In this document: positions 1 to 64,000 of the stretch, piece after piece
Layout: each line of letters begins with the position of its first letter
How positions within the stretch are numbered: position 1 is the stretch's first letter
Assembly (NCBI RefSeq): GCF_900090295.1
Contig: NZ_LT607753.1
Coordinates: 372,001 to 436,000 of the forward strand
Reading direction: 5' to 3'
Origin: Micromonospora coxensis
GTDB taxonomy: Bacteria; Actinomycetota; Actinomycetes; Mycobacteriales; Micromonosporaceae
Length of the DNA stretch: 64,000 nucleotides
The notes under the pieces: generated by a model
Databases searched by the model: none
The model's input: the letters and a program-made list of their open reading frames with translations, nothing else
What the model was told of the DNA's origin: nothing
Made by a program: the position numbers and the translations under genes

Positions 1-1
1 G

Positions 2-748
2 ATCTTCACCATGCCGCCCGGTCCGATCAAGTGCGGCGGCGCCCCACAGAAGATCGCCTACCTGGCCGCCGACTGGTGGCGCCGGCAGGGGCTGCTGGAC
101 CGTATCCGGATCATCCTGGTGCTGCCCACACCGACCATCTTCAGTCAGCCCGACTGGGCCCGGAGCCTGGAGAAGGTGGCCGCCGGCTACGGCATCGAGG
201 TCCGCTACGAGTCGCAGCTCGTCGAGGTCGCCGGGGCCGACCGGCGGGCGGTGGTCCGGGACAACCGCACCGGCGCCACCGAGACCGTCGACTACGACCT
301 GCTGCACGCCGTACCGCCGCAGAAGGCGCCGGACTGGCTCGCCGGCAGCCCGCTGGCCGATCCGGCCAGCCCGTTCGGGTACCTGGAGGCCGACCGGCAC
401 ACCCTGCAGAGTCCACGCTGGCCGGAGGTGTTCACCCTCGGCGACGTGGCGAACCTGCCCACCTCCAAGACCGGGGCGGCCATCCGCAAGCAGGCGCCGG
501 CGGTGGTGGCCAACCTGCTCGCCGCCCGCCACGGCCGGCCCCTGCCGGCCCGCTACGACGGCTACACCTCGTGCCCGCTGGTCACCGCGCACAACCGGAT
601 GCTGCTGGCCGAGTTCGACTACGCGCTGAAGCCGAAGCCGAGCTTCCCGCTCATCGACACGATGAGGCCCCGCTACGACATGTGGCTGCTCAAGCGCCAC
701 GGCCTGCCGGCGATGTACTGGCACGGCATGTTGCGCGGCCTGGCCTGA
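2..748 (+). CDS. sqr: Sulfide:quinone oxidoreductase, C-terminal part (5' end outside window)
   Basis: FAD-dependent membrane-associated enzyme that oxidises sulfide and passes electrons to quinone. The reading frame is open to the left edge, so the N-terminal FAD-binding part is missing; 248 residues remain. Two redox cysteines typical of the SQR family are visible: the first in PIKCGGAPQK near the start, the second in YDGYTSCPLVT near residue 185. The GDVANLPTSKTGAAIRKQAP segment matches the conserved flavin-binding GD motif followed by the quinone-site region. It lies convergent with the leftward nirK-type operon, fitting a respiratory island that couples sulfide oxidation to nitrate reduction. 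Family assignment is firm; the SQR subtype is not resolved. Confidence 0.88.
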   Translation: MFTMPPGPIKCGGAPQKIAYLAADWWRRQGLLDRIRIILVLPTPTIFSQPDWARSLEKVAAGYGIEVRYESQLVEVAGADRRAVVRDNRTGATETVDYDLLHAVPPQKAPDWLAGSPLADPASPFGYLEADRHTLQSPRWPEVFTLGDVANLPTSKTGAAIRKQAPAVVANLLAARHGRPLPARYDGYTSCPLVTAHNRMLLAEFDYALKPKPSFPLIDTMRPRYDMWLLKRHGLPAMYWHGMLRGLA

Positions 749-855
749 CCACACGACGGGTCGACCGGGGTACGGGCGCGGTGTCCGTACCCCGGTCACC
801 GTCGGCGCGACGGCCGCCGTCCACAGGGACCCGCCGGGTCCGGCGCGGCCAGCGC

Positions 856-1611
856 TCAGAGCGCGACCAGGACCACGGCGAGGACGAGCAGGGAGCAGAC
901 GATCTCGAACACTCCCACCTGGGCCGGCCGGAGCCGTCGCGCCGGCAGCAGCACCGCCCGGGCCAGCAGCAGCAGGAAGACCGGGGCGAGCAGCAGGTCC
1001 AGCCCGGTCGCCACGACTGCGGCGAGCAGGTGGAAACCGACGGAGAGGCGCCGGTAGCCGGCGTCCCCGCGCTCCCGGATCATGGTCTTGACGTAGAGGA
1101 CGGTGCCGGCGAGGTACAGCAGCAGGGCCAGGAACGCGGGGGCCACCTCGGCGAGGGGCGCCCCGGCGATGGTGGCCACCACGAAGACCAGCAGGCAGCT
1201 CTGCGCCACCGAGGCGAGGTCGTTGAGCAGGGCTCGCTCGCGTCGACGCCAGGCGTACCCGGCGTTGACCGCCAGCAGCAGGGCGTAGACCGGGGCGTAC
1301 CAGAGCACCGCCGGCCGGGCGATCAGCACGGCCGCGGCCGGCGGCGCGGTGACCAGGCCGTAGGCCAGCAGTTGGTCGGCGAAGCGGCCCGGCCGGCGGG
1401 TCTTGACGGCCTGGAAGACGTAGTACGACAGCAGGTAGCCGGCGAGCCAGGCGCCCAGCAGCGGCAGGTGCGGCCAGCGCGGGCCGACCAGCACCACCCC
1501 GACGGTGTACGGCAGCAGCAGCATCGCCCAGGCGCCGTGCTGCGGCGGGACGAAACGGCGCAGCCGGCGGCGGGAGGAGGCCGGGCGGGCGGTCGTGACG
1601 GCGGTGGACAT
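856..1611 (-). CDS. YwiC-like integral membrane protein
   Basis: A 251-residue protein with about six to eight hydrophobic segments and the PPQHGAWAML motif near residue 22 that is typical of the YwiC-like family. In Bacillus subtilis ywiC lies beside narK, fnr and narGHJI, and here it is the last gene of a nitrite-reductase-type operon in the same island as narGHJI, so a link to anaerobic respiration is plausible although the molecular function is unknown. The ATG starts 5 bases after the stop of the upstream multicopper oxidase gene, which indicates one transcript. Confidence 0.8.
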   Translation of the reverse strand: MSTAVTTARPASSRRRLRRFVPPQHGAWAMLLLPYTVGVVLVGPRWPHLPLLGAWLAGYLLSYYVFQAVKTRRPGRFADQLLAYGLVTAPPAAAVLIARPAVLWYAPVYALLLAVNAGYAWRRRERALLNDLASVAQSCLLVFVVATIAGAPLAEVAPAFLALLLYLAGTVLYVKTMIRERGDAGYRRLSVGFHLLAAVVATGLDLLLAPVFLLLLARAVLLPARRLRPAQVGVFEIVCSLLVLAVVLVAL

Positions 1612-1615
1612 GGCG

Positions 1616-2971
1616 TCACCTCACCTCGAAGATGCCACGGGCGCCCCGTTCGGCGTCGACCATGACGTGGCTGACGAAGGGGTAGTGGCCGGGCTCGGGG
1701 AAGACCATCTCCACGAAGCCACCGGCGGCCGGACCGAGCCCGAGCACCTGGGCGCCACCCGGGTCGGTGGGCCGGTTCTCCCAGCGGCCCTCCCGGTAGA
1801 CGGTGTCGAACTGGGTGCCGACGACGTGGAAGGAGCTGTCCCGGTTCGGGCCGGCGTCGAGCAGCCAGACCCGGACCCGTTCGCCCGCGCGGGCGGGCAG
1901 CGGCCGGTGGGCGTACTGGGCGACGTAACCGTTGAAGACCACCGCGTCGGGACGCTCGGCCTGCATCTTGGCGAGGTCGCCGGGCTCACCGTCCGGGCCG
2001 AGGTACAGCTCGGACTGCACGAGGACGTACTCGCGGTCGACCCGGGGCAGGTCGGGCGGGTCGATGATGACCGCGCCGTACATGCCGTTGCCGATGTGGT
2101 GCAGCATCGGCATCGTCGAGCAGTGGTACATCCAGATCCCGGCCCGGGTGGCGGTGAAGCGGTAGGTGAGCCGCTGGCCGGGGTCGATCGGGCGCATCAC
2201 CTCGTCCGGGGCGACCGCGCCGGCGTGGAAGTCGATGCCGTGGTCGACGGTGCCGTCGTTGACCAGGGTGATCTCGAAGGTGTCGCCGACCCGGCCGCGC
2301 AGCACCGGGCCGGGCACGGCGCCGTCGAAGGTCCACAGCCGCTGCCGCACGCCGGGCGCGACCTCCCGCTGGACCTCCTCGACGTGCAGCTCGCGCCGGT
2401 GCAGCCGGCCGGACGGGGTGGCCGGCGCGACGGCGTCGCGGGCGGCGAAGCCGGCGTCGGGCGCGGCCATCGCGTCGAGCTGCGGCGCCGCCGGGGCGGC
2501 GTGGGCGTCGCCGGTATGGCCGCTCGCCGCCGGCGCCGACCCGGTCGGGACGATCCGCAGGGTCATGCCGGCCTGCCGGTGCCCGGGCAGTGAGCACCAG
2601 CCCTGGGTCTCGGCGCCGACCACGCCCGCGTCGAGCCGGGCGGTGCCGCCCCGCGCGATCGGCGCCGTCTTCGCCCCGGAGTCGAGCACGAGGTCGTGCC
2701 GGCGGTGGTCCCGGTTGGTCAGCTCGATGACCAGCCGGTCGCCCGGTGGCACCTCGATCCGGTCGGGGTGGAAGCGCATCCCGTCGGCGACCACCGCGAC
2801 CGTGGTGGTGTGCCCGGTGGGCGTCACGGCGGAGGCGGCGGTCGGGACCGGCGTGCCCTGCGAGACGCGCTGCGCGGCCACCCCGACGAGGACGGCGACG
2901 AGGACGAGGGCGAGACCGGCCGCGAACCCGCCGAGCGGGCGGGCGGCGGGGGTCTCGGGGGACGCGGACAC
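1616..2971 (-). CDS. NirK-like copper nitrite reductase / multicopper oxidase with N-terminal cupredoxin domain
   Basis: A 451-residue exported protein with a membrane anchor around residues 13-31. A first cupredoxin domain (about 45-140) carries a type-1 copper signature, WCSLPGHRQAGM. Two NirK-type cupredoxin domains follow. HGIDFHA supplies the Asp and His of the catalytic site, MYHCSTMPMLHHIGNGM gives type-1 Cys/His/Met ligands, and later SFHVVG and FVSHVMVD supply further histidines. This fits reduction of nitrite to NO outside the membrane, although a general multicopper oxidase role cannot be excluded. The GTG start has a strong GGAGG site that overlaps the end of the upstream gene. 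It is downstream of two membrane proteins, one NnrS-like, which supports an N-oxide role. Confidence 0.8.
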   Translation of the reverse strand: MSASPETPAARPLGGFAAGLALVLVAVLVGVAAQRVSQGTPVPTAASAVTPTGHTTTVAVVADGMRFHPDRIEVPPGDRLVIELTNRDHRRHDLVLDSGAKTAPIARGGTARLDAGVVGAETQGWCSLPGHRQAGMTLRIVPTGSAPAASGHTGDAHAAPAAPQLDAMAAPDAGFAARDAVAPATPSGRLHRRELHVEEVQREVAPGVRQRLWTFDGAVPGPVLRGRVGDTFEITLVNDGTVDHGIDFHAGAVAPDEVMRPIDPGQRLTYRFTATRAGIWMYHCSTMPMLHHIGNGMYGAVIIDPPDLPRVDREYVLVQSELYLGPDGEPGDLAKMQAERPDAVVFNGYVAQYAHRPLPARAGERVRVWLLDAGPNRDSSFHVVGTQFDTVYREGRWENRPTDPGGAQVLGLGPAAGGFVEMVFPEPGHYPFVSHVMVDAERGARGIFEVR

Positions 2972-2973
2972 GG

Positions 2974-4347
2974 TTACCTCCGGGCGGTGAGCAGGACCCG
3001 GGCGGCCGGTACGAGGAACTGCACCAGCACGACGAGGATCAACAGTGAGGTGGTGATGCGGACGAAGGGCGGGGTGGGCAGGAGGAACACCACCAGGGCG
3101 GCGTTGGCCGTCGCGACGCGCTGCGCGCCGTGCCGGTCCAGCAGGGCGGTGCGGCGGCGTACCGGTGCCGGACCGCCGCCGAGCACCATGGGCAGCAGGT
3201 GGCTCAGCGACCCGACGAGGACCTGCGCGACGAAGCCGACCAGCAGCGGCAGCAGCACGTCGCCGAACCGGTCGGCGGCGGTGGCGGGATCGTCGGCGGA
3301 CAGCAGCGTCACGGCGTCCGTGCCGAGGGCGACCAGGAGCCAGCCGGAGGCCGCCGCGAGCGACCAGCCGGCGAAGCCGGTCGGGGGCCGGACCCGGGCC
3401 ACGGCCAGGGCGGGACGCAGGACGACCAGCGCGGCGAGGGTGAACAGCGCCAGCCCGGCCGCGGCGACGACCCGCCACCAGGCGAGCACGCCGACGCCGA
3501 GCAGGGCCAGGCCGGTCGCCGCCAGCGGGAGCGCGACGGTGGCGGCGCGGACCGCCCCGTCGGCCATCCGGGCGCGCAGCACGGTGGGCCAGAGGGTCAG
3601 CAGCGTGCCGAGGACGGTCAGCGTCACCCAACCGAGCAGGTTGACGTGGGCGTGGAACAGCGCCAGCCGGGGGCGCCCGGCGTCGTCGACCACCAGCATC
3701 CAGGCACCGACCGGCACTCCGGCGAGCAGGGCGACGGCCGCCGTCAGGTAGTAGTGAACGGTGACGGTGAAGCGGGCCGGCAGGGCGCGCCGCAGCCGGC
3801 GGGCGAGCCCGACGAGGTGGGCGGCCACCGCGGCGAAGACCAGCGCGGCCCCGCCCACGCCCACCCACGGCCGGTCCGTGGCGCCGGCGACGAGGACCGC
3901 CAGCACGCCCACGTTGAGCACGCCGAGCCGGACGGCCTGGGCGCGGCGACGGTCCGGGGCGGGCGCGCGCAGCACCGCCGCCGCGAAGTGGGTGCTCCAC
4001 ACCAGGATGGCGTTGCTGACCGCGCCGAGCAGCAGCAGGTGGATCGCCGCCCAGCGCCAGGTCGGCAGGAAGGGGTGGACGAAGCCGAGCACGACGAGCG
4101 CGGCCAGGTAGGCCAGCGGCAGCGCGGCGACCCTGCGGTGCCAGCTCGCCCGCCCGGTCCCCGCCGCAGCCCCACCGCCGGTCGGGGCCGGGCCGCCGGT
4201 CGGAGCCGGCCCGCCGGTCGGGGTGGGAACGCCGGACCCGGTCGAGACCCGGCCGCCGTCCGAGGCGGGAGCGCCGGATCCGGTCGGGGTCGGGCCGGCG
4301 GGGACCGGTGCGCCGGTGGGGGCGGTGTCGCCGAGCGCGCGGGCCAT
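2974..4347 (-). CDS. Polytopic membrane protein of the nitrite reductase operon (heme-copper-oxidase/NnrS-like)
   Basis: A 457-residue protein with a Pro/Thr/Gly-rich cytoplasmic head (about 1-65, repeats of PTGGPAP type) and then about twelve hydrophobic segments. HAHVNLLGW and the later SHLLPMVLGGG place histidines inside membrane helices, as in the membrane modules attached to actinobacterial copper oxidases. It may be the membrane partner (heme or copper binding, or electron delivery) of the NirK-like protein encoded immediately downstream, whose start is only 2 bases past this stop. The ATG overlaps the stop of the upstream gene by one base (TGATG), so translation is probably coupled. 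Exact function unknown. Confidence 0.65.
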   Translation of the reverse strand: MARALGDTAPTGAPVPAGPTPTGSGAPASDGGRVSTGSGVPTPTGGPAPTGGPAPTGGGAAAGTGRASWHRRVAALPLAYLAALVVLGFVHPFLPTWRWAAIHLLLLGAVSNAILVWSTHFAAAVLRAPAPDRRRAQAVRLGVLNVGVLAVLVAGATDRPWVGVGGAALVFAAVAAHLVGLARRLRRALPARFTVTVHYYLTAAVALLAGVPVGAWMLVVDDAGRPRLALFHAHVNLLGWVTLTVLGTLLTLWPTVLRARMADGAVRAATVALPLAATGLALLGVGVLAWWRVVAAAGLALFTLAALVVLRPALAVARVRPPTGFAGWSLAAASGWLLVALGTDAVTLLSADDPATAADRFGDVLLPLLVGFVAQVLVGSLSHLLPMVLGGGPAPVRRRTALLDRHGAQRVATANAALVVFLLPTPPFVRITTSLLILVVLVQFLVPAARVLLTARR

Positions 4348-5474
4348 CACCGCACCGCCGCCACGACCGGCGCGACGGCCGCCGGGCGGGACGGCCGCCG
4401 GGCCGCGCCGCGCGCGGCGGCGACGGCGCAGCCGACGAAGCCGAGCACCGCGAGGACGTTGCCCAGGCCGGCCCAGCGCCACACGGCCGGCACACCGAGC
4501 GCGTCGCCCACCAGGACCCGGACGGCCAGGGTGGCGTGCAGCACGGCCAGCGGGGCGTACAGCCAGGACCGATAGGGCAGCGGGCGGCGCAGCACCGCCG
4601 GCAGGATGACCGGGGCGTGCACGAAGATCATCGACATGGTGAACCCCAGGAAGACCAGGTGCAGGGTGGCGTCGTAGCGCGGGCCGTCGGTCACCGGGCC
4701 GGCGCCGGCCCAGAGCAGGCCGGCCAGCCCCAGCCAGGCGTACCCGGCGAGCAGCCCGACCGCGACGTAGCGGGGCAGGCCGGTGGCGCGCACCGTACGG
4801 CGGGCGACGTCGTTGACCAGCAGCCAGGCCACCACGGCGAGCAGGCCGACCCCGAACAGGTGCGCCCCGACCGACGGCCAGAGCGCGGTGGCGGTGGCCC
4901 CGGCGGTCAGCGCCGCGAGCGCGGCGAGGAACCAGCGCTCACCGTGCCGGGGCAGGCCGAGGTGGGCCAGTTCGAGCCGCTCCCCGGCGATGGTGGCGAC
5001 CACGAAGGTGGCGAGCCAGGGCACGATCTCCGGCACGCCGAAGCCGGCGAGCCAGAGCAGGGTGGCGGCGTACCAGCTCAGCGCTCCGGTGGCCTGGGCG
5101 AGCAGGGCCGGGGCCGGCTGACGCCGCCACAGCTGCCGGTAGATCGCCAGCAGCAGCACCGAGGCGGCCATGAGCAGCAACCGGCCGGACAGGCTCGGGC
5201 CGGTGAGCACCAGCGCCAGCCCTCCGGCGCCGGAGCAGGCGGGGGCGAGCAGGGCCCAGCGGGCGCCGAGCGCCACCGCCCGCTCCAGCGCCACCAGGGT
5301 GCCGACGAAGCCGAGCACCATCAGCGGGCCGTGCACCTGCTCCAGCGGCGCGTGTGGCGCGGGCACCGGCAGGCCGAGCAGGAGCAGGGCGGCGTACAGG
5401 CCGGTGAACAGGGCGAACGCGCCGGAGGCGAGGACCGGCAGCCGCCAGCGTACGGGGATCGACCGGGCGTTCAC
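4347..5474 (-). CDS. NnrS-like polytopic membrane protein
   Basis: A 375-residue protein with about twelve hydrophobic segments. Features recalling the NnrS family (heme- and copper-containing membrane proteins linked to nitric oxide tolerance) include LEQVHGPLMVLGFVGTLVAL in the N-terminal part and HLVFLGFTMSMIFVHAPVIL near residue 285, both with intramembrane histidines. The GTG start shares four bases (GTGA) with the stop of the upstream regulator gene and the end overlaps the next gene by one base, so the regulator, this protein, a second membrane protein and the NirK-like oxidase form one tightly coupled operon. Assignment rests on motif resemblance and context. Confidence 0.65.
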   Translation of the reverse strand: MNARSIPVRWRLPVLASGAFALFTGLYAALLLLGLPVPAPHAPLEQVHGPLMVLGFVGTLVALERAVALGARWALLAPACSGAGGLALVLTGPSLSGRLLLMAASVLLLAIYRQLWRRQPAPALLAQATGALSWYAATLLWLAGFGVPEIVPWLATFVVATIAGERLELAHLGLPRHGERWFLAALAALTAGATATALWPSVGAHLFGVGLLAVVAWLLVNDVARRTVRATGLPRYVAVGLLAGYAWLGLAGLLWAGAGPVTDGPRYDATLHLVFLGFTMSMIFVHAPVILPAVLRRPLPYRSWLYAPLAVLHATLAVRVLVGDALGVPAVWRWAGLGNVLAVLGFVGCAVAAARGAARRPSRPAAVAPVVAAVR

Positions 5475-6178
5475 GCCGGCTCCCCGGTGGTGCGCAGCAC
5501 GGCCAGCCGCACCACGCAGGCGTCGGGCGCGCCGAACGGCTCCAGCACCGCGCCGCTCGGCGGGGCGCCGGCGTGGTCGAGCGCGCCCCGGACCACGCCG
5601 ACGTGCAGCGCGCAGATCGCGTCGGGGTTGCGGTTCACCAGCTCCAGGAAGGGGCAGGTGTGCAGGTGCACCTCGACCGTTCCCTCGGCCGTCTCCTGCC
5701 GCCGGGGGCTGAAGCCCAACCCGCGCAGGACCTCGAGCAGGGTGTCGACCGGGTCCTCGCCTGCCGCGGTGGCGGCGGCGAGGTGGCGTCCCCAGTCGTG
5801 GCCGGCGCGGGTGGCCTCGGCCCGGACGTCGCCCGGGTTGCGGCGGGACAGGTGGTCGAGCAGCGCGGCGGCGAGTGCCCGGTACGGCGCCGGGGCCGGG
5901 GCCTCCGACGTGGCCACCCGGTAGCGCCACGCCGGCCGGCCGGGCTGGCCGCCGCTGGCCCGCGCCTTGACCAGCAGCCCGGCGTCGACCAGGCGGTCGA
6001 GGTGGGCGCGGGCGGTGGAGAGGTGCAGCCCGGTGCGCTCCCCCACCTCGGCGATCGTCATGCCGGCGCCGGCGTCGCGCACCATCTCCAGGATCGAGGC
6101 CCGGCTGGCGGTGCCCAGTGCCCGGTGGCGGTGCGGGTCGATGGTCTCGCCGGTCGGCCCTGTTCTCGGGGTTTCCAC
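5471..6178 (-). CDS. HTH regulator with SufR-like cysteines (candidate Fe-S/NO sensor)
   Basis: A 235-residue protein with an N-terminal winged helix (about 20-85; LGTASRASILEMVRDAG, then LHLSTARAHLDRLVDAGLL) of the ArsR/SufR type. In the C-terminal half HTCPFLELVNRNPDAIC sets two cysteines 13 residues apart, like the cluster-binding cysteines of SufR repressors. A role as Fe-S-based sensor of NO or redox state, controlling the downstream nitrite reductase operon, is inferred. The GTG at 6178 was chosen because translation from further upstream would cross the divergent promoter region. Inverted repeats at 6185-6202 in the 49-base divergent intergenic region are candidate operators. Confidence 0.7.
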   Translation of the reverse strand: METPRTGPTGETIDPHRHRALGTASRASILEMVRDAGAGMTIAEVGERTGLHLSTARAHLDRLVDAGLLVKARASGGQPGRPAWRYRVATSEAPAPAPYRALAAALLDHLSRRNPGDVRAEATRAGHDWGRHLAAATAAGEDPVDTLLEVLRGLGFSPRRQETAEGTVEVHLHTCPFLELVNRNPDAICALHVGVVRGALDHAGAPPSGAVLEPFGAPDACVVRLAVLRTTGEPA

Positions 6179-6184
6179 GTTAGA

Positions 6185-6202
6185 TAACGTTACAACGTCG
6201 TT
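6185..6202. promoter_or_regulatory. Paired short palindromes between regulator and hemerythrin gene
   Basis: Two adjacent palindromes occupy the 49-base divergent intergenic gap: TAACGTTA (6185-6192) and AACGTCGTT (6194-6202). They are AT-richer than their surroundings and are well placed to serve as operator for the SufR-like regulator, controlling both its own operon and the hemerythrin gene. Inferred from position and symmetry only. Confidence 0.4.
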
Positions 6203-6227
6203 CACCCGCAAAACCCTGGAGGGTTCC

Positions 6228-7040
6228 ATGTCCGCCTCACGCTCCCCGGCCGACCAGCAGGCCGCGCAGGCCGTCGTCCGGCACCACGCCCAGCTCGCCG
6301 CCGATCTCGACCGGCACGTCGCGGACCTGCTGGACGCGGCCGACCGGGGCGACGCCGCCGGGGCGCTGCGACACCGCGACGCGCTGCTCGGGTGGCTCCG
6401 TGACGAGTTGCTGCCGCACGCGTACGCCGAGGAGGGCTCGCTCTACGCCGCCGCCGGCGACCGGCCCGAGGCCGCGCTGCTGGTCCGGGGGATGCTCGAC
6501 GAGCACCGGGCGATCACCGGCCTGGTCGCCGAGCTGGAGACCGCCCACCGGCCGGTGCGCCTCGCCGCCGCCGCCCGCGCCCTCGCCGCCCTCTTCGCCG
6601 TGCACCTGGCCAAGGAGAACGAGCTGATCGTCCCGGTGCTGGTGGACGCGGCCGACGTCTCGCTGGCGACGCTGCTGGAGGGTATGCACGATCTGCTCGG
6701 CTCCTCGGACGAATCGGGCAAGGGCGGTTGTGGCGGAGGCGGAGGCGGCTGCGGCTGCGGTGGCGACCAGGCCCCCGCCGACGCGCCCGCCCCCACGTTG
6801 AGCATCGACCCCCGGCTGGACGTCCGGACGCTGCCGCACGGCCAGCGCCACGCCCGGGTGCTGGCGGCGCTGGACGCGCTGCCCGCCGGCGGCGCGCTGG
6901 TGCTGGTCGCCCCGCACGCCCCCCGCCCGCTGCTGGCCGAGATCGAGGCCCGCTACCGCGGCGGCATGAGCACCGAGTGGCTGCAGGACGGACCGGACGT
7001 GTGGCAGGTCCGGCTGTCCCGCCAGCCGGTCGCGGTCTGA
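6228..7040 (+). CDS. Hemerythrin (HHE) domain protein with C-terminal DUF2249-like domain
   Basis: A 270-residue cytoplasmic protein. Residues about 10-150 form an HHE four-helix domain with the expected histidine/glutamate ligands (VVRHHAQL, LLPHAYAEEGSLY, LDEHRAIT, FAVHLAKENELIVPVL), which normally carries a di-iron site binding O2 or NO. A Gly/Cys-rich linker (GCGGGGGGCGCGG, about 165-177) leads to a C-terminal DUF2249/TusA-like domain starting with LDVRTLPHGQRH. Similar fusions occur beside nar/nor genes and are thought to help with NO detoxification or Fe-S repair. The ATG has a good GGAGGG site and the gene is divergent from the SufR-like regulator. Confidence 0.82.
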   Translation: MSASRSPADQQAAQAVVRHHAQLAADLDRHVADLLDAADRGDAAGALRHRDALLGWLRDELLPHAYAEEGSLYAAAGDRPEAALLVRGMLDEHRAITGLVAELETAHRPVRLAAAARALAALFAVHLAKENELIVPVLVDAADVSLATLLEGMHDLLGSSDESGKGGCGGGGGGCGCGGDQAPADAPAPTLSIDPRLDVRTLPHGQRHARVLAALDALPAGGALVLVAPHAPRPLLAEIEARYRGGMSTEWLQDGPDVWQVRLSRQPVAV

Positions 7041-7050
7041 GCATGGCGGA

Positions 7051-7087
7051 CGCCGGGACGGTGGGGTCAGGGCCCGCCGTCCCGGCG
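7051..7087 (+). terminator. Hairpin terminator after hemerythrin gene
   Basis: A 15-bp GC-rich inverted repeat (CGCCGGGACGGTGGG with CCCGCCGTCCCGGCG) starts 10 bases after the stop codon. There is no U-tract, as is usual in high-GC actinobacteria. Confidence 0.6.
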
Positions 7088-7162
7088 CGCCGGGACGTTC
7101 GGCCCTGCCCGCGCCGGTAACCGCGACGCAGGCTGGAACCGTCCCAGGAGAGGAAGACCGTC

Positions 7163-7600
7163 GTGTGCAACTACTGCGGCTGCCGTGAGTTCCCGCTGAT
7201 CGGCCGGCTCTCCACCGAGCACGAGGCGATCGCGAACGCCGCCGGCCGGCTGCGCACGGCGGTGCGGGACGCCGCCGATCCCCTGGCCGCCCTCGACGAC
7301 CTGCTCGCGCTGCTGATGCCGCACACCGCCACCGAGGAGGACGGCCTCTTCGCCGAACTGCGCGCCGAGGGCAGCATGGTCGAGGCGGTGCGGCAGCTCT
7401 GCGCCGAACACGACGACATCCATGGCGTGCTCGGCGCCGTGGACCGCAGCGCGCCCGACTGGCCGCCGGTGCTGGCCGCCCTCGACCGGCTGCACCGGCA
7501 CGTCGACAACGAGGAGCACGGGCTCTTCCCGGCCTCGGTCGTCACGCTGCCGATCTCGGCCTGGGACCGGATCACGCCGACCGCCGGGGCCACCCGGTGA
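7163..7600 (+). CDS. Small hemerythrin (HHE) domain protein
   Basis: A 145-residue protein that opens with a Cys-rich motif, VCNYCGCREFPLIG, then an HHE domain: LSTEHEAI, LMPHTATEEDGLF, CAEHDDIH and LHRHVDNEEHGLFP provide the di-iron ligands. Such proteins bind O2 or NO and are frequent next to nitrate respiration genes. The GTG start is preceded by AGGAGAGG at 7146-7153, separated from the first hemerythrin gene by a terminator, so it probably has its own promoter. The three cysteines before the domain are unusual and could bind metal or sense redox state. Confidence 0.83.
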   Translation: MCNYCGCREFPLIGRLSTEHEAIANAAGRLRTAVRDAADPLAALDDLLALLMPHTATEEDGLFAELRAEGSMVEAVRQLCAEHDDIHGVLGAVDRSAPDWPPVLAALDRLHRHVDNEEHGLFPASVVTLPISAWDRITPTAGATR

Positions 7601-7731
7601 ACCGCCCCGGGCGGTGGGTGCGGCCCGCGCCGCCCGGCGACCGCCGCCGGCTGGCCGGCCGTCGCTTCAGCGTGCCGATGAGCGGCACGCACGTCCGCCG
7701 CGTCTTCGACGAGTGGTGTCGCCGGAGCTGA
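7597..7731 (+). CDS. Possible small coupled ORF before cysE
   Basis: A 44-codon frame starts with a GTG sharing four bases (GTGA) with the hemerythrin stop and ends SGTHVRRVFDEWCRRS. It is Arg-rich (about a quarter of residues) with a Trp-Cys pair near its end. A shorter version from the ATG at 7678 would give a 17-residue peptide that could act as a leader before the cysteine genes. Translation is unproven; codon position bias cannot be judged on such a length. Confidence 0.25.
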   Translation: MNRPGRWVRPAPPGDRRRLAGRRFSVPMSGTHVRRVFDEWCRRS

Positions 7732-7849
7732 TCCGGCCGTCTCCCGCGTGGTCCGCGTCCGCGGACCCGACCGGGGTGCGCCGGCCCGCCGGCCTGTCCT
7801 GACGGCCGGGCGCCCCTCGCGTCGCCCGGCCCCTGTCCCCGGGATCCCC

Positions 7850-8398
7850 ATGCTCGACGACCTCCGCGCGGCGTACCGCCGCGACCCCGCCCTGCACGGC
7901 GTGCGCGCCGCCGAACTGCTGTTCTACCCCGGCCTGTGGGCGGTGTGGAGCCACCGGGCCGCGCACCGCCTGCACCGCTGCGGCGTCCCGCTGCTGCCCC
8001 GGGCCCTCAGCCAGCTCACCCGCCTGCTGACCGGCATCGAGATCCACCCCGGCGCCCGCATCGGGCGGCGGCTCTTCATCGACCACGGCGCCGGCGTCGT
8101 CATCGGGGAGACCGCGCGCGTCGGCGACGACGTGACCATGTACCACCGGGTCACCCTCGGCGGCCGTGGCTGGTGGGCCGACGACAAGGGCAGCCGGCGA
8201 CACCCCACCATCGGCGACCGGGTGGTGCTCGGGGTGGGCGCCTCCGTGCTCGGCCCGGTACGCGTCGGCGCCGACGCCCGCGTCGGCGCCCACTGCCTGG
8301 TGCTGCACGACGTGCCACCCGGCGCCCGACTGCACAGTCCCCACGCCACGACGGCCCGTCCCGCCGGCCGCGTGCCCACCCTCACCCAGGAGCAGTAG
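7850..8398 (+). CDS. cysE: Serine O-acetyltransferase
   Basis: Cytoplasmic enzyme that acetylates L-serine to O-acetylserine, the first step of cysteine synthesis. The 182-residue protein has a short N-terminal helical part and then left-handed beta-helix hexapeptide repeats. TGIEIHPGARIGRRLFIDHG and VVIGETARVGDDVTMYHRV are the classical CysE motifs, with the catalytic Asp-His of FIDHG. The length matches the short actinobacterial/EpsC form that lacks the long N-terminal domain. The stop is immediately followed by the ATG of the cysteine synthase gene, so both are one operon. Sulfide oxidation and assimilation genes thus sit close together. Confidence 0.93.
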   Translation: MLDDLRAAYRRDPALHGVRAAELLFYPGLWAVWSHRAAHRLHRCGVPLLPRALSQLTRLLTGIEIHPGARIGRRLFIDHGAGVVIGETARVGDDVTMYHRVTLGGRGWWADDKGSRRHPTIGDRVVLGVGASVLGPVRVGADARVGAHCLVLHDVPPGARLHSPHATTARPAGRVPTLTQEQ

Positions 8399-9328
8399 AT
8401 GATCGCCAAGGACGTGACCGCCCTCATCGGCCGTACCCCGCTGGTGCGGTTGGACCGCTTCGCCGCGCAGGTGCCGGTGACGCTGCTGGCCAAGCTGGAG
8501 TCCGCCAACCCCGGCGGCAGCGTCAAGGACCGGCTCGCGCTCGCCGTCGTCGAGGCGGCCGAGCAGAGCGGGGAACTGCGACCCGGTGGCGCGCTGGTCG
8601 AGGCGACCAGCGGCAACACGGGCGTCGGGCTGGCCATGGTCGCCGCCGCGCGGGGCTACCGGGTCACCCTCACCATGCCGGAGAGCATGAGCGTCGAGCG
8701 CCGCGCCCTGCTGGCCGCGTACGGGGCGCGGATCGTGCTCACCCCGGCGGCCGAGGGCATGGCCGGCGCGGTGCGCCGCGCCTGGGAGATCGCCGACGAG
8801 CAGGGCGCCTTCCTGCCCCGGCAGTTCGACAACCCGGTCAACCCGGAGGTCCACCGCCGCACCACCGCGGAGGAGATCTGGGCCGACACCGAGGGCGCGG
8901 TCGACCTGTTCGTCGCCGGGGTGGGCACCGGCGGCACGGTGACCGGTGTCGGCCAGGTGCTCAAGTCCAAGCGACCGGACCTGCGGGTGGTGGCGGTGGA
9001 GCCGGCCGAGTCCCCGGTGCTCTCCGGCGGGACCCCGGGCCCGCACGGCATCCAGGGCATCGGGGCGGGCTTCGTGCCCGAGGTGCTCGACCCGGGCGTG
9101 TACGACGAGGTCGTCCGGGTGGACGTGGAACGGGCCCGGGCGGCGGCCCGGCGGCTGGCCCGCCGGGAGGGACTGCTCGTCGGGGTGTCCAGCGGGGCGG
9201 CCCTGCACGCCGCGCTCACCGTGGCCGCCCGGCCCGAGCACGCCGGCGCGACGATCGTGGTGGTGCTGCCCGACACCGGGGAGCGGTACCTGAGCACGCC
9301 GCTGTTCACCGAGCCGGACGAGGCCTGA
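8399..9328 (+). CDS. cysK: Cysteine synthase (O-acetylserine sulfhydrylase)
   Basis: PLP-dependent enzyme that joins O-acetylserine with sulfide to make cysteine. The 309-residue protein has the usual length. The PLP lysine lies in [15 protein letters not shown] (about residue 44), followed by the substrate loop [12 protein letters not shown] and the phosphate-binding [12 protein letters not shown] near residue 180. [10 protein letters not shown] near the C terminus matches the family. The ATG directly abuts the cysE stop, consistent with a CysE-CysK pair acting as a cysteine synthase complex. A strong terminator follows. Confidence 0.95.
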
Positions 9329-9329
9329 T

Positions 9330-9370
9330 CCGGGTGCGGCGGGGGCGGTGCACGCTCCCGCCGCACCCGG
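9330..9370. terminator. Bidirectional hairpin between cysK and the convergent membrane gene
   Basis: A perfect 14-bp stem (CCGGGTGCGGCGGG and CCCGCCGCACCCGG) starts two bases after the cysK stop and lies 13 bases from the end of the convergent gene at 9383. Confidence 0.75.
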
Positions 9371-9382
9371 GTCCGCGGCTGC

Positions 9383-9847
9383 TCATCCGAGGTGGGCCGC
9401 CAGGGCGAGGAAGACCAGGCCGACCAGCGCCACCAGCGCGCCGAGGCAGATCACCAGGGCGGTGACCTGCCAGGCCTGGTACGCCCCGAGCAGCGCGCCG
9501 CGCAGCGTCTCCCCCATGAACGCGGTCTGCCGCAGCCGCTCCAGCCGCGCGTCGTCCCGGCCTGCGGTCATGCACTCCTGGGCGATCTCGGCGTACGTGC
9601 GTCCGCCGGTGGCCTTGGCGACGTGCCCGGCGATCAGGTCGGAGTAGGCGCGGGCCTGGATGCCGGTGCGCACCGGGGCGTCGGCGTAGCGGGCGAGCGG
9701 GGCGGGCAGCCCGGCGGGCGGGAAGGCGATCTTCTGGTGGGTCAGTTCCCGGGTGACGTTGTGCCGTCCGAGCAGACCCTGCGCGACCATGACGGGACCG
9801 GCGGCGAGGAGGACCACCCCGGCGGCGGTGAGCAGTACCGTGATCAT
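9383..9847 (-). CDS. Conserved hypothetical membrane protein
   Basis: A 154-residue protein with one hydrophobic helix at each end: residues 1-26 (MITVLLTAAGVVLLAAGPVM) and about 118-152. The loop between them (about 90 residues) carries GLLGRHNVTRELTHQKIAFP and MTAGRDDARLERLRQTAFMGE and would be extracytoplasmic or cytoplasmic depending on topology. No enzymatic motif is recognised. It is convergent with cysK and 65 bases downstream of the radical SAM gene on the same strand, so it may be cotranscribed with that gene. Confidence 0.6.
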   Translation of the reverse strand: MITVLLTAAGVVLLAAGPVMVAQGLLGRHNVTRELTHQKIAFPPAGLPAPLARYADAPVRTGIQARAYSDLIAGHVAKATGGRTYAEIAQECMTAGRDDARLERLRQTAFMGETLRGALLGAYQAWQVTALVICLGALVALVGLVFLALAAHLG

Positions 9848-9912
9848 GCTGATCAGCCTGCCCGCCCGGCCGGCCGCCGGGGAGAGCAGCAGGTCCCGAA
9901 CCCGAGCGGGCC

Positions 9913-11223
9913 TCAGGTCACCGTCGGGACGGTTTCTGCGGGTCGCCCGTCGCGGGCGGCGACGCCGGCCGCCGTGCCCACGCCGCCGGTGAGGTCCACC
10001 TCCGCCGAGTACGGGAAGGAGCCGGGCCGGTAGCCGCAGCCGGGCTCCTCGGCGAAGACGTCGCCGGTGGTGGCGTACGCCCGGGCCCTCGACCCGCCGC
10101 AGACGGCCCGGAACTCGCAGGCGCCACAGCGCCCACCGAGGCGGCTCGGGTCCCGCAACCCGGTGAACAGCGGGGAGTCACGGTAGATGTCCACCAGCGA
10201 GCGCTGCCGCACGTTGCCGGCGCTCACCGGGAGGAACCCGCTGGGGTGCACCTCGCCGCGGTGCGAGACGAAGGCGAAGCCGTTGCCGGCGCTGACCCGC
10301 AGCGGGGGCCGGCGGGAGCGGCTGGCCCGACCGGTCAACCCGCGCTCGTCGAGCAGCGCGCGCAGCTCCCGGTAGAGCGGGCCCAGCCCGAGCACCGGCG
10401 CCGGGTCCTCGCCGCGCCGGGCCAGCACGTCGCGTTGCAGGCAGACCCGGCGGAAGTGGTGCGCCTCGGTGGTCTTGACCGGCACCGTCTCGCCGAGGTC
10501 GTACAGCACGTTGAGGACGTCCTCGGTCTGCGCCGCGTCGAGGCTGCGCAACGCCTGGCCCCGGCCGGTCGGCACCAGGAAGAAGACGCTCCAGAGCATG
10601 GCGCCCCGGTCGTGGACCTGCGCCGCGATGTCCGGCAGGTCGCGGACGTTGTCCCGGGTCACCGTGGTGTTGATCTGGACCCGCAGGTCCAGCTCGGCGG
10701 CGTCGCGCCAGGCCCGCAGGGTCAGGTCCCGCACCCCGGGCACACCCCGGAAGCCGTCGTGGCCGGCGGCGGTGGCGGCGTCCAGGCTCAGCGACACCGC
10801 CCGGGCCCCGGCGGCACGCAGTCCGGCGAGCGCCGCCCGGGTGAGGGTGGGCGTGCCCGAGGGGGACACCGAGACGGCCAGGCCCAGCTCGGTGCCGCGC
10901 CGGACGAGGATCTCCAGGTCCGGGCGCTGGAACGGGTCACCACCGGTGACCACGAACAGCGGGGCCGGCCGGCCGAAGGCGGCGACCTGTTCCATCAGCG
11001 CGACCGCCTCGTCGGTGTCCAGCTCGCCGGTGTCCCGGTCCGGGCGTGCCGAGGCCCGGCAGTGCAGGCAGGCCAACGGGCAGGCCTGGGTCGCCTCCCA
11101 GATGACGATGAAGGGGCGCTCGCCGACGTCCTGCCGGGGCACCCGTAGGGACCTTCCGGGCGCCCGCTGGGTCGCGCCCGCCTGCTGCGTCACCGCTGTC
11201 TGCGTCACGTGACGGACGTTCAC
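9913..11223 (-). CDS. Radical SAM/SPASM domain protein
   Basis: A 436-residue cytoplasmic iron-sulfur enzyme. The radical SAM cluster motif is CPLACLHC (CxxxCxxC) near residue 48, with the GGDPFQRPDLEILV motif that contacts SAM further on. A C-terminal SPASM region has CGACEFRAVCGGSRARAYA plus a last Cys in EEPGCGY, which would hold one or two auxiliary 4Fe-4S clusters. Relatives of this architecture process peptides or tetrapyrroles (MoaA, PqqE, NirJ/AhbD types); no precursor peptide is seen nearby. It is divergent from narG, so a role in a nitrate respiration cofactor is possible. The GTG start lacks a clear ribosome-binding site and is uncertain. Confidence 0.8.
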   Translation of the reverse strand: MNVRHVTQTAVTQQAGATQRAPGRSLRVPRQDVGERPFIVIWEATQACPLACLHCRASARPDRDTGELDTDEAVALMEQVAAFGRPAPLFVVTGGDPFQRPDLEILVRRGTELGLAVSVSPSGTPTLTRAALAGLRAAGARAVSLSLDAATAAGHDGFRGVPGVRDLTLRAWRDAAELDLRVQINTTVTRDNVRDLPDIAAQVHDRGAMLWSVFFLVPTGRGQALRSLDAAQTEDVLNVLYDLGETVPVKTTEAHHFRRVCLQRDVLARRGEDPAPVLGLGPLYRELRALLDERGLTGRASRSRRPPLRVSAGNGFAFVSHRGEVHPSGFLPVSAGNVRQRSLVDIYRDSPLFTGLRDPSRLGGRCGACEFRAVCGGSRARAYATTGDVFAEEPGCGYRPGSFPYSAEVDLTGGVGTAAGVAARDGRPAETVPTVT

Positions 11224-11282
11224 GGGTCACAATCGGCCCAGCAAGGGTCCACGGTCACCACCGTGGCGGGACCACGGTCCCG
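11203..11282. promoter_or_regulatory. Inverted repeats in the radical SAM / narG divergent region
   Basis: Three symmetric elements are clustered: CGTCACGTGACG at 11203-11214 (perfect, inside the first codons of the radical SAM gene), CCACGG-N6-CCGTGG at 11249-11266, and CGGGACC-AC-GGTCCCG at 11267-11282. They lie about 170-250 bases before narG and could be operators for nitrate or oxygen control; no standard FNR box was found. Function is inferred from symmetry and position only. Confidence 0.4.
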
Positions 11283-11452
11283 CCGATCGCGGTGCGGGGA
11301 GCAGCAGAAACCGTTGAACTCAGGACCTTCGGCCCGGTCGGGCCAGGTCGTGCGGCAGCACGCTGGCCGGGACGTCCCGTTGCGGTTGCGTTGCGGGGCA
11401 CCTGCCACGAACGTGGGGGATCACGGCAAAGGCTATCGAAGGAATGAGGCGT

Positions 11453-14400
11453 ATGTCGCGAGCGACCGAGAGTGCGGGGCGGGCGCTGCTGAAGGTGGGC
11501 GGTCTGGTACGCCGGGCCGAGGTGTCCGCCGACGGCCGGACGCTGCACCAGATCGGCGGACGGGAGGCCGACACCTTCTACCGGGACCGCTCCTCCTACG
11601 ACAAGGTCGTGCGGTCGACGCACGGCGTCAACTGCACCGGCTCGTGCTCCTGGAAGGTGTACGTCAAGGACGGCATCATCACCTGGGAGCAGCAGCAGAC
11701 CGACTACCCGAGCGTGGGCCCGGACCGCCCGGAGTACGAGCCGCGCGGATGCCCCCGGGGCGCCGCCTTCTCCTGGTACACCTACTCCCCCACCCGGGTG
11801 CGCTACCCGTACGCCCGGGGCGTGCTGGTGGAGATGTACCGGGAGGCCAAGGCCCGGCTCGGGGACCCGGTGGCCGCGTGGGCGGACATCCAGGCCGACC
11901 CGGAACGCCGCCGCCGCTACCAGCGGGCGCGCGGCAAGGGCGGCCTGGTGCGGATCTCCTGGGACGAGGCACAGGAGATGATCGCCGCCGCCCACGTGCA
12001 CACCATCGGCACGTACGGCCCGGACCGGATCGCCGGCTTCTCCCCGATCCCGGCGATGTCCATGGTGTCGCACGCCGTCGGCGCACGGTTCCTCTCGCTG
12101 CTCGGCGGGTCGATGCTGTCGTTCTACGACTGGTACGCCGACCTGCCGGTGGCCTCCCCGCAGGTCTTCGGCGACCAGACCGACGTGCCCGAGTCCGGGG
12201 ACTGGTGGGACGCCTCCTACTTCGTCATGTGGGGCTCCAACGTCCCGGTCACCCGGACCCCGGACGCGCACTGGATGGCCGAGGCCCGCTACCGCGGGCA
12301 GAAGGTCGTGGTGGTCAGCCCGGACTACGCCGACAACGTCAAGTTCGCCGACGAGTGGATGCCCGCCCAGCCGGGCACCGACGGCGCCCTGGCCATGGCG
12401 ATGGGGCACGTCGTGCTCACGGAGTTCTTCGTCCGGCGGCGCACCCCGCGCTTCGTCGACTACGTACGCACGTTCACCGACCTGCCGTTCCTGGTGACGC
12501 TGGAGCCGGGCGCGGACGGGGCGTACCGGCCGGGCAAGTTCCTCACCGCCGAGGACCTGGGCGAGTCCGGCCGGGAGGCGGCCTTCAGGACCGTGCTGTG
12601 GGACTCGGCCACCGACGCCGCCGCCGTGCCGCGCGGCAGCCTCGGGCACCGCTGGGGCGAGCAGCCGGGGCAGTGGAACCTCGACCTGGGCGACCTGGAG
12701 CCGGCGCTGACCTGCCTCGGCGCCGGTGACGCGGTCCCGGTGGAGCTGCCCCGCTTCGACACCGACACCCCGCAGGTGCTGCGCCGGGGCGTGCCCACCC
12801 GCACGGTGGCCGGCAAGCTGGTCACCAGCGTGTTCGACCTGTTGCTGGCCCAGTACGGGGTGGCGCGCGAGGGTCTGCCCGGGCAGTGGCCGACCGGGTA
12901 CGACGACGTCGGGTCGCCGTACACCCCGGCGTGGCAGGAGCCGATCACCGGTGTGCCGGCGGCCCAGGTGGCCCGGGTGGCCCGGGAGTTCGCCGACAAC
13001 GCCGAGCGTTCCGGCGGCCGGTCGATGATCCTGCTCGGCGCGGGCACCAACCACTGGTTCCACTCCGACGCCACGTACCGGGCGATCCTGGCGCTGGTCA
13101 CCCTGACCGGCTGCCAGGGGGTCAACGGCGGCGGCTGGGCGCACTACGTCGGGCAGGAGAAGTGCCGGCCGGTGACCGGCTGGCAGCAGCTCGCCTTCGG
13201 CCTCGACTGGGTCCGCCCGCCGCGCCAGATGATCGGCACCGCCTTCTGGTACGTCCACACCGACCAGTGGCGCTACGACACGTACTCCGCCGACGTCCTC
13301 TCCTCCCCCACCGGCTCCGGCGCGTTCGCCGGCAGGCACACCATGGACCTGCTGGCGCAGTCGGCGCGCTCGGGCTGGATGCCGTCCATGCCGACCTTCG
13401 ACCGCAGCCCGCTCGACCTGGCCGACGAGGCCCTCGCGGCGTCCCCGGACGACCCGGGCGGCTGGGTCGCCGAGCAGCTCGGTCAGGGGCGGGTGAGGTT
13501 CGCCTGCACCGACCCGGACGCGCCGCAGAACTGGCCGCGGGTGCTCACCGTGTGGCGGGCCAACCTGCTCGGCTCGTCGGCCAAGGGCAACGAGTACTTC
13601 CTGCGCCACCTGCTCGGCACCGACGCCAACCTGCGCGCCGACGAGGCGCCGGAGGAGCTGCGGCCGAAGGACGTGACCTGGCACGACGAGGCCCCCGAGG
13701 GCAAGCTCGACCTGCTGCTGAGCCTCGACTTCCGGATGACCTCCACGACGCTCTTCTCCGACGTCGTGCTGCCGGCCGCCACCTGGTACGAGAAGCACGA
13801 CCTGAGCAGCACCGACATGCACCCGTTCGTGCACGCGTTCACCCCGGCGATCAACCCGCCCTGGCAGACGCGGACCGACTTCCAGGCGTTCCACGGCATC
13901 GCCAAGGCGTTCTCCGCGCTGGCCGCGACCCATCTCGGCGTGCGCAAGGACCTGGTGGCGGCGCCGCTGCTGCACGACACGCCCGACGCGATGGCGACCC
14001 CGCACGGCCGGGTGGTCGACTGGGCGGCCACCGGACGGACACCGGTGCCCGGGCGCACCATGCCGAAGCTGGTGGTGGTCGAGCGGGACTACGCGGCGAT
14101 CGCCGACAAGATGGCCGCGCTCGGGCCGCTGATGGACACCCTCGGCACCACCGGCAAGGGCGTCTCGGTGGACGTCACCCCGGAGGTGGCGTACCTGCGG
14201 CGCAAGAACGGCGAGGTGCGCGGCGGGGCGGCCGACGGCCGGCCGTCGCTGGCGCAGGACGTGCACGCCTGCGAGGCGATCCTCGCGCTGTCCGGGACCA
14301 CCAACGGCCGGGTCGCCACCGCCGGGTTCCAGGACGTGGAGAAGCGCACCGGGGTACGCCTGGCCGACCTGGCCGCCGAGCACGGGGGCAAGCAGATCAC

Positions 14401-15118
14401 CTTCGCCGACACCCAGGCCCGGCCGGAGCCGGTGATCACCAGCCCGGAGTGGTCGGGCAGCGAGCACGGCGGACGGCGCTACTCGCCGTTCACCATCAAC
14501 ACCGAACGGCTCAAGCCCTGGCACACGTTGACCGGGCGGCAGCACTTCTTCCTCGACCACGACTGGATGCACGAGGCCGGCGAGGCGCTGCCGATCTTCC
14601 GGCCGCCGCTGGACATGCACCGGCTCTTCGGCGAGCCGAGACTCGGCCGCAACGGCGAGTTGGAGATCACCGTCCGGTACCTCACCCCGCACTCGAAGTG
14701 GTCGATCCACTCCGAGTACCAGGACAACCTGCTGATGCTGACGCTGTCCCGGGGCGGCCCGACGATGTGGATGAGCGAGGTCGACGCGGCGAAGATCGGG
14801 GTACGGGACAACGACTGGATCGAGGCGGTCAACCGCAACGGCGTCGTGGTCTGCCGGGCGGTGGTCACCCACAAGATGCCCGAGGGCACGGTCTACATGT
14901 ACCACGCCCAGGAACGGGTGATCGACGTGCCGAAGGCCGAGGTCAACGGCCGGCGCGGCGGCATCCACAACTCGCTGACCCGGCTGCTGGTCAAGCCCAC
15001 CCACCTGATCGGCGGGTACGCGCAGCTGTCGTTCGCCTTCAACTACCTCGGCCCCACCGGCAACCAGCGCGACGAGGTCACCGTGATCCGCCGCCGCTCC
15101 CAGGAGGTGCAGTACTGA
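11453..15118 (+). CDS. narG: Respiratory nitrate reductase alpha subunit
   Basis: Catalytic molybdenum subunit that reduces nitrate to nitrite on the cytoplasmic face of the membrane. The 1221-residue length is typical. The N-terminal HGVNCTGSCSWKVYVKDG carries the His/Cys ligands of the FS0 cluster, and DWYADLPVASPQVFGDQTD is the region with the Asp that ligates Mo. The chain is intact to GNQRDEVTVIRRRSQEVQY. The ATG at 11453 is preferred over the one at 11444 because AAGGA (11439-11443) is then correctly spaced. The stop overlaps the narH start by one base. First gene of narGHJI. Confidence 0.97.
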   Translation: MSRATESAGRALLKVGGLVRRAEVSADGRTLHQIGGREADTFYRDRSSYDKVVRSTHGVNCTGSCSWKVYVKDGIITWEQQQTDYPSVGPDRPEYEPRGCPRGAAFSWYTYSPTRVRYPYARGVLVEMYREAKARLGDPVAAWADIQADPERRRRYQRARGKGGLVRISWDEAQEMIAAAHVHTIGTYGPDRIAGFSPIPAMSMVSHAVGARFLSLLGGSMLSFYDWYADLPVASPQVFGDQTDVPESGDWWDASYFVMWGSNVPVTRTPDAHWMAEARYRGQKVVVVSPDYADNVKFADEWMPAQPGTDGALAMAMGHVVLTEFFVRRRTPRFVDYVRTFTDLPFLVTLEPGADGAYRPGKFLTAEDLGESGREAAFRTVLWDSATDAAAVPRGSLGHRWGEQPGQWNLDLGDLEPALTCLGAGDAVPVELPRFDTDTPQVLRRGVPTRTVAGKLVTSVFDLLLAQYGVAREGLPGQWPTGYDDVGSPYTPAWQEPITGVPAAQVARVAREFADNAERSGGRSMILLGAGTNHWFHSDATYRAILALVTLTGCQGVNGGGWAHYVGQEKCRPVTGWQQLAFGLDWVRPPRQMIGTAFWYVHTDQWRYDTYSADVLSSPTGSGAFAGRHTMDLLAQSARSGWMPSMPTFDRSPLDLADEALAASPDDPGGWVAEQLGQGRVRFACTDPDAPQNWPRVLTVWRANLLGSSAKGNEYFLRHLLGTDANLRADEAPEELRPKDVTWHDEAPEGKLDLLLSLDFRMTSTTLFSDVVLPAATWYEKHDLSSTDMHPFVHAFTPAINPPWQTRTDFQAFHGIAKAFSALAATHLGVRKDLVAAPLLHDTPDAMATPHGRVVDWAATGRTPVPGRTMPKLVVVERDYAAIADKMAALGPLMDTLGTTGKGVSVDVTPEVAYLRRKNGEVRGGAADGRPSLAQDVHACEAILALSGTTNGRVATAGFQDVEKRTGVRLADLAAEHGGKQITFADTQARPEPVITSPEWSGSEHGGRRYSPFTINTERLKPWHTLTGRQHFFLDHDWMHEAGEALPIFRPPLDMHRLFGEPRLGRNGELEITVRYLTPHSKWSIHSEYQDNLLMLTLSRGGPTMWMSEVDAAKIGVRDNDWIEAVNRNGVVVCRAVVTHKMPEGTVYMYHAQERVIDVPKAEVNGRRGGIHNSLTRLLVKPTHLIGGYAQLSFAFNYLGPTGNQRDEVTVIRRRSQEVQY

Positions 15119-16815
15119 TGCGGGTCATGGCACAGATGTCCATGGTGATGAACCTCGACAAGTGCATCGGCTGCCACACCTGCTCGGTCACCTGCAAGCA
15201 GGCGTGGACCAACCGGTCCGGCGTCGAGTACGTCTGGTTCAACAACGTCGAGACCCGCCCCGGGCAGGGCTACCCGCGCACGTACGAGGACCAGGAGCGT
15301 TGGCAGGGCGGCTGGACGCGGACCCGCTCGGGCCGGCTCAAGCCACGCTCGGGCGGGCGGCTGAAGAAGATGTTCAGCATCTTCGCCAACCCGAAGCTGC
15401 CGTCGATGCAGGACTACTACGAGCCGTGGACCTACGACTACGAGCACCTGATCAACGCGCCGGCCGGCGACGACATCCCGGTGGCCCGGCCGAAGTCCCT
15501 GCTCACCGGCGAGGACACGAAGATCACCTGGAGCGCCAACTGGGACGACTCGCTGGCCGGCGGCAACGAGATCGCCGCCGGTGACCCGGTGCTGGCGAAG
15601 GTCTCCGACCAGGTGCGGCAGGAGTTCGAGACGACGTTCATGTTCTTCCTGCCGCGCATCTGCGAGCACTGCCTCAACCCGTCCTGCGCGGCCTCCTGCC
15701 CGTCCGGGGCGATCTACAAGCGGGCCGAGGACGGCATCGTGCTGGTCGACCAGGACCGGTGCCGGGGCTGGCGGATGTGCGTCACCGGCTGCCCGTACAA
15801 GAAGGTGTACTTCAACCACCGCACCGGCAAGGCGGAGAAGTGCACCTTCTGCTTCCCGCGCATCGAGATCGGCCAGCCCACCATCTGCTCGGAGACCTGC
15901 GTCGGGCGGCTGCGCTACCTGGGGCTGATGCTCTACGACGCCGACCGGGTCACCGAGGCCGCCGCGGTGCGCGACGAGCACGACCTGTACGACGCGCAGC
16001 GCTCGGTCTTCCTCGACCCGCACGACCCGGCGGTGGTCGCCGCCGCCCGCGAGGCCGGCATTCCCGACGACTGGATCGACGCCGCCCAGCGCTCCCCGGT
16101 CTGGGATCTGATCATGAAGTACGAGGTGGCGCTGCCGCTGCACCCGGAGTACCGGACCATGCCGATGGTCTGGTACATCCCGCCGCTGTCGCCGGTGGCC
16201 GACGTGCTGCGCGACACCGGCCACGACGCGGAGCAGGTCGGCAACCTCTTCGGCGCCATCGACGCGCTGCGCATCCCGGTGGAGTACCTGGCCGAGCTGT
16301 TCACCGCCGGCGACCCGGCGCCGGTGCGCGGGGTGCTGAACCGGCTCGCCGCGATGCGCGCCTACCAGCGCCGGATCAACCTCGGCGAGAGCCCCGACGA
16401 GTCGATCGCCGCCGCCGTCGGCATGACGGGCGGGCAGATGGACGAGATGTACCGGCTGCTCGCCATCGCCAAGTACGACCAGCGCTACGTCATCCCGACC
16501 GCGCACGCCGAGGACGCCCACCGGCTGGAGAAGCTCGCCACCGAGTGCAGCCTCGACTACGAGGGCGGCCCCGGCATGGGCGGTGGCGGCCCGTACGGGC
16601 AGGGGCCCTTCGGGGAGTCGTCCGGCACCCCGATCCCGGTGCAGGTGGAGACCTTCCACATGCTGCGCGACCGGCAGACCACCGACCGCTTCGTCGATCC
16701 GGGCGACGAGCCGCGCCGGGTCAACCTGCTCAACTGGGACGGCAAGAGCGTCCCGAAGGGTCTCTTCCCGCCCCGCCGCACCGAGCCCGAGGACACCGAG
16801 GGGAGCACGTCGTGA
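15118..16815 (+). CDS. narH: Respiratory nitrate reductase beta subunit
   Basis: Iron-sulfur subunit that carries electrons from the NarI hemes to NarG. The 565-residue protein has the four NarH cluster motifs: CIGCHTCSVTCKQAW near residue 16, CEHCLNPSCAASCP near 182, CRGWRMCVTGCPYKK near 217 and CTFCFPRIEIGQPTIC near 243. The Trp in CRGW replaces a Cys, the known signature of the 3Fe-4S cluster of NarH. The ATG overlaps the narG stop and has AGGAGG upstream; the end overlaps narJ by four bases. Confidence 0.97.
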   Translation: MRVMAQMSMVMNLDKCIGCHTCSVTCKQAWTNRSGVEYVWFNNVETRPGQGYPRTYEDQERWQGGWTRTRSGRLKPRSGGRLKKMFSIFANPKLPSMQDYYEPWTYDYEHLINAPAGDDIPVARPKSLLTGEDTKITWSANWDDSLAGGNEIAAGDPVLAKVSDQVRQEFETTFMFFLPRICEHCLNPSCAASCPSGAIYKRAEDGIVLVDQDRCRGWRMCVTGCPYKKVYFNHRTGKAEKCTFCFPRIEIGQPTICSETCVGRLRYLGLMLYDADRVTEAAAVRDEHDLYDAQRSVFLDPHDPAVVAAAREAGIPDDWIDAAQRSPVWDLIMKYEVALPLHPEYRTMPMVWYIPPLSPVADVLRDTGHDAEQVGNLFGAIDALRIPVEYLAELFTAGDPAPVRGVLNRLAAMRAYQRRINLGESPDESIAAAVGMTGGQMDEMYRLLAIAKYDQRYVIPTAHAEDAHRLEKLATECSLDYEGGPGMGGGGPYGQGPFGESSGTPIPVQVETFHMLRDRQTTDRFVDPGDEPRRVNLLNWDGKSVPKGLFPPRRTEPEDTEGSTS

Positions 16816-17429
16816 CCGAGCCGACCTGGCGGGCGGTGGCCGCCCGGGCCGCGTCCCTGCTGCTGCGCTACCCGGACGAGGAGGTCCTCGCGGCGCTGCC
16901 CACCGTGCGTGCCGCGCTCGACGAGCTGCCGGCCGAGGTGGCGACGCCGCTGCGCGAGGTGGTCGCGCACCGCGAGACGACCGCCCCGGTGGACCTGCGC
17001 TCGACCTACGTGCAGCTGTTCGACTTCCGGCGCCGCTGCTGCCTGCACCTGACCTACTACACCTGCGGCGACACCCGCCGACGCGGGGAGGCGCTGGTCG
17101 GCTTCTCGGCCGCGTACAAGCAGGCGGGCCTGGAGGTGGTCGACGGGGAGTTGCCCGACTTCCTGCCCGCGGTGCTCGACCTGGCCGCCGTCGCCGACTC
17201 CGGATGGCGGTTGCTGCGTGACAACCGGGTCGGCCTGGACCTGCTGGTCGAGGCGCTGGGCCGGGAGCGGTCGCCGTACCGGCAGGCCGTCGCGGCGGTG
17301 CGGGAGATGCTGCCGCCCGCGCAGCCGGCGGACCTGGCCGCCGCCCGCCTGGCCCGCACCGGCCCGCCGGTCGAGCAGGTCGGCCTGGAACCCTTCGGAC
17401 TCGTCGACACCACGGGAGGCCGTCGATGA
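16812..17429 (+). CDS. narJ: Nitrate reductase assembly chaperone
   Basis: A 205-residue cytoplasmic chaperone of the NarJ/TorD family needed for molybdenum cofactor insertion into NarG; it is not part of the final enzyme. LLLRYPDEEVLAALP near the start and the central YVQLFDFRRRCCLHLTYYT are the diagnostic NarJ segments. The GTG start overlaps the narH stop (GTGA) and the end overlaps narI by four bases, so the four genes are translationally coupled. Confidence 0.95.
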   Translation: MTEPTWRAVAARAASLLLRYPDEEVLAALPTVRAALDELPAEVATPLREVVAHRETTAPVDLRSTYVQLFDFRRRCCLHLTYYTCGDTRRRGEALVGFSAAYKQAGLEVVDGELPDFLPAVLDLAAVADSGWRLLRDNRVGLDLLVEALGRERSPYRQAVAAVREMLPPAQPADLAAARLARTGPPVEQVGLEPFGLVDTTGGRR

Positions 17430-18187
17430 ACACGCTGCTGTGGGTGGTCTACCCCTACCTGTCGTTGGTGATCCTCGTCGGGGGCCTGATCTGGCGCTAC
17501 CGGTACGACAAGTTCGGCTGGACCACCCGGTCCTCGCAGCTCTACGAGAGCGCCATCCTGCGCTGGGGCAGCCCGCTGTTCCACTTCGGGGTGCTGATGG
17601 TCCTGATCGGTCACGTCGGTGGTCTGCTGATCCCGAAGTCGTGGACCGAGGCGGTCGGGATCACCGAGCACACGTACCACCTGACGGCCGTCTTCATCGG
17701 CACGGTGGCCGGCTTCTGCACCCTGATCGGGATGGGCCTGCTCATCGCCCGACGGCGGCTGACCGGGCCGGTCTTCGCCGCCACCACCCGCAACGACAAG
17801 GCGATGTACGTGGTGCTCGCCGCGGTGATCGTGCTCGGTCTCTGGTCCACCGTCCGGGCCAACGTCACCGGGCCCGGCTACGACTACCGGGAGACGATCT
17901 CCCCGTGGTTCCGGTCGCTGTTCTACCTCAGCCCGGACCCGCGGATCATGGCCGACGTCCCGGTGGGCTTCCAGATCCACGTCGTGGCGGCCTTCGCGCT
18001 CTTCGCCTTCTGGCCGTTCACCCGGCTCGTGCACGCCTTCAGCGCGCCGGTCGGCTACCTCACCCGCCCCTACGTGGTCTACCGCAGCCGGGGCGACCGG
18101 CCGGGGCTGCGGCCGCACCGGCCCGGCTGGGAGGGTCCGCCGCGACTGCCCCCGTCGCGCGGGGCGGGGACCGGCTCGCGGCGGTGA
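17426..18187 (+). CDS. narI: Respiratory nitrate reductase gamma subunit (cytochrome b)
   Basis: Membrane subunit that oxidises quinol and anchors NarGH through two b hemes. The 253-residue protein has five membrane helices; heme-ligand histidines lie in LFHFGVLMVLIGHVGGLL (helix 2) and in GFQIHVVAAFALFAFWPFTR with the following LVHAF (helix 5). The C-terminal tail of about 35 residues is Arg/Pro-rich and probably cytoplasmic. The ATG shares ATGA with the narJ stop. A strong hairpin follows, ending the operon. Confidence 0.95.
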   Translation: MNTLLWVVYPYLSLVILVGGLIWRYRYDKFGWTTRSSQLYESAILRWGSPLFHFGVLMVLIGHVGGLLIPKSWTEAVGITEHTYHLTAVFIGTVAGFCTLIGMGLLIARRRLTGPVFAATTRNDKAMYVVLAAVIVLGLWSTVRANVTGPGYDYRETISPWFRSLFYLSPDPRIMADVPVGFQIHVVAAFALFAFWPFTRLVHAFSAPVGYLTRPYVVYRSRGDRPGLRPHRPGWEGPPRLPPSRGAGTGSRR

Positions 18188-18199
18188 GCACCGGCGCCG

Positions 18200-18240
18200 G
18201 CCCGGGCGTCTCGCCCCGCCGTGGGGCGGGACGCTCGGGC
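18200..18240 (+). terminator. Terminator of narGHJI
   Basis: An approximately 18-bp stem with two G-T pairs (GCCCGGGCGTCTCGCCCC and GGGGCGGGACGCTCGGGC) and a 5-base loop lies 13 bases after the narI stop. Confidence 0.75.
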
Positions 18241-18430
18241 CGGCCCGCCACCTGCGGTGACCGCCGTCACGGCCGGTGGCGGGTGACACGTCGAGGTACC
18301 CGCCGACGCGGGACTTCCGGCCCTGACCGGGGCTGATCAACGGGGCGAGGCTCGTAGCGGCAAAAGCGGAATCCCCAACTCCCCATAGGGCCGATCCGGC
18401 CCTGGCACGACGAACCGACGGAGGGCAGCG

Positions 18431-19678
18431 ATGGCCAACGGCCGCGACAGAAAGGCCGGGGACACCACCCCCACACCGGGCGGCGCCCCCGGCGCCGCGA
18501 CGCCCGAGCGGTCGGGCGCCACGCTCCAGCTCGTCCTGGCGACGCTCGGCTTCCTGGTGAACTTCTGGGCGTGGGCCCTGCTGGGCCCGCTCGGCCCCGG
18601 CATCAAGGAGCGCCTGGACCTCAGCTTCGCGGCGCAGTCCCTGCTGGTGGCCGTCCCGGTGGTGGTCGGTTCGCTGGGCCGCATCCCGGTCGGCGCGCTC
18701 ACCGACCGGTACGGCGCGCGCGTGGTGTTCCCCCTGGTCACCCTCGCCACGATCGTGCCGGTGCTGACCCTGACCGCGGTCTCCTCGTACGCCGCGCTGA
18801 TCGTCACCGGGTTCTTCCTCGGCATCGGCGGCACCGCCTTCGCCGTCGGCGTGCCACTGGTCTCCGGCTGGTACCCGCCCGCGCGGCGTGGTTTCGCCAT
18901 CGGCGTGTTCGGCATCGGCATGGGCGGCACCGCGATCGCCAACTTCACCACCGTCCGGCTCGCCGACGCCTACGGCGACAAGGCGCCGTTCCTGCTCGTC
19001 GCCGCGATCCTCGCCGCGTACGCGGTCGTGTCGTTCCTGCTGCTGCGCGACGCGCCGGGGCGGACCCGGCCGACCGGGTCGGCCTGGCAGCGGCTGAACA
19101 AGGTCGGCCGGCTGACCGTCACCTGGCAGTTGTGCTTCCTGTACGCGGTGGGCTTCGGCGGGTTCGTCGCGTTCAGCGTGTACCTGCCCGCCTACCTGCG
19201 CACCACCTACGACCTGAGCGCCAACGACGCCGCGATGCGCACCGCCGGGTTCGTGGTCCTCGCCGTGCTGGCCCGCCCGGTGGGCGGCTGGCTCTCCGAC
19301 CGGTTCCACCCGGTGCCGGTGCTGGTGTGGTGCTTCGGCGGGGTGGCCGCCTTCGCGGTGGTCCAGGCCTTCGAGCCGATCCTGATGCCGGTGGCGACCG
19401 TCGCGCTGCTCGGCATGGCGCTGCTGCTCGGCGCGGCCAGCGGCGCGGTGTTCGCCCTCGTCGGCAAGGTCGCCCCCGCCGACCAGGTCGGCGCGGTCAC
19501 CGGCCTGGTCGGCGCCGCCGGCGGCCTCGGCGGCTTCGTCCCGCCGCTGATCATGGGCTGGGTGTACGGGTCGCAGGGTTCGTACGCGATCGGCCTGATG
19601 CTGCTCTCCGACGTCGCGCTGGCCGCCGCGGTGTTCACCGCGGTGAAGATGGGCGGCCTGGCCCGGCGCGCGGCCTGA
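18431..19678 (+). CDS. narK: Nitrate/nitrite transporter, MFS family
   Basis: A 415-residue major facilitator transporter that imports nitrate and/or exports nitrite for the reductase encoded just upstream. About twelve hydrophobic segments follow a hydrophilic 30-residue N terminus. The NNP-family signature glycine-rich helices are seen in GFFLGIGGTAFAVGVPLVSG with WYPPARRGFAIGVFGIGMGG directly after, and again in the second half (GLVGAAGGLGGFVPPLIMGW). The intervening 190 bases after the narI terminator presumably hold its own promoter. Strand and position support the symbol narK; transport direction is not determinable. Confidence 0.92.
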   Translation: MANGRDRKAGDTTPTPGGAPGAATPERSGATLQLVLATLGFLVNFWAWALLGPLGPGIKERLDLSFAAQSLLVAVPVVVGSLGRIPVGALTDRYGARVVFPLVTLATIVPVLTLTAVSSYAALIVTGFFLGIGGTAFAVGVPLVSGWYPPARRGFAIGVFGIGMGGTAIANFTTVRLADAYGDKAPFLLVAAILAAYAVVSFLLLRDAPGRTRPTGSAWQRLNKVGRLTVTWQLCFLYAVGFGGFVAFSVYLPAYLRTTYDLSANDAAMRTAGFVVLAVLARPVGGWLSDRFHPVPVLVWCFGGVAAFAVVQAFEPILMPVATVALLGMALLLGAASGAVFALVGKVAPADQVGAVTGLVGAAGGLGGFVPPLIMGWVYGSQGSYAIGLMLLSDVALAAAVFTAVKMGGLARRAA

Positions 19679-19717
19679 CCGGACCGGCGCCCCCGGGCCG
19701 GGCGGCGCCGGTCACGC

Positions 19718-19743
19718 GGCCCGGCGGAGTCCTCCGCCGGGCC
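19718..19743. terminator. Hairpin between narK and SDR gene
   Basis: An 11-bp perfect stem (GGCCCGGCGGA and TCCGCCGGGCC) with a 4-base loop lies in the convergent gap between narK and the SDR gene. Confidence 0.65.
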
Positions 19744-19766
19744 GGTCGCCGTCTCTGTGCCTGCGG

Positions 19767-20588
19767 TCAGCCCGGCGCCTTGCGGCTGAGCTGCTCCCAG
19801 GCCCGGTACTCCGCGACCCGGGCGGCCTCCATCTGCTGCACGATGTCGTAGGAGCGGTCGCCGACGATCAGGCGCAGCGGCGGGTCGGGCAGGTCCACCA
19901 GCTCCATGACGACCGGCGCGGCGGTGCGGGGATCGGGCCCGGCGTCGTCGCCCCACATCTCGGCCAGCCTCTCCCGCAGCGGCGCGTACGCCGGGTCCGG
20001 CTCGGTCATCGTGGTGCCCTGGGTGTACAGCCCGGTGTCGTACCCGCCGGGCTGCACGATGGTCACCGTGATGCCGAAGGGCGCCAGCTCCATGGCCACC
20101 GACTGGCTGAGCGCGTCGAGGGCGGCCTTGCCGGCGACGTACAGGCCGACCGAGGCGACTCCTCCCCCGCTGCCCATCGAGGTGACCTGGAGGATCCGTC
20201 CGCCGCCCTGCGCCCGCAGGTGCGGCACGACCGCCCGGGTGACCCAGACCGCGCCGAAGAAGTTGACGTCGAAGTGCGCCCGGATCTGCTCCTCGGTGGC
20301 CTCCTCCAGCATGCCGAGCAGCAGGCCTCCGGCGTTGTTGACCACGATGTCCAGCCGGCCGAAGGTGGCCGCCGTCCGGTCCACCGTCCGGGTGACGGCG
20401 GCCGAGTCGGACACGTCCAGCGGCAGGCACAGCAGCCGGTCCGGGTACCGCGCGGCCAACTCCCGCAGCGGCTCGACGTGACGCGCCACGGCCGCGACCC
20501 GGTCCCCCGCGACCAGCGCCGCCTCGGTGAACGCCCGACCCAGTCCACGCGACGCCCCGGTGATGAACCACACGCGTCCGGTCGTCAT
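19767..20588 (-). CDS. Short-chain dehydrogenase/reductase
   Basis: A 273-residue classical SDR oxidoreductase. The N-terminal TGASRGLGRAF is the NAD(P)-binding glycine motif, NNAGG follows near residue 82, and the catalytic Ser appears in VTSMGSGGG with the YVAGKAALD motif supplying Tyr and Lys about 15 residues later. Substrate is not predictable. The ATG at 20588 is preceded by GGGGAGGG. The gene is divergent from a TetR regulator and one of two GAGACG inverted repeats lies 20 bases upstream of its start, so it is probably repressed by that regulator. Confidence 0.88.
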   Translation of the reverse strand: MTTGRVWFITGASRGLGRAFTEAALVAGDRVAAVARHVEPLRELAARYPDRLLCLPLDVSDSAAVTRTVDRTAATFGRLDIVVNNAGGLLLGMLEEATEEQIRAHFDVNFFGAVWVTRAVVPHLRAQGGGRILQVTSMGSGGGVASVGLYVAGKAALDALSQSVAMELAPFGITVTIVQPGGYDTGLYTQGTTMTEPDPAYAPLRERLAEMWGDDAGPDPRTAAPVVMELVDLPDPPLRLIVGDRSYDIVQQMEAARVAEYRAWEQLSRKAPG

Positions 20589-20607
20589 CGCACCCTCCCC
20601 CGATTTA

Positions 20608-20631
20608 GCGAGACGATACGGTCCGTCTCGC
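20608..20631. promoter_or_regulatory. TetR-type operator 1 (SDR side)
   Basis: Inverted repeat GCGAGACG-N8-CGTCTCGC. The half-site GAGACG is shared with operator 2 at 20675-20693 and lies in the divergent region between the SDR gene and the TetR regulator. Confidence 0.65.
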
Positions 20632-20674
20632 TGACGTGCCACAGTCTGCCAGCATCAGGGGGCGGCTTGTCAAG

Positions 20675-20693
20675 ACGAGACGTACCGTCTCGT
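20675..20693. promoter_or_regulatory. TetR-type operator 2 (regulator side)
   Basis: Inverted repeat ACGAGACG-TAC-CGTCTCGT located 20 bases before the TetR start. Same half-site as operator 1 but a 3-base instead of 8-base centre. Confidence 0.65.
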
Positions 20694-20713
20694 TCATCCG
20701 CTATGCTCGCCGC

Positions 20714-21310
20714 ATGTCGCCCGAGGTGAAGACTCCCGACCCCGCCCGGCGCAGCGAGCGCTCCCGACAGGCGATCCTGCGGGCCACCCGGGAGCTGGTC
20801 TCCGAGGTGGGCTACGCCAAGCTGTCGATCGAGGCGATCGCGACCCGGGCGGGGGTCGGCAAGCAGACGATCTACCGGTGGTGGCGCTCCAAGGGCGCGG
20901 TGGTCTTCGACTCGTTCCTGGCGCTGAGCGAGGGCGCGGACGGGATGGCGCTGCCCGACACGGGCGACATCGCCGCCGACCTCAAGGCGGTGCTGCGCGC
21001 GACCGTCGCCGAGTTCGCCGACCCCGCGTTCGAGGCGCCGATCAGGGCGCTCAACCTGGAGATCGCCGGCGATCCCGAACTGGCCGCCCAGTACCGAAAG
21101 AAGTTGGCCGGGCCGGTCGACGAGGCCAAGAAGGAGCGGCTGCGCAGCGCCCAGCGGGCCGGGCAGATCGCCGCCGACGCGGATCTCGACCTCGCGCTCG
21201 AACTGCTCTACGCCCCGCTCTACCAGCGGTGGCTGTTGCGCTCGGGCCCGCTCACCGCCGCGTACGCCGACGCCCTGGTCGACCACGCGCTGCGGGCGCT
21301 GCGCCCCTGA
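20714..21310 (+). CDS. TetR family transcriptional regulator
   Basis: A 198-residue repressor-type protein. The N-terminal HTH (about residues 17-60) reads RQAILRATRELVSEVGYAKL then AGVGKQTIYRWWRSKGAV, the typical TetR/AcrR pattern; the remaining helices form a ligand-binding domain of the TetR_C type. The start at 20714 is chosen because further upstream the frame runs through the operator. Two GAGACG inverted repeats in the shared promoter region with the divergent SDR gene suggest it controls both itself and that gene. The inducer is unknown. Confidence 0.88.
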   Translation: MSPEVKTPDPARRSERSRQAILRATRELVSEVGYAKLSIEAIATRAGVGKQTIYRWWRSKGAVVFDSFLALSEGADGMALPDTGDIAADLKAVLRATVAEFADPAFEAPIRALNLEIAGDPELAAQYRKKLAGPVDEAKKERLRSAQRAGQIAADADLDLALELLYAPLYQRWLLRSGPLTAAYADALVDHALRALRP

Positions 21311-21334
21311 TCGCCCCGGCGATGCCGCGCCCCC

Positions 21335-21856
21335 TCAGGCCTTGAGGTGGGCCAGGAGCCGTTCGGTCGCCTCGACGGACAGGTCGTCACGGAACGCCTC
21401 GTGCAGTTGCTGGCGTCCCCGCCGGAGCCAGGTCTTGACGGTGTTCTCCGGCACGCCGAGTTCGGCGGCGACCTCACGTACCGGCAGGTCCACGACGTAG
21501 TGCAGGACCAGCGCCCGCCGGTGCCGCATCGGCACCGCCCGCAGGGCCTCGACGACGGCGACCGCGTCACTGCGGTCGACCTCGTGTCGCGGCTCCCGGT
21601 CGACGCGCAGCAGGGCGGTGGCCGCGCGCAGCGCCTGGCGGCGGCGGGAGAAGGCGAGGTTGAACGCGACCCGGCGGACCCACGCGTCGGGCGCGTCGTA
21701 CGCGCTGACCGTGGCCCAGCGGGCCAACGCCCGGGAAAACGCTTCCTGGACCAGTTCCTCGGCGTCGTGACGGCTACCGGTCAACACGTAGAGTTGTCCC
21801 ACCAGGCGCCGGTAGGTGGCCAGGTAGAACTCGGTGAACTCCTGGTCGGTCGACAT
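21335..21856 (-). CDS. SigE-family RNA polymerase sigma factor (cassette 1)
   Basis: A 173-residue ECF-like sigma factor of the actinobacterial SigE family. Region 2 (about 5-70) includes FTEFYLATYRRLVGQLYVLT and DAEELVQEAFSRALARW; region 4 (about 110-160) includes LHYVVDLPVREVAAELGVPE and the recognition helix TVKTWLRRGRQQL. The start ATG lies five bases after GAGAGG, and the sequence around it is nearly identical in three paralogues here (others at 42686 and 60363). It is divergent from a GerMN-domain membrane protein, probably its partner. A TTGACG-N17-TAGCGT promoter lies 117 bases upstream. Confidence 0.9.
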   Translation of the reverse strand: MSTDQEFTEFYLATYRRLVGQLYVLTGSRHDAEELVQEAFSRALARWATVSAYDAPDAWVRRVAFNLAFSRRRQALRAATALLRVDREPRHEVDRSDAVAVVEALRAVPMRHRRALVLHYVVDLPVREVAAELGVPENTVKTWLRRGRQQLHEAFRDDLSVEATERLLAHLKA

Positions 21857-21972
21857 CGGACCTCTCGACACGTGCCCCGCCGCGAGCCATGCCCTGCGCC
21901 AGCAGAGGACATGCCCGGCGTGACCATCCGACATGGACGAGGCCCCACCACCCGTCGATTCGCGCGTAGGCC

Positions 21973-22001
21973 ACGCTATGTGATCGAGGAACCGGCGTCA
22001 A
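21973..22001 (-). promoter_or_regulatory. Conserved promoter of sigma gene, cassette 1
   Basis: On the minus strand TTGACG (-35) is followed by exactly 17 bases and TAGCGT (-10). Flanks CCGTTTGACG and ATCACATA are shared with the promoters of the two paralogous sigma genes at 42548 and 60229. Confidence 0.7.
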
Positions 22002-22044
22002 ACGGTAGAGTGCCAGGGCGACGAGGCGGGACGAGGAGACAGCG

Positions 22045-22797
22045 GTGAGCGACGGTGTGCCGGACGAGGGCGTGACCCGGGCCGCGCTGCGCCGGGCGGC
22101 GGGCGCTGCCGCAGACGACGCCCGCCCGCCGGACGTGGCGGATCTGCGGCGCCGGGTCCGTCGTCGTCGTAGCCGTGCGGTGGCCGGGGCGGTGGGCGTG
22201 GTGGTCGCCGGGCTCCTGGGGGTGCCGGCGCTCGTCGCCGCCGTCGACCAGCCACCCGCGCGTGGACCGGTGGTCGCCGGGCCGTCCTCGCCCTCCACCG
22301 ACCCCGCCTCGGCCTCCCCGGCGCCGTCGTCGGCCGGGCCGTCGGAGGATTCGGAACCGGTCCAGCCGACCGGTGAGCCGACGACGGGCACCCGGCGGGT
22401 GAAGCTCTTCCTGCTCAGGGAGCGGGCCGGGCAGCAGTGTCCGCAGGTGGTGCCGGTCACCCGGGACCTGCCCGCGCAGGGCGTCGCCAAGCAGGCCCTG
22501 CGGGCGTTGCTCGAGGGCCCCACGGAGGCCGAACGGGCCGCCGGGCTGACCAGCGTCTTCGACCGCGATTCACACCGTTTCCAGTACCTGAAGCTGGACG
22601 GGCCGCGGGCCCGGGCGGACTTCACCGACCTGGACGGGATCCTCGACCCGGGTGACACCTGCGAGAAGACGAAGCTGCTGGAGCCGATGCAGCGCACGTT
22701 GGAGCAGTTCAAGTGGATCGAGGAGGCACGCTTCTCCATCCGGGGCGACCAGCGGGCGTTCTACGTCGACGTGCTGCACGACCGGGTGCCGAACTGA
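22045..22797 (+). CDS. GerMN-domain membrane-anchored protein (cassette 1)
   Basis: A 250-residue protein with a cytoplasmic Arg-rich head (about 1-43), one membrane helix (about 44-66), a Pro/Ser-rich linker and an extracytoplasmic GerMN-like domain (about 115-250). The linker leads to RRVKLFLLRERAGQQCPQV, and the domain has ALRALLEGPTEAERAAGLTS, typical of GerMN, and ends FSIRGDQRAFYVDVLHDRVP. It is paired head-to-head with a SigE-family sigma factor; the cytoplasmic head could hold the sigma factor as an anti-sigma factor does, but it has no recognisable zinc-binding anti-sigma motif. Paralogues at 41729 and 59395. Confidence 0.82.
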   Translation: MSDGVPDEGVTRAALRRAAGAAADDARPPDVADLRRRVRRRRSRAVAGAVGVVVAGLLGVPALVAAVDQPPARGPVVAGPSSPSTDPASASPAPSSAGPSEDSEPVQPTGEPTTGTRRVKLFLLRERAGQQCPQVVPVTRDLPAQGVAKQALRALLEGPTEAERAAGLTSVFDRDSHRFQYLKLDGPRARADFTDLDGILDPGDTCEKTKLLEPMQRTLEQFKWIEEARFSIRGDQRAFYVDVLHDRVPN

Positions 22798-22831
22798 CGG
22801 TGCGGGGCGGCGGGCCCGCCGCCCCGCACCG
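22798..22831. terminator. Perfect palindromic terminator, convergent genes
   Basis: A 17-bp perfect inverted repeat without spacer (arm CGGTGCGGGGCGGCGGG) fills the gap between the GerMN gene and the convergent nucleoside-hydrolase-like gene and should terminate both. Confidence 0.75.
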
Positions 22832-22842
22832 CCTGTTCCTGG

Positions 22843-23814
22843 TCAGGTCAGGTTGGCCCGCAGGTGGTCGAAGATCTGCGGCGCGTTGTCGCAGAGCTGC
22901 CGGAAGCCCTCGGTGAAGTTGACGTCGTCGGTGCCGTCCTTCTCGTAGCCCTTCAGGCCCCCGGTGAGCATGAGCAGGAAGGTGGAACCGTCGGACAGGT
23001 CGGGGGTGCCGGTGTCCCTGGTGACGTTCAGGAACTCGCCGAGGCCGGTACGCGGGATGTCGGTGTCGGCGCGGCAGGCGTCGTTGGCCTCGTCGACGAA
23101 GCGCTGCCCGGCGGCACCGAGTTCGATCAGCTTGATCCGGTCGTTCGCCCGCTTCGCGGCCTGGTGCAGGTAGTCGCAGGCGGAGACGTCCTTGTTGCAG
23201 TTGTACCTGTCGTCGTAGCCGGGGCTGGGGTCGGTCCAGTGGCTGATGATGCGCACCTTGGCCAGGTCGGCCGGGGACTTCTTCTCCAGGTGACAGACCG
23301 CGGCGGCGATCTCCGTCATGGGTCCCCAGTTGAGGACGGTGAGCTTGCCGGCGCGGATGGCCGTGACCAGGGACCGGACGGTGGCGGGCGGGTTGTCCAC
23401 CCAGGGGTTGCCGGCGGTGCAGGTGGTGAAGCCCTCGCGGTCGGCGCAGGTCGAGGCGAGGGTGATGTTCGGCAGGTGCGCGCCGAAGGAGTCCCGCGCG
23501 TAGTCGACGGCGGCGTCACAGTCGATGCGTACGGTGGTGGAGCCCACGACGACCTTGGCGATGTCGAACCGGTCGGCGTAGGTGCTCAGCGCCGCCAGGG
23601 TGACGATGTCGTCGCGGTCGGTGCCGCCGCCGGGGATGCTCAGGTCGCTGAGCACCCACACCTTCGGCTTGGCCGGCGCCGCAGCCGGTGCGGCGGTCAG
23701 CCGTCCGGTCTCGGCGGACGCCGACGGCAGGACGGACCACAGGCCGGCGACCGCCATCGCCAGCACCGCCACGAAGGCGAAGGGTCCACTTCCGCGTCTG
23801 CCACGGATGTTCAT
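22843..23814 (-). CDS. Secreted nucleoside-hydrolase-like protein (DUF1593-type), copy A
   Basis: A 323-residue exported protein: signal peptide about 1-35 ending PSASAETG, then a nucleoside-hydrolase-like fold. PKVWVLSDLSIPGGGTDRDD carries the Asp-rich metal motif of that fold, followed by IVTLAALSTYADRFDIAKVV; LTVLNWGPMTEIAAAV and KLIELGAAGQRFVDEAND are strongly shared with the protein encoded at 39366. Relatives are fused to polysaccharide-active modules in plant- or algal-polymer degraders, so a glycan-related hydrolase is more likely than nucleoside salvage. It is preceded by a GAAACC-N17-GTGTC promoter (23870-23897). Substrate unknown. Confidence 0.72.
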   Translation of the reverse strand: MNIRGRRGSGPFAFVAVLAMAVAGLWSVLPSASAETGRLTAAPAAAPAKPKVWVLSDLSIPGGGTDRDDIVTLAALSTYADRFDIAKVVVGSTTVRIDCDAAVDYARDSFGAHLPNITLASTCADREGFTTCTAGNPWVDNPPATVRSLVTAIRAGKLTVLNWGPMTEIAAAVCHLEKKSPADLAKVRIISHWTDPSPGYDDRYNCNKDVSACDYLHQAAKRANDRIKLIELGAAGQRFVDEANDACRADTDIPRTGLGEFLNVTRDTGTPDLSDGSTFLLMLTGGLKGYEKDGTDDVNFTEGFRQLCDNAPQIFDHLRANLT

Positions 23815-23869
23815 GCGCTGTTCTCCCTCCCGGTCCCGCAAGGGGGGTGCGGAACCGTGTACGACAGGG

Positions 23870-23897
23870 GACACTCCGGCGTACCGCGGAAGGTTTC
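23870..23897 (-). promoter_or_regulatory. GAAACC-N17-GTGTC promoter, site a
   Basis: On the minus strand GAAACC (-35) and GTGTC (-10) are separated by exactly 17 bases, 56 bases before the start of the nucleoside-hydrolase-like gene. One of ten such elements in the window. Confidence 0.7.
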
Positions 23898-23927
23898 AGC
23901 CGGGGTTCACCCGGCGCCGGTCCCGGC

Positions 23928-23961
23928 GTGGCGCCGCGCCGTGGTCGCGGCGCGGCGCCAC
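23928..23961 (-). terminator. Terminator of beta-helix gene 23969
   Basis: A 14-bp perfect stem (GTGGCGCCGCGCCG and CGGCGCGGCGCCAC) with a 6-base loop starts eight bases beyond the stop codon of the leftward beta-helix gene. Confidence 0.7.
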
Positions 23962-23968
23962 GATCGCG

Positions 23969-25312
23969 TCACCGGCAGCCGGTGACCACGACCTTGTTGC
24001 CGGAGCTGTTGCCCCGGTGTTCGGTGTTGCTGGCGGTGCTGCGCACCATGGCGCACTGGCCGCCCTCCACCTTGACGGTCTTGTTGCGCACACCGTCCTG
24101 GAACACGTACAGCGGGGCGACCTTCATCCCGGGGTTCGTCCTGCGGATCAGCCCGTCACTGACGATGCGGATGGTGCGGCTGTCGGCCTTGACGCCGCCG
24201 GCCCAGGACACGACGCCCTGGTTGTAGATCGCCTCGGAGTTCGAGATCACGGTGAGGCCGTCGATCGTGAGCGTGCCGGTGCCGTAGTCGCCCCAGCCCA
24301 TCTGGATCGGCGCGCCGTTGCGGTTGTGCACGATCGTGGTGTTCCGGATGGTCAGGTCGCCGTTGTAGAGCTTCACCGAGTCGTCCCAGGTGTCGATGAA
24401 GGTGTTCTCGATGACCGAGTTCGCTCCGCCGCTGAAGCCGTCGGAGTTGTTGTTGCCGGCGTCCCGGTCGTCGATGTAGCGCATCCCGGAGACGAGCAGC
24501 TGCGCCTTCTTGGCGTGCATGTGGAAGATCCGGGGGTTGCGGGAGGTGTAGGTGCGCAGGGTGAGCTTGATCCGCGCCTCGGTGCTGACGCCGGCGAAGC
24601 TGTAGTCCTTGACGTGCGGTCCGTTGCCGACGACCTGCGACGTCTCGGCGTTCTCACCGGCGATCGTCAGCGGCTTCGTGCGGCCGGCCGGGATGAGGAA
24701 GTTGCCCTTGAGGGTGACCCCGGCGCCGATGACGATCCGCGACCACGAGTCCGGCACGGAGAACTTGTCGATGGTGCGGCTCGCGGTGAAGGTCGCCACG
24801 CCGTCGCGTACCGACGGGTTGGCCGCGTCGGGGGCCGGCGCGGCGTCCGGGGCGGACGTGGCCGACGGGCGCGGTGACGCGACGGGCGTGGCCGGGCCCG
24901 GGTCGGCGGCGACGTGCCGCACCGTGAAGCGTACGGTGCGGCTCGCCGTGCCGGCCGGACCGACCGCGTGGACGGTGAGGGTGTACGCCCCCTCCTGGAC
25001 CGTCGCGGGGTTCAGTCCCGGCGCGGCCTCACCGACGTTGCCCATGAAGTGGTACGGCGCGGCCCGCTCGGTCCACCGCACCGTGCTCGGCCCGGTCAGG
25101 TCGAAGTCCACCCGCTCGACCCGGCCCACGGTGCGGGCCTCGATACGCGCGGGGCCGCTGACCGTGGCTCCCTCGGCGACGCCCGTCACCGCGGTGATCT
25201 GGGGCGCCTCGGCGGCCGACGCCGACGGGACGACCGCCCAGATCCCGCCGGCCGCTGCCACCGCCAGTCCCGCCACAGCCCACCGTCGTCGTGTCCGGGG
25301 CATGCCACTCAT
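23969..25312 (-). CDS. Secreted parallel beta-helix protein with N-terminal Ig-like domain, copy A
   Basis: A 447-residue exported protein. The signal peptide (about 1-36) ends SASAAEAP; residues 38-130 look like a bacterial Ig-like domain (TAVTGVAEGATVSGPARIEA). After a Pro/Ala linker the rest is a right-handed beta-helix. NNNSDGFSGGANSVIENTFI and DTWDDSVKLYN place Asp residues in the arrangement seen in GH28/GH49-type polysaccharide hydrolases. It is a close paralogue of the protein at 37877. ATG at 25312 has GGGAG eight bases upstream. Likely a glycan hydrolase or lyase; substrate unknown. Confidence 0.7.
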   Translation of the reverse strand: MSGMPRTRRRWAVAGLAVAAAGGIWAVVPSASAAEAPQITAVTGVAEGATVSGPARIEARTVGRVERVDFDLTGPSTVRWTERAAPYHFMGNVGEAAPGLNPATVQEGAYTLTVHAVGPAGTASRTVRFTVRHVAADPGPATPVASPRPSATSAPDAAPAPDAANPSVRDGVATFTASRTIDKFSVPDSWSRIVIGAGVTLKGNFLIPAGRTKPLTIAGENAETSQVVGNGPHVKDYSFAGVSTEARIKLTLRTYTSRNPRIFHMHAKKAQLLVSGMRYIDDRDAGNNNSDGFSGGANSVIENTFIDTWDDSVKLYNGDLTIRNTTIVHNRNGAPIQMGWGDYGTGTLTIDGLTVISNSEAIYNQGVVSWAGGVKADSRTIRIVSDGLIRRTNPGMKVAPLYVFQDGVRNKTVKVEGGQCAMVRSTASNTEHRGNSSGNKVVVTGCR

Positions 25313-25366
25313 CCGTCGACTCCCAACTCGTGGCTTCCCGCGTCGGTCGCGGGAAGGCTCACCGGG

Positions 25367-25394
25367 GACACTCCGTCGGCGCTCCGGAGGTTTC
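25367..25394 (-). promoter_or_regulatory. GAAACC-N17-GTGTC promoter, site b
   Basis: Minus-strand -35 GAAACC and -10 GTGTC with a 17-base spacer, 55 bases before the beta-helix gene start. The -35 element overlaps the stop codon of the upstream GH114 gene (the TGA is part of TGAAACC). Confidence 0.7.
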
Positions 25395-26280
25395 AGCAGG
25401 CGTCGTAGACGTAGCGTCGGCTGCCCGGGACGCTGACCTGCACGTCTCGGCGGACCACGGAGAGTCTGTCCCCGACGGTGCGGCACGCCGTGCGGTACGC
25501 CTCGTCGGTGTACTCGATGACGATGACGTGGTTGCCGTAGACGTCGGTGTACCGGTCGCACTCGGTCCAGCGGGCGCACTCCTCGGCGACGGCGAAGTCG
25601 AGGCCGGCGTTCCTGCCGGCGGTGCCGAACTCGACGGTGTTCTTCTGCGCGACGGGCAGCGACGTGCGGTCGGCCCGGGCGGTGAGCAGCCGGACGTAGT
25701 CGAGGGCCTGGGCCCGGGTGAGGCGGCCCCGCGATCGCTGGTACGAGTCCATGTTGTCCGGTTCGACGGCCTGGAACCCGTCGCGGGCGCACCCGTCGAT
25801 CCAGCCGCCGACGATGCCGGCGAGCCGGGCCCGCTTGTCCGGGGTGGAGATGTCGAGCAGGATCTCGTTCCATCGCCCGTCGACGACGTAGCGGCCGGCG
25901 GCGTCGCGCAGCAGCAGGTCGTCGTGGTTCGCCTTCCACCAGGCCGTCTCCTGGGGTTGGGTCTGGAAGGCGTTGACGTAGCAGATCGTGTAGGCGCCGG
26001 CGGCGGGGACGTCCTCGCGGTCCCGGCTGACCACCCGTACCCCGGCGGGCAGCGGGTAGGCGCCGCCGATCTGGTAGTCGAACACGGCGTTCGCCGGGGG
26101 CAGCGTCACCGCTGCCGAGGCTGCGGTGACGCCGGGTGCGCCGAGCGCCTGGCGGGCCGGCGGCTCGGACCGCTGATCGGCGGAGGCGTCCGGCACCACC
26201 GACCATGTCGCGACGGCTGCCGTGGCGAGCAGGAGGGCGAGCGTGGCCGGCCGACGCCAGGTCCGGGACAGCGCGATCAT
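25393..26280 (-). CDS. GH114 family endo-alpha-1,4-polygalactosaminidase-like protein
   Basis: A 295-residue exported protein with a signal peptide (about 1-36, ending PDASADQ). The TIM-barrel shows GH114 hallmarks: FDYQIGGAYPLPAGV near residue 65, YTICYVNAFQTQ, RWNEILLDISTPDKR and GFQAVEPDNMDSY, the acidic residues of the latter being the likely catalytic site, plus VAQKNTVEF. GH114 enzymes cut alpha-1,4-linked galactosamine polymers such as fungal galactosaminogalactan. The start has AAGGAG six bases upstream. It is preceded by promoter site c and followed directly by the promoter of the beta-helix gene. Confidence 0.82.
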   Translation of the reverse strand: MIALSRTWRRPATLALLLATAAVATWSVVPDASADQRSEPPARQALGAPGVTAASAAVTLPPANAVFDYQIGGAYPLPAGVRVVSRDREDVPAAGAYTICYVNAFQTQPQETAWWKANHDDLLLRDAAGRYVVDGRWNEILLDISTPDKRARLAGIVGGWIDGCARDGFQAVEPDNMDSYQRSRGRLTRAQALDYVRLLTARADRTSLPVAQKNTVEFGTAGRNAGLDFAVAEECARWTECDRYTDVYGNHVIVIEYTDEAYRTACRTVGDRLSVVRRDVQVSVPGSRRYVYDAC

Positions 26281-26331
26281 CGGTGCTCCTTCGGGTCCGG
26301 TCACCGCCGAGATCGGGCGGGATCACCAACT

Positions 26332-26359
26332 GACACACCGGCACGGTGGTCGAGGTTTC
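26332..26359 (-). promoter_or_regulatory. GAAACC-N17-GTGTC promoter, site c
   Basis: Minus-strand GAAACC and GTGTC with a 17-base spacer, 52 bases before the GH114 start. Confidence 0.7.
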
Positions 26360-26416
26360 GGGTGCGCGGCGGGCGGCCCGGGAGCGTCCACCGACCGGGC
26401 CGGTCCGCCCGGTGCC

Positions 26417-26459
26417 GGAGGTCCGGCCGTGGACCACCGGGTCGCACGGCCGGACCTCC
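26417..26459 (-). terminator. Terminator of GH5-LPMO operon
   Basis: A 15-bp perfect stem (GGAGGTCCGGCCGTG and CACGGCCGGACCTCC) with a 13-base loop lies 36 bases beyond the LPMO stop on the minus strand. Confidence 0.65.
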
Positions 26460-26494
26460 TCCCCGCCCGTCCCCTGGCGGGAGTCGCGGCTGCC

Positions 26495-27487
26495 CTAGTC
26501 GCAGGCCACGCCGTTGAGCCGGGTGCCCTCCACCACCGGCGTCGAGGGCTCACCCGAGGCGATGAAGCCGACCGACACCGACGACCCGGGTGCGAGGAGC
26601 TCGTTCCAGCTCGGTGCGTCGGCGCGGGCCATGTGCCCGCTCTGGCTGACGGAGGCGTTCCACCCGCTGCCGATGGTGGCGCCACCGGGCATGTGCCAGC
26701 CGATCGACCAGGGGCGGAGGCTGGCCTGCCCGTCGTTGCGGACGGTCAGCGTCGCCTGGAACCCACCGGGCCACCGCTGGTCCAGGGTGACGCTCGCGGT
26801 GCAGCCGGCCTCGGGGTCGGGGCCGGGGCCGCTGCCTCCGCCGTCGCCGTCGAAGACGACGTCGGAGCAGTTGAAGAAGGCCTCGGGGCTGTCGGAGCGC
26901 TGCCAGATGGAGTAGATGACGTGCCGGCCGGTCTTGCCGGCGGGCAAGACACCGTCCCATTCGTAGGCGCCGTTGACGATCCTCGGGTTGGTGACCGTCG
27001 AGAAGGGCACGGGCTCCAGGTCCGACCACGCCAGGGGCGTGGTCGGGTCGTAGCCGTCCCGGGTGACGTACAGCTCGAAGGTGCCGGGGTGCGGCGCCCA
27101 GGCCGCGTAGGTGAACCGGTGGTCGGCGCCCGGGGTCAGCTCGGTGGTCGGCCAGTCGGTCCGCGCGGCGTTGTACGCGGCGTACTTCGCGGTGCCCGCG
27201 CCGCAGAGCTGGCCGTCGGGGATGAGCTGCCGGTGCCGGCCGGCGTTGTTGCCGATGAGCACGCCGTACCAGTCGTAGAGCGGCTGGGTGCCGCCCTGGG
27301 CGACGGCGTCGCGGCAGGCGTTGGTCAGCGGGCTCTCCGGCCCTTCCAGGTAGCACGCGTAGGTGCGGGTCGCCGGCGAGGTCATCGCCCCGTGGGCGAG
27401 GGCCGGCTGTGGGGCGGCCACCACCGCGGTGGCCGCCGCGACGAGCGTCGCCACCGCCCCGGCGAGTCCGAGGATTCTGCGTCTCAC
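26495..27487 (-). CDS. Lytic polysaccharide monooxygenase AA10 with C-terminal CBM2
   Basis: A 330-residue secreted copper enzyme that cleaves crystalline cellulose or chitin oxidatively. The signal peptide ends PALA, so mature LPMO begins with His32 (HGAMTSPATRTY), the first copper-brace ligand; the second His is in AAWAPHPGTFELY near residue 133. Residues about 225-330 form a CBM2 (CTASVTLDQRWPGGFQATLT, then SIGWHMPGG). The GTG start at 27487 has AAGGA seven bases upstream and lies 29 bases after the GH5 gene, so both form one operon under the CebR-type box at 29536. Cellulose is the likely substrate. Confidence 0.92.
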   Translation of the reverse strand: MRRRILGLAGAVATLVAAATAVVAAPQPALAHGAMTSPATRTYACYLEGPESPLTNACRDAVAQGGTQPLYDWYGVLIGNNAGRHRQLIPDGQLCGAGTAKYAAYNAARTDWPTTELTPGADHRFTYAAWAPHPGTFELYVTRDGYDPTTPLAWSDLEPVPFSTVTNPRIVNGAYEWDGVLPAGKTGRHVIYSIWQRSDSPEAFFNCSDVVFDGDGGGSGPGPDPEAGCTASVTLDQRWPGGFQATLTVRNDGQASLRPWSIGWHMPGGATIGSGWNASVSQSGHMARADAPSWNELLAPGSSVSVGFIASGEPSTPVVEGTRLNGVACD

Positions 27488-27516
27488 GGTCTGTCCTTCG
27501 CGGTTGAGCGGGCCGG

Positions 27517-29505
27517 TCACGAGGCGGCGCAGGTCAGGTCGGCCGGGGCGGTGCCCGCGCCGGCGCCGGTGAAGCCGAAGGAGGTGGCGGCCTCGGGTGC
27601 CAGCTTGCCGTTGTACGGCTCGTTGCTGACGGTGTTCTTGCCACCGGAGACGGTCCACTTGCCGTTCCAGACCGAGGAGATGCTGGTGCCGCTCGGGTTG
27701 GTCCAGGTGACCTTCCAGCTGTTGACCTCGGCGGTGCCGGTGTTGCGCACCTGGATCTGGCCCTGGAACCCGCCCTGCCACGCGTTGCTCACGGTGTACG
27801 TCGCGGCGCAGCCGCCGTCACCACCGCCACCCGACGGGGTGGTCACGGTACGCCCCGGCGAGACCGCCGAGACGTTGCCCGCCGCGTCGCGGGCCCGCAC
27901 GGTGAACGTGTACGTGGTGTCGCCGGTCAGGTTGCCGACGCGGTGCGTGGTGCCGGAGACGGTGGCGACGACGGTGGCCGGCCCGGTGCCGACGGCGCGC
28001 AGCACCTCGTAGGAGGTGACGCCGACGTTGTCGCTCGACGCCGCCCAGGTGAGGGTGGCCGCGTTGGCGGTGACGTCGGTGGCGACGGGGCGACCCGGGG
28101 CGGTCGGGGCGACGTCGTCGTCCTCGCTGCCGTCGGCGTAGCGCTCGGTGAGGTTGATGCCCGTCGTCGACGCGTTGCCGCCGAGGCGCACCTGGTGGTC
28201 GAGGCTGACGAACTTGCCGTTGTGCTGCCAGAGCACCGGCTTGAGGATCTGGTTGTACTTCGTCTCGTCCCAGGTTCTCCAGTCGTCCAGCAGCAGGCCG
28301 CCGGTGTCCCCGGAGTTGGGGTTGAGGCACCAGAAGGTGTGGTGCAGCTTGTACTCGCCCATCAGGTCGCGCAGCGCCTTGAGCCACTTGTCCTGCCGGG
28401 CGTCCTGACCGAGCCGGCCGCCCCACTCGCCGATGAGCAGCGGCGCGGTCCTCTCCTCGTGCAGGTAGAGCCAGTTGGGCCGCCACACGTCGTTGGTCAG
28501 CGAGGTCTTGTCGAAGTCGCCCTGGAACCACGGCTGCTCGTAGACCAGCGGTCCGTAGTCGTGCGGGGAGTAGACGAGCTGGTCCTGGTTGGCGCCGAGG
28601 TCGACCGGGTGGTCCTTGGCGCCGCGCAGGTTGCCGCCCCACCAGTTGTAGAAGTAGTTGGGGCTGCGGTCGGGGTCGGTGTTCGGCGACTCCCAGGTCT
28701 CACCGGGTCGGGGGTAGACCTCGATGCCTTCACAGAGGATGAGCACCTTGGGGTTGATCGCCAGAATGCGTCGCCCGGCGGTCTGGCAGGCGTGCTTGAA
28801 GTTGTCCTGGTCGGTACTGGAGTCCCACTTGGCGCGCGGGGGGTTGCCCGGGGTGCCGTGGGGTTCGTTCTTGATGTCCATCGCGACGATGGTGTCGTTG
28901 GTCCGGTACCGGGCGGTGACCCATTCCCAGCCCTGGTAGAACTGCTCCGAGGTGATGGTGCCCTTCCACCACACCGGGTAGACGTGGCCGGAGTTGTCGG
29001 CCTCGGCGCTGTGCACGTCGAGCATGACCTTCAGGCCGTACCTCTCGCACAGCTCCAGCCAGTGGTCGAAGATCTGCAGGTTGTTCTTCCCGGCCAGCTC
29101 CGGGTTGGCCGAGAGGTTGACGTTCGGCATCACCGTCTGGCCGGCCTTCCACTCCAGCAGCAGCTGGGTGGAGATCGGCACCCGGACGATGTTGATGCCG
29201 CGCTCGGCCATCTGGCGGGTGATGGTGTCGATGTTGCCGCTCCACAGGCCGTGGAAGACCCGCTCGGTGGCGTTGAAGCCGAACCAGTTGACGCCGGTGA
29301 GCCAGACCTGGTTGCCGGCCTCGTCGACGATCTTGTTGCCTTCGGTGTGCAGCCAGTCGGCGATGGGTGCCGCGGCGTCGGCTGCCAACGCCGGCGACGC
29401 CTGGGGTGAAGCGGCCGTGGCGGCCGTAGCGGTCGCGGAAGCCGACAGACCGACGGCCACACAGGCCGCCAGTGCGACGCCGCGCACCGATTTTCTCAGC
29501 GACAT
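27517..29505 (-). CDS. GH5 endoglucanase with FN3 and CBM2 modules
   Basis: A 662-residue secreted cellulase. Signal peptide about 1-42; GH5 catalytic domain about 50-445 with acid/base Glu214 in MDIKNEPHG and nucleophile Glu360 in LLIGEWGG. A fibronectin type III domain (about 468-552) and a C-terminal CBM2 (about 560-662; AWQGGFQGQIQVRNTG) follow. The enzyme should cut internal beta-1,4-glucan bonds. The ATG has AAGGA seven bases upstream. A CebR-type operator TGGGAGCGCTTCCA lies 31 bases before the start, so repression relieved by cello-oligosaccharides is likely. The LPMO gene follows in the same operon. Confidence 0.93.
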   Translation of the reverse strand: MSLRKSVRGVALAACVAVGLSASATATAATAASPQASPALAADAAAPIADWLHTEGNKIVDEAGNQVWLTGVNWFGFNATERVFHGLWSGNIDTITRQMAERGINIVRVPISTQLLLEWKAGQTVMPNVNLSANPELAGKNNLQIFDHWLELCERYGLKVMLDVHSAEADNSGHVYPVWWKGTITSEQFYQGWEWVTARYRTNDTIVAMDIKNEPHGTPGNPPRAKWDSSTDQDNFKHACQTAGRRILAINPKVLILCEGIEVYPRPGETWESPNTDPDRSPNYFYNWWGGNLRGAKDHPVDLGANQDQLVYSPHDYGPLVYEQPWFQGDFDKTSLTNDVWRPNWLYLHEERTAPLLIGEWGGRLGQDARQDKWLKALRDLMGEYKLHHTFWCLNPNSGDTGGLLLDDWRTWDETKYNQILKPVLWQHNGKFVSLDHQVRLGGNASTTGINLTERYADGSEDDDVAPTAPGRPVATDVTANAATLTWAASSDNVGVTSYEVLRAVGTGPATVVATVSGTTHRVGNLTGDTTYTFTVRARDAAGNVSAVSPGRTVTTPSGGGGDGGCAATYTVSNAWQGGFQGQIQVRNTGTAEVNSWKVTWTNPSGTSISSVWNGKWTVSGGKNTVSNEPYNGKLAPEAATSFGFTGAGAGTAPADLTCAAS

Positions 29506-29535
29506 GCCCTGTCCTTCGATGGTGGTGGAGATCGA

Positions 29536-29549
29536 TGGGAGCGCTTCCA
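29536..29549. promoter_or_regulatory. CebR-type operator upstream of GH5 gene
   Basis: TGGGAGCGCTTCCA, differing at one base from the perfect CebR palindrome TGGGAGCGCTCCCA known from Streptomyces and Thermobifida cellulase genes. The identical 14-mer precedes the GH6 gene at 58063. Confidence 0.8.
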
Positions 29550-29705
29550 GGCGAAGCATAGGCAGGTCCTTGTCACCTGCCGGACATGCCGTCGACTCAT
29601 CGAGTTCTCGATTCGCGTCGACGGCGGAGGCGAGTGGACGTTCCCACCTGCGGTGACGCCGTCCGGGAGCCCCCTGGTCCGCCCTGCGGTCATCGCGCCC
29701 GCCAC

Positions 29706-29719
29706 TGAAACGCTTTTCA
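29706..29719. promoter_or_regulatory. LacI-type operator TGAAACGCTTTTCA
   Basis: Near-palindrome with arms TGAAA/TTTCA and a CG-containing core, typical of LacI-family operators. Related sites lie at 31362 and 34322, around the LacI gene at 31781. Confidence 0.5.
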
Positions 29720-30093
29720 GGCGTCGCCGCAGGTCGCCCTCACATCAGTGCAGACGGGGTGGCCAGTGGCAGGCGGCGGCAGGTTGGCTGGCGCCACACC
29801 GGGCAACGGCATCGACGGCAGCGGTGCCGGGTGGCCGGGCACGCCCCGTTGCTCGACGGCAGACCGACCGCGGATCGGGCGACCGCGGTGGTCCCACCCG
29901 GCCGACGAACCGTGTCCGGCGACCGGGCGCTCGACCACCGCGGGCCTGTCGGACAGCAGCACCTCCGCACCCACCTCCACCGAGGTGATCTGCGGTGGAA
30001 CGCCTCCGCCGCCACACCTCGCCCGGACACCACCACCGGGTGCGCCCGCGCCCTCGGCGTGGACCCGCCCCCTGTTCACCGTAGGAGTCACGA

Positions 30094-31275
30094 ATGGCCC
30101 GTACCCTCCGGCTGCCGACCGCACGGTCGGCGTCGGCCGCGACCGTCGTCGCGGTCCTGCTCGCCGCCGCGACCGCACCCGTGCTGCTCGCCCCACCCGC
30201 CGCCGCCGCGTCGACGACCTCGTGCGCGGCGGCCTATCGGGTCGTCGGCCAATGGTCCGGCGGATTCCAGGCCGAGGTCACCGTCACCAACACCGGGACC
30301 GCTCCCCTCGCGGGCTGGCGGCTGACCTGGTCCTTCTCGAACGGCGAGAAGATCAGCCAGGCGTGGAACGCCACCGTGGCCCAGGACGGGTCGACGGTGA
30401 CCGCGACCAACGCCACCTTCAACGCGAATCTGGCGCCGGCGACGGCGACCACCCTCGGCCTCCTGGGCACCGCCGCGCAGAACGTCCAGCCGGTGACGCT
30501 CACCTGCACCGACCCCGCCGGCGCCCCGAGCACCCCCACACCGTCACCGTCCGACCCGTCCACGCCGCCGGACGGTCCCCCGGACGCCGACTGCGACCAC
30601 GCGAGTTTCTGCGACGGGTTCGAGACGCAGGAGGGCAGCACGCCGGGCGGCGCCTGGACCGTGAGCCGGCCGCATTGCCAGGGATCCGGCACGGCCACGG
30701 TCGACTCCACGATCGCCCACTCCGGCTCCAGGTCGGTCCGGGTGGACGGCCGTGCCGGCTACTGCAACCACGTGTTCGTCCGACCGGTGGCCGACCTCAC
30801 CACGGTGGGCAGCGTCTGGCACGTCCGCTTCTGGGTCCGCCACAGCACCCCGCTGCCCGGCGGCCACGTGACCCTCGCCGCGTTGCGGGACGACGCCGAC
30901 GGCGGCCGGGACCTGCGCCTCGGCGGGCAGACCGGCGCGCTGCAGTGGAACCGCGAATCGGACGACGCCACCGTACCCGTGCAGAGCCCGGCGGGGGTCG
31001 CGCAGAGCACGCCCCTGCGGACCGGGGTGTGGAACTGCGTCTCGTTCACCGTGGACGGCACGTCCGGGACGATGTCCACCAGCGTGAATGGCGCCGTGGT
31101 CCCGGGCCTGGTCGTCGACGGGACGCCGACCGCCGAGGTCGATCAGCAGTGGAGCGTACGCGACTGGCGTCCCGCGCTCGCCGACGTGCGGTTCGGCTGG
31201 GAGAGCTACGGCGGCGGTGACGACACCCTGTGGTTCGACGACGTCACCGTCTCGGCGCACCCACTGGGGTGTTGA
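30094..31275 (+). CDS. Secreted CBM2 protein with C-terminal jelly-roll domain (Cip1-like)
   Basis: A 393-residue exported protein: signal peptide about 1-40, an N-terminal CBM2 (about 45-138; AYRVVGQWSGGFQAEVTVTN), a Pro/Ser/Thr linker, and a C-terminal jelly-roll domain (about 170-393) beginning CDHASFCDGFETQEG and containing HSGSRSVRVDGRAGYCNHVF. That domain resembles the cellulose-induced Cip1 protein of fungi and bacterial homologues that may be lyases; this assignment is tentative. ATG has AGGAG nine bases upstream. A LacI-type operator lies about 380 bases upstream and a terminator follows. Confidence 0.7.
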   Translation: MARTLRLPTARSASAATVVAVLLAAATAPVLLAPPAAAASTTSCAAAYRVVGQWSGGFQAEVTVTNTGTAPLAGWRLTWSFSNGEKISQAWNATVAQDGSTVTATNATFNANLAPATATTLGLLGTAAQNVQPVTLTCTDPAGAPSTPTPSPSDPSTPPDGPPDADCDHASFCDGFETQEGSTPGGAWTVSRPHCQGSGTATVDSTIAHSGSRSVRVDGRAGYCNHVFVRPVADLTTVGSVWHVRFWVRHSTPLPGGHVTLAALRDDADGGRDLRLGGQTGALQWNRESDDATVPVQSPAGVAQSTPLRTGVWNCVSFTVDGTSGTMSTSVNGAVVPGLVVDGTPTAEVDQQWSVRDWRPALADVRFGWESYGGGDDTLWFDDVTVSAHPLGC

Positions 31276-31291
31276 CGACCGGCACCGTCCG

Positions 31292-31326
31292 GGCGGTGCG
31301 GCCCATCCGGGTCGGGCCGCACCGCC
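31292..31326 (+). terminator. Terminator after CBM2/Cip1-like gene
   Basis: A 13-bp perfect stem (GGCGGTGCGGCCC and GGGCCGCACCGCC) with a 9-base loop, 16 bases after the stop. Confidence 0.65.
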
Positions 31327-31361
31327 GGGCGGCGTCGGGAAGCTGTGCACGCCGAGCCGCC

Positions 31362-31375
31362 TGAAATGCCTTTCA
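31362..31375. promoter_or_regulatory. LacI-type operator TGAAATGCCTTTCA
   Basis: Pseudo-palindrome with flanking C/G extension (CTGAAA...TTTCAG), about 400 bases before the LacI-family gene; candidate autoregulatory site. Confidence 0.5.
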
Positions 31376-31780
31376 GGAGTGGCTCTCCGGGTAGCGGCGT
31401 CCTCCCGCCGACGCCCGAGGTTCGCGCGGATCGGGCCGGCACCGCCGGCCATGCCGGAGGGTCGATGCGTGGGTGGACGTGACCCGGGCGGACAGCGCCC
31501 CCGGATGCCGATGGATCGGTGACCGCCCGGACGTGACGGTCCCGCACCGGCCGTCACGGCGTGGGGATCCACGGCGCCATCGCCCTTGCCAGGTCGCCGC
31601 GCTCGTGCCACGCTTCCGTCATTCCGGCGGTGTCGGGTCGTGCCACACCCCGTCGGGAGCAGAGTCCCCGCGACGAGGGCCGCTTCCCGCTACATCGGCC
31701 GGGCTCGTCGCGCTGCGGACGTGCCCGCCTGTCGCCCAGGGCAGCGGTCGACCGCTCGGTACCTGACCTCGAGCCGGAGC

Positions 31781-32779
31781 ATGATGCGCACGCAGCCGAC
31801 CGTTCAACAGATCGCCGCGGCGGCCAATGTGTCGCCGGCTACCGTGTCCCGGGTGCTCACCGGCTCGGTCCGGGTGACAACCGGCGCACGGCAGCGTGTG
31901 TATGCGGCGATGAACCAGTTGGGATACGTACGGCGCAGTGTCCGGAAGCCGGAGCGGAACCCGCCGGTGGTGGCCCTGGTGGTGTGCGAGCCGATGGCCC
32001 GCGTGTTCGCCGACCCGTTCTTCGCGCGGTTGGCCACCGGGGCCGAGACCGAACTGGCGGTGCACGGATCACCCATGCCCATCCTCACGGTGACCCGCGA
32101 CAACCTGCCGGCGATCGAGCGCTACCTGCTCACCGACGGCGCCGACGGCGTCCTCCTGGTCGGCGGGTACGGCCACCAGCAGGTGGGGCGGGCGGTGGCC
32201 GCCTCCGGTGTGCCGGTGCGCGCCGTCGGTCGGCCGGCCGATCTCGCCGATGTCCCCTATGTGGACGTGGACAACCGAGGTGGCGCGCGCACGGCGGTGC
32301 GTCACCTGCTGCGTTCCGGACGGCGTACCGTCGCCATGATCGCAGGGCCGCGTGACATGCCGGCCGCCGCGGATCGCCTCGCGGGATATCGTGAGGCGAT
32401 GGCGGAGGCCGGCGCGGAACCGGCCGCCATCGCGTACGGTGACTTCACTCAGGCCTCGGGCACGCACGCCATGCAATGGTTGATCGGCCGGGTACCGACA
32501 GTCGACGCGGTCTTCGTCGCGTCGGATGCGATGGCGGTCGGGGCGCTGCACGCGCTCCGACGAGCCGGTCGCGCCGTGCCCGACGCTGTAGCAGTGGTCG
32601 GCTTCGACGACGCGCCCATGGCCGCGCTGGTCCAGCCGGCTCTGACCACCGTCCGCCAACCGGTCGAGCAGTTGGGCAGGATCGCCTGCCGGTTGCTGCT
32701 GGCCGACGTCACCGAGGAACGACCCACCAGTGGCACCGTCATCCTTCCCACCGAACTCGTCCGTCGCCGGTCCGCCTGA
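31781..32779 (+). CDS. LacI family transcriptional regulator
   Basis: A 332-residue sugar-responsive repressor. The N-terminal HTH is VQQIAAAANVSPATVSRVLT with the hinge at GARQRVYAAMNQLGYVRR; the periplasmic-binding-protein-like effector domain follows (about 65-332; GVLLVGGYG, VVGFDDAPMAALVQPALTTV). ATG at 31781 or 31784 are both possible; a CGGAG site favours the second. Candidate operators of the TGAAA-TTTCA type flank the gene (29706, 31362, 34322), suggesting it controls the Cip1-like gene, itself and perhaps the subtilase. Its end overlaps the kinase gene by 50 bases. Confidence 0.9.
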   Translation: MMRTQPTVQQIAAAANVSPATVSRVLTGSVRVTTGARQRVYAAMNQLGYVRRSVRKPERNPPVVALVVCEPMARVFADPFFARLATGAETELAVHGSPMPILTVTRDNLPAIERYLLTDGADGVLLVGGYGHQQVGRAVAASGVPVRAVGRPADLADVPYVDVDNRGGARTAVRHLLRSGRRTVAMIAGPRDMPAAADRLAGYREAMAEAGAEPAAIAYGDFTQASGTHAMQWLIGRVPTVDAVFVASDAMAVGALHALRRAGRAVPDAVAVVGFDDAPMAALVQPALTTVRQPVEQLGRIACRLLLADVTEERPTSGTVILPTELVRRRSA

Positions 32780-34250
32780 CCGGCACGGGCCCGCTCGCTG
32801 GCCCGCCCCCGGTGAGACGCTCGGCGGTCGCTACCGGTTGTTGGAACGTATCGGCGCCGGCGGCATGTCGGTGATCTGGCGGGCGGTCGATCTGGATCTG
32901 GACCGCTTCGTCGCGATCAAACTGCCGGGACCGGAGCGGGGGGTACCGGTGGACCGGGACGCGCTCGCCCGCAACGAGGCACGGACCGTGGCGGCGGTGT
33001 CGCATCCCGACGCGGTCGTCGTGCACGACGTGGGCCAGGCGAGCGCGCCCGACGGCACGACGGTGACCTACCTCGTCCTGCAGATGGTGACCGGTGAGTC
33101 CCTGCTCGACGTCCTGGCCGCCGGCCCGATCGGCTGGCACCGGGCGGCGGGTGTCGCCGCCCGACTGGCCACGGTGCTGGCCGCCGTCCACGCGCAGGGC
33201 GTCGTACATCGGGACGTCACCCCGGACAACGTGATGGTGGACGACGACAACGTCAAGCTGCTCGACTTCGGGATCGCTGCCCGGATCGGGGAGCGCCCGG
33301 CGCGGAGCTGGACGTTCGGTACGCCTCCGTACCTCGCACCCGAGCGGCTCGCCGACGCTGCCGCCGATCCGGCGGCTGACATCTACTCCCTGGGCGCCCT
33401 GCTCGTCGAGATGCTCACCGGGCAGCCGCCGGACGGTCCGGTCAGGCTGCCCGCGGACGTCCCTGCGGAGTTGGCGCAGCTGTGCCGGCGGTGCCTGGAA
33501 ACGGAGCCGACCCGACGCCCCTCGGCCGCCGAGGTGGCTGCCGACCTGACCGCCTTGGCCCGCCCGGCCCTCTCCCCTCCCCCGCCGTCCGAGAGGGTCC
33601 TGCGGGTCACCGCGCCGATCGAGGTGGCGGTGACAGCTGCGCCGGAGCGGGCCGGCATCGACGACCGGCGAAGGAGAGCGTTCCCGATCGCCGTGGCGGC
33701 GATGCTGGTCGTGACGGCCCTGGCGGTGACCACGGTCGCCCTCCTGCTCACCCGGCCGCCGGCGCCCCGGCATGCGGCAACCCTGCCCGCACCGGCGGTG
33801 TCCCCACCGCCGCTGTCCCCACCGTCACGCATCGCCCCCACGACCGGGTCGCCACGGACGGCCGAGCCGAACCGGCGGACGCGCACGAGGAGCGCGAGTG
33901 CTCCACCGACCGCCGCGGCGGCCACACCGAGGGCCAGCACACCCGCCGCCTCGCCCGCCCTCTCCCTCACCCGCGCGGCCGACGAGCTACATGGCCTGCT
34001 CCGCCGCGGCGTCGCCGACGGCACCGTCACGGCAGGGGCGGCGCAGAAGATCGGCGCACAGGTGGACAACGTGGTGAACAACCGGGGCGCCCGGCCCGAG
34101 AATCTGGCCCAGCTGATCTCCGACCTGCGCCGCAGCGTCGCCGACGAGATCCGGGACGGTGGTGTGTCGCCAGCTGCGGCCACCGCGCTGGATGCCGCCG
34201 TCGAGCGGGTTGCCAGGGCGGTGGACGGCCTCGCCACGGCGCCGGGCTGA
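32730..34250 (+). CDS. Membrane Ser/Thr protein kinase
   Basis: A 506-residue kinase of the actinobacterial Pkn type. Kinase domain about 33-275: GAGGMSVIWRAVD glycine loop, FVAIKLPG with the ATP-binding Lys, HRDVTPDN catalytic loop and LLDFGIAAR. The usual Lys of HRDxKxxN is replaced by Thr, a variant found in some actinobacterial kinases that may reduce activity. One membrane helix (about 310-334) is followed by a Pro/Thr/Ser linker and an extracellular helical domain (about 410-500) resembling FIVAR-type repeats. The GTG start lies inside the end of the LacI gene, implying cotranscription. Confidence 0.8.
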   Translation: MAPSSFPPNSSVAGPPDRHGPARWPAPGETLGGRYRLLERIGAGGMSVIWRAVDLDLDRFVAIKLPGPERGVPVDRDALARNEARTVAAVSHPDAVVVHDVGQASAPDGTTVTYLVLQMVTGESLLDVLAAGPIGWHRAAGVAARLATVLAAVHAQGVVHRDVTPDNVMVDDDNVKLLDFGIAARIGERPARSWTFGTPPYLAPERLADAAADPAADIYSLGALLVEMLTGQPPDGPVRLPADVPAELAQLCRRCLETEPTRRPSAAEVAADLTALARPALSPPPPSERVLRVTAPIEVAVTAAPERAGIDDRRRRAFPIAVAAMLVVTALAVTTVALLLTRPPAPRHAATLPAPAVSPPPLSPPSRIAPTTGSPRTAEPNRRTRTRSASAPPTAAAATPRASTPAASPALSLTRAADELHGLLRRGVADGTVTAGAAQKIGAQVDNVVNNRGARPENLAQLISDLRRSVADEIRDGGVSPAAATALDAAVERVARAVDGLATAPG

Positions 34251-34568
34251 CGCCGACGAACGCCGACCCTGTCCGCGGCATCTCCCTGTCGTGGCAACGA
34301 CCCGGTCCAGCCGCAGCCCGATGAAACCGTTTCATCGATGCCGCCGATCCGGTTGCCGCCGAAGGGGTGGACGACGCCCCCGCACATGAATTGTCTGCGC
34401 TGCTCATTCGACGTGTGAGGGCGGCGGTCACCGGCGTGGAGCGGTACCCGGCATCGAGCCGACTGATTGAGGCAGGCCGATATAGCTGGAAGCCTCCTCC
34501 TGACCGCGGGAACCCTGCTGCGGCTCACGGCCGCTGGAGGGCCACCATCACAGGAAGGACCTCGGATC
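34251..34568. other. 318-bp intergenic region before subtilase gene
   Basis: Contains a LacI-type palindrome at 34321-34335 and the ribosome-binding site of the subtilase gene (AGGAAGG just before 34569). No gene seen. Confidence 0.5.
34321..34335. promoter_or_regulatory. LacI-type operator ATGAAACCGTTTCAT
   Basis: Perfect 7-bp inverted repeat around a central C, the most symmetric of the TGAAA-TTTCA elements; about 235 bases before the subtilase gene and 70 bases after the kinase stop. Confidence 0.55.
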
Positions 34569-35804
34569 ATGAGCCAACCCTTCGCCCGACGGCTGAGAGC
34601 GGCTGCTGCCGGCCTTCTCACCGTCACCATGGTCACCGCTGCCGCCGGCAGTCCGGCGACCGCCGCGCCAGCACCCGGCCAGATCCGGTACGCCGGAGGG
34701 ACCACCGCCGTACCGGACAGCTACATCGTGGTGCTGAAGGACCGCGCCGTCGCCCACCGCGCGGACGCCCGCACGGCGGCGACGCGCGCCGCGAGCGGCC
34801 TGGCGTCGCGGTACGGGGCCACGGCCGTCGGACACGTCTACAGCGCCGCGATCGTCGGCTTCGAGGCACGGCTGTCGCATCGGGCCGCCCGGCAGCTCGC
34901 GGCAGACCCCACGGTCGCATACGTCGAGCAGAACCATGTCGTCACCGCGTCCGACGTGCAGGTCGACCCGCACTGGAACCTCGACCGCATCGACCAACGG
35001 GCCGCCGCCCCGCTCGACGCTCGTTACCACTACACCAGTTCGGGCCAGGGCGTCACCGCGTACATCCTCGACACCGGAATCCGGAAGACCCACGTGGAGT
35101 TCGAGGGCCGTGCCGTCGACGGCTTCGACGCCATCGACGGATCACTGCCGGCCGACGACTGCGAAGGTCACGGCACGCACGTCGCCGGCACCGTCGGCGG
35201 CAGGACGTACGGCGTGGCCAAGAAGGTGCGCCTGGTGAGCGTGCGCGTCCTCGACTGCCGGGGTCGAGCCACCATCGACCAGGTCATCGCCGGCATCGAC
35301 TGGGTGACCGCCGACCACCGGGCCGGCGAGCCGGCCGTGGCGAACATGAGCCTCGGCGGCTCCCGCAGCGACGCCCAGAACGACGCCGTGACCAACTCCA
35401 TCGCCGACGGGGTGAGCTACGCGATCGCGGCCGGCAATTCCGCTGTCGACGCGTGTCAGATATCGCCGGCCTCCACCCCGGAGGCGATCACCGTCGGCGC
35501 CACCTGGCAGGACGACAGCCGTACCTGGTTCTCGAACGTCGGTCCGTGTCTGGACATCTTCGCCCCCGGGGTCGCCGTCAAGTCGGCCTACACGGGCGGC
35601 GACACCTGGACCCGGGTCATGGTCGGTACCTCGCAGGCCGCTCCGCACGTCGCCGGCACCGCTGCCCGGGTGCTCAGCGCACATCCCTCCTGGACGCCGG
35701 CACAGGTGCACGCGTACCTGATGGCCAATGCCACGGCCGGCACCATCCCCGACCCCGGACCCGGCTCACCGAACCGGGTCCTGTACGCACCGCCCGCGCT
35801 GTGA
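34569..35804 (+). CDS. Secreted subtilisin-like serine protease (S8, proteinase K type)
   Basis: A 411-residue exported protease. Signal peptide about 1-33, an inhibitor I9 propeptide (about 48-130; DSYIVVLKDRAVAHRA and AYVEQNHVV), then the S8 catalytic domain with the triad Asp in YILDTGIRKTH, His in CEGHGTHVAGTVGG and Ser in VGTSQAAPHVAGTAA. The oxyanion Asn lies in IAAGNSAVDACQ. Domain layout equals extracellular proteinase K-type enzymes of Streptomyces. The ATG has an AGGAAGG site. It shares the neighbourhood of the LacI gene and follows a TGAAAC-GTTTCA operator. Confidence 0.92.
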   Translation: MSQPFARRLRAAAAGLLTVTMVTAAAGSPATAAPAPGQIRYAGGTTAVPDSYIVVLKDRAVAHRADARTAATRAASGLASRYGATAVGHVYSAAIVGFEARLSHRAARQLAADPTVAYVEQNHVVTASDVQVDPHWNLDRIDQRAAAPLDARYHYTSSGQGVTAYILDTGIRKTHVEFEGRAVDGFDAIDGSLPADDCEGHGTHVAGTVGGRTYGVAKKVRLVSVRVLDCRGRATIDQVIAGIDWVTADHRAGEPAVANMSLGGSRSDAQNDAVTNSIADGVSYAIAAGNSAVDACQISPASTPEAITVGATWQDDSRTWFSNVGPCLDIFAPGVAVKSAYTGGDTWTRVMVGTSQAAPHVAGTAARVLSAHPSWTPAQVHAYLMANATAGTIPDPGPGSPNRVLYAPPAL

Positions 35805-35963
35805 TCCACCTCGGCGCGCGCCGCAGGTACTGAACCCCGCATGCTGCGGTCCTCGATGAACGGTGCCCGGCTGGCCTGCCGGATCGACGGCCACCGTCCC
35901 GACGGACGGCCGGGTGCCCAGCGACGCGCAGAGCGCTGTTCACTGCGCCTGGGTGGGCAGCAG

Positions 35964-36004
35964 GGGTGTTCCGCCCGGCCGGGTCCCGGCCGGGCGGAAC
36001 ACCC
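35964..36004. terminator. 20-bp perfect hairpin between subtilase and GH43
   Basis: Arms GGGTGTTCCGCCCGGCCGGG and its exact complement around a single T, 14 bases past the stop of the leftward GH43 gene; probably works for both convergent genes. Confidence 0.78.
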
Positions 36005-36018
36005 GGTGCGTGTTGCCG

Positions 36019-37479
36019 TCAGCGCCGGACGATGTCGAACCGGTCCAGGTTGATCAGGTAGCCGCCGTCGCCCTCGAAGGTGAGGGTGACGCGCTGCTTC
36101 GTGCCGGCCTTGAGGTCGACGTCGGCGGTGACGGTACGCCAGGCTGTCCAGCCGCCGGTGCCGGCGGCGGTCGTGGCACCGACCTGCGTCTGGCCCTGCT
36201 CGACGCCGATCCGGCCGCCTGCCGCCGCCGATGCGTAGCGGAAGGTCATCTGGTGGCGTCCGGTGGCGGTGATGTCCACCTCGTAGCTGACCGAGGAGCC
36301 GTCGGTGAGGTACCCGATGCTGCGCCCGTCGGCGCCGGCGGTGGTCTCGATGCGGACGCCGCCCGTCTGCGAGGTGAAGTCCTCGGCCTGGATCCGGCCG
36401 GGGGCGCCTGGCGGGGTGCCGCCGTCCGGCGAGGTCACCTTGTTCACCCCCGTCGTGGTGTGCACGACCTTCTTCAGGCCGCCGTCGGTCCGGAAGTGCA
36501 GGTAGTCCACCGAGGCGTTGCGGCGGTATCCGGCACCGGGCTCGCCGGCGGCGTTGGTGTAGTTGCCGACGTGGTAGAAGTAGTACCACTTGTCGGCGTA
36601 CCGGATGATCGAGTGGTGGTCCTGCGCCCCGGCCGGCTTCGGTCCGACCGCTCCCTTGAGCTGGCCCGCGCCGCCGAACGGCCCGTACGGTGAGCTGCCG
36701 GTGGCCCAGAAGCCCTGATCGGTCTCGCCCTGCCAGTCGGTGTAGGTGAAGTAGTACGTGGTGCCCTTCTTGAAGACGAAGATGCCCTCCTTGTGGTTCG
36801 TCGCGCCGTAGTCGACCGCTCTCGGGCTCTCCGCCAGTTCGGTCATGTTGCTCTTGAGCTTGGCGACATACGGGATGTGCTTGGTGTGCCCGCCTTCGTT
36901 CTTCCAGCCGCTCCAGTACAGGTAGTAGTTGCTGCCGTCCTGCAGGACCATCGGGTCGATCCCGGAGATGTCCGGGATGTGGCGGCCGCTGTCGGCGAAC
37001 GGCCCCGCCGGGCTGTTCGCGGTGGCCACACCGATCCGCCAGGTCCCGTTCTTGTCCTTGTGCGGGTAGAACAGGTAGTTCGTCGTGCCCTTGCGGGCCG
37101 CGCCCGGCGCCCACATGTAGCCGCGCGAACCCCAGCTGACGTCTCGGGAGTGCAGGATCTCGCCGTGGTCGGTCCAGTTGACCATGTCGGTGGAGGAGAA
37201 GACGTGGTAGCCGTCCATCCCTGAGTAGTTCGTCGAGGAGTCGATCGGCGGTCGGTCCTGGGAGGTGTACATCCACACCCTGCCGTCCCACACGTGGACA
37301 TCCGGATCGGCGCCTCTGATGTTCTTCACGATCGGGTTGCCGGAGGTGACCGCGGCGGCGGTGCTGGTCTTGGGGGCCTGCTGCTGATCGGCGCTGGCGG
37401 AGGTGATGCCGGCGACCGCCATCCCGAACACGGTGACGGCGCCGACGGCTGCGGCGAGCAGCCTCCTTCTACTGGGCAC
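36019..37479 (-). CDS. Secreted GH43-family glycosidase with C-terminal CBM6
   Basis: A 486-residue exported protein. Signal peptide about 1-32 (ending TSASADQ). The five-bladed propeller begins NIRGADPDVHVWDGRVWMYT, where the Asp is the catalytic base of GH43, followed by GYMWAPGA, DISGIDPMVL and KEGIFVFKKG, the Glu being the likely acid. Residues about 360-486 form a CBM6 (RIQAEDFTSQTGGVRIE ... YLINLDRFDIVR). Expected to act on arabinan, xylan or galactan side chains; exact substrate unknown. GTG at 37479 has AAGGAG eight bases upstream. Promoter site e lies 75 bases upstream. Confidence 0.85.
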   Translation of the reverse strand: MPSRRRLLAAAVGAVTVFGMAVAGITSASADQQQAPKTSTAAAVTSGNPIVKNIRGADPDVHVWDGRVWMYTSQDRPPIDSSTNYSGMDGYHVFSSTDMVNWTDHGEILHSRDVSWGSRGYMWAPGAARKGTTNYLFYPHKDKNGTWRIGVATANSPAGPFADSGRHIPDISGIDPMVLQDGSNYYLYWSGWKNEGGHTKHIPYVAKLKSNMTELAESPRAVDYGATNHKEGIFVFKKGTTYYFTYTDWQGETDQGFWATGSSPYGPFGGAGQLKGAVGPKPAGAQDHHSIIRYADKWYYFYHVGNYTNAAGEPGAGYRRNASVDYLHFRTDGGLKKVVHTTTGVNKVTSPDGGTPPGAPGRIQAEDFTSQTGGVRIETTAGADGRSIGYLTDGSSVSYEVDITATGRHQMTFRYASAAAGGRIGVEQGQTQVGATTAAGTGGWTAWRTVTADVDLKAGTKQRVTLTFEGDGGYLINLDRFDIVRR

Positions 37480-37553
37480 TACGGAACTCCTTCTGGGGCC
37501 ACTGGCCTCGCCGACTCGATGAACCGGCACGGCGTCGCTGTTGACAGTGGGGG

Positions 37554-37581
37554 AACACTCTCCAACCGCGCGGGCGGTTTC
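37554..37581 (-). promoter_or_regulatory. GAAACC-N17-GTGTT promoter, site e
   Basis: Minus-strand GAAACC and GTGTT with a 17-base spacer, 75 bases before the GH43 start. The last -10 base differs from GTGTC. Confidence 0.65.
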
Positions 37582-37786
37582 ATCGCGCGCAGTTTCCCGT
37601 CATTGGTGGCCCGGCCCGGTAACACGACGCGCGCCCGCTCCCGCAGGGTCGGGTCCCGCTGCGCTCGCAGAATCGAGCAGGTCCGGCAGCGGTGCCGTGC
37701 CGTCCACGCCGGCCGCGGGCGACGCCCAGCAGGAGTGACGGTGGACGGCTTCGCCGCGGCAGCGCTGCATCCGACGTTTCTGCGAC

Positions 37787-37814
37787 GAAACCTGGACCGA
37801 GGACGCGGGGTGTC
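37787..37814 (+). promoter_or_regulatory. GAAACC-N17-GTGTC promoter, site f
   Basis: Plus-strand GAAACC and GTGTC with a 17-base spacer, 63 bases before the beta-helix gene at 37877; the only plus-strand copy found. Confidence 0.7.
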
Positions 37815-37876
37815 CCTTGTCGATCGGCGCTTCCGCCGACCTGCGGAATCCGGACGAGTCCTGAGGAGACACGACG

Positions 37877-39187
37877 ATGTCACGACGATCCTGGCGTCAG
37901 CTGGCAATTGCCGGCCTGGTGGTGGCTGCGGGTGGTGGGGCGTGGGCGGTGGTCCCGAGCGCCTCCGCCGACGACGCCCCGCGCATCACGCAGCTCGCCG
38001 GTGTCACCGAGGGCGCCACGCTGAGCGGCACGGCCCGGATCGAGGCGCGCACCAGCGGCACGGTCGACCGGGTGGAGTTCTCGCTCTCCGGGGCACGCAC
38101 GGTGACCTGGACCGAACGGCAGGCGCCCTGGTACTTCCTGGGCAACAACGGCACGATCGTGCCGGGCTGGGACGCGGCTACCGCGCCGGACGGCGCGTAC
38201 ACGCTGGCAGTGCGGGCGATCGGCCCCGGCGGCACCTCCCAGCAGACGGTACGGTTCACGGTCGGCCAGCAGCCCGGCAAGCCGGCGCCGACGCCGGCCC
38301 CGACGCCGACGACCGGCGGCCTCGCGAGCACGGCGAACCCGTCGGTCAGCAACGGGGTGGCGACGTTCACCGCGAACAAGACCATCGGCAAGCTGTCCGT
38401 ACCGGACTCCTGGACGGAGATCGTGATCGGCGCGGGAGTGACCCTGAAGGGCAACTTCTTCATCCCCGCCAACCGCACGAAGGCGTTGACGATCAACGGC
38501 CGGGACAAACAGACGTCGCAGTTGACCGGCGACGGCCCGCACGTCAAGGACTACGCCCGGGCCGGCGTGACCACCGAAGCGAAGATCAAGCTGACCCTGC
38601 GCAACTACACCTCGGTCAACCCGCGCTTCTACCACATGTGGGCCAGGCAGGCGCAGGTCGTCATGTCGGGCATGCGCTACATCGACAACCGGGACCTGGG
38701 CAGCAACAACTCCGACGGCTTCAGCGGCGGCGACAACTCGCTGATCGAGAACACCTTCATCGACACCTGGGACGACTCCGCCAAGCTCTACACGGGCGAC
38801 CTCACCATCCGGGACACCACGATCGTGCACAACCGCAACGGCGCGCCGATCCAGATGGCCTGGGGCGACTACGGGCAGGGCACCGCGATCCTGGACGGGT
38901 TGACCGTCATCTCCAACTCACCCGACATCTACAACCTGGGCGTCTTCTCCTGGGCCGGCGGCACGAAGGCCGACACCCGGACGATCAAGATCGTCGGTGA
39001 CGGATTCACCCGCAAGGTCAACCCCGGCATGGTCGAGGCGCCGCTCTACGCGTTCAGGGACGGCGTGAAGAACAAGACCATCCGGGTCGAGGGCGGCGAT
39101 TGCTCGGTGGTGCGCAGCACCTCCGCCAACACCTTCCAGGGCGCCAACACCTCCGGCAACAAGGTTGTCGTCACCGGCTGCAAGTGA
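37877..39187 (+). CDS. Secreted parallel beta-helix protein with N-terminal Ig-like domain, copy B
   Basis: A 436-residue exported protein with the same layout as copy A at 23969: signal peptide about 1-33 (ending SASADDAP), Ig-like domain (about 35-128), Pro/Thr linker, then a beta-helix. The segments NNSDGFSGGDNSLIENTFID and DTWDDSAKLYTGDLTIRDT are nearly unchanged between copies, so the Asp-containing presumed active site is under selection. Likely polysaccharide hydrolase or lyase of the GH28/GH49 type. GGAG lies upstream of the ATG; promoter site f drives it and a 15-bp terminator follows. Confidence 0.7.
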   Translation: MSRRSWRQLAIAGLVVAAGGGAWAVVPSASADDAPRITQLAGVTEGATLSGTARIEARTSGTVDRVEFSLSGARTVTWTERQAPWYFLGNNGTIVPGWDAATAPDGAYTLAVRAIGPGGTSQQTVRFTVGQQPGKPAPTPAPTPTTGGLASTANPSVSNGVATFTANKTIGKLSVPDSWTEIVIGAGVTLKGNFFIPANRTKALTINGRDKQTSQLTGDGPHVKDYARAGVTTEAKIKLTLRNYTSVNPRFYHMWARQAQVVMSGMRYIDNRDLGSNNSDGFSGGDNSLIENTFIDTWDDSAKLYTGDLTIRDTTIVHNRNGAPIQMAWGDYGQGTAILDGLTVISNSPDIYNLGVFSWAGGTKADTRTIKIVGDGFTRKVNPGMVEAPLYAFRDGVKNKTIRVEGGDCSVVRSTSANTFQGANTSGNKVVVTGCK

Positions 39188-39197
39188 CGGCATCCCA

Positions 39198-39233
39198 GGG
39201 TGCGGAGCCGGGACGTCGCCCGGCTCCGCACCC
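39198..39233 (+). terminator. Terminator after beta-helix gene copy B
   Basis: A 15-bp perfect stem (GGGTGCGGAGCCGGG and CCCGGCTCCGCACCC) with a 6-base loop, 11 bases past the stop. Confidence 0.75.
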
Positions 39234-39365
39234 GGGTAACACCACCGTCCCCGCCCTCCGCAGTCCGACGCGTACGGCGCATGCGGCTGGACGGGAGATC
39301 TCGTTCGTGACTGCCTTCCGTGACCGCGGCGGGCATCGACACAAGCATGGGCAGGAGTGACAGGC

Positions 39366-40643
39366 ATGGCGACGAGCAGCAAGCGATGGACAACCGCAGC
39401 AGGTTTCGCCGCGGCGGCGACCGCGATGGTGGCGGGCATCTGGATACTGGGACCGCAGGCCTCCGCCGACGAGACCCTCCAGGTCACGGGGCTGACGGGA
39501 GTCCCCGCGGGCGGGGTAGTCAGCGGAAGGGTGGCGATAGAGGCGAAGGTCGACGGCCGGCCCGACAGCGTGGTGTTCCACCTCGACGGCGCGGCGGACC
39601 TCACCCGGACCGAACGCGTCGCACCGTACTTCTTCGGTGGCGACAACGACGGGTCGCCCTTCGGATGGGACAGCCGGACGGTGTCCGAGGGGACGTACAC
39701 CCTGACCGCTGTCGCCAGCAGGGGATCCACCACGGCCAGCCGCAGCGTCACGTTCACCGTCGACCAGGACGGCCGCAGGCCCCCGGCTCCTCCCACCACG
39801 CCGGCTCCCACAGACCCGAGCAAGCCGAAGCTGTGGGTGACCTCCGACATGAGCGAGCCGGGCGGCGAGACCGACGCCGACGACATCTCGGCCCTGGCGG
39901 CCCTGAGCGTGTACGCCTCGAAGTTCTCGCTGGCCTCGGTCGTGGTCGGCGGTGAGCAGCGGATCACCGACTGCGCCGGGGCGATGACGCACGCGCGGAA
40001 CGCCTACGGGGCGTACCTGAAGAACCTGGCACTGTCCTCGACCTGCGGTCTCCAGGGCGGCTTCACCACCTGCACCGCGTCCAACCCGTGGGTGAAGAAC
40101 CCACCGGCCACCGTCAAGGCACTGATCGAGGCCGTGCGTGCCGGCGGCCTGACCGTGCTCAACTGGGGGCCGATGACCGAGTCCGCCGGCGCGGCCTGCT
40201 GGCTGGAGCACAACGCCCCGCAGGACCTCGCGAAGCTCTCCATCGTCAGTCACTGGACGGTCACCAGTCCGGGCTTCCCGATCGACCCGAACTGCGGGCC
40301 CGACCGTTCCGCCTGCGAGTACGTACACGAGTTGGCCGGCAAGAACAAGATCAAGCTGATCGAGCTCGGTGCCGCCGGGCAGAAGTTCATCAACACCGCC
40401 CGCGGCGCGTGCGACGCTAACGTGACCATCCCGAAGAAGGGCCTGGGCGTCCACCTGAACGCCAAGTACGCCGGCATCACGCCCGACTTCTCCGACTCGA
40501 TCACCTTCCTGGTCTTCCTGCACGGCGGGATCGCCGACTACGACACCAGCGGCAAGGGCGACGCCAACTTCGACAAGGCGTACGACCGGGTCTGCGCCCA
40601 GGCACCCGCGATCTTCGACGACCTGCGCGCCGCCGCGAAGTGA
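39366..40643 (+). CDS. Secreted nucleoside-hydrolase-like protein (DUF1593-type) with Ig-like domain, copy B
   Basis: A 425-residue exported protein: signal peptide about 1-36 (ending PQASADETL), an Ig-like domain (about 38-125) related to those of the beta-helix proteins, a Pro/Thr linker, then a nucleoside-hydrolase-like domain (about 150-425) paralogous to the protein at 22843. PKLWVTSDMSEPGGETDADD has the Asp-rich metal motif and LTVLNWGPMTESAGAA and KLIELGAAGQKFINTARGAC are shared. AGGAG is eight bases before the ATG at 39366. It lies 180 bases after the beta-helix gene but beyond a terminator; no GAAACC element was found directly before it. Confidence 0.72.
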   Translation: MATSSKRWTTAAGFAAAATAMVAGIWILGPQASADETLQVTGLTGVPAGGVVSGRVAIEAKVDGRPDSVVFHLDGAADLTRTERVAPYFFGGDNDGSPFGWDSRTVSEGTYTLTAVASRGSTTASRSVTFTVDQDGRRPPAPPTTPAPTDPSKPKLWVTSDMSEPGGETDADDISALAALSVYASKFSLASVVVGGEQRITDCAGAMTHARNAYGAYLKNLALSSTCGLQGGFTTCTASNPWVKNPPATVKALIEAVRAGGLTVLNWGPMTESAGAACWLEHNAPQDLAKLSIVSHWTVTSPGFPIDPNCGPDRSACEYVHELAGKNKIKLIELGAAGQKFINTARGACDANVTIPKKGLGVHLNAKYAGITPDFSDSITFLVFLHGGIADYDTSGKGDANFDKAYDRVCAQAPAIFDDLRAAAK

Positions 40644-40652
40644 GCCGCACGG

Positions 40653-40681
40653 GCCGGGCCGGTTGGACGCGCCGGCCCGGC
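40653..40681 (+). terminator. Hairpin after nucleoside-hydrolase-like gene copy B
   Basis: A 10-bp stem (GCCGGGCCGG and CCGGCCCGGC) with a 9-base loop just after the stop codon. Confidence 0.6.
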
Positions 40682-40709
40682 CGGTCGACGAGCTGCATCC
40701 GGCCAACCG

Positions 40710-40737
40710 CCCGGCCGACGAGGAACCGTCGGCCGGG
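40710..40737 (-). terminator. Hairpin after secreted unknown gene 40750
   Basis: An 11-bp stem (CCCGGCCGACG and CGTCGGCCGGG) with a 6-base loop, 12 bases beyond the stop of the leftward gene. Confidence 0.65.
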
Positions 40738-40749
40738 CGGGGCCCGTCT

Positions 40750-41658
40750 TCACTTCAGTGTGTTGATGACGTCCTGCAGACGGCCGGCACTACGTGAGAA
40801 GGCCTTGTCGTTGCGCAGGCGGTGCGGCTGGTACTCCTTGCCGAGCCCGCCGAAGGTCTCGATGGCGCCGTTGTGTCCACGTGCGATCTTCTGACCGTTG
40901 GCTACCCGATCGAGCATCATCGTCACGATGTCGGCCGAGATGCCACCGGCTGCGACGACCAACTTTCGGAGGTTCTCGCTCCAGTTGCGGCCGTACTCGT
41001 CGTCGATGTGCGCCTCGGCCGCGAAGAACGGGCGGTAGAGCGTCGAGCCGAGTGCCATCGCGGTGTACATCTCGAAGTAGCTGATCGCGCCGTCACCCGG
41101 CAGCAGGCCTCTGCCGCCGTGGTCGGTGGAGACCGTGGCCACGATGGAGCTGAGGTGGGTGCGCAGGGCGTCCTTCTGCGTGGCGCTGAGCCCGGGGTGG
41201 CCGTTGACGCCCGGCTCTGTGCCGGTGACGATCGCGATGTACCGGTACGCGTGGTTGGCCTCGAACTGTGACAGCCCGGAGACCATGTACAGCCGCCCCT
41301 GGGGAGTGTTCTTGCTGGTGACCGGCCCCAGTGGGGTCGTGGGCGCCTTTGTCGTCGCGGCGGAATCGGGTCTGCTCGGCGCGTTGGAGGCCGAGGCGCT
41401 GCTGGTGCGCTGCGTGGGCGAGGCGCTCGGGACGCTGACCGAGGCTGACGTGATCGGGTTCGCCGCGGTGGCCGGGGGCTTCGTGGACGGGGCCACGGTG
41501 ACCCGGGTGTCGCCCGGTTCGCACCCGCCGCTCGCCCCGCCGAGGGCGGCGATCACCATCAGCGCGGCGACCCGCGATCGCCGTCGGACGGTCCACGCGA
41601 CGTCGGCCCTGCTGACGGGGCTGGGCGGCCGGTTCTGATTCTGGCGTTGAAGGTTCAC
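40750..41658 (-). CDS. Exported protein of unknown function, probably leaderless mRNA
   Basis: About 302 residues from GTG 41658. After a basic N-terminal stretch a hydrophobic segment (RVAALMVIAALGGASGGC) suggests an exported, possibly lipid-modified protein although the lipobox is weak. A Ser/Thr/Pro-rich linker leads to a compact domain (about 130-302) with YRYIAIVTGTEPGVNGHPG, GDGAISYFEMYTAMALGSTL and EYGRNWSENLRKLVVAAGG; no family is recognised. The GTG is only six bases beyond the -10 of promoter site k, so the transcript is probably leaderless. A longer frame upstream would run through the promoter and is rejected. Confidence 0.6.
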   Translation of the reverse strand: MNLQRQNQNRPPSPVSRADVAWTVRRRSRVAALMVIAALGGASGGCEPGDTRVTVAPSTKPPATAANPITSASVSVPSASPTQRTSSASASNAPSRPDSAATTKAPTTPLGPVTSKNTPQGRLYMVSGLSQFEANHAYRYIAIVTGTEPGVNGHPGLSATQKDALRTHLSSIVATVSTDHGGRGLLPGDGAISYFEMYTAMALGSTLYRPFFAAEAHIDDEYGRNWSENLRKLVVAAGGISADIVTMMLDRVANGQKIARGHNGAIETFGGLGKEYQPHRLRNDKAFSRSAGRLQDVINTLK

Positions 41659-41664
41659 ACAGAT

Positions 41665-41692
41665 GGCACTCCGCACGCCCGCGCCAGGTTTC
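41665..41692 (-). promoter_or_regulatory. GAAACC-N17-GTGCC promoter, site k
   Basis: Minus-strand GAAACC and GTGCC with a 17-base spacer, between the GerMN gene of cassette 2 and the unknown exported gene; start codon six bases after the -10. The same string GCGCCAGGTTTCAC (plus strand) recurs at the orphan site near 59313. Confidence 0.6.
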
Positions 41693-41728
41693 ACGTCTCG
41701 TCCACGCGGGAGGGGGCCGAGCGGGTCG

Positions 41729-42508
41729 TCAGTCGGGAACCTGATCGTGGAGTATGCCGACGTAGAAGGCTCGCTGGTCGCCGCGGACGGAGAACCGTGC
41801 CTGCGTGATCCAGCCGAACTGTTCCAGGGTGCGGCGCATCGGTTCCAGCAGCTTGGTCTTCTCGCAGCTGTCGTCCGGGGCCAGGATGCCGTCGAGATCG
41901 GTGAAGTCCGCCCGCGCGTTCGTCCCGTCCAGCTTCAGGTAGCGGAAGCGGTGGGCGTCACCGTCGAAGGCGCTGGTCAGGCCCGCCGCGCGATCGGCGG
42001 GCGTGGGGCCGTCGAGCAGCGCCCGCAGGGCCTCTCTGGCGACGCTGCGGGCCGGGACCTCCCGGGTCACCGCGACGATCTGCGGGCAGCGCTGGCCGGC
42101 CTGCTCACGGAGCAGGAACAGCTTCACCTGACGGGTGCCGATGGTCGGCTCGGTCGCCGGTTGTATCGGACCGCCGGTCTCCGTCGTCCGGGCGCTCGCC
42201 GTCGCGGTAGGTGGGACATCCGCCGGACCGGACGGCGAGGGCACCGGCGCCTGCGCGGCGGGGGCCGTCGGTGCGGGAGCGGCGAGCCGCGGCTCGCGCG
42301 TCGGTGCGGCCGTCACGCCCACGCCAACGGGAACGGCCACCATCGCCGCGGCGACCAGGCCGGCCGCGGCGACGGAGCGAACGCGGCGACGGCGTGCGCG
42401 GTGGCTCAGGTCGCCCAGGTCCGGTGGACGTGCGGTGTCGGCGGCAGTCCCGGCCATCCGGCGCAGCGCATCGCGCATCGCCTCGCCGTCCGGAATTCCG
42501 TCAGTCAC
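41729..42508 (-). CDS. GerMN-domain membrane-anchored protein (cassette 2)
   Basis: A 259-residue paralogue of the protein at 22045: Arg-rich cytoplasmic head (about 1-45), one membrane helix (about 46-65), Pro/Ala/Ser linker, then the GerMN-like domain starting near QVKLFLLREQAGQRCPQIV and containing ALRALLDGPTPADRAAGLTS. GTG 42508 was chosen by homology with the other two cassettes (all start V-[ST]-DG) and has GAGGGG six bases upstream. Divergent from the sigma factor at 42686. The tail, from DGDAHRFRYLKLDG to RAFYVGILHDQVPD, is conserved across the three copies, which argues all are functional. Confidence 0.82.
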   Translation of the reverse strand: MTDGIPDGEAMRDALRRMAGTAADTARPPDLGDLSHRARRRRVRSVAAAGLVAAAMVAVPVGVGVTAAPTREPRLAAPAPTAPAAQAPVPSPSGPADVPPTATASARTTETGGPIQPATEPTIGTRQVKLFLLREQAGQRCPQIVAVTREVPARSVAREALRALLDGPTPADRAAGLTSAFDGDAHRFRYLKLDGTNARADFTDLDGILAPDDSCEKTKLLEPMRRTLEQFGWITQARFSVRGDQRAFYVGILHDQVPD

Positions 42509-42547
42509 CGTCGTCCCCTCTGGGCGAAGCCGTCGCCACTCGACCGT

Positions 42548-42576
42548 TTGACGCTGCCGCATTAATCACATACCGT
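42548..42576 (+). promoter_or_regulatory. Conserved promoter of sigma gene, cassette 2
   Basis: TTGACG, 17 bases, TACCGT, about 110 bases before the sigma gene start. Shares CCGTTTGACG and AATCACATAC blocks with the other two cassettes. Confidence 0.7.
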
Positions 42577-42685
42577 GCGATCGTTATTTAAGCGGATGAG
42601 TACGGCAGCGTCCAGGTCGGATGGTCGCCGCACGGTTAGCGCCGACTCGGGGATGCGCACGTTGCGGCAGGTGTCGAGAGGTCCG

Positions 42686-43204
42686 ATGTCGACAGATCGG
42701 GATTTCACCGAGTTCTACCTGGCCACGTACCGTCGGCTGGTGGGTCAGCTGTTCGTGCTGACCGGTAACCGTCACGACGCTGAGGAGCTTGCTCAGGAGG
42801 CGTTCTCCCGTGCTCTGCCCCGGTGGGCGAAGATCAGCGGCTACGAGGCGCCGGAGGCGTGGGTCCGGCGGGTCGCCTTCAACCTCGCGTTCTCCCGGCG
42901 CCGTAGGGCGCTGCGCGGCGCGGCCGCCCTGCTGCGCCTCGGTGCCGATCGGTCCCACGACGACGACGGCACCGACGGTGTCGCCGTCACCGAGGCGCTG
43001 CGGGCGGTGCCGGTACGGCACCGGCAGGCACTGGTGCTGCACTATGTCGTCGACCTCCCCGTGCGGGACGTGGCTACCGAGCTGGGTGTTCCGGAGAACA
43101 CCGTCAAGACGTGGCTGCGACGGGGCCGCCAGCAGTTGCACGCGGCGCTGCGGGTAGACGAGTCGACCGGGACCAGCGAACTCCTCGCCCACCTTCGCCC
43201 CTGA
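42686..43204 (+). CDS. SigE-family RNA polymerase sigma factor (cassette 2)
   Basis: A 172-residue SigE-family sigma factor. Region 2 carries FTEFYLATYRRLVGQLFVLT and DAEELAQEAFSRALPRWAKI; region 4 carries LHYVVDLPVRDVATELGVPE and TVKTWLRRGRQQLHAAL. The copies at 60363 and 21335 are its close paralogues; cassettes 2 and 3 are most alike. The start region GTGTCGAGAGGTCCGATGTC matches cassette 1, giving confidence in the ATG. No anti-sigma factor with a zinc motif is adjacent; the divergent GerMN protein is the only conserved partner. A shared terminator separates it from the GH49-like gene. Confidence 0.9.
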   Translation: MSTDRDFTEFYLATYRRLVGQLFVLTGNRHDAEELAQEAFSRALPRWAKISGYEAPEAWVRRVAFNLAFSRRRRALRGAAALLRLGADRSHDDDGTDGVAVTEALRAVPVRHRQALVLHYVVDLPVRDVATELGVPENTVKTWLRRGRQQLHAALRVDESTGTSELLAHLRP

Positions 43205-43211
43205 GCGCAGC

Positions 43212-43245
43212 GGGTGGGGTGCGGTGTCACCGCCGCACCCCACCC
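43212..43245. terminator. Bidirectional hairpin, sigma cassette 2 / GH49-like gene
   Basis: A 13-bp perfect stem (GGGTGGGGTGCGG and CCGCACCCCACCC) with an 8-base loop fills the convergent gap. Confidence 0.7.
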
Positions 43246-43250
43246 CGCGC

Positions 43251-45188
43251 TCACCGCAACGGCTGGCCGTCGATGGTGACGCCGCTGACGGCACCGCTGA
43301 CGCTGAGCTTTCCGACGGTGCCGGCGTTGGTGGCGGTGACCCGCCTGCCGTCGATGACGAGGCCGCTGATCGTCACCCCGGCGATGCGGGTGCCGGGGCG
43401 TGCGGAGATCGTGTTGCGGCCGGTGACCGGCCCGTCGACGCGCAGCCCGGCGATGGTGATGTCGCCGATGGTGCCGGTGGCGGAGTCGGTGAACATCACG
43501 TGCAGAGCCTGGGGTACCCCGTGGTCGATACGGACGTCTTCGAAGCGCAGGCCGCTGATGGCGTGATTCTCGGCGTAGCGCCAGACGACGGCCGCGCCGA
43601 GAGCGGGCCGGTCGGCACGCCATTCCGCCCGGACGACGTCGATGCGGCGCCAGGTGTTGGCCGTGGCGGCTCCGGTGGGGATCTTCCATCCGGAGATGGC
43701 CACCCCACCGTTGGCGTGCTGCCACACCACGCAGTTCTCCACGAGCGTGTTGCTGCTCATCGTGCGCAGGCTGTCGTCGCCGGCCCGGACGAAGCAGTCG
43801 CGGACCCGGGTGCCCTCGCGCAGGTGGATGCCGTCGTTGTTGCCGCTCCAGCCGAAGATCTTCACGCCGGAGATCTCCCAGTCGGCGGCGGTGACGATGT
43901 TGAAGTGGGAGGCGTTGACCAGGGTCGGGCCGGAGACCGCCTTGGCTTCGGCGGCCTTGCCGAAGCCGGCCCAGATCATCGCCGCGTCGTCCGCGGGGTT
44001 CGACTTGCGGGCCGCGTAGCGGAAACCGTCACCGGCGAGCACACCGTGCCCGACCACCCGGCCGCCGGTCACCCCGGCGAGGTCGATCTTGCCGTAGACG
44101 TAGGCGCCCCGGTCGAGGTAGACGGTGTCCTTGCCCGGCAGGGTGGCCAACCTGAGGATGCCCCGGCCGGCCGGGTCGCCGCCGATCCGGTGTTCGCCCG
44201 GACCGAAGTAGACGACGTTCGGGGCGTTCCTGGCGACCTCGAAGTCGGTGGTCAGGTCCACGTTGACGTGCATCGAGTGCAGGTCCGAGCCGGTGTCCCC
44301 GCCGAAATGCACGCTGATCCACCTGTTGCCGCCGGTCACCGGGAACGTCACCGTCTTGCGATCGGCGGACAGGGCCGTCGGCCGGATGCCGTAACGGTGC
44401 GGACGGATGTCGACGCCGGCCAGGGAGGGGAAGGTCCGGCCGTCGGTGAGGCTGACCGACACCTCGGTCGTGTCGGTCGCGCCTTGGGCGTAGCCGGTGA
44501 AGGACACCGTCCGTAGCGCCCCGGAGGGCGTCGGCGGCCACTTCGCCAGCTGTACGGTCTTGCCGTCGTCGCCGGTGAACCGTGATCCGTCGATCTGGTA
44601 CACCTTCGGGCGTACCGTCTGGTCCGCGGTACGCACCGAGACGCGGTAGTGGGTCGAGGACGGTCCGACGACCGTGTCCGGCGCGAACTGCACGGTACGG
44701 GCCGATACCGCCGAGGACGGCGGCTCCGGAGCGGGCCCGGCCGGGGCCGGCGCGGACGGGACGGCCGGCCGCGATGGCGAAGCGGCTGCGCTGGGCGTGA
44801 CGCCGCCGGCCGATGCGTCGATCCGCTCGATCAGTATCCGGCTGGCGCGGTCGTTGAGCGGGCTGCCGCAGAAGTCCTCGTCCTTGGTCAGCACCACCAG
44901 CGGGTCGGCGGAGTCGCTTCGGTCGAAGACCGACACCCGGAACCCCGCGGCGACCCGAACACCGCTGACATCGTCGTCGGGCGCCCGCCCGGCGAGATCG
45001 TGGTCGCCGATGTCGAGCGGGACGGGACGCCACTGGTCACCGGCGGCGAAGCCGCAGCGGTCGGTCAACTCCACCGGTGCCGCGACGTCGTCGGCGGCGT
45101 GCACCGTCGCCACCCCGGCCAGCGCCATTCCCACGGCGACCGCGGCGGCCGCGATAGCTCCTGCTGTTCGTCGCGAACTGCGTGACAT
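43251..45188 (-). CDS. Secreted GH49-like (dextranase-type) beta-helix glycosidase
   Basis: A 645-residue exported protein. Signal peptide about 1-31 (ending TVHAADD); an N-terminal domain of about 110 residues with DEDFCGSPLNDRASRI; Pro/Ala/Ser linker; then a beta-sandwich (about 150-320) and right-handed beta-helix (about 330-645). VYFGPGEHRIG and LPGKDTVYLDRGAYVYGKID are typical of GH49 and related GH28-type enzymes, and NNDGIHLREGTRVRDCFV and AGDDSLRTM give the catalytic Asp arrangement. Probably an endo-hydrolase of alpha-glucan or a related exopolysaccharide. GAGGAG before the ATG; promoter site h lies 53 bases upstream. Confidence 0.75.
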   Translation of the reverse strand: MSRSSRRTAGAIAAAAVAVGMALAGVATVHAADDVAAPVELTDRCGFAAGDQWRPVPLDIGDHDLAGRAPDDDVSGVRVAAGFRVSVFDRSDSADPLVVLTKDEDFCGSPLNDRASRILIERIDASAGGVTPSAAASPSRPAVPSAPAPAGPAPEPPSSAVSARTVQFAPDTVVGPSSTHYRVSVRTADQTVRPKVYQIDGSRFTGDDGKTVQLAKWPPTPSGALRTVSFTGYAQGATDTTEVSVSLTDGRTFPSLAGVDIRPHRYGIRPTALSADRKTVTFPVTGGNRWISVHFGGDTGSDLHSMHVNVDLTTDFEVARNAPNVVYFGPGEHRIGGDPAGRGILRLATLPGKDTVYLDRGAYVYGKIDLAGVTGGRVVGHGVLAGDGFRYAARKSNPADDAAMIWAGFGKAAEAKAVSGPTLVNASHFNIVTAADWEISGVKIFGWSGNNDGIHLREGTRVRDCFVRAGDDSLRTMSSNTLVENCVVWQHANGGVAISGWKIPTGAATANTWRRIDVVRAEWRADRPALGAAVVWRYAENHAISGLRFEDVRIDHGVPQALHVMFTDSATGTIGDITIAGLRVDGPVTGRNTISARPGTRIAGVTISGLVIDGRRVTATNAGTVGKLSVSGAVSGVTIDGQPLR

Positions 45189-45240
45189 TCGTACTCCTCG
45201 GCTGACCGGTCCGGGGCGGGGTGAAACAGATCCAGCCAGG

Positions 45241-45268
45241 AACACTCCGCACCCGTCCCTGCCGTTTC
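45241..45268 (-). promoter_or_regulatory. GAAACG-N17-GTGTT promoter, site h
   Basis: Minus-strand GAAACG and GTGTT with a 17-base spacer, 53 bases before the GH49-like gene. Confidence 0.65.
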
Positions 45269-45329
45269 ACCCCGTCGCCGGGAAACTGCACGACCGTCGT
45301 GGGGCGGTGGACGTGCCCGCGAACAGGTC

Positions 45330-45366
45330 GCGCCGGTGGTGGGTGAACGGCACCCACCACCGGCGC
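45330..45366 (-). terminator. Terminator of nucleoside-hydrolase-like gene copy C
   Basis: A 16-bp perfect stem (GCGCCGGTGGTGGGTG and CACCCACCACCGGCGC) with a 5-base loop. The same core (CGCCGGTGGTGGGTG and complement) ends the duplicate gene at 60924-60958. Confidence 0.75.
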
Positions 45367-45386
45367 GAGCGACGGGACCGGCGAGG

Positions 45387-46607
45387 TCAGCTCACGGTGA
45401 AGCTGTCGACATCGAGGAGGAAGCCGGCGCCGCCGGTGAAGACCAGGTGCAGCGGCCCGGTTCCGGTGCCCGACAGCGACGTCGAGACGGTCCGGTAGGT
45501 CGTCCAGCCGCCGGTGGCGGGCACGTCGACCGAGCCGAGCAGCTCGCCCGTGGGCGAGCCGGAACGCACCTCGATGGTGCCGCCCGAGGTGCCGGAGGCC
45601 ACCCGGGCGGAGAACTGCGTCCGGCCGGCCGTAGACACCTGGGCGTAGCCGGCCCAGTCACCGTCGTTCACATAACCCGCCGTGGCGCCGCCCTGCGCCG
45701 GGGCGTGGAAGGCCACCTGCACCCCCGAGTTCGACGTGAACGACTCACCCTGCACGGTCTGCGGCGACGTTCCACCGCCGGGCGCGGTGAGGAAGGTGCG
45801 CAGCTTGTTGGCGTTGCCGGAGTCGTCGCCGGTGATCAGGTAGTACATCATTCCGGCGTCGGAGACGTCACCCTTCTTGTTCATGATGTTGTTGACGACG
45901 TTGTGCACGTAGCGCAGCCGCTGGTCGGAGTTGTCGGCCATCCAGGACCACTTCGCCTCGCCGCCACCGGTGCCCAGACCGGCGTTCTGATCCGGGATCC
46001 TCTTGTACTTCACCTGCGGGAAGTCCCGACGGATGTCGGCGAGGTTCCACCGGTTGTCGTCGTCGTCGTGATTGTTGTTCCAGTCCGAGTGCGAGATCAG
46101 CGTGACATGCTGACGCGCCGCGCTGTTCGAGCCCTGCAACGCCCGGTACACCACCCCCATCGGGCCGGCACCGACCAGGCAGAGCTGGTTGGTGGCGGTG
46201 GAGGCGTCGACCGCCGAACGCAGATGGGTCACCGCCGCGTTGAGATTCGTCTGGCTGTTGCGGAAGATCCCGGCCACGTCGTAGCCGAACCGCCCGCCGA
46301 CACCCTCGGTGGCGGTGACCATGTCCCGCTCCCAACTCGCCGTCGAGCTGCCCAGGTGCGAGTTGTAGTCCCAGTGCACCAACCGCGACTGCTGCCCCCG
46401 CTCGGCGAGCAACGCCAACGCCATCGCCGACGCGCCGATGTCGTCACGATCGTGGTAGTTACCGTCCGAACTCCAGGCGATCCGCTCACAACCGAAATCG
46501 AGAGCCGGCGGCGCAGCCTGCGCAGGCTGCCCGGTCAACGCGACAACGGCACCGAGCCCGAGAGCACAGGCCGCAGCCGCGAGGCCAGGACGGGAGATCC
46601 GTGACAT
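45387..46607 (-). CDS. Secreted nucleoside-hydrolase-like protein with C-terminal CBM6, copy C
   Basis: A 406-residue exported protein: signal peptide about 1-31 (ending PAQAAPP), a domain (about 35-278) with AWSSDGNYHDRDDIGASAMA, an Asp-rich motif like that of nucleoside-hydrolase folds, and ISHSDWNNNHDDDD, and a C-terminal CBM6 (about 285-406; GESFTSNSGVQVAFHAP to GAGFLLDVDSFTVS). Similar proteins occur in polysaccharide-degrading bacteria. The first 277 residues are identical to the protein at 60978, which lacks the CBM6. AAGGA precedes the ATG; promoter site i lies 84 bases upstream. Confidence 0.75.
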   Translation of the reverse strand: MSRISRPGLAAAACALGLGAVVALTGQPAQAAPPALDFGCERIAWSSDGNYHDRDDIGASAMALALLAERGQQSRLVHWDYNSHLGSSTASWERDMVTATEGVGGRFGYDVAGIFRNSQTNLNAAVTHLRSAVDASTATNQLCLVGAGPMGVVYRALQGSNSAARQHVTLISHSDWNNNHDDDDNRWNLADIRRDFPQVKYKRIPDQNAGLGTGGGEAKWSWMADNSDQRLRYVHNVVNNIMNKKGDVSDAGMMYYLITGDDSGNANKLRTFLTAPGGGTSPQTVQGESFTSNSGVQVAFHAPAQGGATAGYVNDGDWAGYAQVSTAGRTQFSARVASGTSGGTIEVRSGSPTGELLGSVDVPATGGWTTYRTVSTSLSGTGTGPLHLVFTGGAGFLLDVDSFTVS

Positions 46608-46649
46608 CAGAGGTCCTTCCAGTACGAGGGAGTAATCACCGCCCGGCCA
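45777..46649 (-). repeat. 873-bp duplication, copy 1
   Basis: Appears base-for-base identical to 60999-61871 (offset 15222). It covers the nucleoside-hydrolase-like domain, signal peptide, start and most of the leader. Similarity continues in diverged form through the promoter (to about 46720). Identity ends at the junction to the CBM6 part. Confidence 0.85.
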
Positions 46650-46690
46650 GGGCCGGGTGCTGTCGGCCCCGGCCGGGCGGCTCACAGACA

Positions 46691-46718
46691 GACACCCCGG
46701 TACGCGGACGAAGGTTTC
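46691..46718 (-). promoter_or_regulatory. GAAACC-N17-GTGTC promoter, site i
   Basis: Minus-strand GAAACC and GTGTC with a 17-base spacer, 84 bases before gene copy C. Followed downstream by CTGTCTGTGAG, conserved at site j. Confidence 0.7.
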
Positions 46719-46757
46719 GCCGCTGTCACAGGTCCTGCGTCCGGCACCCGCCCAGGG

Positions 46758-47159
46758 TCAGCCGTTCCCGCGTCGGCCGCCCTGCGGACGGGAGCCCTCG
46801 CACGCCTGCTGGGCGCGGTCCCAGGTGGCGTCGTCGATGCCGGCCGGCCGTAGCGGATCCTGCCCGCCCTGGCGGTTCCCGTCGCCCGGCTGCCCGGAGG
46901 GCCGGGCAGTGGGCCGGGTCGTCGGTCGGGCGGTCCGGTCCGCCTGCCCGCTACGGCCGGGACGGGCCGAGGGCAACTCCTCGGGTACGTCGATGCCCTG
47001 CTCGCGCAGGCACGCCGCGTACGCGGCCAGCCCGCCGGAGGCCGGCTCGGTCGGCTGCGACTGTTCGGCCGCCGGCTCGCCGCCGCAGCCGGTCGCGATG
47101 GCGAGCAGTGCGGTGCCGACCGCCACGGTCAGGGCAACTCGCCGATGAATGCGGGGCAT
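46758..47159 (-). CDS. Small putative lipoprotein
   Basis: A 133-residue protein with a lipoprotein signal peptide (ALLAIATGCGG, Cys near residue 26). The mature part has GGLAAYAACLREQGIDVPEE, a pattern seen in small actinobacterial secreted proteins, a basic Arg/Thr/Pro-rich stretch and a closing DDATWDRAQQACEG. It is divergent from the adaptor protein gene at 47337; the 177-base shared region carries CTCCG direct repeats, so it may belong to the adjacent two-component regulon. No enzymatic function recognised. Confidence 0.65.
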   Translation of the reverse strand: MPRIHRRVALTVAVGTALLAIATGCGGEPAAEQSQPTEPASGGLAAYAACLREQGIDVPEELPSARPGRSGQADRTARPTTRPTARPSGQPGDGNRQGGQDPLRPAGIDDATWDRAQQACEGSRPQGGRRGNG

Positions 47160-47225
47160 GTGGCTCTCCTCGAGTCTCGTGTGCGGGCCCACGCCCGCGC
47201 GACGGGGTCAGCAGAGACGACCAAC

Positions 47226-47290
47226 CTCCGGCGTCGCTCCGACGGGCCTGGGAGTCGCCTCGGAGTACCGGGCTGTGAGGTAACTCCGAG
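47226..47290. promoter_or_regulatory. CTCCG direct repeats before efflux adaptor gene
   Basis: CTCCG occurs at 47226 and 47237 (11-base period) and again at 47284 (CTCCGAGGT), with an inverted CGGAG near 47261. The period fits an OmpR-type response regulator. Confidence 0.45.
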
Positions 47291-47336
47291 GTACGGCCGA
47301 GTCCACTGTCAGGAAGTGCGCCGAGGATCGGCTGCC

Positions 47337-48680
47337 ATGGGCATCCACCTGCACGTGTGGCGGGCGGTCCGGCGCCGGCCGGTACCCGCCGTCGCCGCCA
47401 CCGCCACACTGGTCGCGGTCACCGTCGTGGCCGGGGCGGCCGCGTTCTCCGGCGGCGCCGACGGAACCGGTGCACCGGCGGCCACCGTACGGGTGGATCG
47501 GGGAGAGGTGACCTCGGCGGTCGCCGCGACCGGTTCCGTACGCCCGGCGACGAGCCGAGGGCTGGCGTTCGCCGCCGCCGGCGCCGTGACCGAGGTCCGG
47601 GTCCGTCCGGGTGACGACGTCACCGTCGGACAGACGCTCGCGGTGGTCGACGACGAGGAGGCGCGCGCCGAGGTCGCGCGCGCGGAGCAGGCGCTGACCG
47701 ACGCGCAGGCCGCGCTCACCGACTCGGCGGCGGAGGACGGCGAGCCCGGCGACGCGGTGTGCGGCGCGTCGCCCGCTGCTGCCGCCCGGACGGATGCGGC
47801 CGCGGGTGTCGCCCTGGCCGCCCGAGAGGTGAACACCGCCCGGGCGACTCCTTCGGCTGCCCGGTCACCCACGCCGCAACCCGATCCCGATCCGCCGTCG
47901 ATGCCACCGACCTCGTCGGCCGCTCCGCAGCCCACCAGGACGTCGGTCCCGTCGACGCCACCATCACCGGACCGAGCCGGGAAGGGGCCGGCGACGACGT
48001 CGGCGCCGGCAGGTCCGCGAGACTGCCCCGCCGCCGCGGGTGGTTCCGGGCCGGGCGGAGACACCGCCGGAGCCGACCCGCTGCTGCGGGCGCACCAGCA
48101 GGTGACCGCCGCACAGCTCGCCCTGGCCGAGGCGGAGGACCGGCTGGCAGGTACGACCATCACCGCGCCGGTCGCCGGCCGGGTGCTGTCGGTGGCCGGG
48201 CCGGTGGGAGCCCGGGTGTCCGCGGGTGCCCGTTTCATCGAACTGGCGGTCGTCGACGGGATGCAGGTCACGGCGACCTTCCCGGAGGCCGACGCCGGGC
48301 AGATCTCGGTGGGTCAGACCGCCACGGTGACCCCGGCCGGACGGCCCGACACCGAACTGAACGCCGACGTGGTCCAGGTGGACCCGGTGGGCACCAGCGA
48401 CGGTCAGGTGGTCCGGTTCGGGGTCCGGCTCGCGCTGGACGACGCTCCCGACGATCTGCTCGTCGGGCAGAGTGCCGCCGTGCGGATCCGGATCGCCACC
48501 GTCGCGGACGTGCTGCGGGTCCCGGCCGCCGCGGTCGAGGTACGGCCCGACGGGTCGGGCACCGTGCTGCTCGCCGGGGCGGCCGAACCACGCGCTGTCG
48601 TCGTCGGCGTACGGGGGGACCAGTTCGTGGAGATCAGGTCCGGTCTCGCCGAGGGTGACCTGATCCTCGCCGCCGGATGA
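47337..48680 (+). CDS. Efflux adaptor protein (HlyD/MacA-like) 1
   Basis: A 447-residue membrane-fusion protein. One membrane helix (about 15-40), then biotinyl/lipoyl-like halves (GEVTSAVAATGSVRPATSRG and GTTITAPVAGRVLSVAGPVG) split by a short helical hairpin that holds a long Pro/Ser/Thr-rich insertion (about 165-250), and a beta-barrel/membrane-proximal end (VVGVRGDQFVEIRSGLAEGD). In Gram-positives such adaptors work with MacB-type ABC permeases or act in exporting lipids and peptides. It precedes the two-component genes; a second adaptor lies at 52304. Confidence 0.8.
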   Translation: MGIHLHVWRAVRRRPVPAVAATATLVAVTVVAGAAAFSGGADGTGAPAATVRVDRGEVTSAVAATGSVRPATSRGLAFAAAGAVTEVRVRPGDDVTVGQTLAVVDDEEARAEVARAEQALTDAQAALTDSAAEDGEPGDAVCGASPAAAARTDAAAGVALAAREVNTARATPSAARSPTPQPDPDPPSMPPTSSAAPQPTRTSVPSTPPSPDRAGKGPATTSAPAGPRDCPAAAGGSGPGGDTAGADPLLRAHQQVTAAQLALAEAEDRLAGTTITAPVAGRVLSVAGPVGARVSAGARFIELAVVDGMQVTATFPEADAGQISVGQTATVTPAGRPDTELNADVVQVDPVGTSDGQVVRFGVRLALDDAPDDLLVGQSAAVRIRIATVADVLRVPAAAVEVRPDGSGTVLLAGAAEPRAVVVGVRGDQFVEIRSGLAEGDLILAAG

Positions 48681-48689
48681 CCTCGCTCA

Positions 48690-48724
48690 GCTCCGGGACA
48701 GGTCGCTCCCAGCTCGCTCCGAGG
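48690..48724 (+). promoter_or_regulatory. GCTCC direct repeats before response regulator gene
   Basis: GCTCC at 48690, 48705 and 48716; the last two are 11 bases apart and the final copy reads GCTCCGAGG, as in the repeats at 52251. Candidate autoregulatory site of the response regulator, about 25 bases before its start. Confidence 0.5.
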
Positions 48725-48747
48725 TTTGACGGATAGACCTGGCAATT

Positions 48748-49458
48748 GTGTCTGAACGCCGTACCCGTGTGCTCGTCGTCGACGACGAGGAGAACATCCG
48801 TGCCCTGCTGTCGGCGACGCTGCGGCTGGTCGAGTTCGACGTCCGGGTGGCCGGCGGCGGCCATGAGGCGTTGGCCCTGGCCGAGGAGTTCGATCCGGAC
48901 CTGGTGGTGCTCGACGTGATGCTGCCCGACCTCGACGGCTTCCAGGTCGCCCGGCGGCTGCGCGGCTCGGGGGCCGGGGTGCCGGTGCTGTTCCTCACCG
49001 CGCGGGGCGCGGTGGAGGACCGCATCTCCGGGCTGACCGTCGGGGCGGACGATTACGTGACCAAGCCGTTCAGCCTGGAGGAGGTGGTGCTGCGGATCCG
49101 GGCGATCCTGCGCCGCAGCCGTGCCGACGACGCGCCGGCGCAGGACGGCGTGCTGCGCTACGCCGACCTCGAACTGGACGAGGACGCTCACGAGGTCCGC
49201 CGTGGCGGCCGGGTCGTCGAGTTGTCGCCGACCGAGTTCAACCTGCTGCGTTACCTGATGGTCAACGCCGGCCGGGTGGTCAGCAAGGCGCAGATCCTCG
49301 ACCGGGTGTGGAACTACGACTTCGGCGGCGACGGACGGATCGTCGAGTCGTACATCTACTATCTGCGCAAGAAGATCGACGTGCAGGCCCCACCGCTGGT
49401 CCACACCGTGCGGGGTGTCGGCTACACGCTGCGGGTGCCTCGCACCGGGGGTGGGTGA
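48748..49458 (+). CDS. OmpR-family response regulator
   Basis: A 236-residue two-domain regulator: receiver (about 6-120) with the acidic pair VVDDEEN, phospho-acceptor Asp in LVVLDVMLPDLDGF and Lys in DDYVTKPFSLEE; winged-helix DNA-binding domain (about 138-232; LSPTEFNLLRYLMVNAGRVV and YIYYLRKKID). The GTG start is close to direct GCTCC repeats, suggesting autoregulation. Its stop overlaps the histidine kinase start by four bases (GTGA). It probably controls the adaptors, ABC exporter and hydrolase genes around it. Confidence 0.95.
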   Translation: MSERRTRVLVVDDEENIRALLSATLRLVEFDVRVAGGGHEALALAEEFDPDLVVLDVMLPDLDGFQVARRLRGSGAGVPVLFLTARGAVEDRISGLTVGADDYVTKPFSLEEVVLRIRAILRRSRADDAPAQDGVLRYADLELDEDAHEVRRGGRVVELSPTEFNLLRYLMVNAGRVVSKAQILDRVWNYDFGGDGRIVESYIYYLRKKIDVQAPPLVHTVRGVGYTLRVPRTGGG

Positions 49459-51032
49459 CGGTGGGACGCCGTCGCGCCGTCCGCGTGCGGCGACTGCGCA
49501 ACTGGGGGCGGTGGACGCTGCGGGCCCGGCTGGTCGTGGTCGTGGCGGCGCTGACCGCGTTCGCGCTGGTGGTGGCGAACGCGGCCGGGCTGGTGCTGCT
49601 GCGCCGGACCCTCACCGACCGGATCGACGACCAGCTCACCGCGGTCAGCCGGCCGTTCACCCGGGACACCGTCCCGCCCTACGACCCGCGCGAGCGCACC
49701 CGGGTACTGCCGCGCGCGCGGCTCGGCCCGGAGCAGGTGGTGCTGCTGTACGGTCCGGACGGCAGCCTGGAGGACGTCCGGCGCTCCGACGAGTCGACCA
49801 CGGTGCCGGTGCTCGAGCCGTACGACCGGCTGGTCGCCCGTGCCACCGGCACCCGCCCGTACACCGTCGAGGCCACCGACGGCACAGCCGCCTGGCGGGT
49901 GCTGGTGGTCGAGCGCGGCGACGACCGGGGCATCGCGGTGCTGGCGGTGTCGCTGCGTGAGGTCGAGGAGACCACCGACCTGCTGCTGCTGATCGACGTG
50001 GTCGTGATCGTGGTCGTCCTGATGCTGCTGGCGTCGCTCGCCGCGATGGTGGTCCGGCTCGGCCTTCGGCCGCTGACCCGGATGGAGCAGACCACGGCGC
50101 AGATCACCGGGGGTAACCTGTCCCGCCGGGTGCCCGACGCCGATCCGCACACCGAGCCGGGCCGGCTCGGTGGGGCGCTCAACCTGATGCTGGACCGGAT
50201 CTCCACCGAGGTCGCCGCCCGCCGCGAGTCGGAGCGGCGGCTGCGGCAGTTCATCGCCGACGCCTCGCACGAGCTGCGCACGCCGCTGACCTCCATCCGC
50301 GGGTTCGCCGAGCTCTACCGGCGTGGCGGAACGCCACCGGGGCCGGAGCTGGACGAGACGATGGCGCGGATCGAGGCCGAAGCCGCCCGGATGGGTCTGC
50401 TCGTCGAGGACCTCCTGCTGCTCGCCCAACTCGACCACGAACGCCCCCTGCGACGCCAACCGGTCGACCTGCTGGCCGTCGCCGCCGACAGCGTCCGCGA
50501 CGCGCACGCCCGCGCACCGCAGCGCCGGATCCGCCTGGCCGCCCTCGACGACAACGACGGGTTCGAACCGGTCATGGTCACCGGTGACGAGCACCGGCTG
50601 CGCCAGGTTGCCGCCAACCTGCTCAGCAACGCCCTGCAGCACACGCCGCCACAGGCCGGCGTGACGGTCCGCGCCGGGCGGCTGCGCCGTTCGCCGGCAG
50701 GGCCGCCGCCCGTCACGGCCGTGGGAGACCCGCTGCCCGCCGCAACGCCGGTCGCGCTGCTGGAGGTGACCGACGACGGGCCGGGCCTGGCCGCCGACCA
50801 GGCCGTACGGGTCTTCGAGCGGCTCTACCGCGCCGATCCGAGCCGGACCCGCGGCAGCGGCGGATCCGGTCTCGGCCTGTCGATCGTGGCGGCCCTCGTG
50901 CGGGGGCACCAGGGCCGGGTCGAACTGCTCACCGCGCCCGGCCGGGGGGCCACCTTCCGGGTCCTGCTGCCCTCGGCGCCCGACGCCGACTGCGACGAAC
51001 TGGTCGACCTGCTGCGCACCATGCACAGCTGA
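49455..51032 (+). CDS. Sensor histidine kinase
   Basis: A 525-residue membrane kinase. Two membrane helices (about 22-46 and 175-200) frame an extracellular sensor domain of about 130 residues; HAMP (about 200-250) follows, then HisKA with the phospho-acceptor His in FIADASHELRTPLTSIRG and an HATPase with NLLSNALQHTP, VTDDGPGLA and GSGLGLSIVAALV. The domain order is that of the MprB/VanS-like trans-membrane kinases. GTG 49455 overlaps the regulator stop. Signal unknown; the linked exporter suggests a cell-envelope or antimicrobial-peptide stimulus. Confidence 0.93.
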   Translation: MTVGRRRAVRVRRLRNWGRWTLRARLVVVVAALTAFALVVANAAGLVLLRRTLTDRIDDQLTAVSRPFTRDTVPPYDPRERTRVLPRARLGPEQVVLLYGPDGSLEDVRRSDESTTVPVLEPYDRLVARATGTRPYTVEATDGTAAWRVLVVERGDDRGIAVLAVSLREVEETTDLLLLIDVVVIVVVLMLLASLAAMVVRLGLRPLTRMEQTTAQITGGNLSRRVPDADPHTEPGRLGGALNLMLDRISTEVAARRESERRLRQFIADASHELRTPLTSIRGFAELYRRGGTPPGPELDETMARIEAEAARMGLLVEDLLLLAQLDHERPLRRQPVDLLAVAADSVRDAHARAPQRRIRLAALDDNDGFEPVMVTGDEHRLRQVAANLLSNALQHTPPQAGVTVRAGRLRRSPAGPPPVTAVGDPLPAATPVALLEVTDDGPGLAADQAVRVFERLYRADPSRTRGSGGSGLGLSIVAALVRGHQGRVELLTAPGRGATFRVLLPSAPDADCDELVDLLRTMHS

Positions 51033-51128
51033 CCCACCGGCGGTTGTCCGGAAACGTCCAGCGGACCCGGAGCCCGCTCCGAGCCTGGCCCCGTTCACTC
51101 CCGGTACGGCAACCGAACGGGAGACAGC

Positions 51129-52229
51129 ATGCGTACGAGAACACGGACCATGGCGGCGACGGCGACGGTCCTGGCGGTCCTGACCGGGGCGTTCCTGGTG
51201 CCCCGCTGGGTCGCCGACGCCCGCGACGACGGGTTGACGGTGACGGCGAGCGGCTACTTCTTCGTCGGTGGGCAGCAGGTCACCGACGACACCGGCGACC
51301 GGACGTCGACCACCTGGACCGGGCAGGCGATGGTCCACCAGCTCGTCCCCGCCGCGGCGGACGAGCCGCCGGTGATCATGATGCCGGGGCTCGGGCTCAG
51401 CTCGTCGATCTTCCTGACCACGCCCGATGGCAGGGAGGGTTGGGCACAGCAGGCGGCCCGCGCCGGCCATCCCGTGTACGTGCTGGACGAGCCGTCCCTG
51501 GCCGTCTCCGGCTTCGACGTGCGGCCGTTCAACGCGGTGGCCGCCGGCGAGGCCCCACCGGAGAGCCAACCGACGATGTCGGTGTGGAGCGAGGAGGAGA
51601 TCTGGCCACGGTGGGGTTTCGGGGCGTCGCCCGGGCAGCCGTATCCGGACACCCGGTTCCCGGTGCAGGACATCGACCAGTTCCTCGCCGCGCTGCCACC
51701 GTACTGGCAGGCCGGTGCCGCAGCGGCGGGTGCGCGCGGTGGCGCGACCGCACGGCAGCCCACCCCCGCGCCGTCGGCCACCGCCACCGGTACCGCCGAC
51801 GGCGGCGGCCGGGGACCGGGAGCGTCGGCGCAGGAACAGGCGCTGCTCGCCCTGCTGGAGCGGACCGGCCCGGCGATCCTGCTCGCCCACTCGGCGGCCG
51901 GTTCGGCCGCGTTCGCGGTGGCCGACCAGCACCCGGAGCAGGTCGTGGCGGTGGTGGCCGTCGAACCCGTCGGCTGCCCCACCGGCGCCGACCAGGTGCC
52001 CGCCGCGCCGACGATCGCGGTCTACGGCGACCGGATCGCCGACCGTCGGCAGACCGGGCGGCTCGACGCCTGCCGGAGCACCGTCGGTCTCGTCGACGCC
52101 GCCGGCCACCCGGCCCGACTGGTGTACCTGCCCGACGAGGGCGTCCGGGGCAACACGCACCTGATGATGCAGGACGACAACAGTGACGACATCTGGCGCC
52201 GGATCGAGGACTTCCTCGCCGACAGCTGA
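51129..52229 (+). CDS. Exported alpha/beta hydrolase
   Basis: A 366-residue protein with an N-terminal signal or anchor helix (about 8-26). The alpha/beta-hydrolase fold shows VIMMPGLGLSSSIFL (oxyanion region), the nucleophile elbow LAHSAAGSAAFA with Ser near residue 257, and a late GNTHLMM supplying the likely catalytic His. A low-complexity Ala/Gly/Pro/Thr insertion sits at about 200-235. Probably a secreted esterase or lipase. It lies between the kinase gene and the second adaptor in the same direction and may belong to the same regulon. Confidence 0.78.
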   Translation: MRTRTRTMAATATVLAVLTGAFLVPRWVADARDDGLTVTASGYFFVGGQQVTDDTGDRTSTTWTGQAMVHQLVPAAADEPPVIMMPGLGLSSSIFLTTPDGREGWAQQAARAGHPVYVLDEPSLAVSGFDVRPFNAVAAGEAPPESQPTMSVWSEEEIWPRWGFGASPGQPYPDTRFPVQDIDQFLAALPPYWQAGAAAAGARGGATARQPTPAPSATATGTADGGGRGPGASAQEQALLALLERTGPAILLAHSAAGSAAFAVADQHPEQVVAVVAVEPVGCPTGADQVPAAPTIAVYGDRIADRRQTGRLDACRSTVGLVDAAGHPARLVYLPDEGVRGNTHLMMQDDNSDDIWRRIEDFLADS

Positions 52230-52239
52230 CCGCCGTCCG

Positions 52240-52283
52240 ACTCTCAGCCGGCTCCGAGGTTGCGCCGGGTGCGCTCCGAGCCG
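52240..52283 (+). promoter_or_regulatory. Four 11-bp repeats before second adaptor gene
   Basis: Aligned 11-mers ACTCTCAGCCG, GCTCCGAGGTT, GCGCCGGGTGC and GCTCCGAGCCG start at 52240, 52251, 52262 and 52273. Head-to-tail 11-base repeats are the normal OmpR-family recognition pattern; they end 20 bases before the adaptor start. Confidence 0.55.
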
Positions 52284-52303
52284 CCACCCCCAGGCTGTCG
52301 GAC

Positions 52304-53473
52304 ATGCGTGTGCGACGACTTATCCCTGCCCGCGGCCCGTCCCTGCTCGTCAACACCGGCCTCGCCGTGTCGGTGCTGCTCGCGGGCGGCTGGGCGTACA
52401 CCGCGTTCACCGGACCGGAGACGGCGGCTGCCGGAGCGGCCCGGACGGTGCCGGTGAGCCGGGCGACGGTGACGTCTGCGGTGTCCGTACCCGGATCGGT
52501 GCGCAGCGCGGTGACCGCGACCGCGACCTTCGCCACCGCCGGGTCGATCACGGAGATCACGGTCGCCGTCGGCGACTCGGTGAAGAAGGGCCAGGTGCTG
52601 GCCCGGGTCGACGCCTCGGCCGCGAAGCGGGAACTCGCGGCGGCCGAGGCCGACCTGGACGCGGCGCGGGATGCGGCGGACCGGGCGGCAGGGGCAGGCG
52701 ATTCGAACACCCAGTCACAGGCGGCGGTGACCCAGGCGGAGTTGAAGGTCGCCGAAGCGCGGGAGAAGGTCGACGGGGCCACCCTGACCGCGCCGATCGC
52801 GGGCACCGTGGTGGCCGTCAACGGCAGCGTCGGGGACTCCGGCACCTCGGCGGGCGGCGCGGCCACCGGCGGTGCGACCGGGGGCGGCGCCTCCGGGGCC
52901 GGCAGTACCGCATCCGGTTCGGCAGGCGAGGGACTCGTGCAGATCGCCGATCTGACCCGGCTGGAGGTCAGTGCCGCGGTTCCCGAGGCCGACGCGACCC
53001 GGCTCAAGGCGGGCATGCCCGCCACGGTCAGTTGGAACGCACTGCCCGGCACCACCGCGGCGGCGACGCTCGCCGCGATCGACCCGAACGCCACCACCGC
53101 CAACGACGTGGTGACCTACGGCGTGACCCTGAGCCTGAAGGACCGTCCCGACGCCGCTCGGCCCGGCCAGAGCGTGCAGGTCACCGTCACCCTCGACACG
53201 GCCGAGAACGTCGTCGCGGTATCAGCTCTCGCGGTCACCAGCGCCGGCAACCGGCACACCGTGACCGTCCTGGACAACGGCGCCCCGGTCGTCCGCCCGG
53301 TCCAGGTGGGCCTGCGCGGCGACCAACTCGTCGAGATCACCTCCGGGTTGACCGAAGGCGACCGGGTCGTACTGCCCAGCACCGGCGGCGCCGACACGAG
53401 CACCGGTGGCGGTGGTCGGGGTGGGCCGGCGGGCGGCGGCCTGACCGGTGGCGGCGGGCGGGGAAACCGATGA
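52304..53473 (+). CDS. Efflux adaptor protein (HlyD/MacA-like) 2
   Basis: A 389-residue membrane-fusion protein: membrane helix (about 14-37), lipoyl halves SITEITVAVGDSVKKGQVLA and GATLTAPIAGTVVAVNGSVG, a short coiled coil (AAKRELAAAEADLDAARDAA) between them, a Gly/Ser/Ala-rich insertion (about 185-210), a beta-barrel and a Gly-rich C terminus (STGGGGRGGPAGGGLTGGGG). The stop overlaps the start of the ATP-binding protein (ATGA), so it is the adaptor of that exporter. Distant paralogue of the protein at 47337. Confidence 0.87.
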   Translation: MRVRRLIPARGPSLLVNTGLAVSVLLAGGWAYTAFTGPETAAAGAARTVPVSRATVTSAVSVPGSVRSAVTATATFATAGSITEITVAVGDSVKKGQVLARVDASAAKRELAAAEADLDAARDAADRAAGAGDSNTQSQAAVTQAELKVAEAREKVDGATLTAPIAGTVVAVNGSVGDSGTSAGGAATGGATGGGASGAGSTASGSAGEGLVQIADLTRLEVSAAVPEADATRLKAGMPATVSWNALPGTTAAATLAAIDPNATTANDVVTYGVTLSLKDRPDAARPGQSVQVTVTLDTAENVVAVSALAVTSAGNRHTVTVLDNGAPVVRPVQVGLRGDQLVEITSGLTEGDRVVLPSTGGADTSTGGGGRGGPAGGGLTGGGGRGNR

Positions 53474-54213
53474 CGCTCTACCTGGTCGGCGACTCCCACC
53501 GCACCGCCGAGGCCCGGACCCGTCCGGTGCTCGACGTCCGTGACCTGACCAAGGTGTACGGGCAGGGCGAGGCGACCGTGCACGCGTTGCGCGGAGTGTC
53601 CCTCACCGTCGAGGCCGGCGACTACGTGGCCATCATGGGCTCCTCGGGATCCGGCAAGTCCACCCTGATGAACATCCTCGGCTGCCTGGACGTACCCAGC
53701 GCCGGCAGCTACCGGCTGGACGGGGTCGATGTCAGCCGACTCGACGACGCCCGGCTGGCACTGGTCCGCAACCGCCGGATCGGGTTCGTCTTCCAGTCGT
53801 TCAACCTCATCCCCCGCACCTCGGCCGTGGCCAACGTCGAGCTGCCCCTGGCGTACGCCGGCGTCAAGCCGGCCGAGCGACGCCGGCGGGCTCTCGCGGC
53901 CCTGGACATGGTGGGCCTCGCCGGCCGGGCCGACCACGAGCCGAACCAGCTCTCCGGCGGGCAGCAGCAACGCGTCGCCGTCGCTCGCGCCCTGGTCACC
54001 GAGCCCGCGCTGATCCTCGCCGACGAACCCACCGGAAACCTCGACAGCCGCTCCACCGAGGAGGTGCTGGCCATCCTCGACCAGCTGCACACCGCCGGCC
54101 GCACCATCGTCATGATCACCCACGAGACGGAGGTCGCCGCCCGCGCTCGTCGGCTGGTCACCCTCTTCGACGGGCGGATCAGAACCGACGTACGACAGGA
54201 CGGTGCCCGGTGA
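53470..54213 (+). CDS. ABC transporter ATP-binding protein (MacB/LolD type)
   Basis: A 247-residue ATPase. Walker A GSSGSGKST near residue 59, Q-loop VFQSFNLIPR, signature LSGGQQQRVAVARAL, Walker B LILADEPTGNLDS and H-loop ITHE are all intact. The LFQSFNL-like Q-loop and TGNLDS pattern are typical of the MacB/LolD class that drives mechanotransmission rather than transport through the membrane channel. It overlaps the adaptor gene by four bases and the permease by four bases; the three form one exporter. Confidence 0.94.
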   Translation: MTLYLVGDSHRTAEARTRPVLDVRDLTKVYGQGEATVHALRGVSLTVEAGDYVAIMGSSGSGKSTLMNILGCLDVPSAGSYRLDGVDVSRLDDARLALVRNRRIGFVFQSFNLIPRTSAVANVELPLAYAGVKPAERRRRALAALDMVGLAGRADHEPNQLSGGQQQRVAVARALVTEPALILADEPTGNLDSRSTEEVLAILDQLHTAGRTIVMITHETEVAARARRLVTLFDGRIRTDVRQDGAR

Positions 54214-55445
54214 GCCTGCTGGAGATCCTCCGCTTCGCCGGCCGCGGCGTCGCCGCCAACAAGTTGCGCTCGGCGCTGACCATGCTCGGCATCCTCATCG
54301 GCGTCGCCGCGGTCATCCTGCTGGTCGCCGTCGGCAACGGCTCCGCCCAGGCCGTCAACCGCAGCATCGAGGCGCTGGGCACCAACACCATCACCGTGTC
54401 CAGCACCGCCCGCGGCGGCACGACGCCGTCGGCACTCACGGTCGACATCGCGCAGTCCCTGCACGACCCGGCACTCGCCCCCGACGTCCGGGCGGTCTCA
54501 CCGGTGGTCAACACCGCCCCGACGATGACCCACGCCGGGACGGAGCACCCGGTGGCGCAGTTCCTCGGCACCCACCCGACCTACTTCGGCTCGTCGAACA
54601 GCCCAGTCGCCGCCGGCGCCGCCTTCACGGACCAGGACGTGGCCCAGGGTCGGCGGGTGGTGGTTCTCGGCCGGACCGTGGCCACCGAACTGTTCGCCGA
54701 CACCGACCCGGTCGGCCAGCAGGTCACCGTCGGCGGCGCCCTGTTCACCGTCGTCGGCGTCCTCGCCGAGAAGAGTTCGGCGTCCGGCTTCTCCGACCCC
54801 AACGACGTCGCCGTCGCCCCGCTCACCGCCGTGCAGCAGACCCTCACCGGGTACGGCCCGGTCACCTCCATCCTCGTCGAGGCCACCGGCCCGGAGCGCG
54901 TGAACGCCGCCCAGCAGCAGGTCACCCAGATCCTCAACCAGCGCCTCAAGCTGCCGGCCGGCACCACCGCCACCGGCCGTGGTGGTGGTGCGGGGGTGGG
55001 TGCCGCGCCGTACCGGATCCAGAACGCCGCCCAACTCCTCGCCACCCGCACCGAGACCGCACAGACCTTCACCGTCCTGCTCGGCGCCGTCGCCGGCATC
55101 AGCCTGCTCGTCGGCGGCATCGGCATCACCAACATCATGCTGGTGACGGTCACCGAGCGAACCCGGGAGATCGGCATCCGCAAGGCCCTCGGCGCGCCCC
55201 GGCGCACCATCCTCACCCAGTTCCTCGCCGAGGCGACCATGCTCAGTGTCCTCGGTGGCGGCCTGGGCGTGGCCGCCGCACTCATCGGCAGCCGATTCAC
55301 CATCGTCGGCGTGCAACCGGTGATCGTGCCCAGCTCCGTCGCACTGGCCCTCGGCGTCTCCGTCGCGATCGGCCTGTTCTTCGGCAGCGTCCCCGCCAGC
55401 CGCGCCGCCGGCCTGCGCCCCATCGACGCACTCCGCTACGAATGA
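54210..55445 (+). CDS. ABC transporter permease (MacB/FtsX type)
   Basis: A 411-residue permease with the four-helix FtsX/MacB layout: an N-terminal helix (about 20-45; LTMLGILIGVAAVILLVAVG), a large extracytoplasmic MacB-PCD domain (about 50-280), and three helices at about 290-400. TERTREIGIRKALGAPRRTI is the conserved coupling segment after the second helix. The exporter it forms with the ATPase and adaptor likely removes peptides or lipids from the membrane. Ends ATGA-coupled to the next small gene. Confidence 0.93.
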   Translation: MSLLEILRFAGRGVAANKLRSALTMLGILIGVAAVILLVAVGNGSAQAVNRSIEALGTNTITVSSTARGGTTPSALTVDIAQSLHDPALAPDVRAVSPVVNTAPTMTHAGTEHPVAQFLGTHPTYFGSSNSPVAAGAAFTDQDVAQGRRVVVLGRTVATELFADTDPVGQQVTVGGALFTVVGVLAEKSSASGFSDPNDVAVAPLTAVQQTLTGYGPVTSILVEATGPERVNAAQQQVTQILNQRLKLPAGTTATGRGGGAGVGAAPYRIQNAAQLLATRTETAQTFTVLLGAVAGISLLVGGIGITNIMLVTVTERTREIGIRKALGAPRRTILTQFLAEATMLSVLGGGLGVAAALIGSRFTIVGVQPVIVPSSVALALGVSVAIGLFFGSVPASRAAGLRPIDALRYE

Positions 55446-55921
55446 CAGGTGAAGACGTGACGACCGATCTGGACACCGCTCTCGCCGCCGGGCCCCGCCC
55501 CTGGCGGAACAGGGCCACCCCGTGGCTCGCGGCAGCGTTGCTGCTCGTCGGCGGCTTCGCCGGCGGGGCGCAGGCGCAGCAGACGTTCGGACCGGACCCC
55601 GCAGCCGCACCGGCAGGGCGCGGGGCGGCGGTCGACGGACCCGCCGGTGGGGCCCGCGGTGGCGGTGCCCGTGGCGGTGGCGCCGCTCCCCCGGCCGCCA
55701 CCGCCACCCCGGCCACCACCGGTACCGTCACCGACATCGACGGATCCGTCATGAAGATCCGGCGCGAGTCCGGCGAGGTGGTCACCGTGCAGACGGACGA
55801 CCGCACGCAGGTCCGGCTGCCCGGTGCGCTCAAGAACCTCCAGACCGGCGACACCGTCCTGGTGACCGGGAACCTGCAGGGCAGTGAGATCGCCGCCGCC
55901 ACGATCACCCGACAGGAGTAG
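55442..55921 (+). CDS. Small membrane-anchored protein with OB-like (DUF5666-type) domain
   Basis: A 159-residue protein: cytoplasmic N terminus, one helix (about 27-47), a Gly/Ala/Arg-rich linker (about 50-90) and an extracytoplasmic domain of about 65 residues with GTVTDIDGSVMKIRRESGEV and GDTVLVTGNLQGSEIAAATI, which fits the OB-like DUF5666 pattern. The ATG overlaps the permease stop by four bases; GTG 55457 is an alternative start. Last gene of the exporter operon; may be an accessory or substrate-binding factor. A strong terminator follows. Confidence 0.7.
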   Translation: MTGEDVTTDLDTALAAGPRPWRNRATPWLAAALLLVGGFAGGAQAQQTFGPDPAAAPAGRGAAVDGPAGGARGGGARGGGAAPPAATATPATTGTVTDIDGSVMKIRRESGEVVTVQTDDRTQVRLPGALKNLQTGDTVLVTGNLQGSEIAAATITRQE

Positions 55922-55924
55922 AGG

Positions 55925-55967
55925 CAGGCCCCTGGTTCGTCCGGTGACCGGTCGAACCAGGGGCCTG
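55925..55967. terminator. Terminator after exporter operon
   Basis: A 15-bp perfect stem (CAGGCCCCTGGTTCG and CGAACCAGGGGCCTG) with a 13-base loop immediately after the stop; convergent with the GH6 gene. Confidence 0.75.
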
Positions 55968-56026
55968 GTGGGAACCTGCCGCGGCTATGCCTCACTTCTG
56001 CCGCGGCGGGTCGGCCGTCCGCCTGG

Positions 56027-57820
56027 TCAGGAGAGCGGCGGGTAGGCGTTCTGCATCAGCTGGGCGAACTGCGCCGGGAACCAGGCGCCCGAGATCGGGG
56101 CGTTGTCCAGGGAACCGGTCCTGCTGTAGCCGTTGCGGGCGTTCCCACCGTAGGTGGGGTCGCACATCCGGTCGAAGCCCTTGCCCTCGTTGTTCGGGAT
56201 CTCCTTGCTGGAGCCGTCCGACTCACCCGGGGGCTTGACCCAGACGTAGGCGTCGATGCCGGGCTCCGGCGCGGCCTTCGGCCGCTCACCCAGACCCGCA
56301 CCGGCCTGGTTGCACCAGTTGCCGGCGTGGATCCGCCGGTCGATACGGCTACCGTCGACGTAGGCGTTCACGTCGGTCATCGGGCCGGGGCCGGTGGGCC
56401 GGGCGGTGCCGCCCCAACCGTTGCGGGAGGTGTCGATCAGCATACCGATGCTGTTCGGGAATCCCTTGGAGACCAGCTCGTTGCGGAACGCCTGGGCGAA
56501 CGACAGCTCGTCGACGTAGAAGTTCCAGTCGACCCACTTGGACTGCCGGACCATCTGCCCGTTCACCGTGTCGGTGACCTTGAAGTACGGCTCCTTCAGC
56601 GCCGAGTAGTTCGCGGTGTTGACGATGAAGCCGTGCACGTGGTTCACCGTGCTGCCGGACGCGGTGGCGGCCTCCTTGATGATCCCGGCCACCGGGCTGA
56701 AGTTGCTGTCCCAGCCGATCCAGCCGTGGTGCGCGGCGTCGACGTAGTTGTAGACGTTGCCGATCGCGCCCAGCTTGGCCAGGGCGTAGCCGACACCGTT
56801 GATGTACGCGCCGTTGGCCTTGACCGTGTCGCACATGGCGGTGGCGCCGGGGCTGCCACCGGTGTTGGTGTGCAGGTTCGGCAGCGAGTCGATCTCGATG
56901 ATGTTGATGATCCGCAGGTCCTTGTACTTCGCGTCGCCCTGGATCGCGGCGATCGGGTCGATGTAGTCGGACTTGTACTTGGGCAGCTCGTTCGGGCCCA
57001 GCTCGCCGTTGGAGGCGAGCGCCGCGCAGTCGCGGCCGGGCAGGTTGTAGATGACGAACTGGATGTACTTCGCGCCTTGGCGCAGCGCCTCATCGAGGTG
57101 GTCCCGCACGCCCATCGCGCCGTTGGAGCTGCTGTCCGGGGTGCCGTTGATGGCGGCGATCCGGTCGATCCACACGGCGGTCGGGTTGTTCGACACCCGG
57201 TTGCCGCCCGCGACGGACTCGGCCTTGGCCTTCCACTCCGGGTTCACGTACCCCTTGGCGTTGAGGTACGGGTTGTCGACCTTCGGTCCCGGCGGGGTCG
57301 TGGGGCCGGTCGGCGACGGAGTGGGGTCCGTTGGCGTCGGCGTCGGGTTGCTGGGCGTCGGCGTCGGGTTGCTCGGCGACGGGGTGGGGGTGCCGCCGTT
57401 GCAGACCACGCCGTTCAGGGTGAACGAGGTCGGCTTCGGGTTGCTGCCGCTCCACGCGCCGTTGAACCCGATGCTGGTGCTGGCGCCGCTGCCGAGCGAG
57501 CCGTTCCAGGACTCGTTGGTCGCGGTGACGTTCTGGCCGGACTGCGTGAACTTCGCCGCCCAGCCCTGCTGCACACGCTGACTGCCGTTGGGGAAGGTGA
57601 AGCCGAGGTTCCACGAGCTGACCGGGTCACCGAGGTTCTTGATGGTGATGTTGGCGGTGAAGCCGCCCGGCCAGTCGTTGGTGGTGTAGTCGACGCTGCA
57701 CTGGGTCGCGGCCTGCGCCGCGGTGACCGGAATGGTCACCAGCCCGCCGGCCACCAGGGCGCTCGCACCGGCGAGTGCGACCGCCCGGCGCCTGCCGGAC
57801 AGGTTTCTCCACAGATTCAT
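56027..57820 (-). CDS. GH6 cellulase with N-terminal CBM2
   Basis: A 597-residue secreted beta-1,4-glucanase or cellobiohydrolase. Signal peptide about 1-38 (ending TAAQAAT), CBM2 (about 40-140; TNDWPGGFTANITIKN), Pro/Thr linker with repeated TPSNPTPTPSNP, then the GH6 domain (about 185-597). The region FVIYNLPGRDCAALASNGEL carries the catalytic Asp neighbourhood, RIINIIEIDSLPN the strand with acidic residues, and GMLIDTSRNGWGG is characteristic. The ATG has AAGGAG nine bases upstream. A CebR-type box lies about 245 bases upstream; long loops would be needed to tell exo from endo action. Confidence 0.93.
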   Translation of the reverse strand: MNLWRNLSGRRRAVALAGASALVAGGLVTIPVTAAQAATQCSVDYTTNDWPGGFTANITIKNLGDPVSSWNLGFTFPNGSQRVQQGWAAKFTQSGQNVTATNESWNGSLGSGASTSIGFNGAWSGSNPKPTSFTLNGVVCNGGTPTPSPSNPTPTPSNPTPTPTDPTPSPTGPTTPPGPKVDNPYLNAKGYVNPEWKAKAESVAGGNRVSNNPTAVWIDRIAAINGTPDSSSNGAMGVRDHLDEALRQGAKYIQFVIYNLPGRDCAALASNGELGPNELPKYKSDYIDPIAAIQGDAKYKDLRIINIIEIDSLPNLHTNTGGSPGATAMCDTVKANGAYINGVGYALAKLGAIGNVYNYVDAAHHGWIGWDSNFSPVAGIIKEAATASGSTVNHVHGFIVNTANYSALKEPYFKVTDTVNGQMVRQSKWVDWNFYVDELSFAQAFRNELVSKGFPNSIGMLIDTSRNGWGGTARPTGPGPMTDVNAYVDGSRIDRRIHAGNWCNQAGAGLGERPKAAPEPGIDAYVWVKPPGESDGSSKEIPNNEGKGFDRMCDPTYGGNARNGYSRTGSLDNAPISGAWFPAQFAQLMQNAYPPLS

Positions 57821-58062
57821 GCCACAGATCTCCTTGGGCGAGACCGGGTCCGCGAACGGCCCGGCTGGACGGCCCGGCGGGCGTCGACTGCGAACGGCCT
57901 ACCGATGCCATCAGGTGTATTCGGGGGTGCCCGGCCCGGACGGGCGGCGATGCGCTTTGGACACGACGGTCCAGGCCGGCGGAACGGTCGCCCGGCGAAC
58001 CGGGTGCCCTCGACCGTCCCGCCGACACGCTGGGTGTGATCCGGCGGTAGACCAACCATAAC

Positions 58063-58076
58063 TGGGAGCGCTTCCA
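58063..58076. promoter_or_regulatory. CebR-type operator upstream of GH6 gene
   Basis: TGGGAGCGCTTCCA, identical to the 14-mer before the GH5 gene (29536-29549); about 245 bases before the GH6 start. Confidence 0.8.
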
Positions 58077-58231
58077 TCGCAATACCTGAATGGGAAATGA
58101 ATTATGCCTTCGTCCGTGACGGAGACAAGATCCGCCACCTTTACGGTCCACATCGAGGTCAGAGCATGTGCATCTCCGGCATGCCACCCACCACCGTCGG
58201 CGACGGCAGGGCGCTATTCGGCCGCCGCCGG

Positions 58232-58243
58232 TGAAATGTTTCA
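58232..58243. promoter_or_regulatory. LacI-type palindrome TGAAATGTTTCA
   Basis: Near-palindrome of the TGAAA-TTTCA class with a short centre; about 410 bases upstream of the GH6 start. Function uncertain. Confidence 0.3.
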
Positions 58244-59295
58244 GGAAACGCGCGCGGCGCTCGGCCACACTCCACCCGGCACACCCTCACCCCGCCTCGA
58301 CAGCCTCGTCAACTGCACACGTGACGGGCCTCGGAGCCGCACGGCAGATGCCGAACTGGTTGGTGCCGCCGACCCGGCCGCCAGGACCGATACCTGCCTG
58401 TCGGCTCACCGGGCCGAGCAGCACGGGGCCGTCATCGCGCGGATCGGGCCGGACGAGGCACGCGGCGATGGTCGGCCCTCGCACCTCCACGCCGCGGACG
58501 CCGGAGCAGCCGGGAGTCGCAACGCCAACACCACCGCCCACCACGGGGACGCAGCAGCGTGCACGTCACCCAGTGCCACGCCCGGACGGCGGCACGGGCC
58601 AACGCGTCGAACGCCAGCACGAGTGCGGCCAGCACCCCCCGAACGTGATCGAGGTGATCGGCCAGATCGGCCGGGCGGCGGTGTCGTGCCGGCCGGCCGG
58701 CACTCCGGTGATTCCTTGTCTTGCCGGCGTTCATGGACTGTCGGCCGACTGCCGGCCCACGATTACGACGCCACCGGAGGCGACCGGGCCAGTGGTAGTG
58801 GTTCAGGTTCAAGCCCTGCCGGGAGACCCGCGCGCGGTTCACGACGCCCCTCGCCGATGCGATGCCGGCGACCCGCCGGCATCCCCACCGCTCGCGGGCG
58901 CAGTTGAAAATCGCGTGTCGGTAGGCCGCCACAGCGACCCCCACCTGACCTGACCCACTTCTGTCCGAGCAACCAATGACCCCTCCCTGGGACAGGCTGT
59001 CGGAGCGAGACACCCAGGTCTCGCTCCGACAGCTGGACATTCGGTCACCGGCAATTCGGTATGGACGGGATTCCGGTCTTCCGGCAAGCCGTTGTCCGCA
59101 CAGGAGTACGGCCCGACCGACGTGGACGGTTCAAATGCCGACGCGATTTCCTGCCGCAGCGAATACTTCCTCCAAACGATTTCGGGCATGCCGAATTCGG
59201 GGATGCGCGATTGTTCCGCGATCCCCTCGCAGCGCCACTCTCAATGGCGACCGCTGGTGGGCGGACCTCGTCACCGCGACGGGTGCCCGACAGGA

Positions 59296-59323
59296 GACAC
59301 CCCGGTCCCGCGCGCCAGGTTTC
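59296..59323 (-). promoter_or_regulatory. Orphan GAAACC-N17-GTGTC promoter, site l
   Basis: Minus-strand GAAACC and GTGTC with a 17-base spacer, directed away from cassette 3 into a region with no recognised gene. The local string GCGCCAGGTTTCAC also occurs at site k next to cassette 2. Confidence 0.55.
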
Positions 59324-59394
59324 ACCGTGCAGAAGATTTCCGACAGCGTCCTCGATGCAGCTCCCGGCAGGTGGTCGCCGCCGACGGGAGGCGG

Positions 59395-60189
59395 TCAGTC
59401 GGGTACACGGTCGTGCAGGACATCGACGTAGAAGGCCCGCTGGTCACCGCGGACGGAGAAGCGGGCCTGCTCGATCCAGTCGAACTGCTCCAGCGTGCGT
59501 CGCATCGGCTCCAGCAGCTTGGCCTTCTCGCACCTGTCTCCGGGGGCCAGGATCCCGTCGAGGTCAGTGAAGTCGGCCCGGGCTTGCGGCCCGTCCAGCT
59601 TCAGATAGCGGAAGCGGTGGGAGTCGTCGTCGAAGACGCTGGTCAGGCCGGCAGCACGCTCGGCTCGGGTCGGACCGTCGAGCAGAGCGCGCAACGCCTC
59701 CTTGGCGACGGCCCGCGCCGGCACACCCCGGGTCACCGCGACCACCTGCGGGCAGGTCTGGCCGGGCCGTTGGCGCAGGAGGAACAGCTGGACCGTCCGG
59801 GTACCGGTGGTCGGCTCGGCTGCCGGTTGGAGCGACTCGTCCACCTCCGGCGGGGTAGCGCCCGCAGTGGCGGGAGGCACCGGGATCGACGGGCGAGCAG
59901 ACCCCACCGTCGGTGCGGACGCGGTGGGCGCGGTCGATGCGGGCGCGGTCGATGCGGGAGCGGCCACCTGCGGGCGCTGGGGCGACGCGGTCACCGCGGC
60001 CACGCCGGCCGGGAGGGCCACCATCACCACAGCGAGCAGGCCCGTCACCGCGCTCACGTGGGCACGGCGTCGGCGCGCCCGGCGACGCAGGTCGTCCGGA
60101 TCAGGTGGTCGTGCGGCGTCGGCGGCGGCCCCGGCCAGGTGGCGGAGGGTGTCGGGAGACACTCCTCCGTCCTGAAATCCGTCAGTCAC
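59395..60189 (-). CDS. GerMN-domain membrane-anchored protein (cassette 3)
   Basis: A 264-residue paralogue of the proteins at 22045 and 41729: Arg-rich cytoplasmic head (about 1-45), membrane helix (about 47-66), an Ala/Thr/Pro linker with repeated APASTAPAST-like units, then the GerMN-like domain (TVQLFLLRQRPGQTCPQVVA, ALRALLDGPTRAERAAGLTS) ending RGDQRAFYVDVLHDRVPD. GTG 60189 has GAGGAG six bases upstream and matches the start context of cassette 2. Divergent from the sigma factor at 60363. Promoter site l lies immediately beyond its stop. Confidence 0.82.
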   Translation of the reverse strand: MTDGFQDGGVSPDTLRHLAGAAADAARPPDPDDLRRRARRRRAHVSAVTGLLAVVMVALPAGVAAVTASPQRPQVAAPASTAPASTAPTASAPTVGSARPSIPVPPATAGATPPEVDESLQPAAEPTTGTRTVQLFLLRQRPGQTCPQVVAVTRGVPARAVAKEALRALLDGPTRAERAAGLTSVFDDDSHRFRYLKLDGPQARADFTDLDGILAPGDRCEKAKLLEPMRRTLEQFDWIEQARFSVRGDQRAFYVDVLHDRVPD

Positions 60190-60228
60190 CGTCGTCTCCT
60201 CAGGGCGTGATCTTGGGGAATTCACCGT

Positions 60229-60257
60229 TTGACGTATCAGTTCTTATCACATACGGT
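60229..60257 (+). promoter_or_regulatory. Conserved promoter of sigma gene, cassette 3
   Basis: TTGACG, 17 bases, TACGGT, about 105 bases before the sigma gene. TATCACATAC and GCAATCGTTACTTA blocks match cassette 2 closely. Confidence 0.7.
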
Positions 60258-60362
60258 GCAATCGTTACTTATCTGGATGATTCGGATCATCCAGGTCGGA
60301 CGGTCGCCACCCGAACACGCGCCCCCGTGCCGCGCGTGGTGTGGCAGGTGTCGAGGGGTCCG

Positions 60363-60878
60363 ATGTCGACAGAGCGGGATTTCACCGAGTTCTACCTGGC
60401 CACGTACCGTCGCCTGGTAGGTCAGCTGTTCGTGCTGACCGGCAGCCGTCACGACGCCGAGGAACTCGCTCAGGAGGCGTTCTCCCGCGCACTGCTCCGG
60501 TGGGCGAAGATCAGCGGATACGAGGCGCCCGAGGCATGGGTACGCCGCGTCGCGTTCCACCTGGCCTTCTCCCGGCGCCGCAAGGCGTTGCGCGGTGCTC
60601 ACGCCCTGCTGCGCCTCGGCACCAGTCGCACCCACCACGACGACGGCAGTGACAGCGTCGCCGTCGTCGAGGCCCTGCGGGCGGTGCCGGTACGGCACCG
60701 ACGGGCACTGGTCCTGCACTACGTCGTCGACCTTCCCGTCCGCGACGTGGCCGCCGAGTTGGGCGTACCCGAGAACACCGTCAAGACCTGGCTGCGGCGC
60801 GGCCGCCAGCAGTTGCAGGCCGCCTTGTTGGACGACACGACGCCCACCGACGCACTCCTCCTCCACCTGCGGCCCTGA
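60363..60878 (+). CDS. SigE-family RNA polymerase sigma factor (cassette 3)
   Basis: A 171-residue SigE-family sigma factor, closest to that at 42686. Region 2: FTEFYLATYRRLVGQLFVLT and DAEELAQEAFSRALLRWAKI; region 4: LHYVVDLPVRDVAAELGVPE and TVKTWLRRGRQQLQAALL. The most variable parts of the three copies are the linker between regions 2 and 4 and the last 15 residues, while the region 4 recognition helix is the same in all three, so they may recognise the same promoter. Start ATG by alignment with cassettes 1 and 2. Divergent GerMN partner at 59395. Confidence 0.9.
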   Translation: MSTERDFTEFYLATYRRLVGQLFVLTGSRHDAEELAQEAFSRALLRWAKISGYEAPEAWVRRVAFHLAFSRRRKALRGAHALLRLGTSRTHHDDGSDSVAVVEALRAVPVRHRRALVLHYVVDLPVRDVAAELGVPENTVKTWLRRGRQQLQAALLDDTTPTDALLLHLRP

Positions 60879-60882
60879 CCGG

Positions 60883-60913
60883 CACCGCGGCACCGCGGCA
60901 CCGCGGCACCGCG
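60883..60913. repeat. 8-bp tandem repeat CACCGCGG, about four units
   Basis: CACCGCGG units begin at 60883, 60891, 60899 and 60907 (last incomplete), directly after the sigma gene stop. Confidence 0.8.
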
Positions 60914-60923
60914 AACGAGATCA

Positions 60924-60958
60924 CGCCGGTGGTGGGTGTGCGACACCCACCACCGGCG
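60924..60958. terminator. Terminator of nucleoside-hydrolase-like gene copy D
   Basis: A 16-bp perfect stem (CGCCGGTGGTGGGTGT and ACACCCACCACCGGCG) with a 3-base loop, sharing its core with the terminator of copy C at 45330-45366. Confidence 0.75.
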
Positions 60959-60977
60959 AGCCCCGGTGACTGGACGG

Positions 60978-61829
60978 CTACGAGGAGACCCGGCCGCTGC
61001 CGGGCGCGGTGAGGAAGGTGCGCAGCTTGTTGGCGTTGCCGGAGTCGTCGCCGGTGATCAGGTAGTACATCATTCCGGCGTCGGAGACGTCACCCTTCTT
61101 GTTCATGATGTTGTTGACGACGTTGTGCACGTAGCGCAGCCGCTGGTCGGAGTTGTCGGCCATCCAGGACCACTTCGCCTCGCCGCCACCGGTGCCCAGA
61201 CCGGCGTTCTGATCCGGGATCCTCTTGTACTTCACCTGCGGGAAGTCCCGACGGATGTCGGCGAGGTTCCACCGGTTGTCGTCGTCGTCGTGATTGTTGT
61301 TCCAGTCCGAGTGCGAGATCAGCGTGACATGCTGACGCGCCGCGCTGTTCGAGCCCTGCAACGCCCGGTACACCACCCCCATCGGGCCGGCACCGACCAG
61401 GCAGAGCTGGTTGGTGGCGGTGGAGGCGTCGACCGCCGAACGCAGATGGGTCACCGCCGCGTTGAGATTCGTCTGGCTGTTGCGGAAGATCCCGGCCACG
61501 TCGTAGCCGAACCGCCCGCCGACACCCTCGGTGGCGGTGACCATGTCCCGCTCCCAACTCGCCGTCGAGCTGCCCAGGTGCGAGTTGTAGTCCCAGTGCA
61601 CCAACCGCGACTGCTGCCCCCGCTCGGCGAGCAACGCCAACGCCATCGCCGACGCGCCGATGTCGTCACGATCGTGGTAGTTACCGTCCGAACTCCAGGC
61701 GATCCGCTCACAACCGAAATCGAGAGCCGGCGGCGCAGCCTGCGCAGGCTGCCCGGTCAACGCGACAACGGCACCGAGCCCGAGAGCACAGGCCGCAGCC
61801 GCGAGGCCAGGACGGGAGATCCGTGACAT
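60978..61829 (-). CDS. Secreted nucleoside-hydrolase-like protein without CBM, copy D
   Basis: A 283-residue exported protein identical to residues 1-277 of the copy at 45387 (signal peptide ending PAQAAPP, GNYHDRDDIGASAMALALLA, ISHSDWNNNHDDDD), then six unrelated residues (SGRVSS) and a stop where copy C continues into its linker and CBM6. The enzyme is therefore a single-domain secreted version. Promoter site j lies 83 bases upstream and the terminator core is shared with copy C, so the whole transcription unit was duplicated and the CBM6 part lost here or gained there. Confidence 0.78.
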   Translation of the reverse strand: MSRISRPGLAAAACALGLGAVVALTGQPAQAAPPALDFGCERIAWSSDGNYHDRDDIGASAMALALLAERGQQSRLVHWDYNSHLGSSTASWERDMVTATEGVGGRFGYDVAGIFRNSQTNLNAAVTHLRSAVDASTATNQLCLVGAGPMGVVYRALQGSNSAARQHVTLISHSDWNNNHDDDDNRWNLADIRRDFPQVKYKRIPDQNAGLGTGGGEAKWSWMADNSDQRLRYVHNVVNNIMNKKGDVSDAGMMYYLITGDDSGNANKLRTFLTAPGSGRVSS

Positions 61830-61871
61830 CAGAGGTCCTTCCAGTACGAGGGAGTAATCACCGCCCGGCCA
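60999..61871 (-). repeat. 873-bp duplication, copy 2
   Basis: Partner of 45777-46649. All translated frames across it agree between copies, so the DNA is identical or almost identical, which implies very recent duplication or gene conversion. Confidence 0.85.
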
Positions 61872-62363
61872 AGGCCGGGTACTGTCGGCCCGGCCAGGCG
61901 GCTCACAGACAGACACCCCGGTACGGGGGTGGAGGTTTCAACCGAAATCGGGGGTCCTGCTCGGGCAGGTCGGCCGCCCGGACCACGGCGAGGCCGAGCC
62001 GCCAATCCGGTCACGTACCGCTCGAACGTGTCCGGGCGCGGCGTTCCGGGCCAGGTAGCTGACCGGGTGGGCCTGTCGGGGTGGTCGCAGACCGGTCGGC
62101 ACAGGCAGCGGCCACGCCGCGTGCTCGCCCGCGCCCGCTCGGCGAGGCACGGTGGTGGTGATCTTCACCCGGGGCGCTGCCGTGGCACCCGCTGGCTACG
62201 CGGACGCGCCCACGCGGTCGCCAGGCCGGTGACGACGACGGCGCCCAGGGCCGACCTCCGGGTCCGAGTGGCGATCGGCGTTCACGTGATGCCGCCCGCA
62301 ACTGCCCGTCGGTGACGGGGTGTCGGTGCAGGCGTTGGCGCCCCGGACCTCGCCCGGCACGAA
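61830..62363. other. 534-bp intergenic region
   Basis: Apart from promoter site j and the leader of copy D nothing recognisable was seen; open frames here have no protein signature. Confidence 0.5.
61912..61939 (-). promoter_or_regulatory. GAAACC-N17-GTGTC promoter, site j
   Basis: Minus-strand GAAACC and GTGTC with a 17-base spacer, 83 bases before gene copy D; the spacer differs from site i in its first half while both signal elements are unchanged. Confidence 0.7.
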
Positions 62364-63029
62364 TCAGGAGGATTTGGCTCCCGGCGTGTACACGGCGCCG
62401 GTACGGATGTTCGGGACAGCGGCGCGGATGTGCGCGCGGGCCATCTCCTCCGCCCGATCGGCGTCGCCGGTCGCCAGCGCCTCGATGATCGCCAGGTGCT
62501 CCGGGTGCGTCTCGTGCGGGTCGCGGTAGAGCCCCGGCGCCAGGCTGGTGGTGAGGATGTGGTGCACCTCGGCGGTCCGGGTGAGCAGCGGTTCGCCGGC
62601 GAACTCCAGCAGCGCCCGGTGGAAGGCGACGTCGGCCTGGTAGTACGCCTCCGCGGAGCCGGTCTCGGTGAGTTGCTCGTACGCGTCCTGGAACAACACC
62701 CGCAGGCGGGCCAGCTCGGCCCGGCTGACCCGGTGCGCGGCGAGGCGGCAGGCCAGCCCCTCCAACACGGCCCGGATCTCGAACACCGCGGTCATCCGGT
62801 CCGCGTCGAAGCCCACCGCGTGCCAGCCGCGCGGGCCCGCGGCGACCAGCCCCTCACCCTCCAACCGGGCCAGGGCCCGGCGGACCGGTGTGCGACTCAC
62901 CCCGAGCGCGACGGCCACCTCGCTCTGGTTGACCGGTTGCCCCGCGGGAATCTCGCCGTTGAGCAGCATCTCGCGCACCCGCTGGTAGGTGCTCTCCTCC
63001 ACCGGCAGGTAGCTCGTCTCAGCGCTCAC
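62364..63029 (-). CDS. GntR family regulator (FadR-type)
   Basis: A 221-residue regulator: winged helix at about 8-72 (YQRVREMLLNGEIPAGQPVN with VAVALGVSRTPVRRALARLE) and an all-helical FCD effector domain (about 80-212) with the metal-type acidic/His residues in YYQADVAFHRALLEFAGEPL and HPEHLAIIEALATGD. The GTG start overlaps the stop of the upstream dehydrogenase gene by four bases, so it probably controls that sugar or polyol catabolic operon. Confidence 0.9.
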   Translation of the reverse strand: MSAETSYLPVEESTYQRVREMLLNGEIPAGQPVNQSEVAVALGVSRTPVRRALARLEGEGLVAAGPRGWHAVGFDADRMTAVFEIRAVLEGLACRLAAHRVSRAELARLRVLFQDAYEQLTETGSAEAYYQADVAFHRALLEFAGEPLLTRTAEVHHILTTSLAPGLYRDPHETHPEHLAIIEALATGDADRAEEMARAHIRAAVPNIRTGAVYTPGAKSS

Positions 63030-64000
63030 GGCAGCCTCTCGCCCGCAGGTTCCGGCACGCCCGCCGCACGATCGGCACGGATCCGCACCGCCCGTCCTAG
63101 TGCGGCTGACTGGTAACAGGCCTCCACCACCTGCATCGTACGGACATAGTCCGTGGCGGGAGTCTCCGCCTCCGCACCGCCGCGCAGGGCGTCGACGAAG
63201 TTCTGCTGCGCGGCGATCGCGCAGCCGCCCTTCCAGCCGTCCGGCATCCGGTAGGCGTGCCGCAGCACCTGACCGTCGCGCCGCAGCACCGTCATCGTGC
63301 CGTCGTCGGCCACCTCCAGCGTGGCTTCCGTGCCCTCCACCGACATCGTTCCGTACGCCAGGCTGCGTACCGTCCGCGCGACCGCGGAGCGGTCGGCGTC
63401 GTACACGACGATGCCGCCCCGGCTGGTGTGCAGCACGGCGACGACGAGATCCTCGCCGGCCACGGCCGGGTTGACGGTCGCTGTCGTGCACTGCACCTTG
63501 TCGATCTCACCGAACAGGAAGCGGGTGGTGTCGATGTAGTGCACGCCGGTCTCGAACAGCACCAGCCGCGGCATGTCGGCGAAGTAGGGCTGGTCCGGGT
63601 AGGGGTGTTCCCCCCAGCCGTCCCCCGGCCGCATCCGCATGGTGGTGTGGAACGGCTGTCCGACCACCCCGGCGTCGATGAGCTTCTTCGTCTCCCGGTA
63701 CCACGGCTGCCAGCGCCAGTTCTCGTTGACCACGAGCGGCACCCCGTGCCGGTGTGCCAGCTCCGCCAGCTCGGCGGCCTCCGCCACCGTCGCGGCCAGC
63801 GGCTTCTGGCACAGGACCGGCAGGCCGCGGGTCACCGCGTACCGGATCAGGTCTCCGTGGGTGGCCGGCGGCGTGCAGATGTCCAGGAAGTCGGGCCGCA
63901 CGGCGTCGATCGCCGCGGCCAGGTCGATTCCCGCCCAGCCCACGCCGGCGTCGCGTGCCACCGCGCCGACGCGGGCCCGGTCGCGGTGCCCGACCAGCCC
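63026..64000 (-). CDS. Gfo/Idh/MocA family oxidoreductase, N terminus outside window
   Basis: NAD(P)-dependent sugar or inositol dehydrogenase-like protein. The frame is open to the right edge, so the Rossmann glycine motif is missing; 324 residues remain. LDICTPPATHGDLIRYAVTR and LPVLCQKPLAATVAEAAELA carry the family EKP-type motif (here QKP), NENWRWQPWY follows, and FETGVHYIDTTRFLFGEIDK has the conserved Gly/His/Asp motif of the catalytic domain. The Glu of the EKP motif is Gln here. It is translationally coupled to the downstream GntR regulator; substrate unknown. Confidence 0.88.
   Translation of the reverse strand, partial: GLVGHRDRARVGAVARDAGVGWAGIDLAAAIDAVRPDFLDICTPPATHGDLIRYAVTRGLPVLCQKPLAATVAEAAELAELAHRHGVPLVVNENWRWQPWYRETKKLIDAGVVGQPFHTTMRMRPGDGWGEHPYPDQPYFADMPRLVLFETGVHYIDTTRFLFGEIDKVQCTTATVNPAVAGEDLVVAVLHTSRGGIVVYDADRSAVARTVRSLAYGTMSVEGTEATLEVADDGTMTVLRRDGQVLRHAYRMPDGWKGGCAIAAQQNFVDALRGGAEAETPATDYVRTMQVVEACYQSAALGRAVRIRADRAAGVPEPAGERLP

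Follow-up and report, generated by a model that had tools for sequence, protein, structure and literature searches.

Ten sites of the form GAAAC(C/G)-N17-GTG(T/C) lie within a 64,000-nucleotide stretch of the Micromonospora coxensis genome (the window), and the sequence makes it very probable that they are promoters read by a clade of ECF sigma factors encoded three times in that window, in a system where each sigma factor would be held by a GerMN-domain membrane protein until an outside signal freed it to act on about 15 promoters. Computation established that the sites exist at this spacing, that they are linked to the sigma clade and occur together with it, and that they are conserved before orthologous genes; the pairing of site and sigma factor is well supported. 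The most likely reading is that a small, rare sigma family switches on genes for secreted proteins by way of a membrane sensor.

All ten sites described in the initial annotation were recovered by a scan of the window, against 0.14 matches expected, and none of 100 shuffled sequences reached ten. Allowing any spacing of 10-25 bases between GAAAC and GTGY gave 16 matches in the window against 7.3 expected, a number reached by 4 of 100 shuffles; the exact 17-base spacing alone is significant. Across 184 kb, GAAACC and GTGT stand 17 bases apart 12 times, and at most once at every other spacing from 5 to 30. The two boxes do persist among dissimilar spacers and flanks, as first described, but they and their distance are not all that is kept, the column table of sites giving a broader motif, tGAAACCt-N12-CGGrGTGTC. 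With leave-one-out matrices, 14 sites score 19.9-34.1, whereas the best unrelated place in the 184 kb scores 14.6.

Nine of the ten sites precede a gene whose product begins, as judged by eye, with a signal peptide or membrane anchor, at distances of 6-83 nt where 6-84 had been given. On the minus strand, the site at 23870..23897 lies 55 nt before the ATG of a secreted 323-aa protein with no Pfam or PDB match (22843..23814, minus), that at 25367..25394 lies 54 nt before the ATG of a secreted beta-helix-like protein of 447 aa whose Pfam match is below cut-off (23969..25312, minus), and that at 26332..26359 lies 51 nt before the ATG of a secreted GH114 protein (25393..26280, minus). Two further sites stand close together, one (37554..37581, minus) 74 nt before the GTG of a secreted GH43-CBM6 protein (36019..37479, minus) and the other (37787..37814, plus) 62 nt before the ATG of a secreted beta-helix protein with partial dextranase similarity (37877..39187, plus). 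The site at 41665..41692 (minus) is followed after 6 nt by the GTG start, leaderless and conserved in position in two relatives, of a lipoprotein-like or membrane-anchored module companion (40750..41658, minus), a structure model of which was unusable for fold comparison (mean pLDDT 34). Next come sites at 45241..45268 (minus), 52 nt before the ATG of a secreted GH49/dextranase-isopullulanase-like protein (43251..45188, minus), and at 46691..46718 (minus), 83 nt before the ATG of a 406-aa secreted protein with a C-terminal CBM6 (45387..46607, minus). A shortened copy of the latter gene, encoding 283 aa without CBM6 (60978..61829, minus), begins 82 nt behind the site at 61912..61939 (minus). 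The remaining site, 59296..59323 (minus), has no convincing gene behind it and occupies the position that the leaderless gene holds in module 2. No Rfam family at gathering score and no tRNA was found in the window.

The genome-wide scan proposed in the initial annotation returned 19 exact matches, 14 of which fall in one 95-kb stretch (395.9-490.9 kb), among them a site at 490826 that is about 314 nt from a gene. Outside that stretch there are five matches. Four of them fall within open frames, with scores of 3.6-16.0; the fifth scores 26.8, like the cluster sites, and constitutes a fifteenth site, 3.1 Mb from the cluster and followed after 55 nt by a gene for a secreted beta-helix protein. 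The regulon thus amounts in essence to a single accessory island, joined by one distant gene or more, and not to a genome-wide secretome programme. For at least 8 of the 15 sites, the gene behind encodes a glycoside-hydrolase-like, beta-helix or CBM6 protein.

The element has the make-up of an ECF promoter, with an AAC-type -35 box and a short -10 box 17 bases apart, within the 16-18 typical of that class. Among 30 related sites, a pyrimidine occupies offset 34 in 90%, and purines occupy offsets 35 and 36 in 83% each; this YR step and the leaderless starts lie 6-8 nt behind the element, and in three genomes a leaderless start falls at the YR-step position. The -35 box would read tGAAACC and the -10 box (A/G)GTG(T/C), with transcription probably starting at a purine some 7-8 nt after GTGTC. 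The alternative that some other transcription factor from the cluster, of LacI type or not, uses the element as its operator or activator site draws on a LacI-family gene in the window, on further downstream genes with LacI-like N-termini (by eye), and on the CebR-like boxes of the adjoining cellulase genes. We consider it improbable: no dyad or direct repeat was seen within the element, which consists of two different boxes at an exact 17-base distance, fixed before a YR step; the column table of sites contains no conserved TAnnnT -10 box; and the sites track the sigma clade. The CebR-like boxes belong to a different gene set, as the initial annotation had reported: the GH5 and GH6 cellulase genes each have a near-match to a CebR box in front of them (29536 and 58063), and the ECF sites precede the other set. 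Boxes with at most two mismatches to the CebR consensus number 4 where 0.74 are expected, a count attained in 2 of 100 shuffles.

The three ECF sigma genes (21335..21856, minus, 173 aa; 42686..43204, plus, 172 aa; 60363..60878, plus, 171 aa) encode paralogues that are 77-87% identical, each head-to-head with a gene for a GerMN-domain membrane protein. No further close copies of either family were found elsewhere in the genome, and the three ECF and three GerMN paralogues all lie in or beside the site cluster. Sigma70_r2 and Sigma70_r4_2 of Pfam, as well as TIGR02937, score above cut-off in all three, and the Pfam scan found no sigma3 family; proteins of about 170 aa with sigma2 and sigma4 and no sigma3 are ECF (group IV) sigma factors. 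The best NCBIfam match is TIGR02983 (SigE-fam_strep), although its scores of 127.3, 127.4 and 122.3 bits are under the 141.55 cut-off and do not confer membership, and the best match among solved structures is SigW. The recognition helix is identical in all eight members of the sigma clade. The sigma genes would themselves be transcribed from a conserved housekeeping-type promoter, TTGACG-N17-TASSGT, which occurs between the sigma and GerMN genes in all eight modules and in the window reads TTGACG-N17-TAGCGT towards ECF 1 (21973..22001, minus), TTGACG-N17-TACCGT towards ECF 2 (42548..42576, plus) and TTGACG-N17-TACGGT towards ECF 3 (60229..60257, plus). Autoregulation by the GAAACC promoter was considered and rejected: nothing between the sigma and GerMN genes passed the matrix thresholds for a site, so the autoregulatory loop that is common elsewhere is missing.

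The divergent partners (22045..22797, plus; 41729..42508, minus, its start placed by conservation at the GTG at 42508; 59395..60189, minus, start placed likewise) are candidate anti-sigma factors and sensors, and ECF and GerMN genes are paired in all eight modules. PF10646 (Germane) scores 30.9, 30.3 and 27.8 bits in them against a 23-bit cut-off, and was the only Pfam family at E 0.01 or better. A fold search with a GerMN model gave no match at E 0.001 or better, its matches to GerM being weak (Bacillus subtilis GerM, 6gzb: probability 0.92, E 0.16). The cytoplasmic end is predicted, at low confidence (block pLDDT 39-63 over residues 1-60), to form helices at 7-24 and 31-57; class II (CnrY-like) anti-sigma factors are described as having a short cytoplasmic region of two linker-joined helices followed by a membrane helix (PMC7406223). 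The GerMN protein, which would cross the membrane once and have a short cytoplasmic end, probably keeps the sigma factor of the divergent gene inactive.

Comparison across genomes ties the promoter to this sigma clade, which is present in 5 of 160 Micromonospora genomes. The tight form GAAACC-N13-CGGR-GTGT[CT] occurs in 5/5 clade genomes against 2/155 others (Fisher 2.6e-8), a figure to be read with the facts that G000, M. maritima and M. endolithica had served to refine the form, that its GTGT[CT] ending was picked after hits had been seen, that only G064 and G041 are clade genomes independent of the refinement, and that all genomes share descent. The two exceptions, G126 and G098, carry the site without the sigma clade, and in one of them the target is broken. 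On the 28-base score, strict hits in genomes without the clade (G048 24.2, G080 22.8, G036 22.7) overlap the weaker clade-genome hits at 23.8-24.2. The loose pattern GAAACS-N17-GTGTY occurs at least once in 143 of 151 genus genomes (15 times in G000, 11 in G078 and 10 in G049, the last two having neither sigma clade nor strict site) and thus does not discriminate. Among 194 genomes from other genera, 7 contain one tight match each, and three of these matches score above 20. No frame of 100 aa begins in the 300 nt behind the highest-scoring one, in L099 (28.9), which is taken as chance; those of L102 (23.4) and L098 (21.6) sit in open frames. In four relatives the sites are found around the module, ahead of orthologues of six targets; one of these sites carries GAAACT. 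Conservation before orthologues, which the initial annotation had proposed as a check, is borne out, pairwise identity of orthologous promoters being 0.93 in the -35 box and 0.99 in GTGTC as the spacer (0.62) and upstream sequence (0.46) drift.

Two other explanations fare worse still. It is very unlikely that the promoter is read by another SigE-like ECF common in the genus, with the three window ECFs there by coincidence; Micromonospora genomes do hold several ECFs 39-50% identical to the three, and most contain the loose pattern, but ECFs at E 1e-25 or better occur in 39 of 40 genomes tested, whereas the tight form is limited to the five clade genomes and two others. Nor is there much to recommend the idea that one promoter was merely copied along with paralogous enzymes and forms no present regulon, for although sites 46691 and 61912 stem from a recent duplication and several targets are beta-helix paralogues, the targets span unrelated families (GH114, GH43, DUF1996, GH49-like), spacers and flanks are dissimilar while the boxes hold, and the boxes are kept across species.

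The preferred reading, an ECF promoter served by the window's sigma clade, has counterparts elsewhere. Promoters of Bacillus subtilis SigW and SigM have the form TGAAAC-N16/17-CGTA/CGTC, alike in -35 box and spacing class, but the -10 box here is (A/G)GTG(T/C), and regulon and partner differ. The SigE-family ECFs of actinobacteria provide the best NCBIfam match of the three and have a like layout in the next gene: six of nine related ECF loci could be parsed, and in these six the next gene, by eye, encodes a short N-terminus, an Arg-rich stretch, a membrane helix, a Pro-rich linker and an outside part. Unlike in those systems, the partner here is divergent rather than downstream and has a GerMN domain outside; an automatic search beside the nine other ECFs found no GerMN-type N-terminus except one spurious frame. 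ECF sigma/anti-sigma control of polysaccharide use is described for Bacteroides and for SigI/RsgI of C. thermocellum, where the sigma factor for glycan-degrading genes is likewise thought to be bound by a membrane protein that has a domain outside the cell (PMC10766802). The present system differs from these in being actinobacterial, in its GerMN outside part, and in the apparent use of a single promoter type by three paralogous sigma factors; the GerMN partners lack an RsgI-type anti-sigma domain at E 0.01 or better, and the ECFs, at 171-173 aa, consist of sigma domains only, with no fused sensor part of ECF52/ECF53 type. Literature searches showed, among titles and abstract openings, nothing on this regulon; no paper came up on a Micromonospora ECF sigma factor with a glycoside hydrolase regulon, and for a GAAACC ECF promoter in Streptomyces a single paper was listed, on Sphingomonas. 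The proposal of a candidate new secretome regulon is supported, the evidence favouring a set of genes for secreted proteins under an ECF-type promoter; its novelty lies in the sigma clade and promoter and not in the mechanism.

Linkage and co-occurrence suggest that the sigma factor contacts this promoter. An outside signal, plausibly tied to polysaccharide, would free it from the GerMN protein, and the freed sigma factor would switch on about 15 promoters, most of them for secreted proteins. It is quite possible, though we hold this fuller version only tentatively, that GerMN is the outside sensor of the anti-sigma factor, that the leaderless lipoprotein is a companion under regulon control, and that three paralogous modules share one promoter type controlling a polysaccharide-degrading secretome island gained and lost as a unit in Micromonospora.

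In actinobacteria, it is mostly LacI-type repressors such as CebR that are credited with controlling secreted enzymes for polysaccharides. The CebR cellulose regulon is a neighbour of the ECF sites and likewise concerns such enzymes, yet the CebR-like boxes precede the cellulases, and an ECF switch with an unusual type of sensor appears to govern the separate secreted set that adjoins them. This assigns in one step a promoter code, the sigma clade and its candidate sensor, and, if the assignment is true, it would provide a handle on the substrate of several uncharacterised beta-helix proteins.

All ten copies of the candidate GAAAC(C/G)-N17-GTG(T/C) promoter reported in the initial annotation are present in the window at the positions given there, as against a mean of 0.14 expected (none of 100 shuffled sequences had as many as 10). 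When the distance between the boxes is left free at 10-25 bases, the window holds 16 matches versus 7.3 expected, and 4 of 100 shuffles reach that number; the excess of sites is strong at the exact distance and weak at a free one. Throughout 184 kb around the window, GAAACC and GTGT occur 12 times at a spacing of 17 bases, and at most once at each other spacing from 5 to 30. The window covers positions 372001-436000 of a 6.77-Mb, single-contig genome, and 14 of the 19 exact matches in that genome are concentrated in 395,870-490,853 (binomial chance of 14 of 19 within 95 kb, ~1e-22). Alignment of these 14 cluster sites yields a motif wider than the exact pattern, tGAAACCt-N12-CGGrGTGTC. In a weight-matrix scan covering 184 kb and selected loci, the cluster sites score 19.9-34.1, each left out in turn, and the top unrelated place in 184 kb, with spacers of 16-18 allowed, scores 14.6. 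Of the five matches outside the cluster, four fall within open frames, with scores of 3.6-16.0. The remaining one, at 3,556,875, reaches 26.8 and stands 55 nt upstream of a gene for a 445-amino-acid secreted protein resembling the targets of the 25367 and 37787 sites. The match at position 5752042, GAAACCGGCTCAGGACGGTGAGGGTGTC, lies in an open frame and is unlike the cluster sites; it and near variants recur in several Micromonospora genomes, among the matches listed.

Nine of the ten window sites precede genes, as the initial annotation had it, at 6-83 nt upstream of the start codon (6-84 in that annotation); for the site at 59296, no convincing gene was found downstream. The distance to the next gene is 60, 73, 75 and about 314 nt for the four cluster sites beyond the window. 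The targets, whose signal peptides were judged by eye, comprise GH114, GH43-CBM6, DUF1996, three dextranase/GH49-like proteins, a CBM6-bearing protein, a lipoprotein-like protein and unknowns, with glycan-type proteins behind 8 of 15 sites if beta-helix relatives judged by eye are included. The cellulase genes (GH5, LPMO and GH6) do lack the site, and CebR-like boxes, near-matches to the consensus, were found upstream of GH5 and GH6. Two gene copies, at 45387-46718 and 60978-61939, share a nearly identical stretch that runs from the -10 box to about codon 278, with no relation on either side of it, and the second lacks the CBM6 part; this looks like a recent duplication or gene conversion ending within the promoter spacer.

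Conservation before orthologues, the check proposed earlier, is evident in four relatives, where sites surround the sigma factor module and six of the targets have orthologues with a site in front of them (one site carries GAAACT instead). Between orthologous promoters, the -35 box (identity 0.93) and GTGTC (0.99) are more alike than the spacer (0.62) and the upstream sequence (0.46). Among 30 related sites (14 from this genome and 16 from relatives), a pyrimidine stands at offset 34 in 90%, and purines at offsets 35 and 36 in 83% each; GTGTC ends at offset 27, which leaves 7-8 bases before this putative start. The lipoprotein-like companion gene (40750-41658), whose product has no Pfam or PDB match, begins with GTG or ATG 6-7 bases after the site in three genomes, a position that would fit a leaderless transcript. 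In two database versions the protein begins at an internal Met codon, and an overlooked leaderless start may be the reason. For the 45387-46607 gene, the leader (46608-46690 in the window) forms a strong, very stable hairpin from offset 37, directly behind the predicted start, in all seven leaders folded from the window and relatives, with paired changes between species judged by eye; it may protect the mRNA 5' end.

Three ECF sigma genes with sigma2 and sigma4 domains (21335-21856, 42686-43204 and 60363-60878) lie in the window, 77-87% identical to one another and 46% to the nearest other ECF in the genome. Each is divergent, head-to-head, from a gene for a GerMN protein with a short N-terminus, an Arg-rich stretch, a hydrophobic stretch, a Pro-rich linker and the GerMN domain. 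Three proteins of this layout were found in the genome, and all six genes lie within or beside the site cluster. Because the recognition helix is identical in all eight ECFs of the clade, a single promoter type should serve all three copies.

The clade occurs in five of 160 Micromonospora genomes (this genome, 4 of 40, 0 of 60 and 0 of 59). Among the 160, 24 contain the strict pattern GAAACS-N13-CGGR-GTGYY, its reversed control giving 2 matches in all. The tightest form, GAAACC-N13-CGGR-GTGT[CT], is found in seven, namely all five with the clade plus G098 and G126, which have a single site apiece (Fisher 2.6e-8). Three of the five clade genomes served to refine this form, which was settled after the hits were known, so the independent cases are G064 and G041. 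Counting against the association, strict hits in three genomes that lack the clade score 22.7-24.2, as high as the weaker hits in clade genomes. G098, which lacks the clade, has retained the promoter (C39:54708 onward) before a broken gene, as if the target had decayed after loss of its regulator; in G126, target homologues were not found in 40 kb, and both sites may be relics. Also counting against the association, the loose pattern GAAACS-N17-GTGTY is present in 143 of 151 genomes; G078 has 11 matches and G049 has 10, and both lack the clade and any strict site. These two genomes may have another ECF that uses a similar promoter. Beyond Micromonospora, a single tight match was present in each of 7 genomes out of 194, three scoring >20.

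Upstream of the sigma genes, all 8 modules keep a TTGACG-N17-TASSGT promoter, and the search for a GAAACC site at this place gave none; the sigma factor is therefore likely to be constantly present and regulated after synthesis. The modelled GerMN protein has two N-terminal helices, of low confidence, the second of which continues into the hydrophobic stretch, and this predicted N-terminus resembles the two-helix class II anti-sigma factor CnrY (PMC7406223). The GerMN protein is probably both anti-sigma factor and sensor. Of nine related ECF loci, six could be parsed, and each of these has a neighbouring next gene whose product, judged by eye, shows the GerMN-protein layout. Relatives point to the genus Micromonospora: three related loci belong to two of its species, and a homologue search scoring the 8000 candidates that shared most words gave nine GerMN clusters with an organism name, eight from Micromonospora and one from Verrucosispora. 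Seven of eight companion homologue clusters apparently share contigs with GerMN homologues, and the two are probably linked.

Bacteroides and clostridia are known to control glycan degradation by ECF and anti-sigma factors, and in actinobacteria there are predicted, though unvalidated, ECF52/53 fusions that carry carbohydrate-binding parts (PMC10766802). The system proposed here would be of this known type, but the GerMN partner, the divergent gene order, the triplication and the narrow range set it apart.
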